NCBI GenBank assembly: GCA_017506865.1
Contig: JAFCMP010000514.1
Span: forward strand, 62,001-126,000
Direction: 5' to 3'
Source of the DNA: Tribonema minus
Taxonomy: Eukaryota > Sar > Xanthophyceae > Tribonematales > Tribonemataceae
Length of the DNA stretch: 64,000 bases
Shown here: positions 1 to 64,000 of the stretch, in pieces
How positions within the stretch are numbered: the first letter of the stretch is position 1
How the letters are laid out: each line of letters starts with the position of its first letter
Notes under the pieces: generated by a model
What the model was told of the DNA's origin: nothing
What the model saw: only the letters and a program-made list of their open reading frames with translations
The model's database searches: none
Program-made: the position numbers and the translations under genes

Positions 1-1
1 C

Positions 2-160
2 TACATCTGCGGCGACGGCAACGACATGGCGCGCGACGTGCACGCAGCTGTGCTCGATATTCTGGTGGAGCATGGGGGGATGGGCGCGCGCGACGCCGCG
101 GAGGCGTTCCTGAAGGATTTGAAGGAGCGGCGGCGGTATGTGCTGGACGTGTGGTCGTGA
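2..160 (+). CDS. NADPH-cytochrome P450 reductase, C-terminal exon (partial)
   Basis: This is the last 52 codons of a diflavin reductase that passes electrons from NADPH through FAD and FMN to cytochrome P450s at the ER membrane. The reading begins YICGDGNDMARDVHAAVLDI and ends RRYVLDVWS before TGA. The Y-x-C-G-D-x-x-x-M-A-R-D-V motif is the last NADPH-binding block of the ferredoxin-reductase fold, and the C-terminal aromatic residue in DVWS, which stacks on FAD, is typical of P450 reductases. Methionine synthase reductase or sulfite reductase flavoprotein share the fold, but the DVWS tail favours P450 reductase. The rest of the gene lies before the window. Confidence 0.75.
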   Translation, partial: YICGDGNDMARDVHAAVLDILVEHGGMGARDAAEAFLKDLKERRRYVLDVWS

Positions 161-892
161 GGAGGCAGCACGGCTCAGCAGGGGGGTTCTTGGGGGATGC
201 AGGGGGGTTTAGGGGGAATGCCCAGCGGCGGTGCAGCATTACTCAGCAGCGGGGGGGGGGTCGCGCTGAGGCGTGCTGCCCAGGCCGTGCTGCTGCGTGG
301 GTAACGGCTTGCAAATCGTTGCATTTCAGCCTTCAAGGGGGCAGGGTGGATACTGGGGGCTAGGGTAGTGCTATCTCTGCTGTGCTCGTGGATGATGCAG
401 AGGGGTAGTATAGTGCTACCTCAGGGGGGGGGGAGGGGGCCCTGTGCTGGTTTAGCACCTGTCTTGGCAGCGATAGCGATGCTCAGCAGCAGCTGGCCCA
501 GGCCCTGCGCACCTATGTTATATATGAGTGGAGTGTTCGTTGCCTTGTTTGACACATGGCGGCGCTGCGCTGCCTACAGCAGCTAGAATAATCACAGCCT
601 CGCCCCCTTCATGCCACAGTTTCAGTGTATGCTGATCTCATGTGTTGTCTACAATTAATTATCTCTGCCACACTTGGCTCCCCTTGTGTCAGTGTATATC
701 ATAATTCCTTCCGTTTCTGCTTGTCACTTGTGTATTGTGAGCCCTTGCACATTACCGATGTCCTGCCCGGTATCGCCACACACACATGTACTTGTTCGAT
801 CGAGACAATCAGCATGCAGTCTGTGACAAGCCGTATGCAGCAAAGCACAACAATGTGCGCAGGCTGTCACGATTCATAAACCTGGTCCCGTG
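161..892. other. Convergent intergenic region
   Basis: This separates the stop of the P450 reductase (+) from the stop of the channel gene (-) and should hold both 3' UTRs. It has several poly-G runs between 240 and 440. I see no coding region, RNA gene or repeat that I can support. Confidence 0.5.
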
Positions 893-2099
893 TCATTCAT
901 AATCAATGTCAATTGAGATGGGGCGCACGGGGCGTCTGCCCCCCTTCCCCCTACCACCCCCCTTCCTGGCACCTGCCTCATGGTTGGCTGGTGCTTCAGT
1001 GTCCATGAGTCGCGTCCTACTGAGCGATGCCACATGGGCCGACCTCGCCGTCGACAACTGGTGCGAGCCGCTGCTCTGCCGCCATGTAGACGCAGGAACA
1101 CTGGTGCTGCGCGCTGTGCGACTAGTGGCACTGGCAGCCGCAGCGCGCCGTGACGACCGTGGCGACTGTGACACCGTGGTTGTTGAGCAATGCGCACTCT
1201 GATGAGGGCTGCTGCGGCGCAACGCAGCTGTGCTCCTGCTCAACTTGAACGAAGATTGGTATGAAGTGCCGCGCGGTGAGTCATTGCCGCTGCTTCCGCC
1301 GCTGCCGCCGCCGCCGTCGCTGCTGCGACTCCTGCTGGTGCTGCTGTCGCCGCTCCTGCCGCGCCGCCGCAGCGCGCTGTCCACTCTCTCCGGCGGCAAT
1401 GAAAGCGCATCACCGTAACCGTCAACGCTCTCCTCGCCGTCGCTGATGTCAACTTCAACATGCACATCCCTGAAGGAGGTTGCGGCGCTGCCGCCGTGCC
1501 GCCCCAGCTCCCCCACCCTGTGCGTGCCGAAAAACTCGTTTCTGTGCCCTATGGCATGCGCGCTGGGCGTCGCAAGCTGTCGCGCTTGCCTGCGCGATAC
1601 GCAGTACGCTACGAATGCCTCGCCGTCAATGCGCTCTGTGTCACCGGAAATGAGGCGCGCAAGGTGGCGAAACACGGCCTCCATGCCCGCCCCCCCTTCC
1701 ACAACATCCACCCCCACCCCCGCCTGCCGCAGTGCCGCCTCAAACGCGCGCAGCCGCATCAGTGCTCCACCACTTCTGCCACCACCTTCAGAACCATCAA
1801 CGTCGCTACCGCCGCTGCCACGACGGCCTCCGTCGCCACCATGGCTTGTTGTGCTGCGCCGCCGCCGCGCTCTGTCGACGCTGCTGCTGCGACAGTGCTC
1901 CGCAACAGCGCGCCGCAGCGCGCCGCCGCGCGCCTCGCATTCGCCCGCCGCCGCCACCACGCGCGCCGCCGCCGCGGCCACCGCGTCCGCAGCGTACCCC
2001 CCCCGCCAGCGCGGCTTGACGTGCCGCGGCGCCGTGATGGTGCCGAAGTGCGTGCGGCGGTAGCGCGGCGGCACGTCCGCAGCCAGGTTGCGCGACTGC

Positions 2100-2136
<37 letters not shown>

Positions 2137-5100
2137 TGCCGTGCTGCAGCAGGCGCGGGAGGTGCGCGGGGTGCACGCCGCCCAGGTCCGCCGCCGCGTA
2201 CGCCAGCGCCGCCGCCGCAGCGCCCCCCACGTAGCCCGGCACGAACGCCTCGATGCGCCCCGCGGCGCTGAAGGGCGTAGCTTGAGCGCTGCCGCGCGGA
2301 CCGGAAATCGCCAGCAGCGTCGAGGGGCGCGCGCCGTACCAGAGCTTGGCGTACGCGTCGCGGCCGTAGATGGCGGCGTGGAAGGCGAGGTCCGCGGCGA
2401 CGGCGGCGGCGCCCGCGACGGCGTAAGTACGTATGAAAGCGCGCTGCGCGGGGGCCATCCACGCCTGCGGGGCGGCGCGCCAGAAGCGCCAGTCGGGTTG
2501 AGCGCTGACGTTGGGGGCCCAGGCGCCGGTGGCGGCGTCGCGCGCCGCGGCGCCGAACGGCCACGATGCATAGAAGCACGCGGTCAGCGCGACGTGCGCC
2601 AGGACCGCGGCGAGCATGCCGCCGCGCAGGCGCTGCGCGAGGGCGGCGTCCGTGTACGGCGGCGCGCGCCACTGCCGCAGAAGCAGGTAGGCGTCGACGG
2701 CGAACGACGCGCACAGCGCCAGCGCGCCTACAAACAGGCCCGTTGGCGCCACCGCCGCGAAGAACGTCGCCAGAAAGAAGGTCTTGGCGGCGTCTGTGTA
2801 GCGTTCGCCCAGGTCCCAGGGGGACCCGGTGACGACGCTCCGCACGCCCTCGGCACTGTGCTGGCGGGCTGCGGTGAGGCGGCGCAGCGGCGTGTTGCTC
2901 GCTGCCACGAGCCGGATGGCGGGGGTCATGAGGGCGTCGGAAATGAGGATGGAGATGACTTTGGTGAGGTGGTCTTCGCTGAGCCAGGCGGCCCACTGCG
3001 CGCCCATGAGGATGACGCCGCTGGAGGTGAGCAGGCGCGCCACCAGAAGCTTGCTAATAAGGGAGTTCTGGCGGTGTGTGAGGTTGACGTGCCGCTCCAG
3101 GCGCACGACGGCGCGCAGCACTGCGGGCAGAGCACTGCTGACAAGGGATACGCCCACCGCGCCTGCCTGTGTCTTGCTGGAGAGCAGCGCGGAGAGCATA
3201 AAGTAGGCTGCGGCAGCAACGCCTGCAAAAGGCGGGGGGGGGGGGGGGGGGTCCGTGAATGGGATGCACAGTCAGTAATTGGCGTAACGCACAGTCACAA
3301 AATTTCAAATGGGTGGATGCGTGTGAGTCACGGCTGTTGCGCCACGCATACAGTAGGAGGCACGAGGCACTTGCGCCAGGCGGTGGCTGCTGAGGTCACA
3401 CATGGTTCATTGTAGCAGGCGATAGGTATGCTATGCTGAACTACTGCGAGCTCACCAGATGTGGTACTATTGCCCATTGCAACATTTTACGATACAGTAG
3501 TAGGATGTGGGGTCGTTGATCTCTACAAGTGGTCATGGGTACACATGGGCAAGAGCCAAGAAAGGTGTGCCAAGTCAGACTTGCACTTGCAACTTCAAGT
3601 GGTGAGCTAGAAGTTGTCAACAGCTGAAGTTGTCAACGGTCAGCACTACATCTGTTGCGCAGTATATGCATACACTTCCATCCCTGAAGAGATGCCAGCC
3701 CCACAAGCAGCAAAACCACTTGCTACACACCGATCGCCTGGACCCAAATCACCAATACTCAATGCTAGGTGATACCCACAAACAGTCCTGCAGGCTCCAA
3801 AGTGGACCTGCACAACACAGTCATGCATGCACTTGCCTGCAGTGACGGCGGTCGACAGCGCGCGCTGCAGCAGCCTCCTGCCCAGCGTCATATCCAAATT
3901 CTCCCACACCACCTCACTGGGCTCCTCACTCTCCTCCACATGCAGCACATTAACGCCGCGGAACCGATCCTCTGTTGCTATGGCAGTGCTCCGGTCTTGC
4001 GCAGCGGGAATGGCGCCTATGCCCAGTCTTGCCAGGGCTGCGCGCTGCGATGCCTCTAGTTCAAAGGTGACGTACACGCGCACCACAGGGGTGGGCGGCG
4101 CAGCTAGCAGAGTCTCTATTTGCTGCGTCATGGCGAGCAGGCGCGCCACCTGCGGCAATGTGCAATTTGTGGGGCAGCAATAGTAAATTCAAACATAAAT
4201 TGTGCGCATGGTCATCAGTTCACGCATTGATGCACATCATCAAGAAGTTGCATTCTCTTGACCCCCATATATTTCATCATACAGTAAACTTTCTCCTGAC
4301 CCCCTGAACGTTGTAGTACAAAGCATACAGTTTGTTCTTGCTCCCTCAAACGAAATGAAGAAAGTACGCAGTATACTTTCTCCTGACCCCCAGCGCTGCT
4401 CACCTGTTTTTCAGTGCGCGTCCGTGGCCTGGCGCTCCCTGCCGCCACCGCCTTCACCACCTTTTGCCTGATGCAGTCGCCGCTGCTGCGCAGCTGCCAC
4501 GCCAGGTGGCGGCGCTCAGCAAGCAGCGCCAGCAGCGGCGCGTTGGCGCGCGCGATGGTCACATACGCCACCTTCCCAAACCTGCCAAAGTATCTGTACC
4601 ACTCCTGGGGGTCGTCTGCGTCTGCGTCTGGGTCATGGACGGTGATGCTGTAGTCTTGGGCGGTCTGAACGGACTCGTCTATGCGCGCGGCCTGGCGATG
4701 TGTCAGTGCTCCAAAGATGACAGCGAGCAGCACCACGGCGCCGGCCCCCGCCAGATCGGTCACGCCCTGAACTGCCGCAAAGGGGCAGTCGTAGACCGTC
4801 TCCGGTGGACAGCTCGTTGTCGATGAAGCAGTGGCGTTGGTACTGTTGCCATTGCAGTGCTCAGGCGTAACTGTTGCCTGGCGGGTGCACGCGGCGGAGC
4901 CTGTGAGGCGCCAGTCGGCGAGACCCGCCTGCCCATCCGAATACTCGTCCAAGGTAAAGTAAAGCGCGGTGGCCACGTTGATCGCGCCCCACGTAAGTGC
5001 CGCCAGCGCCAGCCACTGCAGCTGCCTGAAGTAGAGCCCTATGCCCAAGCCGAATTGGGCACCGAGATCTCGCACGCTGGTGCCCCAGAGGGGGTATAGG

Positions 5101-5252
5101 TGGCTCCCCTCTTCCGTCGCGTGCGCGCGTCTGTAGACCCATTCGTGCCGCCCCGTGGCGTTGAAGAGCGCCTTTTCGCCTGCCGCGTCGCGCACCCTGT
5201 GCGGCAGGTGGGCCGAGAACTCACGCTGAGCGTCCTCCCACCACTGCACACC
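893..5252 (-). CDS. OSCA/CSC1/TMEM63-like mechanosensitive cation channel (5' end missing)
   Basis: Three exons are clear: 5252-4404, 4149-3837 and 3222-893. Splice phases agree across both introns (0/0 and 1/1) and the frame ends in TGA at 893. Exon 1 has membrane segments around LWGTSVRDLGAQFGLGIGLY and a region beginning QDYSITVHDPDADADD, like the cytosolic linker of algal OSCA-like proteins. Exon 2 carries VYVTFELEASQRAAL and SEEPSEVVWENL, the PHM7-type cytosolic domain with the conserved W-E-N-L. Exon 3 opens with the channel-forming helices (RAVVRLERHVNLTHRQNSL) and ends in a long basic, Gly/Ser-rich tail with a polyglycine run. Exon 2 uses a GC donor (CAG|GCAAGT). About 1,160 codons are visible; the N-terminal exon upstream of 5252 was not found. 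An anoctamin-like protein is a less likely alternative. Confidence 0.65.
2100..2138. repeat. GCC trinucleotide repeat coding for polyglycine
   Basis: About 12 GCC units on the + strand lie inside the last exon of the channel gene and are read as an uninterrupted glycine run on the - strand. The length is probably polymorphic. Confidence 0.85.
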
Positions 5253-5278
5253 CTGCGCAAGTGGACACAGGCAATCAG

Positions 5279-5321
5279 GATTAGAGGTAGGGTTAGGGTT
5301 TAGGAATAGGGTTAGGGTTGC
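5279..5321 (+). repeat. Telomere-like tract in an intron
   Basis: Degenerate TTAGGG and TTTAGGG units directly precede the 3' splice site of the first visible channel exon. This is the first of about ten such tracts in the window. Confidence 0.7.
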
Positions 5322-5527
5322 GGAGACGTTCAGGCGCACTGGTGTCGGTCGTTGTCGTCGTAGAGGAGTGTTGGTTGGACGTTTACATACTTAAAAAACA
5401 TCCCTCTTCTTAATTGCTGCTTTCTATTGATAGGATGTGCGTGCGTGTTATATAAGGCGGATGCCATCACATTATTTGCAAACCTATGATAAGCGCATGT
5501 GTTGGGAGGTTAATGCGGCTGATACGG

Positions 5528-5668
5528 CAGGCAAAACCACTTCTTAGTGAGCTTATCACATGCACTTGACAGCTGCAGGCCTGCTGATAGGCTTTCCGGC
5601 AGGCAAACCACTTCTTAGTGAGCTTATCACATGCACTTGACAGCTGCAGGCCTGCTGATAGGCTTTCG
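5528..5668. repeat. Tandem duplication, unit about 71 bp
   Basis: Two nearly identical copies of a segment beginning GGCAAAACCACTTCTTAG and ending CTGATAGGCTTTC stand head to tail. Their near identity suggests a recent event. Confidence 0.9.
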
Positions 5669-5714
5669 AAATGCTCCTAAGCACTGTCAGAAGAGGCGAG
5701 GAATGGAGTCATTG

Positions 5715-6245
5715 TCAAGCCATTATCAAGTACTGGTCCGATGCACTGACAGACCTAGATCCAGTGGCTGTGGTATCAGGGAAGAAATCCTGAAACCCCG
5801 GTTCCGCGTTGTAGGATCCTGTACGGCCTCTTCGACAACATGAAAGCAACGCAGCAATTGCGGCAACATGCTGTTCTTCACTGACCTTAACGGGGAACGG
5901 CTTGTCCAACTGCAACTCCGACAGAAGTGGATCCAGAGCCAGTGTCCGTTTTCTTTTCTTGCGTGAGCCGGCCTCCTTTTCTCCAATGGCATCGTCATCG
6001 CTGTGTCTGCTGCTGCTGCCATCGCTGTCGACAGACTTGTGCGCGTCCGTGGTTCCTCTCCTTTCTCTACGTCCGACACTGCGAGCACCACTATCATGTT
6101 GCTGCTGGCTTGTAGCGCGCTGGTTCCTGTTGCCTTTGGATCGCGTTCGATCCTTTCTTCTAGTGCGGTGAGGCGTTTCATCATTGTGTCTTGCGGTGTT
6201 CCGGCGGTCGCTGCGACTGCTTCTGGCTTTGTGAGCCTCGCTCAT
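5715..6245 (-). CDS. Hypothetical Ser/Arg/Lys-rich protein
   Basis: An open frame of 176 codons starts at an ATG at 6245. The first 100 residues are strongly charged and low in complexity (many R, K, S, D and Q; for example SSRSDRRNTARHND and SRKKRKRTLALD), suggesting a disordered, possibly nuclear protein. The second half is more ordered (LDPLLSELQLDKPFPVKV). No family is recognised. The start lies 161 bp from a divergent ORF on the + strand, so the gap could be a shared promoter. No splice signals were assigned, and it could be a chance frame. Confidence 0.3.
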   Translation of the reverse strand: MSEAHKARSSRSDRRNTARHNDETPHRTRRKDRTRSKGNRNQRATSQQQHDSGARSVGRRERRGTTDAHKSVDSDGSSSRHSDDDAIGEKEAGSRKKRKRTLALDPLLSELQLDKPFPVKVSEEQHVAAIAALLSCCRRGRTGSYNAEPGFQDFFPDTTATGSRSVSASDQYLIMA

Positions 6246-6406
6246 CTGCCCTATCTGTCTCTTCTCATCTGCCTACACCTCTCTGTTGATCCATCCTCGG
6301 CGACCGAGACCCCAGGAAAACGGCGGTTACTACGAAACGGCAACGAGCTGCGCTGACCTGTGCGTGCGCATGTGACTGGAACGCAAAGCTGTGTTGAGCG
6401 CCAGAG

Positions 6407-6988
6407 ATGCAGTCAGCAGGCGTGGGAGGGTCCAAGGCAGACATCTCGAGGCTGTCGTTCGAAGGAGGCTTCGGCTCCATCACAACATGCAGCAATTCGA
6501 GCTGTCTCAAACGAAGGCGAGCGGCGTACTTGCCATCGATTGAAGGCTGCGGCAGCCGCAGCACCATCTCGCTGCCAGTGCGCCAGTTCCTGCGTGAAAA
6601 GCCGCAGGACATCATGTCACAGCTGCAGTCCTTCGAGAGGGGTAACGCCTCAACATTGGATTTGATGTGTTGCACCAAGGCAGAACTCTGCAAGCTGGTC
6701 AACTGGAACAAACCCGGTCATTACCCAGGCGAGATGGTGTGGGACGCAGCCGCACAGGTCTGGACTCCTGCACCTAGCAAGAAAAAAGGATGCGTTGGCT
6801 ACGTGGTTCAAAAACTGGCTTCGGCGGAACCGCCAGCACTGCAGCGGAGGTCTGTGATATTTGGCGATAAGTTGTTCGACGTGGCGGTGCGGTGCAAGAG
6901 CAAGCACTCGTCGCCAGTCGTCACTGCCCATCCTGCTGATGGGACTGGAGATGCACTATGGCTGGCACTACACAGCACTAAATGCCAG
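6407..6988 (+). CDS. Hypothetical protein, first exon
   Basis: This ATG-started frame of 194 codons ends at a good donor, CAG|gtatgg. The sequence is protein-like (for example VRQFLREKPQDIMSQLQSF and WNKPGHYPGEMVWD) but matches no family I know. Possible later exons lie at about 7146-7212 and 7612-7721 (AEDLPPPPKGKALESWQEW), but the phase of the first does not fit simply, so I leave them unjoined. It is divergent from the ORF ending at 5715. Confidence 0.35.
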
Positions 6989-8438
6989 GTATGGTTTATC
7001 GCATCAAGTCCGAATGTCGGTAGACTTGCATGCATGAGGGGGTGAAGTTGGTTGGTCTGTGATGTTTCAAAGTGCACACAGCAGCAAGACAATGAATGGC
7101 AACCTAGCAATCCGTTGTGTGGTCCGTGCAGCTGGTGTCATTCAGGGTCTCTGGCCTACATGGACGCTTCAGGCAGCATTCAGTTTATGAGAAGTACTGG
7201 GCACTGCAGGTACATTTTACTGCGTCGACAATCGACAATGTCATGCAGCGTCACGGTAGTGCAGGCCCAACACGTATGGCGCTCTTAGCAACACTACAGC
7301 ATACAGGTGGCACAGTGTTGCCAGCCTCAGGCAGAACACAGTTGTACCTTTGGCAGCATTGGGCTGTAGACCGAGTGCCAAGAGCAGCTTCCTGTCAGAA
7401 CAGGAAAAGTCTTCCCTGGGGCAAATTCAAACTTTGAAGGTGCTGATCTAAACACGAAATCATACTGCACTGGTTGGTGATAGCGCAAACAAGGCAACCC
7501 CCAAGCAAACTGCAAACTTGCCACACGGAACTTCCAATTCCGCGCACGCAACATGCAATGTTTATATGCTGACCACCTGTTCCACTTGTCAATTGATGCA
7601 TGACTCCGAGCAGGCTGAAGACCTGCCTCCACCACCCAAGGGGAAAGCCCTGGAGAGCTGGCAGGAGTGGGGGGACATGGTCATAGATCGCTTGCGTTTG
7701 TCGCCTGCCGGCAGACTTGAAGTTGGGCCAAGAAAAGTTGAGGTTAGCACTGGCCTGCCAGCATCATTCTCGATGGCAGTGCCTTGCAATGCAAAGCGCT
7801 GCAGTCACACACCACAATCACAGATACCTGAGGGAGAGCTGCAGCAGAGATTCACGCCATCCGCCCGCCACATTGCTCAGTTCTTTAGACAGTACTAGGA
7901 GTTGCTGCTGGCATGTCGATTGCTCGACAGATGTACTACTACATAGAGGCACATAGGCGCATGCGCGCATTGATATGGTGATGAGCCGCACTTGTTGACT
8001 TGCTCGCGCACACAATATCATGATGATTTTTGCTGGCACGAACGAAGAGGATGAGCAAACACACTTAGCATGCAGCATTGAACCACACCGCACTGCTGGT
8101 CGGCACACCAGAAGCAGTCGGCTTCAGAAAGCACAGATGCTGAGGCAGTGAGTTGTTGAAGAGCATGTCGCCTATTAACGCGTGCATCGTCACATGCTGC
8201 ATTATGCATGCATCTGTAACTGTCAGCGAGCCACTTGAGCCGCTACGGAGTGGAGCCTCAGAGACCCCCCCTCTCCTCGACACACATCCCTTCGGGCGAA
8301 GCTGGGGCACGCAGGTGTTATCAGCAGCAGCGGTGCTACTACTAGAGCCAGACTACTACTTAAGCAGCAACCGTGCAACGCCGCAATAGCGATTATCACC
8401 CCCATTTCTCATTGAAGAAGAGTATTCATGGCAATGCG
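6989..8438. other. Stretch with possible minor exons, otherwise unassigned
   Basis: Apart from the two candidate exons named for the preceding ORF, I see no supported gene. The 3' UTR of the oxidoreductase gene on the - strand should lie just below 8439. Confidence 0.3.
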
Positions 8439-11400
8439 CTAGAAGGCTGGTCGGAGTCTGGTGGGTATCTCCTTATCCGCTCCTTCGTACAGCACATTGT
8501 ACGGGCGCGAATCGTTGTCCAGGCTCAGCCTGCCCGCTTCTAAGATGGCTGTCGTGAGGAAGGTGGTGCCAATGGTGGCGAGCGTGTGGTCAAAGTCTTC
8601 CGGCACCTTTTTGCAGGCGTTGATGTCGCGAACGGCGTCCACAAAGGCCTCAAAGCTGCAGCAGCACGCAGTGCAGGCAAGCTGGAATTAGCAGAGTCTC
8701 ATTGAGTAATGAGCAGGCAGTTTGATTTGAAGTGGGCGCAGGAGCCCTGCTGTGCATTGCTGGCGCTTTGGGTACAATGGCTCAACTTAATGACTGCAAG
8801 CCAAAACACACACATACATTTAACCTTAACCCAAACCCTAAGCCGCTGCATTGGGGTGCCATCCTCCGCGTGTTGCAGCACTCGCGCAATATTTGCTGCT
8901 GCGAGCCAGTGTACTGCATGCCTGTGTGTATGCCATTCAGGCAGTCGCATGCTGAGTGCAACCTACAGCAAGAATCAAGGTGCGCCAGTTGGGCCAAGGG
9001 TCCCAGACTTGCAACATGTTGACAGCATCTAAGGGGTACAGTACGGTACATGACTACGCAATGACTGTGAGACGTCTGAAGCTTCTCATCATGAAGTTTC
9101 GTCAGCTCAACAGGGGCCGGTGAAATCAGAGCTCAATGAATGATGTGCACTTCAACATTGAAATGCGCATAAAACCACATGCTTATGCACCTCCACACCT
9201 TGCAATCACCCCTACCCCTGGCATCCTCAAGCCACCACCTCTGTCTTCAAACTACAACGAAAAATCCCCCAGGTACTTCAAACTTGAAGTTGTTGTGGTT
9301 ACCTGCGGTAGCCGTATCCCGACTGGCCGCTGAAGTACCCATTAGACGGGGTGTACTTCATGAACAGGGGATTCACGGACTTGAATCCATCGCCGTCGGT
9401 GCTGACGGTGTACCCCCGGTGCGCCTGGTCAACGGTTATTTCCCCCTTCTGCCCCATGTAGAAGAAGCGCTGTTGGCTGTGGACATCGCTCTTAGGGGCT
9501 GCCCATGATGAGGTGTACACTGCTGTGCCCAGGCTGCCATCTTCCAGGTTCTGCAAGAGAAGATCAAGCAATATTGAAAGCAATATTGAAAGCCGCAAAG
9601 GTCAACCTGTGTTTCACGTTCTGAACGTGCTGCAAGTGAACACTGCAGTGTTGAAGCAGTGCACACATATCATAGTCGTAACTTGGTGTATTGCGTACCC
9701 ATATGACCGCAAAGCTAGTGTCCGCAAGTATGCACAGGGCTGTGCAGGATGCCATCATCGGCGTTCTGTTTTAACGTATACCAGTGCGATGCGCGCACGC
9801 ACACACACACACACGCACACACTCACACACACACACACACACACACAGAGCACGCAGGTTCAATGCTGTTGAGCGCTGGGTGCAGGACAAACAGTAGACT
9901 TGACAGCAGTACATACACCACAAACTGCCTCACACTGGGGTGATGGGCGCTGCGCACACTGCCAACTGCCAATATGCGTGCAAACTGTCAGCGCAGCGAA
10001 CTGTGAACTGCCAGTGCCTCAGCGCATACAGGCCTACGCACGTCATGGGCTGTGTGACCACAGCTGAGTCAGGCTGCCGGGTGCCACTCAGCTATCGCAA
10101 GGGGTAGGTAGCTGATGACGTGTCAGCAGATCTCATATCCCGTTGCAGTCACTGCCAGCGCTGCCTAGGGCTAGAGATAGGGCCAGAGTTGGAGTTAGGG
10201 TTGGGTGCCGCAAACTGCTGGCCTGGGGCCAGGCTAGCCACCACATGCATAGAGGTATGTGCAACTCACCCCTAGAGTTCATGAATCAGCCTTCTTGTAC
10301 AAAGTACAGTAGTAGATTAACGCAACTTCATGTGTGACCTTCTGCATGTGTGACTCACCTCCCACTGCACTGTGAGCGTAATGGCATCCTCCGTGTTCAT
10401 CCCCTTTGCCTTAGCCACTCCGGTGCTAGCCGTGGCTGTGACCCTTGTTGGTCGGGCCTTGCCCTGCATGGCCCACTCCTGGAAGTCCACGTGGTGGCTG
10501 TTGAGGTAGTAGCTGCAGTTCGTTCAATGCAACCCATGAGGTAGGGAGAGGTTTAGATGGTTCTTTGATTGGCTCTCATGTGGCATTGGGATGTCCAGGC
10601 ACTTGAGCATAGAAAAGCAACTCGATACCACACGTAATGTAGACACTCAAGAACTGCTTCTCACCCTAAAACTTGCTTTCGACCCGAAGACCACGTGCGT
10701 ATGGACTTCAAGCAGACGCGTATCTGCATATTATGTACACCTTTCCACTGAGATGGCCAGACAAGCAGTAGATGAAACGTGCAGTGCTAAGCTATCATGG
10801 TTGATCACAGCGTGCTAATGCTCTGTTGGTGCTCTCAAGGCCAGAAAACGATATGTACACACAATACATGTCCCTGGCACGCACAAACAAACAAAGGAAA
10901 GGCTTGGTCCGCATTGTGGGTTTATTGTGAGTGTGGATTGGGGTTGGGGTGAGGGTTACGCGCAGAGGGTGGACATTACCAAGCGTCAATGTACACAAGT
11001 CGTAAATTCATGGATTCAGTGCTTAGGTAACACGCTGCTGCACGACTGCAACTGCAACTTCAAACGGTACCAGTGTGCCGCCCTGCATGGTTCTATACAC
11101 GAGTTACCACTGGAACGTGACATCACTGCCATTGCCCACTGAATGAACGACGACCATACATAGTCTAGCCATTGCACCTGAGATGGCGACAGGCAGTCGC
11201 ATTTTGATGCAGTGCTTGATAGCGCTTGATACTAGTGGTTGCTTCCTGAGAACAAGGCGAGAACCTAATGTCGCTGCCATTTCCAGCCCATGCCTTGGAT
11301 CAGTATACAAGCCTGAATATTATTGATTGCTTCCTCAGACCCACCTGATATCGCTGCCCTTTCCAGCCCACGCCTTGAAGGTATCCAGCTGGTGCTTGGG

Positions 11401-13164
11401 CTGGCTCATGTATGCATACATGTAACTGAATCCGCCCAGCGCCTCAATACGGTCCTTTGCGTCCACATAAATGGGGTCAAAACGCTTGTGCACCTGCGGC
11501 ACAATGACGACAAGGATGCAATTGGGTTTTGATTCTGTGAACTCATGTAAGTGAAATGTGATGTGTGCATTTTCAGTGCAGTACACCATGTGAAGCTGTG
11601 CACCCCAAGATTATCACACAGTAGGGTCATTGAAGTTACATCACCGCAACAAACTGGTGCATCAGCCTGAAGATAGCAAGGGAAAGTTCTGCGCCTGCTC
11701 AGTGCCACATTACAAAGTGGCTGATACAGAAGCATGTGTGGATCTGCTCAACTTCAACTGTGCTCGTGAGTGGCACACTGTCTCAACTACATTTGGATGC
11801 CATGTCCCCAGTTGCACATTTTGTGACAGTGATCCACACCATTGCAAAGCAGCAGCAAGGACTGTGGAGCACTGCTGATTGTGCCATATGTAATTTCAGT
11901 TTCAGTAACCTCAACAAGTGACGCACCTCCACCATGACCAGCACCCCAGCTGCCTTGGCCGCCTCGTAGAGCTGCTGATGCTCATCCAGCGTCTTTACGA
12001 CAGGCTTGGTGACCATCACGTGCAGCCCCTGCTTTACGGCCGCTAGAGCGATCTTGAAGTGCGTGTCATCGGGAGTGAAGATGGTACACGCATCACCAGG
12101 GTTGAAGCACGCTATGGCAGCTTTGTACGCCTCGCCATTCCTGCACGAGGAACCGCCGTGTTGCAGGCACAATCGGTGTGTGAAAATCACCTTTACATAC
12201 GGGCGGTATAGGTATGATCTGTTGTTGCGAATAAAACGTAGCCCCAGTGCAAGGCACACGGTAAGCCAGCTAGTACGAACGCCATCGCTGTAGAATTCAA
12301 AGCTTTTTGATGCAGCCACACTCACAACAGTTGAAGAAATTTGAGTTATGCATGGCACGCAAGTATTGGCATGCCCTGGTGCTGCATGTCCTAAAACAGT
12401 CACGGTGTCGTCAAGCTTGGGGGCATGATTGTCACAAAAATGCGAAGCGTTGCATATGATGATTTGCAACACTGAGCAGGCTACTGTGCATGGGCATCGG
12501 CTCAGGCGTGCCTGAGAATACCCTGCAGCATTGCACATGATCGCATTGCAGCTTAGCCTCTATACTTCAACATGGATACTTCAACATAAATATTTGTTTC
12601 TCCTGGCTGGTTGCACTTATGAGACAGCATGATTGAGATGGCCAATAGCATAAGACTGACACTGAGCAAGGCATTAATGCACAGATAATTGAGCCTCATT
12701 GATATATCCACCACAATTGTTTCAGCGATAGCCAACTTGAAGTTCTGTGCGCGAAAGAAGAGCTGCTGCACGAGCAAGAGGTTGATGATACTGGCAGTAT
12801 GTACTCACGATTCGTTGTCAGCCGGCCATGTGTCCATGGTCAGATCCATGTCGCGGTAAACGTCCCCGATGCAGCGCTGCATGTGAGCTCTGATGCCAGG
12901 CAACTTGCTGCCGCTGGTCCCGACCAGCCCCAGCCGCTGGATTTTGCCCCTCCTGCGCATGTCCACCATGGTCAGCGCCACCACACCTGCGCCCTTATCA
13001 GAGTCGGACTTTTGGCCATGCACGTAGCCCGTGGTGTACTCCCCTGTGCCGATCATGAGCATATCCAGAGGAGTATCGGCAGCTTGAGCCTCGTGTGCAA
13101 ATTCCTGCACCTTGCCTCCCGTGTACTGCCTTGTCATGAGGCCTAGAGGGGGAAGTCCCGCCAT
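8439..13164 (-). CDS. Gfo/Idh/MocA-family NAD(P)-dependent oxidoreductase, complete
   Basis: Six exons join in frame: 13164-12809, 12140-11927, 11493-11345, 10512-10359, 9550-9303 and 8655-8439, with phases agreeing at all five junctions, giving about 445 residues. Exon 1 has a Rossmann-type nucleotide-binding start ([17 protein letters not shown]). Exon 2 has [15 protein letters not shown], with the family's active-site lysine in the K-P pair. Exons 2-4 run into [36 protein letters not shown] and [13 protein letters not shown], and exons 5-6 give the C-terminal sheet domain ([36 protein letters not shown]). These motifs mark a sugar or polyol dehydrogenase subgroup; the substrate cannot be told. 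The ATG at 13164 was chosen because the next upstream candidate is only a GTG. No organelle signal is obvious. The stop is TAG. Confidence 0.88.
9795..9848. repeat. (CA)n microsatellite
   Basis: Slightly interrupted CA dinucleotide repeat of about 54 bp in the intron between oxidoreductase exons 4 and 5. Confidence 0.95.
11222..11295 (-). repeat. Decayed copy of oxidoreductase exon 3 end
   Basis: On the + strand GCTTCCTGAG and TCGCTGCCATTTCCAGCCCA reappear about 100 bp from the real exon end (GCTTCCTCAG, TCGCTGCCCTTTCCAGCCCA at 11330-11380). It is diverged, lies in the following intron, and lacks the real exon's continuation. Confidence 0.65.
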
Positions 13165-13888
13165 GGTCACCCTGCCTCACCGCTGCACGTGCGAGCTTAA
13201 AAAACTGCATCTTTCGAGTTCTCGCTTATTTGCTAGGTAAGTTCACGCAACTTCAACTGGGCTGTCCCTGTCCGCAAAGAGACGATGCGCTTGTTGCCTG
13301 GTGGCCACCATGGTGGCGAGAGGCGCAGCCAGCACGTTGCAAAGATTTGCGACGATGAACAACCTGTCACAGAGAAGAAGCAGCCTGCTGTGGAGGCTGC
13401 TTTAGCGGAGACTGAGCCTCCGAGACATCAACGAGAGCAAGGTTAGTAAGCTGATCGGCGAGCAGCAAGACATACAGACAGCACAACTTAATTCTTAAAC
13501 AATCCCTCACGACGACACATACATGCTGCACATCAGAAGGCTTGAAAACCGGCCACAATGAGGTGCGCCCACACTGCAGTGCGACGCCAACTCACAGTGC
13601 TAGTCATCGGCTGCCAGAAGATCAATGACAAGTCAAATGCCTCGTTTGCATCACGTCATGCAGGACATGTCTGGCCATTGTCACGGACAACTTACAGAAG
13701 CCTGTCACACATCGAGATTTTAAGCTCTGTCGGAGTTTCTGGTGTTACCAATGAGGAGGCTAGTCCGCAGGCATCACCACAAACAGTTCTCTCATGGAAA
13801 GGAGTGCCCAATTTCAGCACAAAGTTTTCGATATCCTGATTCTGGCTGACTGCCTTCTGTTATGTGCTGCACCTCACGTATGTTCAGG
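13165..13888. other. Upstream region of the oxidoreductase gene
   Basis: This should hold the 5' UTR and promoter of the - strand oxidoreductase. No TATA-like or other site could be assigned with confidence, and no gene is seen. Confidence 0.35.
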
Positions 13889-13916
13889 CCGCCAAGGCTC
13901 TGCACAAAGCCGCATC

Positions 13917-13943
13917 CACAACAGCAGCAGCAGCAGCAGCAGA
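13917..13943 (+). repeat. CAG trinucleotide repeat
   Basis: About seven CAG units, with flanking GC-rich triplets, are read as alanine in the remnant's frame. Confidence 0.85.
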
Positions 13944-14048
13944 GGAGGCGCCTGCAGCGGCCCCTGCTCATGCATGCGACACTGCCCAGAAGGCCTTGGT
14001 GCAGCACTTGCAGAAGACGTACCCCGATGATCTGCAGGGCAAGCGTGT

Positions 14049-14501
14049 GCATGTGGCGCGTGTGCATGCGCGTGTGCACGCGCTCCTCAGGGCGCTACTG
14101 GTGCTGAACTTTCCTCCACGCAGCGATCGTGGCAACGAGCAGCAGTTGCCCCCCCCGCCATTAACCCCTACACGGGCACATTCTACTGCCGCACGTTCGC
14201 CTTCCTGGCGCGGCAGCTGCGCCTGACAGCACACCAGTTTCAGGAGACGTACGCCCTCGTGTACGTCTTCCCTATGGAGTGCCCCAGCCCGTGGACACCA
14301 CGGTGCGGGTCCTCGCGGCTGGGGCACTCCATAGGACACACGTGCACAAGGGCGTACGAACGCTCGGCAGTAGAATGTGCCGGTGAGGGGGTTAATGGCG
14401 GCGGGGGCCAACTGCTGCTCGTTGCCACGATCGCTGCGTGGTGGAAAGTTCAGCATCAGCAGCGCCCTGGCGAGTGCGTGCACACGCGCCACATGCTGCG
14501 A
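14049..14501. repeat. Fold-back inverted repeat (imperfect palindrome)
   Basis: The left arm (about 14049-14300) contains GCAACGAGCAGCAGTTGC and TTCTACTGCCGCA. The right arm (about 14310-14501) carries their reverse complements in reverse order, lacks about 50 bp present in the left arm, and is diverged. The centre at about 14282-14324 is itself a palindrome (CCCCAGCC ... GGCTGGGG). Both arms code for the same peptide on opposite strands (NFPPRSDRGNEQQL). A further inverted copy of the arm end follows at about 14503-14530. Confidence 0.85.
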
Positions 14502-15010
14502 GGACCCGCACCGTGGTGTCCGGGGTTTGCCACTGATGACGCGTACAGGCGGCGGTCGGCTGAGCACGTTGTGGCGTGGCGCTGTGGTGATCAACAGGGG
14601 CTGCCGCGCCGACGAGGTAACGGTGTTTGTCTCGGGGGCTCCTGCCAAACACGTCTGCGAGCGCCTCACCGCGCTGGAGGAGGGTGCAATCGGTGTTACA
14701 GTTACAGAACACTTCGCCGACCACCCCGAGTGCGCCATCCCCAGCTGCATTTTCCGGGGGGTGGCGCTGACGGATGCGGAGCATGAGGCACGCGTGGCGC
14801 TGCGACGCTGCATATGACCTCATGAAGCATGTGTTCGTCGGGCAGCGGGCCGAAGGCATGGAGGGGGCCTTCAACGCCTTTGTGCGCCGCGCTGCCAAGG
14901 CGGAGGTGACGGCGGACGGGCTGCAGCCTAGGCTTACCTGGACGGGTGCAGCTCCGGAGGTAAAACCACATGTTTATTGCGTCTTTCCTGATTCACATGT
15001 TCATTTGCGT

Positions 15011-16384
15011 CTTTCCTGATTCAGTAGTAAAACCACATGTTTACTTGCGTCTTTCCTGATTCAGTAGCTCAGTTGGAGACTGATGATGGATGTGGAGGTG
15101 TTTACAGATAGCTGGCATATGCTCACAAAACGCAACTGGCGCCTGATGCCACTGTTGTGTATTCCAGCTTATGACACTGCTGTGGCAAGCAGCGCAGTCC
15201 TTTGGCAGTGCAGGCACCTCAACTCGCAATTACAATGATAAAGTCCAATACAATACATGTTTTTTTGCGCTTTCATAGTTTTCAGCGCAATGGGGCACTT
15301 CCATGATGTTCACCGTTTATGTAGCTGTCGCAGCTGTCCATAGTGGGAGTGAAAGCTTCACTTTGTGACAGTACAAAGGATTTGGGCACGGATACGACTC
15401 TGGTGTTCGTGTCTGCCTGCAACTCTTCAGCATTTCTGTTGCTCAGCACGTGCTCAGGTCTCATGGGAGCACTGTTGTTGAAGCAAGGCTGTGCTCAGTC
15501 TTGTGGAACGCTATTGTCCGAATCCATCCGACTGTGTGACTTGTGCTGACATAGCCCTGCGTCGCTTTAGAACCTGCAGTGCGATCGCATGAGGAGCTGT
15601 GCGGGCGGCCACCATCCTCACTTGCTGCGCTTTCGCTGAGCCTGATCAACCTGCTGCAGCAGTGCTCAACGCGGTGGTAATGGTGCTGATGGTGCTCGCG
15701 CTGTCTCGACCTGCATGGCGCTCTACGCTCGCATTAATACAGGCCAGCTGCTTTGGCGTATGCGTGCATGCCCCAGGTAGCGCCTTGCACGAGTACTGCG
15801 CGGACGTGACGGTGCTGTGGTCAGAGGTGACGGGGGGACCATGCAGATAACGCTTACACCATGGACGGCACGCGTCTGCAGCAGCATGCGGCTGCCATCT
15901 CGAGAGCCACCGACTGGGGCATGACGCCAAAGAGAGGCGCAAAGCGCGTGCTCGGTGCTGTAAAGGCGATCCGTGGCTTCCGCAGGGGAGGTGCGTATGC
16001 AGCTTGACTTGACCTGCCTGGTTGAAGTTGTACTTGGCAAAACACCACTGTCACGTTCTTAGTGTGGCAGTTGCGCTTGCCAGCGTTTTATGAGCGGAGG
16101 CGGCGGCAGCAGCAGCGCTGGCGGATCGCCTGCTTGTGCTTGAAGCGCTGTCAGAGTTGAAGTTCATGTCACGCCGCGGGCGTTTGGCGCGCGACACACA
16201 ATGACTTGCACTTGAAGTTCATGGTAATTGATGTTGATGGCTGGCAGTTGAAATCAAGGTCACGGTCACATCTGCGCCAAGCTGGTGGTGCAGCAATGCA
16301 GCATTGCTCAGCAGCGGCTTGCATATTCTGGCCACAGCACCAACTGACAAAGGCACACAACAGGCGCAGCGGCGCCTCTCCATT
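15011..16384. other. Unassigned stretch with scattered coding-like pieces
   Basis: A 35-bp near-repeat (CACATGTTTATTGCGTCTTT / CACATGTTTACTTGCGTCTT) occurs twice around 14960-15060. Short coding-like + strand pieces are seen at 15164-15230 (LMTLLWQAAQSFGSAGTS) and about 15850-15990 (GTRLQQHAAAISRATDWG). They have no recognised family and may belong to the remnant at 13.9 kb. Confidence 0.3.
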
Positions 16385-17897
16385 GACACCAATGGATCAA
16401 GTCTGATTGGCGTGCCTGACCCCCTGCGTTGCTGCCTCTCCGCTGTACAGGCCGGGCACAAACCCGACTGCCAGTGGGTCCAGGGCGCACATGTGCAGGC
16501 CGAGCACCTTGACCGCGTCGCCAGATCGTCCGAGCCGTTGCGGCTGACGATGAGGCCCTGGGCAGCTTCGAGCTTGGAGAGGCGGGGGGGGGGGGTACTT
16601 CCTGTACGTGGCGCCCGTCAAGCGTGCCACCGTTGCCACGTGCAATGCCGTGCTGGCGGCGTGCAACCGTGACGCCGAGCTGGGCCCGGGCGCTTTCATA
16701 TCCCGCCTGGCCAGCAAACGCTGTGAGTCATGCCAGCAGTGTCGAAGTAACTATGTGCATCGAACACCTGATGTTCTGGGAGCTGTGATGCATTTAGCAT
16801 TTGCGGCTTGCTGCGTCGTGCGCTCATGAATCCAATCAGTGACATTGTCACTCTGTGCTCATGGACACCTGAAGTTGTGGCGGCAAGTGTATGAATGTTT
16901 CAATACGGCAACGGCTGCACCACAGAACAGCAGTGCGACGCATGCCCATGGCAGCAGCCTCTGCCAATTCATGTGTGTGGCGCCGCGGGCGTGTGACACG
17001 CGCACGCTTTCACATAGCAGTTGAAGTTGCTTGAAGTTGTGCATGGGGGCCTTGCATTCGAACTGTAGGACTGCGCTTGCGCCCATGCCGATACCACCGC
17101 TCTCTTGTGCAGGTGTGTGGAATCTACATGTGCCCCCTTCTATAATAGTTGAGGTTATGCCTTGTGGTTTGAAGTGCCCTTATCATGATCTGCACTACGC
17201 TCCCACTCTCCAAGGGTCGCCTCCATTGAAAGCCACGTAGATTCGCCAGCGCCAAAACGCTGCTGTGTCGTCACTCGTTGTACAAACTCTGTCATGCATA
17301 ACTTCAAGATGATGCTGGCACTCACTGAGGATTTACACGGACAAAGAGATGCTTTGCACCTGCACGCGCACATCGCATGAATGGTGGAAGTTCATGGTTG
17401 AATAGTTCATGAGCGCACGACGCAGCAGCTCCATGCCAAATGTACGACGTTCAGCCGCAAATGCTAAATGCACCACAACTCCCAGAACAATCAGGTATGC
17501 GCACAAGTACCTCCATACTGCCTGTATGCTGGCATGTCTCACCGCGCTTGCTGGCCAGGCGGGATATGAAAGCGCCCCGGCCCAGCTCGGCGCCACAGTC
17601 GCACGCTGCCGGCACGGCATTGTACTACAGTGTACCGGCACGTTTGCCGGGCGCCACGTACATGAACTACCCCCCCCCCTTCCGTGGGCTCCTCTCCAAG
17701 CGTGAAGCTGCCCAGGGCCTCATCATCAGGCGCGACGGCTTGCACGATCTGGCGCACGCGGTCAATGTGCTGGGCCTGCACATCTGCGCCCTGGGCCCAG
17801 GTCGCCTCTGTGCCTGTGCAGCGGAGAGGGTCAGAGGCGCAGGGGGTCAGACATGTCAACTCAGACGCGCAGCAAATCTGATCCATTGGTGCCAATG
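16385..17897. repeat. Large inverted duplication of a coding segment
   Basis: The left arm 16385-16832 and right arm 17404-17897 are diverged reverse complements separated by a spacer of about 570 bp. The left arm on + reads WVQGAHVQAEHLDRV and GPGAFISRLASKR; the right arm on - reads WAQGADVQAQHIDRV, RQIVQAVAPDDEALGSF and a similar FISRLASKR end, each followed by a GT donor-like site. The arms therefore hold two copies of one former exon in opposite orientation. Confidence 0.8.
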
Positions 17898-18285
17898 GGG
17901 GGGCGCCAGGCAGCAGCGCTCAATGCGCTTTGAGACACCGCATGTGCATTTTGCATGTGCTGCTTGTATGTACGTGAGGGCATCGCCCTGGCGCGCTTGC
18001 GCTCACTGTTGGCAGCGCTCCACGTGGCGTACTCTGGCCATGTCATGACACATATGGCAACATCCAGGGGGAGGGGGCACATGGACGAGGACGTAGGGGG
18101 GATCCCGAGATGCCATTTGCTATGGCGGCGTCGTTTGAGTGGTTGTCATTGAGACACTGTCAGGCTGTCACACGATATGTAGATTCCGTACAGCAAGCTT
18201 AGATATCATTCACCTGGGCGTTTTCGCGCCGTGAGCGAGAATCAACAAAAAGTACGTGCAGCCCAGGAAATGCAGTGGCCTTTGG

Positions 18286-19315
18286 AATGTGCTTGATGCC
18301 AATCAGGCTGTTTGCTGTGCAGCTGCTTGTGAAAGTGAAGAGGATGCGCAGTAGCAGCAGTGGCTGTACAAGAAAGATTCTGGCAGCATCATGATAATAT
18401 TGCCATTTGCGCGTGGGACCTAGACGTTTGGCTTGTCAGTGGCCAAGGGTGCCGGGCACCTTGCGCGCGTACACATCCCTTGGAGCACCGCAACGAGCAC
18501 AAGGTGGCAGTGCTCACCTGCACGCTCGAGTCCGCCCCTCCCTCCTCTGTCCCCACCGTGTATTGCAGCCAGCTCCTGCACAGCCTGAGGAATGCAATGT
18601 TTGTGAAGATGATTGCCGCCCTTCGCGTGCATGTGCCCACTCCTTGCATGTGATCGTCAGTGCGATTTGAGACACCGCCAGGTGCACGTGCATTTTTGAC
18701 ATAGGGCTGAGGCGCAGTGCTCACCAAATTTTGTCACAAGCCAAGGGGTGAGCAAGCAGCGCATGGGTCGTTCTCCAGCCATTCTGCTGCACGAGCTCGA
18801 CCAACAGCGAGCAACAAGCAAAGCAGCTACTAGTAGTCGTCGTGCAGCAATGTCCCACCCACCCTCCCTTTTTCTGGGTGTGTCAGTGAGAGAGGGGGGG
18901 GGGGGGGGTGCAGGGGAGGCATTATCAGTCCAGGGGTCGGTCCTGAGGTCGCTTCACCCCTCCCCCCCCCGCACAATGGCATAATATCATGACCACACAT
19001 GGTTTCTGGGCTGTGTGTTCTGTTTGTTTCTTGTTTGCTGGTGCTCGCTCAAATTGTCAGACAACTGCTGTGGCAAGTGGTGCTCAAGCAATTGTATGTG
19101 CGTGTGTATTGTGAGCATGTATGCAGCGGCCTCTGGGGGATGTGCATGATGATGACAGTCGGGCTGTTTTGCTGTGCATTTGCTTTTCAAAGTATGGAGG
19201 GTGCGCACTAGCAGCAGCTGTGCAAGAAAGATACTGGCAGCATAATGTTGCGCGTGCGACCCAGACACTTTGCTAGTCAGTGGCCAAGGGTGCCGAGTGT
19301 GCTCGTGCAAGTCAC
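18286..19315 (+). repeat. Direct repeat pair of about 175 bp
   Basis: The segments 18286-18465 and 19140-19312 are similar over their length, sharing AAGAAAGATTCTGGCAGCAT / AAGAAAGATACTGGCAGCAT and GTCAGTGGCCAAGGGTGCCG. Between them at about 18477-18653 lies a coding-like + stretch (ALRVHVPTPCM end) of unknown nature. Confidence 0.75.
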
Positions 19316-20744
19316 AGGCCACGCACGCACTGTGGCATGCACATGTTTAAGCTAATGTGTGCGGTACACTTTATGAACTCATACCACGAATTGTCACGTT
19401 TGTGGGCATACCTAGCGCTGCGAGCCAGCGAGGGATGGGTTTAGCAGGGGTGTTTTGGGGTCTGACTCATGAGCGGTGTAGCAGTGCAAGGTCCAGGCGA
19501 GGCCGGGTGACTTCCAAACCAAGCTTCATCTTCCATGATACGCGTTTAACAATTGCGCAAGACACATATGGAGTTGAATTCCAAATGCAAATTGATGCAA
19601 GCCTTGCTGAGTATTTGCATAAGCCACGCATACGGAGTTGCGACTCCTAAGCGCAGAATGACATCAGTGCTTTAGCACTTTTAAAAAAGTTGAGAAATAT
19701 ACATGAAAACATTGAATGTTGTGCAAGCCCCGCATGGAGTTGCGACCTTAACGCAAAACCATTATTGGACGCATGTCCATCTTCAAGTTGAGGCTAGGGT
19801 CATTGGGGTCTGGGAAATTGTGACTTGAGTATGCATGAAGCAGCCCTCCGACCCTTTGTAGCAGTTCGTCAATAATGGGCCTTGAGAGGGAGTCATGAGG
19901 ACGATGAAACACCAAAGGCACTGGAACAAACCAAAGCCTGCGAGTAACGGGGCCTGTGTGCCCCGCTTGTGTAGCACAAGAATACAGTGTGGGCAAAAGC
20001 GCACCAGCAGCGCCACCAACATGCCATCAAAATGCTTGCTGTTCCATGCAAAGCCACCGGTGTGATGACACAACCTCAAAGGATGCGGCCGCTGCTTTAG
20101 TATAGGTATGTTTACAAGAGCACCGGCGAAGCCAACCAATTTTGTTGGCATCGGCTGCTACATTGTGTAGTAGACTTGACTGACTGTAACCTTAGACACT
20201 CAGACTGGTGAATCGCAATTGTTAAGAACAGCGTGTGTCAGCACACCGCTTCACTATGCGGAGCAGTCCTTCCCCAAGTGCTAGAGCTGCCCAGCCATGC
20301 CGTTCACCAGCACAAATTGGCTTCACATGCCAGTGCTGCTGATGCCTACTTCAACGGTAGGTCGATGCCTGCAGACTCTCGGAGATGCATGATTGGGCAC
20401 ATCACAACAAGGTTTAAACCGGAGGACAAAAACGGAAGCAACGAGGCAAGGCAAGGGAGACCCCGCAATAACGCAGCGCTATGCCGCTGTAGCAATGGGT
20501 TCAGAGCCCTCGAGGATCAAGTCCGACGGTCAGCATTGTTTGCAGGTTCAATCTAATTCTACATCGTAAACTTATGCATGACCATTTATGCCGTAATCAA
20601 CGGCGTACTATGGTACATCAAAATCCATGACATAAGACCGTAGCTATATATGCCTTCATACCATGACCACTGTGTCTACCATGGACAGACTTTTGCCCAT
20701 AAAATGGCTTCAACCACCAACTATGAGTGCTACCACTCTGTGTG
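19316..20744. other. Unassigned intergenic stretch
   Basis: A short motif around GGAGTTGCGAC recurs at about 19634 and 19738. ORFs on the - strand near 19.75-20.15 kb have no recognisable family. No gene is supported. Confidence 0.3.
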
Positions 20745-20900
20745 CGCCCAGGTGTCGTCGAAACAACGCATCTTTGTACCTGTATGACACTCAGGTGTTG
20801 TCGATAAAACGCATCTCGGTACCTGTACGATACAACGCATCTCGGTGCCTGTACGACACTCGTACAGGTACCCGTACAGGTACGTTGCATCGACAACACT
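20745..20900. repeat. Short-period repeat cluster with inverted units
   Basis: Units of the type ACAACGCATCTCGGTGCCTG recur three times, followed by a small palindromic run around CTGTACGACACTCGTACAGG. The cluster ends with the inverted complement of its start (GTGTTGTCGAT / ATCGACAACAC). Confidence 0.75.
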
Positions 20901-20964
20901 CGGGCACACATCTGTGTGCCACAGCACGCAGGGCCATGGCAGCCTGTGAGTGGGCAGGCAGCAC

Positions 20965-21976
20965 CTAACAAATGGTCAGCACTACGAGCGCAGGGCCGAT
21001 AACAGACATCTGAAAAATTCGTATCGAGCAGACGGCACCAATGCCGTCCTTGCCATGGTTGATGACGTTGTACTGCACAGCAGCGCGGTCGTCGAGCCAT
21101 GGTGCTGCATAGCGGTGCCGTAAAGTTACAGCTACCAGGAGGAATGTTGTCAAGTACCTTGCAGCGGACCAGGCAGCAGATGCTGCTACTGGCCAAATCC
21201 TTAAATCTCGGCTGAGTCAGGTTGTGTGATGCTCTGCTTCAGCACAGTTGATGTGTGTGCTGCTGATGATGGTGGTGTTGTGACGGTGAAGGTGCTCAAT
21301 GCCCTTAGCCAGACGGAAACCTTGTAAGCTCAATCAACGCAGAGCAATTGCGGTTGACGATGATGTGAGCACAAAAGCTAGCAGTGCAAAGCAGAGTGGA
21401 GAAAATACTTGAAGTTCCCAATGTTGAGTGAGCGCTGTAGAGAGAGTGTGTGTTTGTGTGTTTGGCAAGTGCAACCATCGCCGTAAGTACTTCTCGGCTG
21501 CAGATATGGCACGATTCTTGAAAGAGCAACCTCACAGGCAGCCACTGTGACAGCAGCTCTGCAAGGCCCCTTGACCCACCAAACATGAGCATATGCAAAC
21601 TATTTCTGCGCTCACCAAGCGGGAGCATGTCATTGATATGCTCTGCCACCCACACTGTGCCAGACAGCAGCACCACGAAGAGAGCGACTCCGGTAGCAAA
21701 AACGCGCCACTTGAATCTGCCATGACGCAATCCTCGGTCGTCTGCGAAGAAAGCATTCACCACCAAACATCAACGGCGCGGAGCAAACAGCGAGCATGCG
21801 CGAGCATTCACCATCAAACATCAACGGCGCGTCAGCACAGCGAGCATGCGCGAGATGTAGCGAAACGGGCTGCGTCATCTTGCTCACCGTACTCTGCCGA
21901 AGGCAGAAGGTGCGCTCCTCCATCTTCTTAGGGTTCTCCCAGTACTTTGCAGGATCGGCAAGAATACTGTACATGC
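20965..21976 (-). CDS. Tentative small multi-pass membrane protein (possibly TMEM18-like)
   Basis: The best piece is an exon at about 21745-21622, after the acceptor cttcgcag, reading RGLRHGRFKWRVFATGVA then FVVLLSGTVWVAEHIND, a clear membrane helix followed by an A-E-x-I-N motif as in TMEM18 proteins. An upstream exon may start at an ATG near 21976 (MYSILADPAKYWENPKKMEE). A downstream segment at about 21160-20968 ends VIGPALVVLTIC before a stop and resembles the last TMEM18 helix, but the frame is not continuous with the rest. The family call is weak and exon borders are provisional. Confidence 0.3.
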
Positions 21977-21989
21977 CCGCCACGTGGCC

Positions 21990-23603
21990 TCCATGCGATG
22001 CACGTTTTGGGCCATTGCGCTACTAGCTCATGACCCTTCCAGAGCTCGAAAGGCATCCGCAGAACAACAGCAAAGTATGGCAACCATAGTGAACTTGAAG
22101 TTCGCTACCGGCATGGTGCGCTACTGCTGCCTGATGCGTCTAGTTCTCACAGGTTGTTCTTCGCTGATCCCAGCTCGCTACTGCGCGCATACAACCGTGC
22201 GCGTGCGTGCAATCCCTGCAGAATAATCATCTGTACGATTCCGACCTGTGACCTTACGACTCCAAAGGTTGCGAGGGGTTCATAGGGGGTAGAGCCACGG
22301 TCACTTTGAGGCTTCGCGAATCGAGCTTCTGCAGCGCGCAGGGGGGCAGGGCATTTGTACGTGTGTGCATGCACGTGATGCAGCGCAGCGCATGTCAAAT
22401 ACAGTACTTTTAAGTACTCAGCGTGCGCATAACTCTGCCTGCACCAGCGATGCAATTTGGGCGTGCTGACTTTTGCGAGCCAGGTATGCGTACGTGCGTA
22501 TTGCTGCAACCGTTCACCAATCAGCGCATCATCACCCGCTCGCTCTCCTGCGTTAACAATTGTTGTTTGCGGTGAGCAGGTTGCACAAGTTGCGTGCGTT
22601 TGGTGCAACAAATGTGCACAGCGCAGCTGTGCGCAGCTGTGCACGTTGCCTGCAAGAGGTTGGAAGGGCATCGCTGGCAGCGTGCAAGTATGAGCAGACC
22701 ATGCACAACAGCAAATTGCACATGAGAGACGCATGGAATTCGTTGACGCTTGCGTGCTCTGGCTGCACATTGCATGGCTGCAATACTCAGAATGCCAGGT
22801 GCACAGCGAGCAGCGATCTCTGTTTGCCATGGCAGCAAATTGACATTGCAATGCCCGTTCTGAAAGTCTTTCCCTTCACACAAAGCATGGGTGCAGCAGT
22901 GCAAAAGAACAACATGGAGAACAAAAAGAATGCTGGGGGGCAGTAGGCATCAACTTCAAAAGGCCCGTTAAACGGACCTGACTCACGGAGCCATCGGCAA
23001 ACTGGCCTTTTATGCCCATTGGCAAGCCTGAAGGCTTGGATTCGCATGAAACTGCACCATCCCCTCGTCCCCCGTTTTCCAACGCATCTTGCAGCGAACG
23101 CCCGATGGCAAACAACAGTCTGTGCAATCGTAAAGCTGCAATAAAACCAACAAAGATGCTCCAGTGCGCTGGCGCCTGTCAGGTTGCGGGCCTTGCAGTC
23201 CGTTCACCCTTTCTACGGCCCCCTCCCCCCACCCATCAAATCATGATGGTTTCAAATGACAGTCCCCTCTGCACGCATCAAGCAAACCCCTGGCGGTGGT
23301 CGCACGCCTGACAGCCCTCCTGGCTCGCACACTTAGTCTAGCCGCAGAGGTTCAAAGGGCTCTGACACAAATTGCAGCTGTGCCCCCCCCCTCCCCCGAC
23401 ACAAAATCTATGGTATGGGGAATCAAATTGATTGCATAACTATCGGTTTATCGCCATTGAGCTCCGCGTTGGCTGCATCAAGTCGGGCTACTGGCTAGGA
23501 CTAGGGGATTGGCTCAATACCCCCCCCCCCCCCGGCCCCGCAGCTGCTGCAGCTGCATCAAGGCATTGTGTAGCCAGTCAAACCAACTTCTGAATGACGG
23601 CAA
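21990..23603. other. Intergenic region without supported genes
   Basis: It contains poly-C runs (about 23385-23395 and 23521-23533) and the 3' flank of the presequence protease gene. I see no supported gene or RNA. Confidence 0.35.
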
Positions 23604-23668
23604 TCAAGAACTTGCGTGTAGCCCCTCAAACCAAGTTCTAATGACGGTGATCAAGAACTTGTCATCGC
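23576..23668 (-). repeat. 47-bp tandem duplication at the end of the protease gene
   Basis: On the - strand CAAGTTCTTGATCACCGTCA...GGGGCTACACG is followed at once by a diverged second copy (CAAGTTCTTGATTGCCGTCA...). The protease stop codon lies at the junction. Confidence 0.85.
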
Positions 23669-23831
23669 CCTTGAGCTCCGCGTTTGCTTTGTTCAGTGCG
23701 AACTTGGAAGCGACGACAGCAGCTTTCGCCGTCTTGTTCATCTTCTTGAGCCTCTTGCTGAAAGACTTGAAGTCCTCCATGGTGGTCGCAAGCAGCTCGT
23801 CGCGGAAGCCCTACACGTCCTTGTCTGTGAT
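23604..23831 (-). CDS. PREP: PreP last exon with in-frame TAG
   Basis: It reads ITDKDV, a TAG at 23813-23811, then GFRDELLATTMEDFKSFSKR and VVASKFALNKANAEL, as the PreP C terminus does. Gln (CAG) would fit at the TAG. The frame ends at TGA 23606-23604 inside a tandem duplication, so the last residues differ from the family. Confidence 0.75.
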
Positions 23832-26800
23832 CTGTGGACGAAGAAAGAGCACACACAGCATGCACGGCTTCTTATAGCAGAGGCCTATAAATGTGATCAT
23901 TGCAAGACCGTCGAGCCAGCCCCGACAGGGCATACAGCTGGCTAATATCGAGCCCCAGAAATTTCTATAAATGATCACATCAACAGCACACCGAAACAGA
24001 TTACTTCAATCTGCTGTTGCATACCCCAATAACGTATGTGATGCTGCCAGTGGGAGGACCTGGTGAGGGGCGCCTGGAAGCCGACACTTCAACAGTTGAC
24101 ATTATCCGACGAATACATACAGTCAGCATCGCAAAGGCCTGGCGGGCCATCAGCGTGTAACATGAACATATACTAGACTAAGGGGTACACAGCCGCCTCA
24201 TACTCTGAAGTATTATTCAAGCGAACAAATTGAATAAAAAGTTAAGTTATGTTTTGGAAATATGAGTTTGAAGTTGGTGGTGCGTACCCCGGTCAGGTGA
24301 CGCCGAAGGCTGAGGAGCGCCTTAGAGCCGACAGTCTGGGGCCGGTCGAGACCGCTTATGGTGCCAATCACGAACGAATCCAAGTCGTCTGCATACGGGG
24401 CAACATGGATTGCAGCGGGTTGAGAATCATGGTGAAATCCCGCAGTACAGGCCGTTGTTGAAGGAACCATTATGAAGGCAAAATGCAGAGGATGACAAAT
24501 ATGTAGACTGTATCTGACCTCTTTGCGGAGGCGCCGACGGCGCCACACGGATTGCGACAGGTTCAGACTTGAGACGCATAGTGACATCTTCAAGGTGCAG
24601 CCACATGTTGAGCCCCCGAGAGGTACATGTGGAAAAGAGAGAGAGTATCGTAGTATCATGTAACAGGCTGCCGCCTCATTCAGAGCGGCATCACACACAG
24701 ACGGGCTGGCACGGAGATCACGTACGAATACAAGTGCGCTGGGGAGATGACGGTGCAGCACGGATGGCGGCAGGTTGGATGGCGGCAGGTTGAGACCTGT
24801 TGCAATTTTGCTGACTTGTCATTCCAGGTGCAACTATACAAAAGTAATACTACAGAAGGACCAAATAAAAGGAAGAAGCTGAAAGAAACCGCCCCTTAGA
24901 GAAAATGTGAGCCTGCTGCATTCTAAAAAAATGAAAAATGCAGAAAATATTTGAGAAGTAGCTCAACTGTACAAGCCAAGTGCTTTACATACACAATATA
25001 AATATACGCATGCAAAGAACACCCCCCCTGGACAGGAAGTATGCAATGGGCCACAGTATTGAGAGGCTTTACCAACTACTTGAAGTATGAAACTCAGCAG
25101 CCAGTGCAACTTGACGACGTACTTTTGGGCAGCGTCAGCCCAGCCAGGTGCGCAGCCGCCTTGTCGTACGTTTCCAGCGTCGACAGCACGTTAGGGTCAC
25201 GGTAGGACGTGAAGGTGAGGATGCCGGTAGCCTTGTTGAGGTTCGTGTAGGCACCGTAGGCCCCGGTCTTGACGCGGACGTTGTCCCACAAATAGGGGTT
25301 GTTGAGGTACCTGCCAGTGCGGCGGGGAGAAGGGGAGGCGCAGGGACAGTCACTGTGGTTATCAATGGCAAAAAGAAGCTTGTGCTCTTGGTATGTTGAC
25401 AGCATGGCGTCGCATAAGCACCACATAAAAGTTGCACAAGCGGCATGTATTTTAGCATCATGGGGTGTCCGTCCCGCAGAAAGTGACTTAAGTACTAGTG
25501 TGTAGTAAAGAGCTGAGAGCCTCGCATCCTCCATGTTCATTTCTGTAAGTTGCTTGCGCAACGTATCACAGGGGAGCCCCAGCGGTGGTGTGCATGCTCA
25601 GTCACCACGCATCTCAAGGCATGCCACATGGGTAATGGGACACGGGGGCTGGGAATTTGGCATCAAGATAGACATCAAGATAGACAAAGTGTGCAAATTC
25701 TTGTCATGATGTCACAACAGAAAGTCATGCATGCAAGAACCCAAGGTGCACTTCCATTGGATTCACACACCTCAAGTGTGAATACTTCGAAGTATTGTAC
25801 ACGCCAGGTTGATTCATTGCTGCCTGATCACACTCCTTCGCATAAGCCTTGTTGATGCTGTGTTTGAAGCTCAACTTGAAGTAATGCCTTCCTGACCCAC
25901 CTGGACACAACGCTGACACTGCCTGAAACGTGCTCCCCAGGCTCAAACACGGGGCCGCCCTTGCCGACGTAATTCACCTACAAGAGGTGACATGCCAAAA
26001 GTGCAAGTCACAAGGCGTTGTGATGATCACGTGGAGCACTGAGCCTAGCATGGAAATATACAAGGGAAACGCACATGTGAGCCTCTCAGCTATCTCTTAC
26101 ACCAGATCGCAAGCTTCTTCTTACCATCGTTAATCATAGGTTGTTGTCAGGACAGTCCTAGTAAACCGCGCACATAATCAACCCAAGTGAACTGCGTCAA
26201 GCACATTCAATCATTCAACTTGCTGTGCTTTGCAAGCCTTTTACATACTTCTCAAGTATGCATCACAGCGGGGTTGGGGGGTGCTAGGTCTTGGGTGTAG
26301 GATCACAATCCGCTGAACCTTGTGTGTGTGGTGGGTTCACTTGGTTGTCAGAGGAGGACTCCTTTGTGGACATCACATGGTGCAATAGCTGTAAAGCTGC
26401 ACATGTTCGCTGGTCAAATACCAAGAGATCGTGAATCAATGCTCTGCTTGACAAAAGTGCCTCTGAACTACCACAAACATTGAACTTTGAACACGTGTGG
26501 TCATGCCTTTCATACAGGACTCACACGGGTTGCTAGCAGCACGCATATGCATACTTCTACGCCAGTTCATTCGACACTTAGCATGGCACTCAGCCATGTG
26601 CTCGGGTAGCACGGGCCTACACATGGCTTGCAGAGCTGCAGCCAACAAGAGACAGACAAGTGCAACACCGAATAGATGCATCGCACAAGCACCTGCAGAG
26701 CATACTATGGCGTATGTGCTTGGAGCGGAAATGCTCGGCAGCACAGCCCGCGCAGTGTTGCCGTTGCGGATAAGGCGCTGTTAAGACCGCACCACTCACA

Positions 26801-29619
26801 TATGTTTGATGTTTGCATGAAGGTACAACCAGCCTGCCCATGGCCACAAGTATTTAGGGTTAGGGTGAGGGTCAGGGTTATGGGTACGAGAACACGAGTC
26901 CAGCCAAAGTGATGCATGCTTCATTGGCTCATTGTACAATGAGATGTGGCTACCGCATGATAATTTGTGATAATTAGTCATGACAGCGCTGCTGTGCACT
27001 CAATCACTGTTCCACCGTCACTGCTCTCAAGTTACAACATCGCCTTCAGTAAGTACTGTCGGGAGAGAGCCAAGCGTAAAGCATACTGGTGATACTTTTC
27101 TCATTACTGGTGCGCTTGGCTCTGTGTCCTAAGCTAAATGGTTGCCATGACTACGATTAAATATATATTGATGACTAAGTAAGTAACATGAACAAAACAA
27201 GTACTCTGTGCACGTTGCAAAGCAAAAGACCAGGAGGAAGTCTTACCGCCATATGTGGCAAAACCCTTGTTCCTGATTGGCGGAACCTTGATGCAATGCA
27301 CACAACGAGGACCATACTTGTGACACTTGTACTAAGGCCCATACTGTGCGTGCTGCAATGTAGAAGGCACGGGGAGTGCTTACCGCTGTTTCTGTTGCAA
27401 AACCATCGTTTCTGATTGGCAAAAGCTTCACGTCTTTTGCCCAGACGGTGCTCCCCTTGGTCCACTTTGCTCCGGCTGCACCAGGCCAAGAGGTGCAAGC
27501 AGTCAGCGCCAAATGTCACGATGGCGCTGCCCTGAGAAAACAAGCAGCTTTAAATTGCAAAATGATGCTCGCTGCATTTTGCATAGCCCGTCAGGGCTCA
27601 TCCGGCTACAATGTATATGCACTACCAACGTATAAAGTAGTACTTCTTAGGGCTTCGATGGCGTTGCTTTTCAGCTGGCGCTGCGACGGGCCCTAGGTAT
27701 TGAGCTCTCCACGCCATGCAGCCGTCTCTGCGGCAAGAGTTCTGGTGGCTCTCTGCACGCTCGCTTCTGTCAAGCTCCCGCAGTCGAGGGGCATGGCACC
27801 GTGGCGCACAATAGGATGCGCGGCGCGTTACTGAGGCTGGCGCAGCAGTACTTGCGTGTGCGCATAGCGTTGGACACCCGGGCGCATTTCTACACTCGCC
27901 ACATCCGGGTGCGGGAGCTGCTGCCAGTGCGCATGGACCTGGTGTTATCAATTGCACTCTTTCCTGCTGACCGTGTGAGGTGACCCTATGCGCCACCTAC
28001 CATGCATGATCGACGCCAGTTGCGTGGAGGTGCAGTGTGCTAGTAATGTGGCGCGGTCAGCCGCGGACCCGGCGGCGCCATGACATTGTTCAGCGCCAGC
28101 AAACCAAGACAAACCACTTTTCGCGTCATTTTGACGCAAAAATTCCTGTACCCTTGCCACAGCGGCGTCTGATTCCTGTGGCGTTGGTGACGGACAGGGC
28201 CGCGCTCATCCACGTCATGACGGAGGAGTTTGCAGAGCTTTCAGGCCCCGGCTCAAGGAGCTTAAGAGCTTTGCAGTCGCAACGATGAGGGCTGCGCTTT
28301 CTACTGCGCTGCACGTGGGGGTGTCGCAACGGGTCATGTCCTACTAGCAGTACTTGGCTGCGCCCCCAGTCTCATGGTGGTGCTGTTCAAGTGGGATCGG
28401 GGGCAGCGGCAGCGGCAGAGGAGGCCCCTTCTGAGTCCCATCTGTGTATAGCTTTGTGAGAGTGTTTGTGTATGCTCGAGATATCCCAGCGGGGAAAGCA
28501 TGCACGAGCTCAACAGGGCATACGTGTTGTATACGACGTGCGGCCATACATAGGGTTTTCGCTTCAGGCCTGCGTTTCCGGGATTGTAAGCTTGCGGCTC
28601 ACCGGGGATCTGGTTGATGAAGCTGCGCAGCGACGGCGTCGCAGCAGCGACAATGTCTTTGTCACCTGAAGCAGCACCAGTATGCACAAAGAGAGCAGCA
28701 CAGCAAGGGGCAACGGCGGTGGCAAGTAGAACCAGGCCTTCAGTGAGGGCACACATTAAGTTCGCATGTGAACGTATCAGGGCGAGGTTGAAAAACCACA
28801 TGTGTGTGCATGGTAGGCAGCTGTCATGACTATCTGGTGTCAATCGCGTGGGGTTATTATATCTGCTCAAATTATGATGGTAAGCCGCCCACTCTTTTGG
28901 CAGGCTTGTTGGCAGGAGTATACTGAAGCCCGTCAGCCACTGTAACTTTTAGATGCGTCCGGGCAGCACCGCGGCTCATTACAGTTTCTGTGTCCGCTTT
29001 ATACACACACATGATTCTTCGGGAGGCCAGCAGGCGTAATGGGAGAGAAGACGGCACGTATTTGGAAGGAACGCGCCGCTGTGGCGCTGAGCACTGTTGA
29101 CTACATCACTTGACGCTGCGGTTGACAAACATGCTGGACCCCGCACGACCCGCGCTTACACATGCTTTCATCGCATACGTGCTAGAGCCCTCGGCCATGT
29201 GTTCAGCAGGACACGCGGCGCTGTGAGCGCCAATCGACGGCATGCGGCACCAACTGATGATTTGGCAAACTGCTGGCCCGCACTGCCACGTACTTGTGCA
29301 TGCTAGCTTTCGAAGTGCATGAGGATTCCGGCCAGCCGTCCGTCGCATCCCAGATCATGCGCATCATGACAGTTTTATTATGAAGTCAGTCAGCCTGCCA
29401 CTACAACCCATATGTGGCTTTGAAAAGCGCCAGTTACCATTACACAGGATGTGCCGCTGTTGACACACGGCGCTGTGTGCGAGGTCCAGGCCCCCTGCAG
29501 CTACAAGGGGCGATCATCTCACACGGTGGCGGCATTCAGAGATCAATACATGCAGGCATCGTGATACTGCATAGGTGCTCTGCTTCAAATGAGCACCGTC
29601 TGTGTGTGTGTGCGTGTAG

Positions 29620-29700
<81 letters not shown>

Positions 29701-32700
29701 GGTCATTTTTTTCCAGCACTCAGTATCTTCTAATGACAGATTATAGCACCTACCGCTGATGTTGACGATCATGTTGGCCCGCGCGATGACAGTCTTGCGC
29801 ATGCTCTCCAGGCGCTTGAGGACCTTGGGCCAATTGTCCTTCACGTCCTGGGTGATGCGCTTGTTGGCAGTTACGGCGCCTACACCGGTGGTCAGGTCAG
29901 GTAACCCTGGAGGGAGTAGCGCCCCTCTATGTGGTTGTTCGCAGCGTAGTCGCCGTCGTTGGCAACCCCCTGCTCTAGCCTGCACACGGCAACGCCAGTC
30001 GATCATTGAGCTTCATTCACCACTCTTGGATCTCTGACCGGCAATCTCCGTTTGCGCTTCATGCGACACATGGGATCACAGTGAGTACCAGCGCCTTCTA
30101 TTAGGTTATGGCCCTATGTCATTGTCACTGTTGCATGCAAAGGTCACAAGTGATGTTTGTATTTCTGTAGTAGTAGTTTTGCTGTTCGCTGTGCCTCCAT
30201 GCAGTATACTGGTTTGTTTTAGTGGAATGAGCCCCGTCGGGCAAACATGGATTAAGAGCGTATGTGTAGAAACTACTGCCTCATGTGTCAGTGCTGCATC
30301 AGTGTCCTGACCAAGCGCTTGGACTTGAAGTATATAAATGTTCGCTGCCCATTATCATAGCCTGTTGGGGCTCATGTGCCTGCTGATACTTCAAGAGAGC
30401 CACACCTCACATTGTGTGTATCCCGGCTGCTTCTGCTGCTGCTGCTGCTGCTTCTTTTGCTGCCGGGGCTGGTTTTACTGGGCTTACATATCTGTACACA
30501 ACATTGCAATGAAGTTGCGCCAAACTGAAGTTGAACTCGCTCTGTCTACCGCCCGCTCAACAGGTCCAGCACGTGCTGCCATGTGTTCATGCGCACTTTT
30601 GCGTGGCAACCAGTCCCATCATGTCATCTCATGATACCGCACAGGAGTTGAAGTGAAAGTGGACAAACTGTGTCGGCCACTCACTCAGCAGGTCCAGCAC
30701 TTGCTGTCGCAGATCCAATTGCTTCTAGAAGCGTTCTTTTGTGGCCAATAGTGCCATCGTGTCGTTTGGTGATATTGTTTGAGGCTGACATGAACTCGGA
30801 GATGAAGTTGAGGCAAAGTTGAAGTTGAAGTCACTTTCTCTGCCGCTCGCCAGCAGGTCTAGCGCGCGCGTTGCCGGGAGTGTAAGCGTGCTTTCACCAG
30901 CGCTATCATAGTATCCTTCGTGATCATCATGACATTTGTGATGAAGTTTAGGGTGAACATGAACTTCAAGTTAGAAACTCACTCTGTCTGCCGCTCACTC
31001 AGCAGGGCAAGTGCGCGTTGCCTCGAGTCCAAGTGGGCTTTCGTGGCAGCCAGCGCCATTATGTCCATGAGCTTGGGGCCATGCGCCGCAAGCGCCTGGC
31101 CTCTGCGCAAATTCAGACAGACGAAATCAACATGATGGGGGGGGGGGGGAGATGCGTACTGCTAAATCAAACCTGCATGTTCATGGTTGTAGGGTGCCGA
31201 CATATATGTATAGCCCCACAATATTTTGATGCCGATGCCGACCCCGAAATGGAGTCACGTCTTGCAGCAGTGCGCGCGTCATTCATGATGTCTTGTAGGG
31301 GTCTACAGGCCACTGTGATCAAGAGCAAGACACCATTTAGTGATAAACACGCGTTCTGCGCAGCATTGACTCATCGGATGTGGAAAACTCCAAGGCAACA
31401 GCATACATAGCTCGACAGCAAGGCGGGCCCCCCACACTGCAATCTACTGCTGGAGCATGCTGCCAGCCATGGCAGCTGGTTGCACAGTTACACACTGGCA
31501 GTTACGCCCAATCTGGCACAGCAGTCACAGCCTGTGACTGAGTGTGCCACCAACGGCCTGCGTGCTTCGAGCACAAGCTCCCTGTGGTTATCTGCTTCCC
31601 GGAAGTTCCTTGCACGTATACCTCGAGGTACTGTGCTGCACGCTATCACTCATGCGCGGGCATCCGCTCTGCTACACGTACTTCGAAGTACTTCAAGGCA
31701 GTGCTGCACGCCGTCACTCATGTGGAAGCTTCACCCTCAGCGCACATGCATGGCTGACCGAACCTGCTCAGGAGGTTGCCTAAGGCCACGGCGTCCTTGC
31801 ACTCTCTCAAGGCGATTCGAATATGGGTGCCCGCTCTGCTACTAGTACATGTATGGTTCGAAGTGCAGTTCTGCACGCAGTCACTTGTGTGGACCTCCAA
31901 CCCCAAGCGCACACGCATTGCTGGCCGTACCTGGTGAGAAGGTAGGCCACGGCATCTGTGCGCTCTCCGATGGAGACGTTGGGCTTGTTCTTGGTCCCGG
32001 TTAGCACTTGCGTGGAAATGCCCCCGGTCTGCTCGTCCGTACGCAGTGTGGCAAGAAAGCACAGTGAGCAGTGCATCAATTGCTTGCATACGCCTTGCAG
32101 ACTTTTTTTTGAAGGAACTTGTTTTAAAAGTAATTTGCAATGATGATCCCGGCCCGCAGACTATCATAATTATTTAAGCTTGCACTAAGGCGTTGTGCTG
32201 CCAGATTTCAAGATGAATTCATGGATTGGGCGCGGGTTGCCAGATACCGTGGGTATTGTTTCCACACTTTCCAGTGGTCACCCTTTCCAATGCCCAATTA
32301 TCTCCTGTGGCCACATTCAAGTTGCTTGCTCCTTCCGTTTGCCTTGATCATTCCTTGCACAGGGCCATGGCTCTACCACAAGCATCGGTGTATTATTAAG
32401 CTTCAGCTCTTGCCCCTCCTCCTGCCCTTGACAATACTGTTGTCCCATAGCATCAATTTTTCACGGTTGACGTTACGAATGATCGGAATCGGGCTTGAAA
32501 TTGAGGGTGCGCATAGAACAGCAGGCCTGCGTGACCTCACACAGACGTTGAATTCTGCAGGTACGCCCTGAGGGGCAGGACAACGTAGACTCGCACGGGT
32601 TCAGGTTGTAGATAAAGGGGTACAGACTGTTGCACAAACCCTGATGAGGCATGAATATGTGACACGAGCATCTTGTACAAGCTGTCATCTCACTCAGGGC

Positions 32701-35700
32701 GGCGCAACTCACACAAGCGGTTGCTGCAGGGAGGCACAAGCCGGACTGGGATGGGTTGCAGATGGGCCTGGACTTGGATACTTCAAGTAGTTTAATTTCG
32801 ATACTTTCGACTTGAAGGGGGCACTACAGGGCAACCGAGTCATTCAGCAACCGTGGCAATGACGGGTGGAAGCTGATGGACATAAGGTCGGATCCGCTAG
32901 GGAGGCGGCGCCGGGGTCAGCGCAACTGCAGGCAATGCCATTATTGAGAAGTTGTGCACCAGTCTGAGAGCCGTGCTGTCAGCCTCACTGAATGGCACTT
33001 TCTGCATGTGATCGATTGCACGGCTGCAACGTGGCAGGCACGGGGCTACAGGAACTGTGTTGGGCAAGATCCTGAAGGGAGGGCGGAGCTAGAATCATCC
33101 CAATTGGGATCAGTTGTAAGTTTTCTAGCCAGATTACAGCGGCGATGATGCTCATCGCATAGGGTGTTTCTGCACATGCAGAGACCAAGGAGTTGTGAAT
33201 CGAAGCTCTATAAGTTATAAAGTGAACTCTAGATGAGCAGAGCCGCTGAGTCATGCCACTCACATAGGTGCTGATCCGCTGAGAAAGCTCCAGCTGGTTC
33301 AGGGCTCCAGCGCCGGTTTCCGTCAGCATATTAGAAAAAAGGCCGACCAGGGGGTAGTCGGACAGCGGAATAGCTGCAACCCACACAGATAGGTGCACCA
33401 ATGCCAGTTAGGGTTAGAATTGGAGGTGGGCTTAGGAGTAGCGCTATCATGCGCAAACAAGTGGGTGAAGCTTTAGTCCATGCTTCCTATCATCATCAGC
33501 CAGGATTGCTTCCCCCCTCAGGTACGCAAAAGTCACCTCACTGACAACTACACATAGCATGGAGGCAAAGAGGTGAACTGGGGGCAGGGACTGAGAAGTG
33601 ACTGCGTGTCACATCTGCATGTGAATCACTGTCAATCAGAGCGGATGTCTGGGTATGAGTCAGATTGTGTTTAGTGGTGCAAACAGTTATTGTCGGCCGT
33701 AATCACGTGATACCCCCGCACTAATGAAGAGCTGCTTGCAATGGTGCAGCCAAGTCCATTCACTTGCCCATGGAGGGTTGATGTTGCACGGTTGAGAGAG
33801 GGTTACGGCAACAGCCACTGTGAGGGATGGTCAAAGAAATGAATGCCTAACAGCACACATTTACAAAGGGATGAAGACACTGGAAACCAAGCAGAAGCAA
33901 TATGGTCAGGGCTGGCGTTCCTTGATTTTAATGTTCAGTTGCAGTTCAAGCGTGACCATACACATGGAGCTTGTAATGACATCTTCTACTCCTAAAAGGG
34001 ATAGTGCGACTACTAATCGGCAAGCATGTTTCACGGGGATAGTAGGGGTAGGGACAACCAGAAATGTAGCAGAGGTAGTGTGGTCACTGATCAGAGCTGT
34101 TTTCTATGAAGTACTTTATGGTCGGTGGGAACTCATGAAGTGCATGGATTGAGTGTTTGTTTGCCGTCGCCGATTGCTAATTGTGCTGTGCCTGGCCTAT
34201 TCCCTCAGCACATGCATGTCGCAGACACACTTGGGCCGATTTGTGAGCCACAGCCTGAGGACTCAAGTGTCAATTGGTAGTGGCTGCTTCAAGTTGCCAG
34301 GGGCTTGCTTGATTCACATGCCATGCGTCCGCTACATCTGGCATCAGTGCAAGAACCTCTTTGACCGTCAGGAAGCTGGCGGACAGGGCAAGCCCGGACA
34401 AGGCAGCGGCTACCTCCAAAAATTGAGTTGTTCCTTGGGCTGCCTCGAGTGCACTGTCAGAGCTAAGTGAAGTTGTGCTGCTGTGCTGAAAGTCTGGCAA
34501 CTGTACAATACGCATCAGCGGTTTGGCCGGATCATGATCGCGTGCAAAGGATACACATTGCCCCGTCTGCCCTGCAGTTGGGCTTAAAAGTACCAGTGAG
34601 ACAGCAAGCACCGCAACATTTTGAAGTGATCATTGGACCGCCAGTGACTGTGGTGCCAGTGCAAGCGGCAACCAGGGCCAGCACAGCATCTATTAGCGAT
34701 ACCTTGTGTCTGCTGTGATGCCGCGCTGCCTGTAGGTTTTACATCTTCCTGGCGCATCCAATGATGGCGTAGGTGCAGCTGCTGAAATGACAAACGTACT
34801 CAGGCTGGCGTAAACAGGAATACACAATGTTTTGATGACATATCCATGCTAAACGGGGATCAGGCTCGTGCTTCAGGACCTCCACGCCAGCCACCTGTTC
34901 ACGCAGGCCAACACCACATGCATCGTCAGCAGCAGCTGCAATAGCAATACAGATGGGGTTGCAGCATCAGCAGCGCAGCAGCCGCAGGCATGTGAAGCAG
35001 ATGCCAACATCTCAGAGTCTGCAGCAGGAGGCATATGCAGCAGCAACAACACTCAGTCTGGCAGCCGTTTGCGTGTTGCACTGGCATATTGTTATGTTGA
35101 GCTGGTGCGATCATTGGGAGCACACAAGTCAGGACTTCATGCAGAGTTCTAGGTCTGGCAGCAGCAGCAGCAACAACGCACGTGCAGTGCAAGTCCTTGG
35201 CAAACCACGATGCGGATCAGTTGGAAGTTGGCCTTGCCCTCCATTTGAGGCAACTGAAATGCAGAACCTGATCAGCAAAGGCTGGCAACATCTTGCAGCA
35301 GGTGCTTCTTGTCTTTGTCTATGTCAGGAAACTTACATACTTTGAGGTATTCACAATCAGCGCCACATCAAGCTGTGGTGTCGGCATCAGACCGGCGAGC
35401 ACGACAATGAGCGGCAGTTGATAGTTGCCATCATATGTTACTCATCTCAGCCATCCATTACACAAGGGCTACAACTGTTACAGTGACTGTCCCTGCCGCC
35501 GTTCTCTTGTTTCATTGGCCAGTGCCCTCCTTCAAGTTGTTCTAGTGGCATGCACAGCGACAGTATGTGAATGTACAAGTAGTGCATCGTGCGCACTCAG
35601 CGGGTTGGCTGGTTGCCGCAAGAGCACAGTGCTGCACAAGCACTGCACAAACACTAAAAATGTTGCATGTTTCAAAGCGCGTGATGACACTATCATTATG

Positions 35701-38700
35701 AGTGCTATAGGCCAGCACGCACCTGGGTGACAATCTTAGGGATCAGCGGGTTCTTCTTGTTGACGTCAGAGAGGCTGAGCCTGGGGAGGGTGGCAAGCGC
35801 TGCAGCAGAGTCCGGTTTGGTCTGCCAGTCCTTGAGGGCCTTGGTCTGGGCAATGGTGTTCTTGATTTGCTGCGTGGACAAGAAGAAAACAGCAGAACCA
35901 AATGATGTCGTGATTTGTGCATCACTCTGCAGAGCCTTGAACCACTGTTATTGTTAAGTAATCGGATGTATTTGTGCACAAGAGGGTCTCTGCGGCAGAG
36001 TTGAGTGCCTTGGTCTTGGTAATAACATATTGTTGTTATAGTTGAATGTTGTTTGCTGCACGGACCGAGTGGGCGGCATAGCGAAACAGTAGCACACAGT
36101 GATAGTGCCACAGTGTCGTGGCATCTGCATTTCTTGGTAACCTGAGGTGCAACCAGAGAATTTCAACACGCACATACTACACACATGCATGTACGGGGAT
36201 GTCGAAGGTAGCACAACGATGATGATCATCATCTTTACTGGACATCAAGTGAGGCCTGGTGTTCGAATCATTCATTGATGTATCGTTACCACTGGGCACT
36301 CAGGGACCAGGCCTACAGTTGCACAGTTGCACACCAATCGACACACAGGTAGGAAAGCCAGAAGGTGGGGTGCTACTTACAGAAACCTGGCTTTGACAAA
36401 TTAACATGGTGTTGATGAGCATGAAGAATACTTCTGTGGTAATCAGGTGGCAAGATATATGATCTCAGCGCGTTTTGCCAGGGTTCCTTTGGCAACGACC
36501 CATGATTAGCGAAGGTAATTATTTGGAAACCAAGCTTGGACGCTTGTAAGAGAATCTGATAACTGAGAGTCTCCCAGGCACCTTGTACATTTCCGTATGA
36601 ACTCTCATGACGATTGAGGCTCTGCACCTTGGGTGCCTTGCAAGACTTGCCCGCCAGCTTTGCCGCCACTTGCTTGTCTGCGCCAGTCTCGTGCTGCACT
36701 TTAGGGTATTGTTCCTTACAGGGAGAGAGCAGACTCCCTCACGGCCGCCTGCTGCTGCTTTTACATGCGCCTATTGCAGGTGTCTGAAAGTTGAACACGA
36801 CATCAATCACTATGATAACTTATTGCTGCTGTTGCACCTTGGGCATCATCTTGGCCTTGATCTCTGCCAGCTTTGCCGCCTCTCGCTCGTCTGCACCCGT
36901 CTTGGGCTTCAAGTCAACCGTCACCCTGCAGTTGCGCGTAGGGTTGCGATAGAGGTGTGACTGTCAGCGTGCAGGCGCGCATAGAGCCTGTCAAGCATCA
37001 TGCAACAGCTTTCTGACACCATACATTGCTATGACATTTGAGGCGGCAGCTTGTACATAGCTGCTCAATTATGTACAAGCTGCTCAATAACTTTTCAGTG
37101 AGCGTCCGTTTCCATAGCCCGGTAGGGCTCACCCGACCATTGTGGATATACTACTAGAAGTCAGAAATCTATACCACAAACCTCACTGGCAGGCAAGCAG
37201 GCGGTGCGACAGCGCTAGAGCGGAGCCTCCAGGAGATGTGTCCATGTCAGCAAACAAAGTGCTCTAAAGGTGGTGCGCAGAGGTCGCGCAAACAAAGTCA
37301 CGACAACTCCGCTTGAGGTGAGAAGTAGACTCCGTTCGTGGGCAGACAGGGCAATCCTAGCTCTGTCGTCATGGAGCGAACACTGGAGAACAGGCTGTCA
37401 GGGCTGGCTAATAGTATACCGGCATGCGTGGGCGTGCCAGTGCATGAACTCGGGAAGCGGTACAGTACCCGTTTTGGGATTTCTTCGCCTTCTTTCAGCA
37501 TTGCACATGCTACGCTGCAGGTGCGAAATCGTTGTGGCAGAGGTGTCGCATCCCACGCGCAGAGTGACAGTCTGAGAGTGTGGCATGCTTTGCGCACCGC
37601 AGAGAAACATACACACGCGGTGCTGCTCATATTATCAATGGCACTTGGTGCTGAGTGTTAGGCTCGGAGTGACTTAGTACAATATAACGCCACACCACAG
37701 GCGCAAAGGCGTTGTGGCAGAAGTGTCGCCGTCTGGCAGCGGCAGACGGTGCTCATATGCTCGTAGTATCACGACAGGCTGCAAGGAAGGTTGGTTGCAA
37801 TGTGTAACAGCAGGGAAGATTATGAGTGGTGCTGGTTATGCCATGCCCGACCAAGGCCGATATTTGACGAGCTGCGTTACGGAGCATACCTACTGTGCGC
37901 ATATCTTAGTTTGGGCGCTTGCATGATTTGCGAGGGTTCTCCTAGCAATGACATGCGGTTAGCGACGGTACGTTGTGCCAGAGGAGATCGAGAGAGCCGG
38001 AGTCGCCCACTCCTTGCACATTTTCAAACAAGCCATGATGGTGCGCTCTGGAGGATGTTACCGCAGCGGCTCGCATGGATTACCTGTGCGTGTTGGCGAT
38101 GAAGTACTTGTAACCAGCGGCTGAAAGACAGACTGTCCCTGCTTGAACTGCTTGATGATCTCGGAGAAGGCGTCCACAAGGTGCAGGTTCAGCGTTGGGT
38201 CCCTTCATGCGGCCAGGGCATGTGCAGCAGCAATGCATTCAGCTTTAAGACTTGACGCATTCAAGGTGCAGCACATGTCTGAACAGCCTTGAGACCAATG
38301 CTGGCAGGCAGGCATGCCGTATGTGCAGCAGCAATGCAATTAGCTCTCGATGCATTCAGCTCTTGTTGCAATCAGTGGGAGCATATGTCATGTCCCACTG
38401 AGCAGCCCTCCGGACAACTGCTCGCAGCCAGGCATCTGACACAGCAATGCGTTCACCTCTTGACGCATTCACGCTGCAGCATATGCCATACAGTGTTTGA
38501 GCAATGTGATGCACACCAAGACCGCAACACTGTACTCGTTTTCTCCCATCAAGAAGGACTGCGAGTCTCAGAGAGGCCATTTAATTTGTGTGATCATGGG
38601 AAATCAGCAGGTGGCCTAGTGCCGTACTGAACACCAAACTTCACCATAAACTGCCTGCCGGTGCTGGTTCAGCACTCACCTGTCATGCACCCATTGGATC

Positions 38701-41700
38701 ATGACTGACTCCAGGAGGTCAAGCCCCTGTTGTAAGAACCCGAGGCTGGCGGGCTCAGGGAGGCGAACTGCAGAGAGTTGATCAAAGCCTGTATGGCGGC
38801 CCTCTGTTTTGGATCACCAATGGAGGAAACTTGAGGGTTATTTTGTGTAACAGTCGATTACAATTATTGCCAGGTGATTGCAAAATACGGAGTATAAAGT
38901 ATAACGCCCTGACAGCCTGGCCTTACTTGCAAAACGACTGAAACTAGGGTGCCGAAAGTCCCAAAGAGCGCGAGCTTTAGGTTCTATTTTCATGGAGATT
39001 CAGAGCCCGAAATGCCAACACCGGGATGCGCGGTGATCCAGCGAAAGCTGGGGTTAGACTGTGCCTATGCACAAAGTCCACCGACGCTTGCTCCTGATGA
39101 GCTTCCAGTGTACTGCTGCAGCAAACCTACATAATGTACGGTAGTACATCTGAAATACTGGATTTGCGGCTAAGAGCGCAACGTTAGTTGCGGTTGCCGA
39201 CACATGCTAAGTTCTGTGTCGGCAATCCAGTCTTGCAGTGGACTTACAGAGGCAGACAGCGACAAGGGTCAGTACATTGGCAGCGTGTGTCGATGCTGCA
39301 AGCTTGGTCTCGATTGTCTGTCAAAATACGTGCGCCTAATTGCAGTAGTTTACAGTCTTGGGCCGCCAAGCCACCAGCTACTTTGTGGAGGTGCCTTGCA
39401 TCACAAGGGTTAGGGTTAGGGTTAGGGTTTGAGATACGCTGTACACATTTTGAGCAGGTGTGTGCTTATATGTCGTGGGCGTACGTGTCAGCCATACATG
39501 AACTTGAAGGAAATGGTGCGTCAATCAGCATTGTGGGTATAGCAGGCCTCGTCTCATCGCTTTCCATCACGATGCACACGTGCACTAGTGGCTGCTTACA
39601 AGTCTGTGTGCCCACACAAGAGTGCCCCTCTGTTGCAAGTGCATGCACCAGCAGTTCTGGTTGTCCGGAACTGTCATGGGCAACCTTCAGCCACCCAGAA
39701 AAACCACCATTGGGTGTCCCAAGTGTGCTGCGACTGCTTGTTTGAACAATGGCTTAGCAATGTCAATTGCGCGTCGTATGATGCCAGCCTGAGCCTCTCG
39801 CGATCTCTCTGATTCATATAGAGTCAGTTTGTGCTCGAGGTGCATTACCCTTTTTCCTCTTGAAGTTTTAACCGCACCATTGACCACATTCTGGATCATA
39901 CTGATGAAGGTCTCTTGAACCCATGATGGAAGCATGGGTGCAATTGGTGTGCTGTGTAACTCACAAGCTGCTGTCTGAACAAATGCTGACTCACCTCAAA
40001 TCCGGTCTTCGCGACAGTTGCGAGAGTGCCCAAGATGAGTTTCTCGACGGCATCGACCTACATGGCAGCATCCAGAGGGCAGGCCTTTCAGGTGAGTGGC
40101 AAGCAAGGCAAATGCCTCAAAGCAAGGGGTGCGTGCTTGCAGCATGCCTAGGGTTGTATGAGGTTCAGCATGCGCTATACTCTGCAGGTGCAGTGCACTT
40201 ACACACGGACAAACGCGTCACCATCCGCAATACAATATCTTGAGATGCTTCATTTGGGGAGTATTTGTGAGGCTATCGCAGACCTCAAAATATTCCCAGA
40301 ACATAGCTCAGCAACAGAGAGGTGTCACTGACTCAGAGTAACTTTCATGGCACCTGCACAGGCACTTGCGAGGCTAGCTGGCCGGAAGGATCATTCACGT
40401 GACACTCAACACAACCATCTCATAGTAGACTGAAACCAAAGTTCACATGTCGGCAGGTTTCAAACCTTGGTGGTGAGCACCATGCCAGAGCTTCAAGAAG
40501 TTCATGTATAGGCAAGTTTCTCAAGTCTTTTATTCAGACATGGAAGAGGGTACATCGATGACGTTGGAAAGTTTTGCGCCCGGGCCCATGGCAAAGTGAA
40601 TGAGAAAGGTCCACTCTAATACTATGCATGACAGGCCTGGGATGTGCAAGACCCCACAACAAACTTGAAGGCAACCAATGCCAGCGTGGCGACACTCATA
40701 TGCCCTGCTTTGCTTTTGTTGCCGGAGTCTTTGCAAATGAGACAAAACCATCACCTGGGAAGGCTTGACGCCCAGCAGACCGATGGTGAAGATGCCTTGG
40801 CGAAGGTACGTGATGTACCCATTGCCAGTGGGCGCTGTTCCCAGCCCGCTGTCGGTCAGCGCCTTCATCAGCGGCGCCGCGCTGGTTGAGGATCAGGGGT
40901 GGATTCTTAAGATGAGAGCGGGGTGTGAACTTGACAAGGTTGACAATGTCATCATGATGAGGTTGGTTGTTGAGGTTGAAGTGAAGATCGGCAGCCTGAG
41001 CAAGCGGCAGTAGCAGCAGCAGCAGCAGCTGCAGCAGGAAGCACCACAACAGCCCGGTCAGTGCCGACAAATAACATGCCCACTGGCAATGGCATATCCA
41101 GCCGGCGCCGCCGTGCCTACGCCGCAGTCGGTCCGCACATTCCAAAATAGGCATCAGGGGAAAGGTGTGGGAAACAGGCTTTGCTCACTGACAGGCTGAG
41201 GTCTGTCTCTGAGTCTGGCGCAGCAGTAGTCGCTGCCATAATACTGGTACTGCCCTTGACAATGTATGCAAAACAGAAGGAAAGGCAGGGCAAGCGTGCA
41301 CATTTCCTGGGGTTGAAATGCTCACACAACGTACTATAGTACACTGCTAGTCAGAAATCCCGTGAACATGCAATGGAAAACAGGAATAAAAAATGATGCC
41401 GCACCTGGAACCGATCAGGAGGTCCTCCAAGATGCTCAGCTCCAGAGACTCCTTGAGAGAGAGCGTCCTGAAATTCAGGACCCAGTTGACAGACACAACA
41501 TGCTCCGTCGTGCTCGCGTCGGCGACAGAGTATGTTGCCGGGTAGCGCCTGGGCTTTGGCAGCCGTTTCTGGTCAAGGAAACGTGCAAGCAGTACGCGAG
41601 GCTCTCAGTTGTCTCTGACACAAGCGTGCAAACTTCTTCTCACCGTCGCTAGCCTCAAGACATTGCTACATAGGAGAACCCCGGCTATTTGAAATCAAGC

Positions 41701-42866
41701 AAGCGATCATACCAAGCTTGTATTAGTAAATTGTATGAAGTATAGAAGTATCATGAATCAGGTACGAGCATTTGGGCACTATGTAGCACAATAATAGCAC
41801 AGAGTGGGGTTGCAGTTTTACATAGGTGATTGTCTTACACATTGACGACCCAACAGTGCTCAACTAAATTGTGAGCATATGGCACCTGAAGTGTATGCTC
41901 TATATACTACAGTAGGATGACGGTAGTGCATGTGGCTGCTGGTGTTGGAAGTACGCAAGCTGCAACTTGTTGTGAGCTGCTTCAAAGGTCATTGCCCTAC
42001 CAGAAAGGCATATCATGTGAATCACCAAGCCGAGCGAAACTGCACACAAGTATACGCCCGCACTTCAGCGCATGCAGAAGTGTGAGACGGGCACCGCTGC
42101 TGACATCTGCAGCACGGTTCGATTTCTGAAATACTGTGCCGCCATGTTGATGCGTGCGCCCCAGCAGACGTGGCACAGCTCAACAAACGCAATGCGCAAG
42201 GTAAAGATGTACCTGAAGCTGGGTCGCAGTTGTTGATACGTCGGCGTCATTCTTGTCGTACTTTTTGAAGTACTGCACCGAGGCGACGTCAGCAGCGAGC
42301 AGTGACCGCGTGAGGTTGATGGTATCAGGGTTAGGGTTTAGTTTAGGGTCTAGGGTTAGGGTTAGGACTGACTACGGCGTACATTTGCTGGAGGGGACCC
42401 GGGGCAGCCTTTCATGCGAATGATTGAACATACTTGCTTACTATGGTTGGAGTGGAAGGCATGTATGTCGACTCTAAAGCGGTGCGCGCAGGCGATCAGC
42501 AGCATGCACGAGGCCGGTTGCCCACATCGACAGGCAAAAGGTCGTTGTACCTTCGCAATCGCTGAGGGGGGAGCCTGAGGGCTCAGCCCTTGGTAGCGTA
42601 CAATCTTCAAGGGAGGACCGATGAATGGCATCATGCTCTTACACTTTGCTAGTGGGCGCAGGTGACGAGGAGCATCAGATAAGATGCATTGTCAATTAGC
42701 TTTGATGACCAGGGGGCTTCAGCCTTGGCAGAGAATGGTCATGAATGGTCATGAATGGCATAGTACTATTGTCGCTGAATGCTTGATCACTGCATGCAAG
42801 CGAGGTCGTTGAAGAAACTGTGACGGACGTCATGACGATCGAATGGATGGCTGAGCCTGGCACCAT

Positions 42867-42898
<32 letters not shown>

Positions 42899-45800
42899 AA
42901 GGCCTTGATAAAATGTGCGGAGACTCAGCAGCTGTTCGCCCCCCAGCCTCAATAGTAGTCGGCTCAGCAACTGCAGCAGCAGCGGCACGTGGAAGCTGCA
43001 GCCTGTAGAGACCAAGTGGGCATGCCAGTCTACAAACAAGAGCCACAAGCATCAGTGGCATAAGTGTAAGTGCTCAGACACTGCACACCCATTGAGTATG
43101 AGGTGCGATACTATGTGGAAACGCGCATGGAGTGTGTGAGGTTCCCAGGGTCTGGCTAGTAGTTCAAAACAAGGGCGGAAGCTTTAAGTGCACCATCGCT
43201 AATCATAGGTCACTGCCAAGAGACCCCTAGTAAATGGCGCAAATGAGCAAAGCCAACGAAGTGTATCAAGCAGGTTCCTGTGCTTTGCGAGCATCTTGCT
43301 TTGTACGCGCGATAATGCTAGTTCAAAGCGCTATTGAAACGTTCAAGAAGATGCTGGCTCACTTGGAACTGTCCTGAAAACACACTGGGTGTGCCTGGGC
43401 GAAACCCATCAACCACAAGACCTGACTCTCAAAGTGCCAGCGCGTAAAAACGAGCTGCCCGCTCTACAAATGTTCACATTTCCTTGATGGTACCCCAACG
43501 TCACATGTGATGCCGTCTTCTGCCGATTCAAAGTCAGTGATTGGAATCACCGCGCGTCAACCTGATTCCACCGCTTCATCTGACGATTCACCAGGTCATT
43601 CGCAAAAGAAGTTGCAGCTGTTGGCGGGACGGCAATCAGAGACGGTGATAGGACTTACCGCATCAACAATATCCAGCCGCTCCTTCACGGGGTCGTTTCC
43701 ATAGAAGAAGACGCGGCTGTTGGCGGGGTGGTAGAAGCGCCTGTGGAAGTCCTGGATGTACTCAAAGGTGAGCGTTGGGATGACGGCAGGGTTGCCGCCG
43801 GCGTTAAACCTGTACGCCGTGTCCGGAAAGAGCGCCTGCAGCACTCGCAGGCGTGAGGAAGCCACGTGAGCGCGCTGTGGGTAGAATGCTCCAATTTAGT
43901 GTGAAAGATGCGGTAACATGTGTGCAAACGATATGTTCACATAGTGGAATGGGCCGTGACGGGTTACAAATGTGAGAAGCGAGCATCTGTGCACAAGCTG
44001 CTGCCTCACTGAGGGCGGCGTGTAAATATGTTCATCATTGCAAGGTTGCGGGCCCCATTCCCGTCTTTCCACCTTTTCTCTGAAGTTTTGTTTCAGCCTC
44101 AACGATGAAGTGAGTCAAGGCACTGAAAGACCCTGTCCCATAAGCATGCACTCTCATGTCATTCGCGACAGTGCAAGTCAGACCAGGGGTATATGTACGC
44201 TGTACAATGACCCCATCTAGAAGTATATGTATTTGATTCACTTACGCTTGACGGGGGAACCCGATGAAAAATGCAAGTTATGCAACTCTTGCGCTCACAT
44301 CATCAAGCGTGTGCTCATACGCATTTGTGACCGTAATGGTTCACATGCGCTATCTACACCATGAAACGGCCACTGACCGCCAGGTGGGCTTCCAAGAGGG
44401 CTTTGTCTGCCTCAGAACTCCCGCTACTGCCCCTACAAGTTGGCACCGCCAGAAACCGTAACGCCATCACTCGCTGAGACAATTGCATTTGCAGTGCAGT
44501 GGAAAGCGCAGCCCTAAACCCAGCAACAGCGATTCCCTTAAGCGCCGCCGCCGCCGGGCCAAAGTCACTCCGCTCGCGCGCTGCATACTCCTCAGCCATG
44601 GCGGTACTTAGGGCGCTGGCTTCATCGCCGCTCACACCAAAGGCACCAAATGCCGTTGTGGCGAGTGTGTAGCTAAATCAACATGTGCAAGATGATCCTT
44701 GTGTGAGCTGCAGCAGGATACCCGGCATTTGACCAGCGCATACACCGTTATTTACATTACTGGCCTGGTCTATGGCCCGCCTTCATGATAGATGACCGTC
44801 CGGGTTGGAAATTCACCCGCATTTGTCTTGCCTATGACAACGCACCCCCAGGGCCCCTCCTTTTTCACTTGCTTCGACTGTCAATTTTACCATGATGAAG
44901 TACTACTTGGTAAGTGCGTACACATCACCCCCGTGAATGTAGGTGACCTTGTACACTATTGTAATTGGTCAGAATGGGGCAAGTGCAACGATGTTATCGC
45001 CACTGATAACCCTTGTACTGCCTCAGCGATGTTATAAACTTTTGGTCGCCTTGTTGCCCCCCCCCCCACCCCCTCACTTCAACCCCCTCCCCCCCCCCCG
45101 TTTTGCCGTCGTTGGTCGCGTCCTTCACTTGCCTTATTTGTGGTCGAGTACAGAACAGACTCAGGATCGGAATAGACGCCCTTCATTTCGCTCATCACAA
45201 CCCCCTGGTACGTCAGCGGGTCACTGGCCTTCTCCAGCTCGTAGTGCCAGCCCTGCACGCAGAAGTGTATGGTGCAGGCAAATAAGTTCTACAGCATGGA
45301 ACGCGACGCACTTATCTGACACTAAAATACATTATAGCGAAACAGAAACCGTTGAAATTTCTATGTTGGTCGGTCGCTAGCCTCTCCAGGTTGTAGTGCC
45401 AGCCCTGCATGCAGAAGCGCATGGTGCAGCCTAGTAGTAGGCAAATGAGCACAGCAACTCTGTAGCATGCCAAGAGCACGTTACGACACTCACTCACACA
45501 CTCGGGGAAGGAGTTCAGATCAGTCAGAGCTGATGCAACACACAAATCAGCGCATTCACTCTCTACAGCATACGTAGAGCGCACGAGAGCACTGCATGGC
45601 ATGCTGGTCACGGTGCTGACAAGAGCGCTTCAAAGGTTCAAGTTCAAGTTGTTGACAGATCAGCCAAAGCTGAAACCACAACCCTTTACATAGTATGTTG
45701 GCGCTTGCGCTTTCCCATGCGTACTAGTCAAGCCAACCCTGCAAGCCCACGCTGTAGGAGAATCAGCACAGCATTCCTACAGGCCGCCTCAAACGTGCGA

Positions 45801-48800
45801 CAGTAAAAGTGAAGCTCTAGAAGCGGATTTGGCTTTGAGTCATGGCTGATGCAGGTGACGACATCACAACCGCCTGGTGTGTCTGTGAGACCTCGGCGTT
45901 CTTCAGCTTGTCACCAGCCCTGCATGGCGAAGCGCATGGCCCAAATATGAAAATGCAACAAAGTGCGCGAAGCTCTAGGTCCTATTGCTTACCCATCGTC
46001 AGCTAAGGGTATGTTGTTAACTGCCGCTTCAGGGACAGAAACCCTAGGGAAAATGCAGGGTGTCATGCAACTACGAGTGTATGCTGTGTGCTGTGAATGC
46101 GGAGTGCTGTATGAACCGCATACAGGGGTCAACTAAAGGCAAGCAGACAGTTCAAGCGAACCAACTACATGCAGGCATCAAGCGGGACATCATCCGCCGC
46201 AGCCCCTACTAGTACCCCTATCCACCCCTCATTGGTACAGCTAAGAGTACTTCAAGTTGCCCCCCCTTGTTACGCAAGCGTTGTCTGATCACCAGACCAA
46301 GATGATGTACAGCAATGATCTCAGAATCGGTCAGATGAGCGCCGACCGTTGTGCCGGGCTATGAAATATGTTAGTAGGTACTTTTGATGAGGAACACTTC
46401 GGAGCTGACGCTGGTTTGCCCTTGTTTGGAAACCAGTTTGGTTGAGGAGGGTACGTCAGCTAATGCGGGGTGGGACCTGTACAGCCACGGTGACCGTTGC
46501 GCACACCTGATTGTTGGCAGCGTTGGAGTTGATGCGGGCCATTTGTGTTGTCGTAAAACCAGCGTTATACTATGTACTGATAGCTGCATGAGCCCTGACG
46601 GGCTATGAAAAGACAGCAAGCGTCCATGTACAAGCTGCCGGTTCGCTCAAGCGGCGTCACACACAAACACGCTGACATGGCAGTTTTGCTCTGGGGAATC
46701 TGTGCAATGGGTTTTCAGAAGAATCAGGGAGCGCAGTGTGCCTCATCCACATGTCGGCCAAGGCTTGGCGCTTGCAAGACTGCTCGTGCTAGTCAAGAGC
46801 GATCGGAGCGTACCTACTGGGGGGATCCGATGCACGCGTGACACAGGTGTCTCACTTTGAAGCAGATGACTGCAGCATGAACCTCATGGCGAGTGCAAGC
46901 GGGAACAAGCTATAGCCCTCTGGTGTCAGTCAGAACCAGAAGGCAAATGTGGTCAGCAGTTCCTGGCAAAATTGCTGCTTTGAGCATCTTTACTTAGCAC
47001 GTGCCGGGGGCACTGAGATGCTATTGTAGCTTGCCAGACTCCTTGATGCCCAGCAGGCGGCACATCGTGTGCATATCTTACTTCTACTAATTTGAAGTAT
47101 ACAAAAGTGAAACTTGACTTCTGTCACAGTTACGCCGCCCTGAGTGAGGCAACAGCATGCCCACAAATGATTGCCTCCATGTTCACAGCCCGTCAGGCTC
47201 ATCCAACTATAAGCAGATGCCGGAGCTAGGGTACTTGATTTGCGTCATTGCTGCATGGCAGGGCGTGCATTAACAAAGTGAAGAGGAAGATCACACTTGT
47301 GTGCTCGAAACACATAAAAATCGCACACATGTTGGTAGTCTACATTGCCACAGGCCATTCAGCGCCTTCAGTACGCAGTACTCTAATGATGCTGCGCTGG
47401 GTTGCCAAGTGGTTCTTATCAGGGAAAAAAGGCACTGAAAGAGAAACACCAACACAACAAGTGATACTTCCAATTATTACATTTTTGGAGTGTAAGAAAC
47501 AAACTGACAAAAGACCCAATATGTTACAACATCCGCCGGTACTTTCAAGCAAGTCCAAAACAGTGATAACACCTTCATACAGCTTTCTGCACTGACCTCC
47601 TGCTGCAGCCTGCGAGGATCCTTGATGGCCAGCGGGTGGAGCACAGCGTCCATGTAGATGTCCACCAGGTTGTAAAAATCCTGCGCCAGCAGAGGGGGGG
47701 GGGGGGGGGCGACATCAAGCGCATTGAGCGATACGCTCACATGCATGAATGGGAACAGGTGAGGAAGTCGTAAACTTCTCGGCTGGCGCAGGGTTGGCCC
47801 ACCAACAGATTCATAGCACGACCACTGCAAATACCAATTGTAGCATAATATCAAGTTCCAAAAACAGCAATAAAACAGGTATGTACGTGCTGAGGGTGTT
47901 GAAGACATGCTCCATAGTGTGCACATGAGAGCCATTCAGCGCGAGGCTTGGCACACGCATGCATGGCTGTGTGTTGGGAAGGTTTCAGGCACTGGTTACT
48001 TGTGTTGCATTCGCTGTCGAGCGGAAGTCTACGCTACCATGTATTCATGGAGGTGATTGCAGAACCGCAGTGTTTATGCTACTACTATGTACGCATTCAT
48101 GGAGGTGGTGCATATTGACGGCGTCATGTGACAGCTGCTGGAGTGCAGAAGACGCAGCGTGGGCGAAATCTGCATGTTGAACATCAATGTCTGCGCGCAC
48201 AGCAATAGCGATCTCATACATCTTTGTGAATGAGGTCCTGCGAATACAAACAGGCACGTGACTCTCTCACACAAACATGCAGCTTGTCTCTATTGGACAC
48301 AGATGGCTGCGCATAGGTTCAGGCAGATCTTGCAAATGTGTGGTTAGTAAAACCCGTACTAACACAACGCTGGTGGTTGCAGATACTTGAAGGTACCAAA
48401 GAGATCTGCTGGGCCACATGTGTGATCAGCGATGGTGAAAATAAGTTCACCCTGCTTGTGTAACAACGGAATCAAAACAAGGAAGCACCATCAAGAGCCT
48501 CACATATCAATTGTACATATTGCACTGCAAAGCTGTGAGACCCTAACCCGAACCCTTAATCCCTATCCCTATCCCTACTAGTACTAGTATGTACATATAA
48601 ACATGCACAGGTGATTGGACATTACCTCACTCAATGCATCAGAGTCAGTGGTCTAAACCATGATTGATCACACTGCTGTACATCCCCCTCATTAGTATAT
48701 AAACACAATATAATGCTCGTCTGCCTCGTCAGCTGAGTGCTCACCTTCAAGTTCAGGCTGGGCACCAGGTACATGGTGAAGTCATCGTACGTGAGCGCGT

Positions 48801-51800
48801 TCAGGAACGTCTGCAGCGAGCGCTGCGCGACTCAAAGAAGCAAGCAAGGTGACACACTGTCAGCATAGGGTGCCACCACTTGGTCCACGTGGGCTGCTTG
48901 GTGCATGTGCTTCTGGCGTCAGCATAAGTGCCTAAGATGCCGATGGTGCCCGGGGCAGCTGTGGTGCACCATGGTAATGCCTATGCAGTTCTGGTTGAGG
49001 GTCCTTGTGAAGTTGGGGGACCTGACAGGCGCTGATTGGACTGAGGCTCACACTGTGTTTGTCATGTATGGGCGGGTTGCCCATACGGCCATACCTTTTT
49101 GGACAGCCAAAGAGGTCTACTGCGATGGTGCAGGGCCTGGGTTCGAGTCACCTTCAGGTTGTGTGTAGAAAGGTTTGAAGTGAAAACCACCTGACAGTGT
49201 CAGCCTCGGCTACATGTGGCATTTAGTGTACACGTTAGCACCAGAGTTGAGTCCCTGATCCCTGATCACGGACCCGTACCTTCATCCATGGCGGTGTGCC
49301 AACTGCATCACCACTGCGGTCTACTGCATTAGGATTGCAGCCACCGCAGTTTGATAGTACGACTTGAAGTTGATGCATGCCACTGGCCAATGTTCAGGTG
49401 CAACCCAGCTCCACAAGTCCTGTACTTTTACAGTCAGTGGTCGGTCATCGTTTGGTCGCCATGGCTGCAGGCTGCAGCATGCCATCGCTTTGACCAGTGG
49501 TCAAAGCGACAGAACATTGAATGCCCTGGACTCAAGCTAGGGAAACGCGGTGCAGGCTGCCTCACGGCTAGCCATTGGCATGCAATGACGAGCAAAGCAG
49601 CACAACGGCCGTGAGTGGGCAGGTCGCTGTGGTCCCTTTACATTTGCAAGTCATGTGAGGAAGCAGATGATAGTTGGCAAGCGCACAGAAACTTTGAATG
49701 TGAGATGATGATTATCAAAAAATTTACCGATTCAATAAATTTACCGATAGACTCATGCCCTTGAAGCTACTGATGGAACAAAAAAAGGTGAAAGTGCTTG
49801 ACTGTATACTTCAAGTATGTACTTGCAATAGTTGTCCAGACAGCATAAGCCCAGGGCAGCTGCTCTAGAGAGGCTAGCACTGCTTGCTACAAGAGTGCAC
49901 CGGGGCTTTGAGCACTGCTCACTACAATTATACCTGGTTCTTGAGCACTGCACACTACCAAAGCACCTGTGACACCTGGCTTGCACTGCTCGCTACAATT
50001 ATACCTAGGTTCTTGAGCACTGCACACTACAAAAGCACCTGTGACACCTGGCTTTTGAGCAGCAGCAGCAGCAGCTGCTGCTGCTGCAGCCATCGTCATG
50101 TATTTGCCGCAAGTTCTCCTAAGTAGGGCTGACCACGGCAGTACATCAGTCAGGAAGCCACTGACAGCACTGCTGTCAACGATGCCACCCCAATAGCCAG
50201 CAGTAGCAGCACCAAGACCATGTGCCTACTGGAGTAGGTACATGAATACTGAATGGCGATATGTGCACCCTTCTAACTCGCCGCGTACCTCTGCTCAAGC
50301 CTGAGGAAGACTGAATGGTAAAGGGGAAGCGCTGTCTGGTGCCTGCCAGCAGTGCATCCCCCATGCGCCATGCGCAACTGTAATTGCACAGATGATGGCA
50401 GTGCTAACCACAACGGCAGATATGTTGTCATATGGTGTGTGCCTTGTAGCCACCTGCGGCGCTAGCACAGGGCAGCTGCTATCTTCTCAATAGCTCCTTG
50501 TTGTAAAGTGTCGTCACTTCATGCTTCCACATGGCTGCCAAGCGCTCTGGCCAGCCCCAGCCACGAACTTTCAGTTTTTATCCCAATCACAGGTCAAGTA
50601 CAGTAGTCTCACAATGACTTTATGGTATGGTCTCCATGTGAAGTACCCGGCACATGTATCAAATTCGGCAGATTACCATTACCTGAGATGAGCCCCGGCT
50701 TGCAGTGTTGTTATGATAAATGCAGCGAGCATATATGTAACACACACTGCCGCCTCACTCGCCGGGCAGTGTCACAGGAGAGCACAAAAAAGCGAGCCGC
50801 CAGGATATCCAAAAGTGCAACTCACCTGCCAGGGGATGATTGTGAGACTACTGTACTTGCAGACTAGGCTACTGCATACTACTACGAGTAAAATTTGCAA
50901 TTGCATAGAACACCAGGCCTCCTTGGGGCCTTCATAGATACAAGTCCACAAGTACTTGTCGGCTGCTACCCTTAGTCGGCAGGTCAGTCTGCAGCTATTA
51001 GTACCTGATCCTTTGTGCAAAGAAATTTAGCGCATGTATGTTCAGTCATGTTGAATGAGTTCGGCCTGCACAGGTACATGATACTGGTGCCAGTGGCACA
51101 CAAGTTGGGCATGCGGGGGAAGAATACGCCTGGTGCAATGCAAGCAAACTGGTTGCTGCTGCGTTTTCACTCCGCACACCTGCGGCCCCTCTGCGAAAGT
51201 TTCTATGTAGATAATGTGAGTGACCTCATGCTGCTTCAGGTTCACTCCACGCAAGTTCGGCAGGCATGTGGTGCTGCCGGACAGTGTGGCATGTTGCTGA
51301 GTGCCAATGCATTTGAATCGGATTAGCCCTACCCAGTAGTACCCAAATTGTTACACAGCAAAACACTATAGTATACGCACTGCCGCCTCACTCAGGGGAC
51401 TGCAGCAACACACACGAAGGGCGATGACATGGGGTTTGTATCCCTCTCTGCCCTCGGAGTCAGTGCGCTTGCCTGCATTGTGAGGTAGACAACCCCACAG
51501 TGCACTGCAGCTATGAATGTATGAACACACGTGCAGCAGCAAACGCGCAGTTATCTGACACGTGCATGGTATGTGACAGGCTGACAGCAGTGCTACACAC
51601 CTTCGGCATCTCAGTATATATACTTAAAAGTTGAAGCACTTCAGCGCCCGGGGCGTGCGGTGCCAAGCACCAGTGCTGGTTGGAGGTACCAGTCACTTCT
51701 GTGTTACCAACACCTGCCAGTGTAGGTCCCTAAAAGGAAAGTTGCACTAGAACGATCCGGATTTCATGAACCAGCTCTTGCTATACGAATTGCTCTAAGT

Positions 51801-53482
51801 GCAGCTGTAATGGTTGACTTTGACCATGCAAGACCAGCCCTCTGTTTTTTGTTTGGCACAAAACAGGAAAGCATCACTATGCCGGATCATCAGGCAGAAC
51901 AGCCCATGCGGCTATAGTATGTATACACAACGGTACGGCCACGCCCACCTTCAGCATTTCTGCGAAGGGAGCCTTCAGGGGATACTTGGTGCTGCCGGCC
52001 AGTGTAGCATGCTCAAAGACGTGCGGCGCGCCGGCATCATTCTCGGGAGGGGTTCGGAACCCCACACCAAAGAGCTGCGAGGGCACAAAGGAGCAGCGAC
52101 CAACAGCAGCATTGATACATAGAAGTATAAAAAAATTGAACACGCTAAGCTATAGTATACAGACTAGTCTGTGGTGCATTCTAAGTGTGAATATGCGAAG
52201 CCACTAGTGGTACACTGTAGACTGTGGTGCAACAGCAAGGGTGCAGGAGCCTGAGGGCAGCCTGCAGGAGACGTGCGACGCGCTGACATCATGCTCTGCC
52301 AGCGGACGTCACGGTGCTCAACACAGTGCTCAACACAGTGACTCCTCGCTCAGGAGCTGCTAGGACACAAAGGATGGCTGGCAGCGGCCAGGGCAGCACT
52401 CATTGCAGCGCTTCCACATGTGGAGCTACTGATTGTGGTGCAGCTGCGAGGGTGTAGGGCCTCCCGGGCAATATGGAAGTTCAATGTGTGGCACGCCAGC
52501 ATCGCTGTGAAAACCCCACGCCAAATAGCTGCGAGGGCACAACAGAGCAGCTGCAACTGGAATTAGCAGTGTTGTCGGGAAACACGTGTTACGGTGCCTT
52601 CCCATAAAAATTGAAGCTGCTGATTGTAGCGCAACAGCAAGAGTTACCTGGTACAAAAGAGCGTCAGTTTTCAGGTGCGGATGGAAGCCCCACAGAAAAG
52701 GGCTGTGCGGAAACATAAGAGCAGCAGCTACTAGTAGTACCAGCGCGCATCAACTTGAAGAGCGCACTCACAGCATTCGATACTGACTGCAAGTTTTCGA
52801 GAAGGAATTGCAAGAGAGCCTCTGAGGCGGTTGCCTCCATGTCAGAGCGGCAAAAGTTATTGTAGTACCAAAGGCCTCTGCAGAGCAGGTGTGGGAGATA
52901 ATCAGTAAGTTACAAAAGTACTACCAAGAATTAGTTCAGAAAGGCGATGAGGGCCACCGGGCCACTAGCAGTTGTCTCTGCCAGGGAGTGCGTCTCAGAG
53001 CGCCAGAGGTCCTACTATGCACCGATCGTCCTGGCCTAGTCAGATTGTGCGCACCTTGTTGTCGTCGTCAGCGACGACACTGAGCACCTCGGCGCCGCTC
53101 TTGATATGCACGTAAAGCGCCGTCTTCAAGCCAAACTCTGGAATGGTGTCCTCGTGGAGCAGCTCATACTTGGGATGTGCGGGCGCCGTCGCCGAAGCGG
53201 CCGCGGTGTGTTCAACAAGCTGGCTCAGCAGCGCAGTGCTCAGTAGCGCCGCGAGCTGCCCAAAGCGCAGCAGCACCTCAGGCTCAGGCTGCCGCTGCAG
53301 CCACGCATCTGCATGGCAGTCCCTGGTGCTAGACCGCGACATCCAAACAAGGGAATCATTGAATCATATGTCCATGCGTGTCTGTACTTATTAGTGGTGT
53401 AAGCATCTGGGGCATCTGCACCATAAATGGCAGCCGAGGCATGCACTGCAGATGAAGCTGTCCTCCTAAAACTCATGATCAT
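23604..53482 (-). CDS. PREP: Presequence protease (PreP, M16C zinc metallopeptidase)
   Basis: PreP degrades cleaved targeting peptides in mitochondria and chloroplasts. I place 25 exons by family motifs with agreeing splice phases: 53482-53388, 53322-53055, 52074-51949, 48822-48745, 47680-47597, 45252-45133, 43874-43659, 42272-42213, 41568-41405, 40881-40755, 40057-39995, 38803-38680, 38202-38084, 36925-36838, 35869-35723, 33373-33264, 32028-31931, 31102-30983, 29979-29754, 28665-28603, 27475-27384, 25977-25901, 25310-25123, 24388-24288, 23831-23604. One short exon between 35.7 and 33.4 kb is unresolved. The total is about 1,060 codons, normal for PreP. The zinc motif HVFEH, the distal Glu in SEMKG and the C-terminal R/Y block (WDNVRVKTGAYGAY) are present. 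Odd points: 30 kb length, a one-base shortage in three exons, and an in-frame TAG in the last exon. It is a functional gene with assembly errors, or a young pseudogene. Confidence 0.88.
24288..24388 (-). CDS. PREP: PreP exon 25
   Basis: It reads NDLDSFVIGTISGLDRPQTV then ALLSLRRHLTG, the family's IIGTIGxxDxPxxxxxKG block. Confidence 0.85.
24655..24725 (+). repeat. Dispersed hairpin repeat, copy 1
   Basis: It has GCTGCCGCCTCATTCAGAGC followed by GGCATCACACACAGACGGGC. It shares the family's GCCGCC...GGCGGC-type stem. Confidence 0.6.
25123..25310 (-). CDS. PREP: PreP exon 24: C-terminal substrate-binding block
   Basis: It reads YLNNPYLWDNVRVKTGAYGA and TFTSYRDPNVLSTLETYD. The Arg and Tyr of NVRVKTGAYG are the conserved residues that complete the peptide-binding site. 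Confidence 0.95.
25901..25977 (-). CDS. PREP: PreP exon 23
   Basis: It reads VNYVGKGGPVFEPGEHVSGS then VSVVSR, the highly conserved VNYVxK block of PreP. Confidence 0.92.
26075..26260 (+). repeat. Dispersed intron repeat B, copy 1
   Basis: It shares CATCGTTAATCATAGGT, a TCCTAGTAAA segment and TGCTGTGCTTTGC with 43170-43330 in the same order and orientation. Confidence 0.6.
26857..26885 (+). repeat. Telomere-like tract
   Basis: TTTAGGGTTAGGGTGAGGGT and further degenerate units, in a PreP intron. Confidence 0.75.
27235..27300 (-). repeat. Decayed copy of PreP exon 22 end
   Basis: On + it reads CTTACCGCCATATGTGGCAA and TTCCTGATTGGCGGAA, matching CTTACCGCTGTTTCTGTTGC and TTTCTGATTGGCAAAA at the real exon, including the splice donor. 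Confidence 0.75.
27384..27475 (-). CDS. PREP: PreP exon 22
   Basis: It reads GAKWTKGSTVWAKDVKLLP then IRNDGFATETA, joining in phase 0 to VNYVGKG of exon 23. A decayed copy of its end lies 140 bp further along. Confidence 0.8.
27545..27620 (-). repeat. Dispersed hairpin repeat, copy 2 (half)
   Basis: The - strand carries GATGAGCCCTGACGGGCTAT and ATGCAGCGAGCATC, the left half of the family. Confidence 0.55.
28188..28344 (+). repeat. Coding-like repeat C, copy 1
   Basis: It shares AGGGCTGCGCTTTC, ACTGC(G/A)CTGC and GGAGGAGT(T/A)TGCAG with 44461-44635 on the opposite strand. The + strand reads AALIHVMTEEFAEL. Coding-like sequence also lies before it (27.80-27.98 kb, LLRLAQQYLRVRIALDTR). Family unknown. 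Confidence 0.55.
28603..28665 (-). CDS. PREP: PreP exon 21 (short)
   Basis: It reads DKDIVAAATPSLRSFINQIP, completing a Gly split with exon 20 and matching the PreP helix before the P-rich linker. Confidence 0.8.
29617..29700. repeat. (GT)n microsatellite
   Basis: Nearly pure TG repeat of about 80 bp in the intron just past PreP exon 20. Confidence 0.97.
29754..29979 (-). CDS. PREP: PreP exon 20, one base short
   Basis: It enters as LEQGVANDGDYAANNH, HIEGRYSLQGYLT and, one base off after ACCTGACC, continues as AVTANKRITQDVKDNWPKVL to MIVNIS. The length is 226 where 227 is needed; one more C restores the frame. Confidence 0.75.
30535..30930 (-). repeat. Three decayed tandem copies of PreP exon 19
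   Basis: Units begin at about 30535, 30672 and 30837 and align with the real exon at about 30980. Each has a form of CGCTCACTCAGCAGGTCCAG and a TGAAGTTGAAGT-type intron flank. Divergence from the intact exon is high in all three. Confidence 0.8.
30983..31102 (-). CDS. PREP: PreP exon 19
   Basis: It reads GQALAAHGPKLMDIMALAAT then RQRALALLSERQTE. It is the only intact unit of a four-copy tandem array. Confidence 0.8.
31625..31830 (-). repeat. Decayed copy of PreP exon 18 with its intron flank
   Basis: On + CCACGGCGTCCTTGCACTCT stands for CCACGGCATCTGTGCGCTCT of the real exon. The flank also recurs (CATCCGCTCTGCTAC / GCCCGCTCTGCTAC), showing a unit of about 170 bp. Confidence 0.75.
31931..32028 (-). 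CDS. PREP: PreP exon 18
   Basis: It reads TGGISTQVLTGTKNKPNVSI then GERTDAVAYLLTR, the PreP TGGI motif region. A decayed copy follows at about 31.78 kb. Confidence 0.88.
32638..32725 (+). repeat. Dispersed hairpin repeat, copy 3
   Basis: It has GAGCATCTTGTACAAGCTG, then TCACTCAGGGCGGCGCAACT. Confidence 0.6.
33264..33373 (-). CDS. PREP: PreP exon 17 (exon 16 unresolved)
   Basis: It reads IPLSDYPLVGLFSNMLTETG then ALNQLELSQRISTY, the start of the C-terminal lobe. It needs a phase-1 exon before it. Decayed-looking candidates for that exon lie near 34.53, 34.87 and 35.24 kb. Confidence 0.85.
33405..35722. other. Intron region with unresolved PreP exon 16
   Basis: A coding-like - strand piece at 34878 downward reads VAGVEVLKHEPDP after an acceptor, resembling the expected VxVLxHxL motif. 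Pieces near 34.53 and 35.24 kb share CTGAT(G/C)CG(T/C)AT(T/C)GT. All look degraded, and none fits both phases and motif. Confidence 0.4.
35723..35869 (-). CDS. PREP: PreP exon 15: interlobe linker
   Basis: Forty-nine codons, IKNTIAQTKALKDWQ then AALATLPRLSLSDVN, the helical hairpin and LATxPxLxLSD motif between the two PreP halves. Confidence 0.88.
36620..36720 (-). repeat. Decayed copy of PreP exon 14
   Basis: The - strand reads ETGADKQVAAKLAGKSCKAP against KTGADEREAAKLAEIKAKMM in the real exon, followed by a similar donor region. Confidence 0.8.
36838..36925 (-). CDS. PREP: PreP exon 14
   Basis: It reads VTVDLKPKTGADEREAAKLA then EIKAKMMPK, the PreP stretch before the interlobe linker. 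A decayed copy lies about 200 bp further along. Confidence 0.85.
36926..38083. other. PreP intron with + strand ORFs
   Basis: It contains a hairpin-repeat copy and two similar segments (CGTTGTGGCAGAGGTGTCGC at about 37530 and CGTTGTGGCAGAAGTGTCGC at about 37709). Open frames on + at 37.3-37.7 and 37.8-38.1 kb have no recognised family and are probably repeat-derived. Confidence 0.4.
37022..37150 (-). repeat. Dispersed hairpin repeat, copy 4
   Basis: The - strand has GGTGAGCCCTACCGGGCTAT and ATGTACAAGCTGCCGCCTCA, with both halves of the family about 90 bp apart. Confidence 0.65.
38084..38202 (-). CDS. PREP: PreP exon 13, one base short
   Basis: It reads DPTLNLHLVDAFSEIIKQF and then, after a shift near GTTACAAG, YKYFIANTH to the donor. 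The length is 119 where 120 is required; one more T in the TT run restores the frame. Confidence 0.75.
38205..38485. repeat. Intronic tandem repeat, unit about 115 bp
   Basis: Three diverged units each hold GCAGCAATGCA-TTCAGCTC and GACGCATTCA...GCAGCATATG-type segments, next to PreP exon 13. Confidence 0.7.
38680..38803 (-). CDS. PREP: PreP exon 12, one base short
   Basis: It reads RAAIQALINSLQFA in the entry frame and then, one base off, PASLGFLQQGLDLLESVMIQ to the donor. The length is 124 where the flanking phases need 125. The shift falls at GCCTCCC, where one more C would restore the family frame. Confidence 0.75.
39406..39431 (+). repeat. Telomere-like tract
   Basis: Three clean TTAGGG units and one TTTGAG in a PreP intron. 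Confidence 0.8.
39995..40057 (-). CDS. PREP: PreP exon 11 (short)
   Basis: Twenty-one codons, VDAVEKLILGTLATVAKTGF plus E, equal to the family's helix ending in GFD/E. Phase 0/0 with good splice sites. Confidence 0.8.
40755..40881 (-). CDS. PREP: PreP exon 10
   Basis: It completes the split Ser and reads PLMKALTDSGLGTAPTGNGY then GIFTIGLLGVKPSQ, the PreP SPLxxALxxSGLG block. Confidence 0.9.
41405..41568 (-). CDS. PREP: PreP exon 9
   Basis: It reads RRYPATYSVADASTTEHVV and VNWVLN...LSILEDLLIGS, the start of the second M16 half of the N-terminal lobe. Ends in phase 2, matching exon 10. Confidence 0.85.
42213..42272 (-). CDS. PREP: PreP exon 8 (short)
   Basis: Twenty codons, YFKKYDKNDADVSTTATQLQ, continuing VDA of exon 7 as in PreP. 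Acceptor gtgcag, donor CAG|gtacat, phase 0/0. Confidence 0.75.
42327..42368 (+). repeat. Telomere-like tract
   Basis: Mixed TTAGGG/TTTAGGG units next to PreP exon 8. Confidence 0.8.
42867..42897 (+). repeat. Poly-G tract of 31 bases
   Basis: Uninterrupted G run in the intron between PreP exons 7 and 8. It is C on the transcribed RNA sense of the gene. Confidence 0.95.
43170..43330 (+). repeat. Dispersed intron repeat B, copy 2
   Basis: It has CATCGCTAATCATAGGT, CCCTAGTAAA and TGTGCTTTGCGAGC, matching the copy at 26.1 kb. Confidence 0.6.
43659..43874 (-). CDS. PREP: PreP exon 7
   Basis: Seventy-two codons including LFPDTAYRFNAGGNPAVIP and YHPANSRVFFYGNDP, strongly conserved in PreP. Phase 0 at both ends. 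Confidence 0.92.
43980..44030 (+). repeat. Dispersed hairpin repeat, copy 5 (partial)
   Basis: It has GCACAAGCTGCTGCCTCACT then GAGGGCGGCGTG. Confidence 0.6.
44461..44635 (-). repeat. Coding-like repeat C, copy 2
   Basis: The - strand reads STAMAEEYAARERSDFG and FRAALSTALQMQLSQRVM, similar to the + copy at 28.2 kb. The frame is open for about 90 codons. It lies in the intron between PreP exons 6 and 7. Family unknown. Confidence 0.5.
45133..45252 (-). CDS. PREP: PreP exon 6: distal zinc ligand
   Basis: Forty codons starting GWHYELEKASDPLTYQGVV. The Glu in SEMKGVYS is the third zinc ligand. It uses a GC donor (AAG|GCAAGT). Decayed copies lie at 45.36 and 45.84 kb. Confidence 0.92.
45363..45450 (-). 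repeat. Decayed copy of PreP exon 6 (first)
   Basis: On + it holds GTAGTGCCAGCCCTGCATGC, as in the real exon and acceptor (GTAGTGCCAGCCCTGCACGC). Confidence 0.85.
45843..45945 (-). repeat. Decayed copy of PreP exon 6 (second)
   Basis: On + CATCACAACCGCCTGGTGTG and CACCAGCCCTGCATGG match the real exon's CATCACAACCCCCTGGTACG and its acceptor side. Confidence 0.75.
46590..46680 (+). repeat. Dispersed hairpin repeat, copy 6 (fullest)
   Basis: It has GAGCCCTGACGGGCTATGAA, ATGTACAAGCTGCCGGTTCG and GCGGCGTCACACACAAACAC in order. Confidence 0.7.
47120..47215 (-). repeat. Dispersed hairpin repeat, copy 7
   Basis: The - strand has GGATGAGCCTGACGGGCTGT and TTGCCTCACTCAGGGCGGCG. Confidence 0.7.
47597..47680 (-). 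CDS. PREP: PreP exon 5
   Basis: Twenty-eight codons, DFYNLVDIYMDAVLHP...RRLQQE, the conserved helix after the active site. Acceptor gcgcag, donor GAG|gtcagt. Confidence 0.92.
48540..48578 (-). repeat. Telomere-like tract, reverse orientation
   Basis: CCCTAACCCGAACCCTTAAT followed by CCCTAT units, in a PreP intron. Confidence 0.7.
48745..48822 (-). CDS. PREP: PreP exon 4
   Basis: Twenty-six codons, RSLQTFLNALTYDDFTMYLV..., equal to the family's SLxTFLNAxTYxDxTxYxV block. Phase 0 on both sides. Confidence 0.9.
49905..50056. repeat. Tandem repeat, unit about 75 bp
   Basis: Two copies share CTACAATTATACCT, TTCTTGAGCACTGCACACTA and AAGCACCTGTGACACCTGGC. Confidence 0.9.
50062..50087. repeat. Perfect (CAG)n/(CTG)n palindrome
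   Basis: A 26-bp perfect palindrome of CAG units meeting CTG units, able to form a strong hairpin on either strand. It directly follows the 75-bp tandem repeat. Confidence 0.9.
50690..50780 (+). repeat. Dispersed hairpin repeat, copy 8
   Basis: It has GATGAGCCCCGGCTTGCAGT, ATGCAGCGAGCATATATGTA and CTGCCGCCTCACTCGCCGGG. The right stem arm has changed. Confidence 0.65.
50865..50965 (+). mobile_element. Short 3'-end fragment of an RLE-type LINE
   Basis: GACTAGGCTACTGC, TTGCATAGAACACC, AGGCCTCCTTGGGGCCTTCA and ATACAAGTCCA match the 3' end of the LINE at 62.25-62.34 kb with moderate divergence. A 5'-truncated relic within a PreP intron, as expected for target-primed insertion. Confidence 0.75.
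51236..51300 (-). repeat. Decayed fragment of PreP exon 3
   Basis: On + TGGTGCTGCCGGACAGTGTG matches TGGTGCTGCCGGCCAGTGTA of the real exon. Confidence 0.65.
51375..51425 (+). repeat. Dispersed hairpin repeat, copy 9 (partial)
   Basis: It has GCACTGCCGCCTCACTCAGG; the second stem arm is altered. Confidence 0.55.
51949..52074 (-). CDS. PREP: PreP exon 3: zinc-binding HxxEH
   Basis: Forty-two codons beginning FGVGFRTPPENDAGAPH. HVFEH is the inverted zinc motif of M16 peptidases (two His ligands and the catalytic Glu). STKYPLKAPFAEMLK matches the PreP sequence that follows. Confidence 0.92.
52240..52720 (-). repeat. Cluster of decayed copies of PreP exon 3
   Basis: Segments at about 52265-52295 (AGACGTGCGACGCGCTGACA), 52340-52385, 52475-52555 (ACCCCACGCCAAATAGCTGC) and 52660-52720 (AGCCCCACAGAAAAGGGCTG) align with parts of the real exon and its acceptor (ACCCCACACCAAAGAGCTGC). 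Confidence 0.75.
53055..53322 (-). CDS. PREP: PreP exon 2: N-terminal core
   Basis: It ends HEDTIPEFGLKTALYVHIK...GAEVLSVVADDDNK, the conserved first strand pair of PreP, spliced at AAC AAG|gtgcgc into exon 3. Confidence 0.85.
53388..53482 (-). CDS. PREP: PreP exon 1: start and transit-peptide-like segment
   Basis: ATG at 53482 begins MIMSFRRTASSAVHASAA, rich in Ser/Ala/Arg with no early acids, as in organelle transit peptides. The donor at 53387 leaves phase 2, which fits exon 2. A second in-frame ATG lies two codons later. Confidence 0.6.
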
Positions 53483-53619
53483 GAAACTTTTATTATAAAA
53501 GCACCTTGCTTAGGACACCCAGAGGATTACTGTATCCTGTTTCCAACTAGTGGTACCATGATCACCGTATGGGCATCAACTGGTGGCCCACTGGGCCCGA
53601 GGGGCAATGGTAGCTGAGG

Positions 53620-53850
53620 CTCATGAGCACGCACACATCATGACGAGGACCTGGTGTGATTGTGAAGCTCACACCAAAAATTTGTGAAAGACTGTTACAG
53701 TACTTCAAGACCCCATCTAGCATTTGAGTGCAAAGACGTTGTTGCGGAAGCGGCCGCGGTGTCACACGCCGTGGTGGCGCAACAGCGGCTGCGGCTCGCG
53801 CAGTAGCGCCTTGAAGTTTCTGCGCCCACGCATCTGCCAGTGCATGGCTG
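53620..53850 (-). repeat. Decayed copies of PreP exons 3 and 2 upstream of the gene start
   Basis: At 53620-53690 GAAGCTCACACCAAAAATTT recalls the exon 3 acceptor side. At 53735-53850 AAGCGGCCGCGGTGT and CCACGCATCTGCCAGTGCAT match exon 2. They lie before the first exon, so the duplication reached beyond the start. Confidence 0.65.
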
Positions 53851-53913
53851 GCATAACATGTATTTTGCGCTTGTTCAATAAGTTGAACCAGCATGCTGAT
53901 GCGTTCAACAAAG

Positions 53914-53938
53914 CTTTAGGGTTAGAGTTAGGGTTAGA
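53914..53938 (+). repeat. Telomere-like tract
   Basis: TTTAGGGTTAGAGTTAGGGT followed by one more unit. Confidence 0.75.
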
Positions 53939-54346
53939 TTCAACACTACTATTATAGCTGTTGCATGTACATGGTCCAGACTTTCACTTGCAGATGCATC
54001 ATAATGATCATGACCATGCGCTTCATCATGATGGCACGTCCATTGTCAATCTTGAGGTGCGGCCACCGGGCAGGCGCTTGCGCACGTCCACCAACGACTG
54101 TTAGCACACTATGGCATTCGCGCTCCACATTCAATTTGGAAAGTGTGTGAATCCACCTACAGTCCGAGAGTGAGGGTCTTCAGCTCACTGACAGCTGCAG
54201 CCATGGCAATGAAGTGTCTCAGACTGGTTGACAGAGTCATAATGCTTCAGTGTGCCTATTCGTAATAGCTATGCGGCAGTGTGGTTACCGTATTAGATGA
54301 GTCAGTCTGAGGGCTTCACGAAGCTGTAAAGTTTCACACATCGCGT

Positions 54347-54442
54347 GTCGCTTGTGCACAATGATCGAAAGTACTAATATAATAAGTACTACATAGTCGC
54401 TTGTGCACAATGATCGAAAGTACTAATATAATACGTACTACA
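54347..54442. repeat. 48-bp tandem duplication
   Basis: Two almost identical units beginning GTCGCTTGTGCACAATGATC; only single differences are seen (AATAAGTACT / AATACGTACT). Confidence 0.95.
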
Positions 54443-55029
54443 TAGTATTCTGCTTATTAATAAGCCTGAGCCGGGCTTATTGACCGCACCGTGACTGCGG
54501 CAGCCTATTGAGCCTCAGAGTCTGCAGCAGCTGAGCATTGCTTGCTTTATGCAGCGACAGCCAGGCCTTTATGGCAGCCTTGTCTTGAAAGTATGAAGTA
54601 GGCCTGCCAGACTGAGTGAGCGAGATGACACAGTGACTGTCATTTCCAAAACGATGATCATTCAATTGTCAGTGAAGTTCACTTCGTTCACCTTGTCAAA
54701 AAGAACGTTACCCAACGATGAGATTAGCAATACCATAATGTATGATACATCGTTGAGAAGAACGCAGTGAAAATAGCAGTGTGCGTCAAGCTCACATGCG
54801 ATGTGAACTGACAAATATTGTGTCTGACATGGCCATGCATGATGATCGTCACAGTGCACATAACAATGCGGCGGCCATCATGGCATGTTACATTTATCTT
54901 CAAGCCCAAGCCCCCAGTCACAAGGGCGTGGTGTGAGTCTGAAAGGGTGGGGTGCTTGCGCGCAGTGTAGTACTAATAGTATGTTCGTAAGTTACAGTTA
55001 TCAATCATTTGTAGTCCTTATTAGACCTT

Positions 55030-55078
55030 GAGCTCTGAGTCTAACTCACTGAGTGAGTCTGAGTCAGACTCAGTGTAC
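55030..55078. repeat. Palindromic GAGTC/GACTC stretch
   Basis: Overlapping GAGTCT, ACTCACTGAGTGAGT and CTGAGTCAGACTCAG units form nested palindromes just before the LINE. Confidence 0.75.
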
Positions 55079-55507
55079 CTTCGGATTCAAAGAAGTTCGC
55101 TTTGAAATTCGTCTAAGAGCGTGTCCACCGGCACCAAACTTAATCGGCTCACGCACCTGTTGGCTATGAAGAGAGTCTGACGCTGTTGCACGGCACGCTG
55201 CTGCACCGGCACGAACTTACCGCCGACTATCATAATGGCTGGTGTCATGGCATTGCGTCGATTATCTTTCTTGCTATCCAAGTTGGACGCCGCCATTGTC
55301 GCCACGTATAGGGCTGCGGCAATTGCAGCGAGCTCAAATGACCCTCCGCTTCAACAACGCTATGTAAGCTGCAGCACTAAACGACCGTCGGTGACCGTAC
55401 GCGCGCACTGTTGTCCACCTTCAGCATATCGTTCAGCAGTGTAGCAGCAGCGCAATACAGGCAGGCTTTCGCTGCGCTCTATCGTAGCCGCTACGTCGCA
55501 AGATCCA

Positions 55508-58500
55508 TGGTTGTCTACGCTGCAAACTGCACCAGCAGCGCGCGAAGTGCTACAGCTGGCATAACATGTTGCGACGGCCGCCGCGGTCCTGCGAGCAAAA
55601 TTGCTGGGCATCAGCAAGCACAGCTGGTGCAGAGTTTTGCGGGGAAGCGTGTTATGTTAGCCGCCAGTGCAAGCTTGACGGATGCATCTACGTTGGACGG
55701 TGTGGCAGTTGCGCCGCTGCCGAGACTGACCCGGAGCAGCACAATGGGTGTGCTGCCTGGCGAAAGTCGTGCTAGCGATAGCGGCGCAACGATGTCAAGC
55801 AACGATCGTGTGCCCAGCACACCTGGCAGTGCAGCAGCTGCTGTCGCAGCGGGCGCTCAGTCTAGCGAATGCCCCAGGGACCCGACGGGATCTCACTGGC
55901 AAGGCTTGCTGGGGGCGGCTGGCGCACTCGCGCGCAGGGTACGTGCACTGGCCCTTGCCCCCAATCGGGCACGCGTCACGGTGCTTTGCGCTTGGCCGAC
56001 GGGTACCAAGCTTGAACCCTGCCGCACGTCACGCCGACTGCACGCGCCAGCAACACAGACCCTGCTGGGCCGGACTCCCTGCGCACCGCTGGTGAATCAG
56101 ATGCATGACCTGACGGTCACGTTCAGCTTGCTCTCCCTCCGAGAAGAGGGTAACGACCTGGCAGCGGTGTTTGACCAACTCTCCCTTAGGGAACCGGTCG
56201 TTGCCAGGTCGCCTCGCCAGCCAGCCGGGAAACATGGCGAGTCAGACGTAACGCAGGCCGGTGATAACAGCACCCACGCAATAATGACCGAGACAGCATC
56301 TGTCACGGCTATGGTTGCCAGTGGAAAGCGCAGTCGACGCAGAGGTAAACACAGACGGCGGACGCAGGAGCGAAAGGCCCAGTGCGACAATTCTCCTGCA
56401 CCCCTAGGGCAGCTGGCACCAGCCACCACACCGCCAAGGGGCGGTGCCTCTGCCCCCTCAGCACCAATATCCGGGCCGGCGAAGGTCACCACCGTGACGG
56501 TGGCGACCCGGATACCCTCAACCGTGTGCCATACAGTCACCGTGGAGGAGCAGCAAGACGCGCTGGCAAAAGCCACCAACTATGGTTTTTCCACTTGGCA
56601 CACGGGCCTGCAGGCACTCCACAAACAGGCACTTGGGGAAAACACAGCGACGCTAGCACGTGGTGGGGAGCTTCGCCCCGTGAGCAACGTGGGCAACGGC
56701 AACTGCCTGATTCATACAGCTCTACACGGCATAGGCAGCGTCGCAGTTGAGCACGGACTGCCGGCCCCAGCGCTGGTGATTGCCATGCGAGAGGCACTGC
56801 TGGACGGGATGGTGGCATACGTCACGCAGGGGGCGGGCAAGCAAGGGGCCAGCATGTCATCGATGCGTCAACTGACCGCGCATGCCGCAGCCCAACCTGC
56901 GTGTACACGTGAACAATTCGACACGTACGGGACACGCGCTCGCTGCCTCGCAATCGAGTACGGCATAAATGAAACGGATAGCAAGGACAGCGGGCACACG
57001 CTCCTGCTGCAACGCCTACAGGAAGAGGGCGTGTGGGGACGGCCCCTCGGTTTGTCTGTGTGGGCCATTGTTGCAGCGGTCTACGCGGTCTCGGTGACGG
57101 TGTGGCAGGCCAAGCCTCAGGCCACTGGCAGCACGCAAAAATCAACAGGGCTGGTGCTGGCACAACTGATGGGGCTGCCAGCGGTATTCGCACCGGCGAC
57201 TCCAGCTCAGCCTGACTGCCATCTGGATGTGCTGTGGACGCCGCCTGGGCTATATACAAATGTGGGACACTTTGAACTGCTTGTCGCCCCTGCGGCAGCT
57301 CCGCCCTTGCCAACCACTATGACAGCGTCGGCGACCACTCAAGCTGACAGCACCCACATCACGGCTCCGAGTCGGACACAGCCCCGTACTGCGCTGCAGT
57401 TGCCACAGCAGCCTGAGCCACTGAGGTGTCCACTATGCACACTGGCATTTTGGCAGCTGGGTCAGAAAGAGGACAGCAAACAGCGAGGCAAACTGTCAGC
57501 TGCGAGCCGCATGGCACCGGTAGTGGCCCACTTCAACGGTGGTAGCTGCACGAGGTCGATGCTGAACCCTGAGGTGAGCACATCACACTGTCAGCAAAAT
57601 CCGGCGGCAGCATACGCCAAGGGCATCCGGCAGCAGGTTGATCACGACCCATCCGGTGACCGTGCCCCTTCAGGCAGCAGTACCTGCAGCACTGGGGCAC
57701 ACCATGCCAAGCATGTGCAGGAGATGAGCACCATGTATGGTTGCACGGCAGAAGACTTCCTACGGGCGGTAAGGAAGCTGAGTGCATGCACAGGTGCCTG
57801 CGGCCTGGTCCATATGTCAGCCAGCGCGGGGCAGAGGCAATGCGCGCTGACCTCGCCATGCCACACGTGTCGACGGAATGGAAGCGCCCCCACGCGCGCA
57901 CGCCCGGCAGTACCCCCGGGCCAGTCCGAGGGCGGGGGTGCGGGTAGCGACGGCGCGGCCGCGGCGGCGGGGGCTGCCGCAGCGACACCTCCAAAACTAC
58001 CGGCGGTGCCGGCTAGTGGCGCTGCCAACTCAAAGTCTAGCAAGAAACGCCCGGCGGCTACGGCAACCGGCGCGCAACGCCGGCGCCGAACGGCAGCTGC
58101 TGCGGCACCGCCTAGCAGCGCCGGCAGCCGCACTCAGTCTGACAGCCTGAGGCTGCAGGACAGCAGCCCCCCCCACGGGACGGCCGTGGGATGGGCGGAC
58201 ATGGACGTGGACCCGCCGGACGATGCCGCGTCACCGCCCCCCCCGACCACCACCACCAGTGGCAGGCCCTCAAAGCCCCAGGCACGAGCATCCCTGGCTT
58301 GGGACCTCTCGACGCCCTCGGTCGTCCACGCACTTGACCAGACCAATGAGGCGGATCTACTGCTGCTGCGGTTCACCACGACCGCCAACCCCTTCCGCAC
58401 TCAGCTGCAGTGCACCCAGTGGGCACGGCTAGTGGAGCACGCCACACGACTACTGGCGGACGCCACAGACAGTGCACGTGAGGCGGCACGGGTGCGCCTC

Positions 58501-58830
58501 CACCATGGTGCCGGGGCGTTTGCTCATCAGGTTTCTCAGACTCTAGTGCAGCGCGGCTACAGGCTGCTGCACCTGCTAGCAGCGATGGCCTTTGGTAGGC
58601 AACCGGAGGGAACCGGTATGCCGCCTGCGGCCCGGCTGGCAGCGTTGCTGTCTGGCGACTTCGCGGAGCTACTGAGAAAGACGCTGTCAGCAGCAGCGGC
58701 GCTGCGGGCCCCAAACCAAACAACGCAGCTATGGCGTCGGCACAAACGAACTTCGATGCCGACTGGACGGAGGCTGACTCCAGGCAGCAAACAGCATGCG
58801 CTGCCCTCTCAGGCAAGCGACGGGGGGTAG
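55508..58830 (+). CDS. LINE ORF part 1: OTU-like protease and zinc fingers
   Basis: The frame is open from before 55411 to TAG at 58830; I take the ATG at 55508, though the start is uncertain and an ATG at 55235 in another frame could be the true one. A disordered, Ala/Thr-rich leader precedes an OTU fold: NVGNGNCLIHTALHG (about 56690-56730) carries the catalytic Cys, and VGHFELLV (about 57262) the His. The usual Asp of DGNC is Asn here. A CPLC...H...C zinc finger follows at about 57427-57552, then a Cys/His cluster (ACTGACGLVH...CALTSPCHTC, 57787-57870). The tail is Pro/Ala-rich and basic. The OTU domain may cleave ubiquitin-like proteins or the element's own polyprotein; this is inference. 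Confidence 0.8.
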
Positions 58831-60200
58831 GCTTGGCTGCCGCACGACTAGAGGTGCGTGAAGCATGCGCCCCAGCAGACGAGGTCACGGCACAGGTGCT
58901 GGCAGCAAAGCACCCTGAAACTGGCACCCGGCCGGGGGTAGTCGATACGCCAATGGAGCAAGTGCGCGGCCTGGTACGCGACGCCCGGCGGCACTGCTTA
59001 CGCAGCGCAAGGGTGGCAACGACCACCGGGCCAGCTGGCAGCGGCAGTCCTGTCTTCGAATCGGGTCAGGCACATGATCACAGCGATAGGCCTGAGGATG
59101 CTGCCAGCGCAGCCGGACGGCGCCTCGAGGTGGAGGCGGCAGACATACTGTCGACCTTGTCCGCAGCAGGGGCGGGGAAGGCAGGAGGGCTGGACGGCCT
59201 ACGCTATGAACACCTCTTGATGGCCGCTGGGCCTGGTGCACCAGTGAAAGCAGCCACCCGCCCCGTAAGCAGTGCCTCGCCAGGACTAGCTGGTGATTCA
59301 GAATCAGATGTGATGGAACCGGCATTCGCCCATCACCTGGCCAAGGTGTTCACGACGCTGCTTGTTGAGCCCGAACTGCTGCCGGAGCAATCGCAACGGC
59401 TTCTCCGCGCCGCGGCCCTCTCAGGCATAGGACAGAAGCGGCGTCCGATCGCCTGCTCCAGTGTCTGGCGCAGACTCCTCGGGTCCACAGCGGCACGGAG
59501 TGTCAAGGGCAAGATATCGGGGCTGCTGGCCTCCATGTCGCAGTTTGACGTAGGATACCGGTCTGGCGTCGAGCATGTGGCAGCGCGCGCGCGCGTGTGG
59601 CACGAGCTGTATGGCACCACTATCCAACTGGACTGTGAGAACGCATTTAACAGTGTGGATCGCGCCGCCATTGTGCGGGGGCCTATGCTCTTCTGTCCGG
59701 AGCTGCTCCCGCACTTTGAGTCCGTATACTGTGGTGACACTGCCCCAGAGATGCGGGTGGAGGTGAACGGTGAAGCTCGCATTATCTGCTCCCACCTAGG
59801 GTGCCAGCAAGGGGACCCTCTAGGGCCGCTGTACTTTGCAGTGGCAGCGGCCTTCCTACTCTTCTACCCTGATGGAGTGAATGCGACGCCCGGCAGTATG
59901 CCGGCCTACGGCCACAGCACAGCGGAACCGCCAGCCCCGCACTGCGCTTTCCTGGATGACCTCAACGTGCTGCAAGCTGCCTACTTCGACGATGCAGCGG
60001 CCGCTGGGGTGGCAGAGGTGATCCGCCGGCTGGCGGCAGGGGGCCTACGCGTTCGACCAGACAAGTCGCTGGCCATCGCCATGCGCGGCACAGTGTTTGA
60101 TGAAGCGGCCAGAGCACGCCTGCGCGCCCTTGACATACCGTTTGTGGACACCACCATGCCAGAATCTAGTCAGGGCTTTACGTCGGTCGGGTGCCGGTAG
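58731..60200 (+). CDS. LINE ORF part 2: reverse transcriptase
   Basis: Overlapping part 1 by 100 bases, this frame holds the RT core: GLDGLRYEHLLMAAG, KRRPIACSSVWRRLLGS, the catalytic IQLDCENAFNSVD, LGCQQGDPLGPLYFAVA and the second catalytic pair in FLDDLNVL (F-L-D-D in place of the usual Y-A-D-D). The end, SSQGFTSVG, runs on smoothly into part 3 (PVGHPAYVHAAMSKHL) if one G is added to the GGG run near 60190. An ATG sits at 58731, but the change of frame from part 1 is more likely a lost G in the GGGGGG run near 58824 than a separate start. Confidence 0.88.
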   Translation: MASAQTNFDADWTEADSRQQTACAALSGKRRGVGLAAARLEVREACAPADEVTAQVLAAKHPETGTRPGVVDTPMEQVRGLVRDARRHCLRSARVATTTGPAGSGSPVFESGQAHDHSDRPEDAASAAGRRLEVEAADILSTLSAAGAGKAGGLDGLRYEHLLMAAGPGAPVKAATRPVSSASPGLAGDSESDVMEPAFAHHLAKVFTTLLVEPELLPEQSQRLLRAAALSGIGQKRRPIACSSVWRRLLGSTAARSVKGKISGLLASMSQFDVGYRSGVEHVAARARVWHELYGTTIQLDCENAFNSVDRAAIVRGPMLFCPELLPHFESVYCGDTAPEMRVEVNGEARIICSHLGCQQGDPLGPLYFAVAAAFLLFYPDGVNATPGSMPAYGHSTAEPPAPHCAFLDDLNVLQAAYFDDAAAAGVAEVIRRLAAGGLRVRPDKSLAIAMRGTVFDEAARARLRALDIPFVDTTMPESSQGFTSVGCR

Positions 60201-62260
60201 GGCACCCAGCCTATGTGCACGCTGCCATGAGCAAGCATCTTGTCGACGCAGGGACATGGCGATTGTCGTGGCAGCTAGCTGGAATGGCGCGGCATCACCT
60301 ACAGGCAGCACAGTTCATTCTACGCAGGTCACTGACGAAGCGCATGGGCTTCTTAGCTCGGGTCGTTGACACGGCTCTGAGTGAGACATGGTTGCACGCG
60401 TTTGACGGGTTCTGTGCATGGACGCTCGAACGCATGCTGCATCTGCACGGCTGCTCTACCGCGGCAGCCATGAAGTCACACCTGCTGGCCGCCTGCACTG
60501 CTGGTGACAATGAGGAAGCCAGCAGTGGCAGCGTGCTGGTATTGCCGCGCTTGGGCCCGCCAGAACTCACGGACATCGCAGTGCCACTGCGGGCGTCACG
60601 GTTGCCGGAGCGACGAGGCGGTCTGGGCATGCCGCTTTTGGGGCTACTGGCACCAGCCGCATACACGGCCCAGGCATGCACAACACTGAGGCCGGCAATA
60701 ATTCATGCCACTGTGGCAGCAGGGGCCCTGCGGCTCGGCACTGACGAACACGGCGCAGTCACCTGGTTCGCGCAGCACTCATGCGCAATACGCGAGGACC
60801 AGGGACTGCCGCCAATCATCGAGGCCGTGCGACGCTCTACGCGAGCGCTGACAGCTGATGGCGGCGAAAAATCACGCACAGCTGTGGCCGAGCAGCTCCC
60901 AGCATCGTTGCTACGGTGGGCAGCAGATACGACGGCCGCAGCGTCGACGCTCCCCACTGCGGTGCAAGCGATCTACGCCGCAACTGCCGTCACGGAGACA
61001 GTGACCACTGAGCCAGCCCCACACACCCACGGCATTGTGCCTGGCGCCGAGGCGGCCGCTGCGGCGGCGACCGTACCTGGCCCTCAAGCCGCTGCCGCGG
61101 CTGCCCCTTCCACGCCCGCTAAAACACAAAGTAGCGCGGAAGAAAGCAGCTGCAGCGGCGGGCAGGAGGACGACGACGACGACTGGGAGGCCTATGCTGA
61201 CGAGATCTGCAGGAAGGTAGTGCCCCGCCGCCGGCGCGGTCACTTCACGCACGGACTACAAGCCGGCCTTTCAAATGTTCTTCGACGTCAATACGAGGAT
61301 TGCCTGGTGGAGGACCTAGAGGCTGCCTCGGCTGGTGCCGTGGGCAAGCCGACGCAGGCTGCACCTATTGGTGACTCGCGCGACACCAGCCGCCGCCGCC
61401 AACAGGCTAGCGCACGGGTCCTGGCGCAGCTGCGCAGCCAGCGTGCGTCCGGGGCAATGGCGTGGATGAGCGTGCCACCCACTGCCAATGACCGCCCGGG
61501 TGCGGCGCCCATGTCCAGTATGGCAGCAGCCACGATGATTTTGATTGCGATCTTCATAGACGGGTGGGGCATACAGGGCGAGGTGTGCCCATGGCGGTGC
61601 AGTGATGTGAGCCCCACCTCCACGCATGCGATCAGCTGCCCCAGCCAGCACATACGGGGGCACAACGCGACACACACTGCCCAAAAGCGGTGCCTGCAGC
61701 GCATCTTGAGACAGCACCATGTCTCTATTGTCCGCAATGAGGACGCTAGCGTCTTCAAGGTACCGGGGTATCGGGCGGACACAGTCATTGACCCAGGGTG
61801 TCTGCACTTTAGCAGTGCATACCGTAACAAGGGAATAGTGCTAGACACAAGTGTGCGCGCGCCCACAGCGAGCTCGTATCTGACAGGCAAAACAAATGCC
61901 TCGAACACGGACGGCTATGCTGCTGGGGTGGGGGAGGACGCGAAGGTCAAGCACCACACCGGCACCTTGACGTCATCTTGGGCTTTTGTGCCATTCGTGC
62001 AGGAGTCGTACGGACGGCTGGGCAAGCAGACAAGCCTTTTTGTTAAGGAGTTGGCAATGCACTCAGCACTGTGCTCAGGGGGGGGGAAGGCAGATGTGTT
62101 ACGCAAGGCCGGGTTAGCTAAGCGTCAGATCCTCATTGAGCTGAGCGTGTCGCTGGCGCGGGAGTTGGCGGAGCGCGTCATGGCGTACACACGTGGAGCG
62201 CGAATGCTGGGCTGTGTTGCGGCGCCGGTATCCAAGCTCCTAGGGCACAGCGCAGACTAG
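60191..62260 (+). CDS. LINE ORF part 3: RT thumb, CCHC finger and restriction-like endonuclease
   Basis: The first part continues the RT thumb region (LTKRMGFLARVVDTALSET). An acidic linker (QEDDDDDWEAYADEI) follows. Then come a Cys/His knuckle (CPWRCSDV...HAISCPSQHIRGH, about 61588-61660) and a PD-(D/E)XK-type nuclease (YRADTVIDPG, VLDTSVRAPTASSYL, AKVKHHTG), the arrangement of R2-like and other RLE-coding LINEs. It ends KLLGHSAD before TAG at 62260. The start residue is nominal, since the frame is probably joined to part 2. Confidence 0.8.
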   Translation: MPVGHPAYVHAAMSKHLVDAGTWRLSWQLAGMARHHLQAAQFILRRSLTKRMGFLARVVDTALSETWLHAFDGFCAWTLERMLHLHGCSTAAAMKSHLLAACTAGDNEEASSGSVLVLPRLGPPELTDIAVPLRASRLPERRGGLGMPLLGLLAPAAYTAQACTTLRPAIIHATVAAGALRLGTDEHGAVTWFAQHSCAIREDQGLPPIIEAVRRSTRALTADGGEKSRTAVAEQLPASLLRWAADTTAAASTLPTAVQAIYAATAVTETVTTEPAPHTHGIVPGAEAAAAAATVPGPQAAAAAAPSTPAKTQSSAEESSCSGGQEDDDDDWEAYADEICRKVVPRRRRGHFTHGLQAGLSNVLRRQYEDCLVEDLEAASAGAVGKPTQAAPIGDSRDTSRRRQQASARVLAQLRSQRASGAMAWMSVPPTANDRPGAAPMSSMAAATMILIAIFIDGWGIQGEVCPWRCSDVSPTSTHAISCPSQHIRGHNATHTAQKRCLQRILRQHHVSIVRNEDASVFKVPGYRADTVIDPGCLHFSSAYRNKGIVLDTSVRAPTASSYLTGKTNASNTDGYAAGVGEDAKVKHHTGTLTSSWAFVPFVQESYGRLGKQTSLFVKELAMHSALCSGGGKADVLRKAGLAKRQILIELSVSLARELAERVMAYTRGARMLGCVAAPVSKLLGHSAD

Positions 62261-62345
62261 GCTGCTGCGTTGACGCAAGCTTTTCGATTGCATAGGCAAC
62301 CCGGCCTCCCTTGGGCCTTTATAAATACAAGTCCATACGTGCAAG
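62261..62345 (+). promoter_or_regulatory. LINE 3' UTR with small hairpin
   Basis: GGCCTCCCTTGGGCCTTTAT forms a GGCC/GGCC-type stem that is kept in the 50.9 kb relic despite divergence. It may be the RNA signal recognised by the reverse transcriptase. Function is inferred. Confidence 0.45.
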
Positions 62346-63916
62346 CTTGACGACCGTTTGCTGATTCTCGGTGCACACGTCAATTCTCGGGCGTCCAAGG
62401 GGTCGCCATAGACGGCGATTAAGTTGCTACCGGTGGATGCTCTCAGATTAGGCTATTAGTATGTAACAGTTGACAAAGGACTTGTATTTCAAAATTCGGG
62501 GAGGCCAGGTGTCTCATTCAGTCAAAATTCACAGCCTAGATAAGTCTGCATTGCACTCTAACAGTTTCGACGCTGCGCCACGGCCAGCATGATGCCAGTG
62601 GATGGATCCATGGATGGTGGATCCAGGAAATTTCAATTCCGCGCTGCGTGGTGGTACTACTAGTACGCAGCGCTCTTAGCTTCAACGAAATCTCTAGCTA
62701 TGTGAGGATCTGACGCCTAAACTCAGCTTTTCACTGCGAAGATACTACTGCAGCAGCCTGCAGCAGTTGCGCTACTCCACTCTCAAGCGCACAACTTGAT
62801 GATGCCAATGTATGAATCTTATTCAATGTTTCACGTGTCACTGGGTAAACAGCAACTGAATTCAGACAACATAGTGGGGTTCCGCTGCTTATAGCATACA
62901 TATATGTGTACTGGTCCTACTTCTCCTACTTCTGACTCCTCTGCTGCTCTTAGACTACTGCACTGTAGTAAGAAATGTCCAGTGCTGCTGGCCTGCTCAG
63001 AGTCCATGCTGCTGTAACAATTGTTTGTGTATGTATCCGCTCTCATCTCACCTGTTCTGCTGCTACGGCCAGTGCTGCCGCTGCCTCCCCTGCTCCCCGT
63101 GGACTCCCTTCCACGCAACTGACAGCGACGGCGGCGACGACGGGCGGCGACACAGGCAGCAACTGCGTCTCGCCGAAGAGTCAGAAAATTCACTCGGCAA
63201 AGGAACTCCAACGGTGCCTGCGGTAGGTATGCTTGTCCCGTTCGTTGATCATTGAGCGGCGTCTGCATACCCTTTTTGTCTCATCACTAAACTACCTATT
63301 GCCCCTTCTGGAGGCCCGGAGGTTGTGCGAATCGATTGCAAATTCTCCAAGCAGACAACTTGCAGCTTCAAGATAATATATGGGGAACGGCTTGTCCTTG
63401 CCGCAGCGTGCACTGCATTTGCTCCTGTGTTGCTTGCGCATGCCATCAGCGACTGGAGAAGTGGACGCATGCATATATGACATATGCATGCATGAACGCA
63501 TGAATACAATTCACTGCACAATCACGCAATACGCTTGCGAGAACACAGCATCAAGCCAGGCCGCTCAACGTTCTGCTGACACAATGGCTGACCGTGGCGG
63601 CGCTGGGAGTCCTTAAATCTTCACTAGAGAACGCGCACTGAGCACTGAAGCATGAAGCAGGGTCTGGATGAGCACGGCACACTATTGGTGTGCATACAGC
63701 ATGGCATCAGACACGCACATCATTCGCAATTGCTGCAACATCTGATGACATGTGACACGCTGCGGGTGCGACAGAGCATGCATGACTCATGCCTGATCAT
63801 CTTATGATGCAGCAGAACAGAAGAAGGCAAAGATCCATTGCAATGATGGACAGCCAAGTTGTATACTCGGATAGTGTGACTCGCATTCGTGAGAACACCG
63901 ATCGCCCGCTCTGAAA
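62346..63916. other. Intergenic region, weak coding hints on the - strand
   Basis: A basic, Arg-rich - strand frame at 63268-63050 ends at an AACAG|gtgag donor, and another - frame ends at 63249 (VMRQKGYADAAQ). Neither matches a known family. CTGCTG-rich runs occur at 62.9-63.1 kb. No gene is firmly supported. Confidence 0.3.
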
Positions 63917-64000
63917 CTAGTCAAAGTTCACTCCGTCACCGCTGTCGAACGTGACCCTGCCTGTGAACGTCATTGCTTGCGTGAATTCGCTGCCCAGACG
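63917..64000 (-). CDS. C-terminal exon of an unknown gene (partial)
   Basis: The - strand reads RLGSEFTQAMTFTGRVTFD then SGDGVNFD before TAG at 63919-63917. The composition and clean stop look coding. It runs off the window end, so neither family nor splice sites can be settled. Confidence 0.4.
   Translation of the reverse strand, partial: RLGSEFTQAMTFTGRVTFDSGDGVNFD

Follow-up and report, generated by a model that had tools for sequence, protein, structure and literature searches.

Decayed copies of exon edges in the introns of a presequence protease gene and other genes of Tribonema minus

RESULTS AND DISCUSSION

A presequence protease gene and its paralogs

The window analysed here is a 64,000-nucleotide stretch of the 158 Mb genome of Tribonema minus. 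Its minus strand carries, at 23604–53255, a gene predicted from its sequence to encode a presequence protease (PreP), a metalloprotease of the M16C family. Positions 43599–43895 matched the solved structure 2fge ('zinc metalloprotease (insulinase family)'; E 4e-15), which we take to be of plant origin, and 4l3t ('Presequence protease, mitochondrial'; E 1e-11), while a PreP_C match was found at 25097–25597 (E 1e-18). A full-length, colinear paralog lies at C82:219315–251725, and two shorter paralogs are present in C35 and C201. Based on conservation against the C82 paralog, we modelled 25 coding exons in the window gene, with an uncertain 5′ end. In the refined exon list, five of the 25 window exons and five of the 25 C82 exons are without a canonical AG or GT/GC at one end, and those ends are approximate.

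Exon lengths largely agree among the paralogs, seven window exons being identical in length to their C35 counterparts; therefore, most of these introns are older than the copies described below. One intron, separating window exons 16 and 17, is present in the window gene and C82 only and absent from C35 and C201. The mean modelled intron length was 1105 bp in the window gene and 1175 bp in C82, compared with 757 bp in C35 and 704 bp in C201.

Copies of exons in the adjacent introns

A sequence-only reading of the window had proposed that the introns of the PreP gene carry degraded copies of their own neighbouring exons. Smith–Waterman alignment of exons with introns, performed for 24 exons each in the window gene and C82, bore out this proposal. 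At a score of at least 130, copies were detected in 9 of 48 comparisons of window-gene exons with adjacent introns, but in 0 of 552 comparisons with non-adjacent and 1 of 600 with reversed introns; the corresponding counts for C82 were 6 of 48, 0 of 552 and 0 of 600. The background was high in C35 at the same score (8/36 adjacent, 17/306 non-adjacent and 19/342 reversed), and the contrast became clear at a score of at least 160 (6/36, 1/306 and 1/342, respectively). With the refined exon list and a score of at least 125, we identified 11 window copies from 8 of the 25 exons (1, 4, 5, 6, 13, 18, 19 and 21), to which self-blast of the window added a further exon 5 copy and copies of exons 17 and 25. 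Most copies outscored shuffled intron sequence, the comparison set beforehand, and block-shuffled sequence yielded no direct pairs in five shuffles of each of five regions.

All of these window copies lie on the minus strand. Two decayed copies downstream of their exons cover nearly the whole of exon 4 (47597–47680; copy at 47019–47096, score 130, best of 100 shuffles 98) and most of exon 21 (27384–27481; copy at 27252–27338, score 134, best of 100 shuffles 88). Upstream of exon 1 (53055–53255), a decayed copy of its 5′ part lies at 53714–53814 (score 137, identity 0.69; best of 100 shuffles 120). The acceptor flank and 5′ half of exon 5 (45133–45252) recur upstream at 45862–45939, and this decayed copy has a counterpart in C82, to which it is more similar (identity 0.83) than to its own exon (0.74). 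The acceptor region of exon 5 is copied a second time at 45372–45436 (self-blast 83% over 66 bp, spacing 152), where overlapping window pieces map to a single place in C82. Downstream decayed copies were found of the 3′ end of exon 6 (43659–43835; copy at 43553–43655, score 133, identity 0.70), where the copy is also present in C82, and of the 3′ part of exon 13 (36838–36925; copy at 36628–36698, score 165, best of 100 shuffles 96), where C82 had no counterpart at the threshold used. At exon 17 (31931–32028, end approximate), the copied block 31831–31953, comprising the last ~22 nt of the exon, the donor and roughly 100 nt of intron sequence, recurs at 31664–31786 (self-blast 70% over 123 bp, 78.7 bits, spacing 167). 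Arrays were detected at two exons: three decayed copies of the 3′ part of exon 18 (30983–31102) occupy 30541–30909 (30835–30909, 30669–30763 and 30541–30634; scores 171, 127 and 202), with a related array in C82, and two decayed copies of the 3′ half of exon 19 (29754–29979) occupy 29114–29374 (29254–29374 and 29114–29225; scores 201 and 141). Finally, the last exon carries a 48-bp tandem duplication at its 3′ end (23568–23661; TRF period 48, 2.0 copies; self-blast 87%).

The exons named by the sequence-only reading (2, 3, 6, 14, 18, 19 and part of 22) follow a numbering that does not map one to one onto ours. In the new numbering, copies stand at exons 6, 18 and 19, but not at exon 2, whose two candidates (scores 122 and 120) fell below the best of 100 shuffles (123 and 121). 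The late-exon copy resembling that of 'exon 22' was clear in C82 (exon 23), but below the threshold in the window. Near the copy claimed for an oxidoreductase gene (11222–11295), we found a 35-bp direct repeat (11263–11297 and 11343–11377, 89% identical). The phenomenon is more widespread than that reading had stated: the same pattern was observed in C82, C35 and C201 and in three of four sampled aminoacyl-tRNA synthetase stretches, with no copies at four exons of the synthetase stretch C527.

Shape and polarity of the copies

The copied blocks mostly straddle a single exon–intron boundary. Among 86 copies from the PreP paralogs and synthetases, 60 lie downstream and carry the exon 3′ end only, 20 lie upstream and carry the 5′ end only, four span the exon and two are internal; up to eight copies stand beside one exon. 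Every one-ended copy carries the exon end that faces its own intron (46/46 in the PreP paralogs and 34/34 in the synthetases). The 'exon-containing block' proposed earlier is thus not supported as the duplicated unit, since only 4 of 86 copies reach both exon ends and 80 carry the intron-facing end alone.

Of 50 copies, 16 retained recognizable intron flank past the splice junction (at 60 nt, they exceeded the 99th percentile for random intron; 0.5 expected), indicating that at least these copies arose from genomic DNA, not mRNA. The earlier statement that splice site and intron flank are often included is supported for about a third of the copies, the other 34 falling short of that percentile.

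Corresponding copies occur in the window gene and C82 at exons 5 and 18, with best cross-gene identities of 0.83 (exon 5) and 0.83 and 0.86 (exon 18), so some copies predate the duplication of these two genes. Concerted evolution between the window gene and C82 was unsupported at exon 5 and most of exon 18, and the picture at exon 19 was mixed.

Local direct repeats and possible turnover of introns

In 14 stretches totalling 244 kb, repeats less than 1 kb apart comprised 234 direct and only five inverted pairs, supporting local duplication as the source of the copies. Similarly, 15 kb of a synthetase gene contained 77 direct and no inverted pairs within 1.2 kb. The spacing peaked at 100–200 bp (91 of the 234 direct pairs). 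Some pairs abut head to tail, including those at window positions 5525–5667, 49912–50054 and 54347–54446 and others in L028 and L026, and eight abutting pairs (one long array in L031 left out) share an overlap of 0–3 nt at the joint. Many high-identity pairs do not abut and are separated by a non-aligned spacer. Purely intronic duplications are also present, such as the recent 72-bp tandem duplication on the minus strand at 49912–50054 (TRF 95% matches; self-blast 96%).

Three arrays were searched against the whole genome. The window exon 18 array matched itself and C82 only, and the C201 exon 5 array matched itself and its own neighbourhood only. For the C35 exon 9 array, 40 of 824 candidates were scored; 40 of the 42 matches listed correspond to a 50–60-bp non-exon piece at other genomic places, and among the matches listed, the exon-derived part was confined to its own locus.

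The sequence-only reading had also suggested that introns grew by such duplication. The share of intron bases within visible local repeats is 4.7% in the window gene, 5.1% in C82, 19.2% in C35 and 29.0% in C201, yet the repeat-rich introns of C35 and C201 are the shorter ones; turnover, with duplication balanced by deletion, accounts for the data no worse than growth.

A proposed model of local duplication and neutral decay

The copies are probably the products of frequent local tandem duplication, tolerated where the mature mRNA is unchanged and followed by neutral decay. Short local tandem duplications would arise very often in this genome, through machinery that may be replication slippage or microhomology-mediated repair, and a new copy would survive when the mature mRNA stays as it was. 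A block wholly within an intron would be neutral. A block running from the exon interior across the donor would leave the full exon and the first donor in place, and the spare 3′ exon edge with its donor would enter the intron downstream. Where a block crosses the acceptor, a spare acceptor and 5′ exon edge would be placed upstream. Blocks within an exon, or whole-exon blocks that would be spliced in, would mostly be lost. From then on, the spare copies would accumulate mutations neutrally, in contrast to the conserved real exon, and arrays would build up as events recur. These steps of selection, and a steady state of turnover, are what we infer from the pattern.

Neutral simulation reproduced the polarity and relative decay of the copies, but failed on the share of exon-linked repeat families. 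The divergence between exon and copy was 0.20 in the exon-derived part and 0.27 in the intron flank, and that between copies was 0.18 and 0.28, respectively, a weak test, as local alignment also runs into random flanks. The simulated exon-to-copy values (0.13–0.16 for the exon part and 0.19–0.25 for the flank) were lower but similar in ratio, and selection or gene conversion is hence not required for the better-kept exon parts, though it is retained as a rival for a few arrays.

Exon edges as possible preferred sites of duplication

The families touching an exon numbered 8 of 9 in the window gene, 6 of 11 in C82, 5 of 7 in C35 and 14 of 22 in C201, whereas the simulated mean share was 0.24–0.37 with whole-exon duplication rejected and 0.29–0.50 with it allowed. 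The shares of the window gene and C82 exceeded every simulated long gene (per-gene maximum 0.36–0.50), while those of C35 and C201 exceeded the simulated maximum only with whole-exon duplication rejected (0.42–0.56) and not with it allowed (0.82–0.83). Exon edges thus look over-represented about two-fold, and plain random duplication is not a sufficient explanation for this excess. The simulations also differed from the observed copies in other respects: donor-side and acceptor-side copies were about equal in most simulations (60 versus 20 observed), copies reaching both ends made up 7–28% with whole-exon blocks rejected (4/86 observed), and wrong-end copies 4–6% (0/80 observed).

A rival explanation is a process anchored at exon edges, with duplication favoured at splice junctions or local gene conversion refreshing the copies, so that arrays would form and persist beyond neutral expectation. 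The two-fold excess of exon-linked families and the lack of wrong-end copies would fit such a process. The exon part is much better preserved than the flank in the arrays at C35 exons 4, 8 and 9 and C201 exon 5. At corresponding exons of C35 and C201, the C35 copies start at exon positions 86–91 of 127, and two of the four C201 copies start at 85–86, the other two at 71. In addition, the C82 copy of exon 19 at 226110 is nearest its own exon (0.80) and farther from any window copy. On the other hand, when exon-touching pairs were compared with random placement, only the window gene exceeded the 99th percentile (11 versus 8; C82, 7 versus 8; C35, 15 versus 22; C201, 24 versus 26), and when pairs were restricted to those of at least 84% identity, C201 alone did so (10 versus 9). 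Moreover, the pooled core-to-flank ratios agree with neutral simulation, the exon 5 copy and two of the three exon 18 copies in the window are nearer a C82 copy than their own exon, and duplications wholly within introns also occur. Taken together, we regard such an anchored process as an unlikely alternative. The proposal that exon edges are preferred start points of tandem duplication is likewise doubtful; here a factor tied to the junction (nucleosome phasing, R-loops or stalled replication at exon borders) would, time and again, copy the final or initial tens of bases of an exon, along with the splice site, into the intron beside it. If true, introns would turn over as exon-edge repeat arrays full of spare splice sites.

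Other origins of the copies

A further possibility is that the copies serve as functional alternative or mutually exclusive exons. GT/GC or AG is kept at the junction in 37 of the 43 copies reaching it, and a PF00133 match at C445:424414–424521 seems to have been copied from the exon at 424791–424931 (overlapping profile positions, 0.83 identity), a warning for annotation that profile searches can match copies. However, 28 of 34 testable copies contain a frameshift or stop, in agreement with the earlier description of the copies as degraded; the exon–copy mismatch by codon position is 0.19, 0.23 and 0.30, so positions 1 and 2 are unprotected; and 82 of 86 copies are partial exons. The broken frames and codon-position rates led us to reject a protein-coding role, and this origin is highly improbable.

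It is equally improbable that the introns themselves were born from duplication of exon segments. A duplication straddling an acceptor did create a new intron in a potato gene, according to the account of that gene (PMC4974935), but the window gene shares many exon lengths and boundaries with C35 and C201, and the introns of those two paralogs do not align with its own in sequence; intron gain by duplication is unlikely for most introns, that between exons 16 and 17 apart.

An origin from transposon-borne or captured exon pieces, to which only the piece at 40 other places among the matches listed for the C35 exon 9 array could point, is scarcely credible, since the piece does not derive from an exon, the other two searched arrays are confined to their own gene (plus a paralog for one), spread to unrelated loci was not seen for the exon-derived parts of the three arrays (for C35 exon 9, among the matches listed), and the copies adjoin their source in direct orientation with strict polarity; such local confinement makes a transposon origin of the tested arrays unlikely.

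Comparison with known systems

Local duplication followed by neutral decay has parallels elsewhere. In genomes, close direct repeats exceed inverted ones and are read as decayed tandem duplications. The same excess is found here; other genomes are not known to be as dense in such repeats, and the repeats here are dense and show a strict exon-edge polarity. In internal gene duplication in eukaryotes, as treated by Gao and Lynch in 2009, segments within genes reportedly duplicate and can carry both exon and intron sequence, and that work is said to count duplications retained in the gene product, unlike the exon edges here, which end up intronic. Tandem exon duplication and mutually exclusive exons likewise place local exon copies in a neighbouring intron; in contrast, the copies described here are partial, mostly frame-broken and up to eight per exon, and whole-exon copies are rare.

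The genome of the alga Haematococcus lacustris (151 Mb) contains 47.3% repeats, mostly short and tandem, and its telomere repeat is AACCCT, as given in the repeat-related sections of its description (PMC7617258), which do not mention an exon-edge origin. Short tandem repeats are the likeness, and TTAGGG arrays are present in the genome under study; no kinship of the organisms is implied. Another parallel is the potato RdRp gene, in which one tandem genomic duplication across an intron–exon junction produced a new intron and exon (PMC4974935). What was duplicated there, together with the splice signals, was an intron's 3′ side and the 5′ side of the next exon (PMC4974935), and the upstream copies described here share this layout. 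Unlike that single event, the events here are many per gene, fall mainly on the donor side and leave the modelled gene structure intact. The present genome raises the questions of how frequent duplication is, by what means the spliceosome selects the first among several nearly identical donors, with what frequency a spare acceptor gives rise to a new intron or exon and at what pace introns turn over, several of which can be tested directly here. Tandem duplication across splice junctions is already known from single cases; this genome provides many such events per gene, spanning graded ages, and internal controls come from four paralogs and from adjacent versus distant introns.

Copies of exons in the neighbouring introns

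On its minus strand, the window (C511:62001-126000) carries a gene for a presequence protease of the M16C family (PreP). A PF08367 profile search of the genome (158 Mb, 554 contigs) gave 16 matches, 15 of them on the window contig C511 and on contigs C82, C35 and C201; the remaining match, on C14, was single and weak (E 0.25). The genome has four PreP genes, one each on C511, C82, C35 and C201, comprising two diverged copies with long introns and two shorter copies.

Every exon of these genes was aligned to all introns of its own gene on both strands. The sequence-only reading, which had described decayed copies of exons in their own neighbouring introns, was borne out: in the window, a score of at least 130 was reached in 9 of 48 adjacent comparisons, 0 of 552 non-adjacent comparisons and 1 of 600 reversed comparisons. 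The corresponding values were 6/48, 0/552 and 0/600 for C82, and 9/38, 0/362 and 0/400 for C201. The background was high in C35 at this score (8/36, 17/306 and 19/342), and at a score of at least 160 the values were 6/36, 1/306 and 1/342. For four related aminoacyl-tRNA synthetase genes, a score of 125 was reached in 14 of 30 adjacent flanks, 2 of 30 reversed flanks and 30 of 1185 unrelated stretches. A copy was found for 9 of the 15 synthetase exons, which were defined by Pfam matches, leaving out a sixth match on C445 that was judged to be a copy; no copies were detected at the 4 exons of the C527 synthetase stretch.

Polarity and structure of the copies

The four PreP genes contained 52 copies (score of at least 125, refined exon ends, 10 nt tolerance in end-calling). 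Of these, 34 lay in the downstream intron and carried only the 3′ end of the exon, and 12 lay in the upstream intron and carried only the 5′ end; the others were downstream, four spanning both exon ends and two being internal. The synthetases, with exon ends taken as Pfam match ends and a tolerance of 12 nt, contributed 26 downstream copies that carry the 3′ end and 8 upstream copies that carry the 5′ end. The same polarity was thus followed by all 80 one-ended copies, which are not 80 independent events, because the window and C82 genes share some by descent and arrays hold several. The splice dinucleotide was retained in 37 of the 43 copies that reach the junction, and 16 of 50 copies were more similar to the intron flank past the junction (at 60 nt) than 99% of the controls. 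The largest arrays lie next to C35 exon 9, with six upstream copies, and next to an exon of the C235 synthetase stretch, with eight downstream copies. Inspection by eye showed a recurring acceptor and exon start at C35:276860-277540, and a recurring exon end and donor at C201:844880-845620.

Other repeats were also observed. A dispersed repeat of 50–60 bp lies inside an exon-edge array at C35:277440-277497 and occurs in at least 40 other places among the matches listed, in both orientations. Another, of approximately 90 bp, is present at window 62255-62340 and 50859-50953, C201:851988-852073 and C82:238561-238636, the first being identical to the C201 copy over 86 bp. An inverted repeat occurs at window 16371-16808 and 17453-17907 (78% identical, 469 aligned columns), and close to it, segment 17977-18258 is 84–86% identical to two sites on C82 that face in opposite directions; this may be a foldback element.

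Direct orientation of local repeats

In 14 stretches (244 kb), eight of which were the window and the paralog regions, repeat pairs scoring 38 bits or more and lying within 1 kb of each other numbered 234 direct versus 5 inverted. The other six stretches (60 kb), five at arbitrary positions and one placed on the weak C14 match, gave 86 versus 2. The C445 synthetase stretch (15 kb) gave 77 versus 0 within 1.2 kb, and block-shuffled versions of five gene regions gave no repeat pairs. The sparsest stretch, window 54100-64000 (9.9 kb), had a single pair and contains long open frames; the densest had 50 pairs in 20 kb.

Age of the introns and of the copies

Window 23057-53883 is colinear with C82:219315-251725 in introns as well as exons, with 86% identity in exons and 74% in introns (50-column windows at least 60% identical); beyond the gene, all matches between the window and 80 kb from C82 were short or resembled repeats. 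The genes on C35 and C201 are shorter, and their intron sequence does not align to the window introns. Several exon lengths are identical in the window and C35 (e.g. 164, 127, 63, 120, 77, 188 and 101 nt), so the majority of these introns predate the copies inside them. The intron that separates exon 16 from exon 17 in the window (32029-33263) is also found in C82, whereas C35 and C201 have a single 208-nt exon in place of the two exons; this pattern points to an intron gain or loss. Exon 19 (window 29754-29979) measures 226 nt, versus 230 nt in the three paralogs, and is followed by an in-frame stop; either the window gene is disrupted there or the assembly may be in error.

Corresponding window and C82 copies of exons 5 and 18 showed identity up to 0.83–0.86. 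The window copies of exon 5 and two of three of exon 18 were nearer to a C82 copy than to their own exon; exon 19 showed a mixed pattern. Some copies are therefore older than the duplication of this gene. For C35 exon 4 and its counterpart, C201 exon 5, identity of the copies was 0.75–1.00 to the exon of the same gene and 0.62–0.79 to that of the other gene, so they arose after divergence or have been homogenised since. Of 34 copies open to testing, 28 had a broken reading frame, the other 18 of the 52 belonging to exons modelled without a unique open frame.

Association with exons and simulation

Exon-touching repeat pairs were compared with the 99th percentile of random placement, which was exceeded in the window (11 versus 8) and not in C82 (7 versus 8), C35 (15 versus 22) or C201 (24 versus 26). 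In a simulation, tandem duplications with a median unit of 140 or 200 bp fell at random, decay was neutral and only real exons were under selection. When within-exon blocks were lost, the expected number of exon-touching pairs was below random placement (ratio 0.74–0.80). Counted as families, 8 of 9 touched exons in the window, 6 of 11 in C82, 5 of 7 in C35 and 14 of 22 in C201, compared with simulated mean shares of 0.24–0.37 when whole-exon blocks were rejected and 0.29–0.50 when they were allowed. The excess is clearer by families than by pairs against random placement. Single simulated genes reached 0.82–0.83 in high-rate runs with whole-exon blocks allowed, and C35 and C201 alone are therefore not decisive.

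The simulation recovered the direct-only signal, the polarity and the core-to-flank ratio. Wrong-end copies amounted to 4–6% with whole-exon blocks rejected and about 20% with them allowed in high-rate runs, and two-ended copies were more frequent than observed. The pair counts of C35 and C201 were fitted by about 0.004 events per site per 0.4 substitutions per site. For each neutral substitution, every bp would thus gain about 1.6 bp of duplicated sequence, a model-dependent value.

Intron turnover and comparison with other systems

The proposal that introns grew by local duplication was not established, since visible repeats make up 4.7% of intron bases in the window, 5.1% in C82, 19.2% in C35 and 29.0% in C201, and the repeat-rich genes, C35 and C201, have the shorter modelled introns. 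Turnover of intron sequence is an equally good reading. A search of the open literature (titles and abstract starts) found no report of genome-wide exon-edge arrays; as most subscription journals were outside its scope, this is weak evidence of novelty.

Copies on the donor side outnumbered those on the acceptor side (60 versus 20), whereas the two were about equal in most simulation runs. This skew could be explained by the logic of splicing, in that an extra acceptor ahead of an exon would be likelier to interfere with splicing than an extra donor behind it. A potato case of acceptor-side duplication is an example of such interference (PMC4974935).

The gene region of the window has a GC content of 51–54% (4-kb bins), and TTAGGG arrays begin contigs C2 and C3. 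Such arrays are also interstitial on C1, C2 and C3, and exact five-unit matches number 5426 genome-wide, counting overlapping positions. In genome size, telomere and tandem-rich short repeats, the present genome is similar to that reported for Haematococcus lacustris (PMC7617258).
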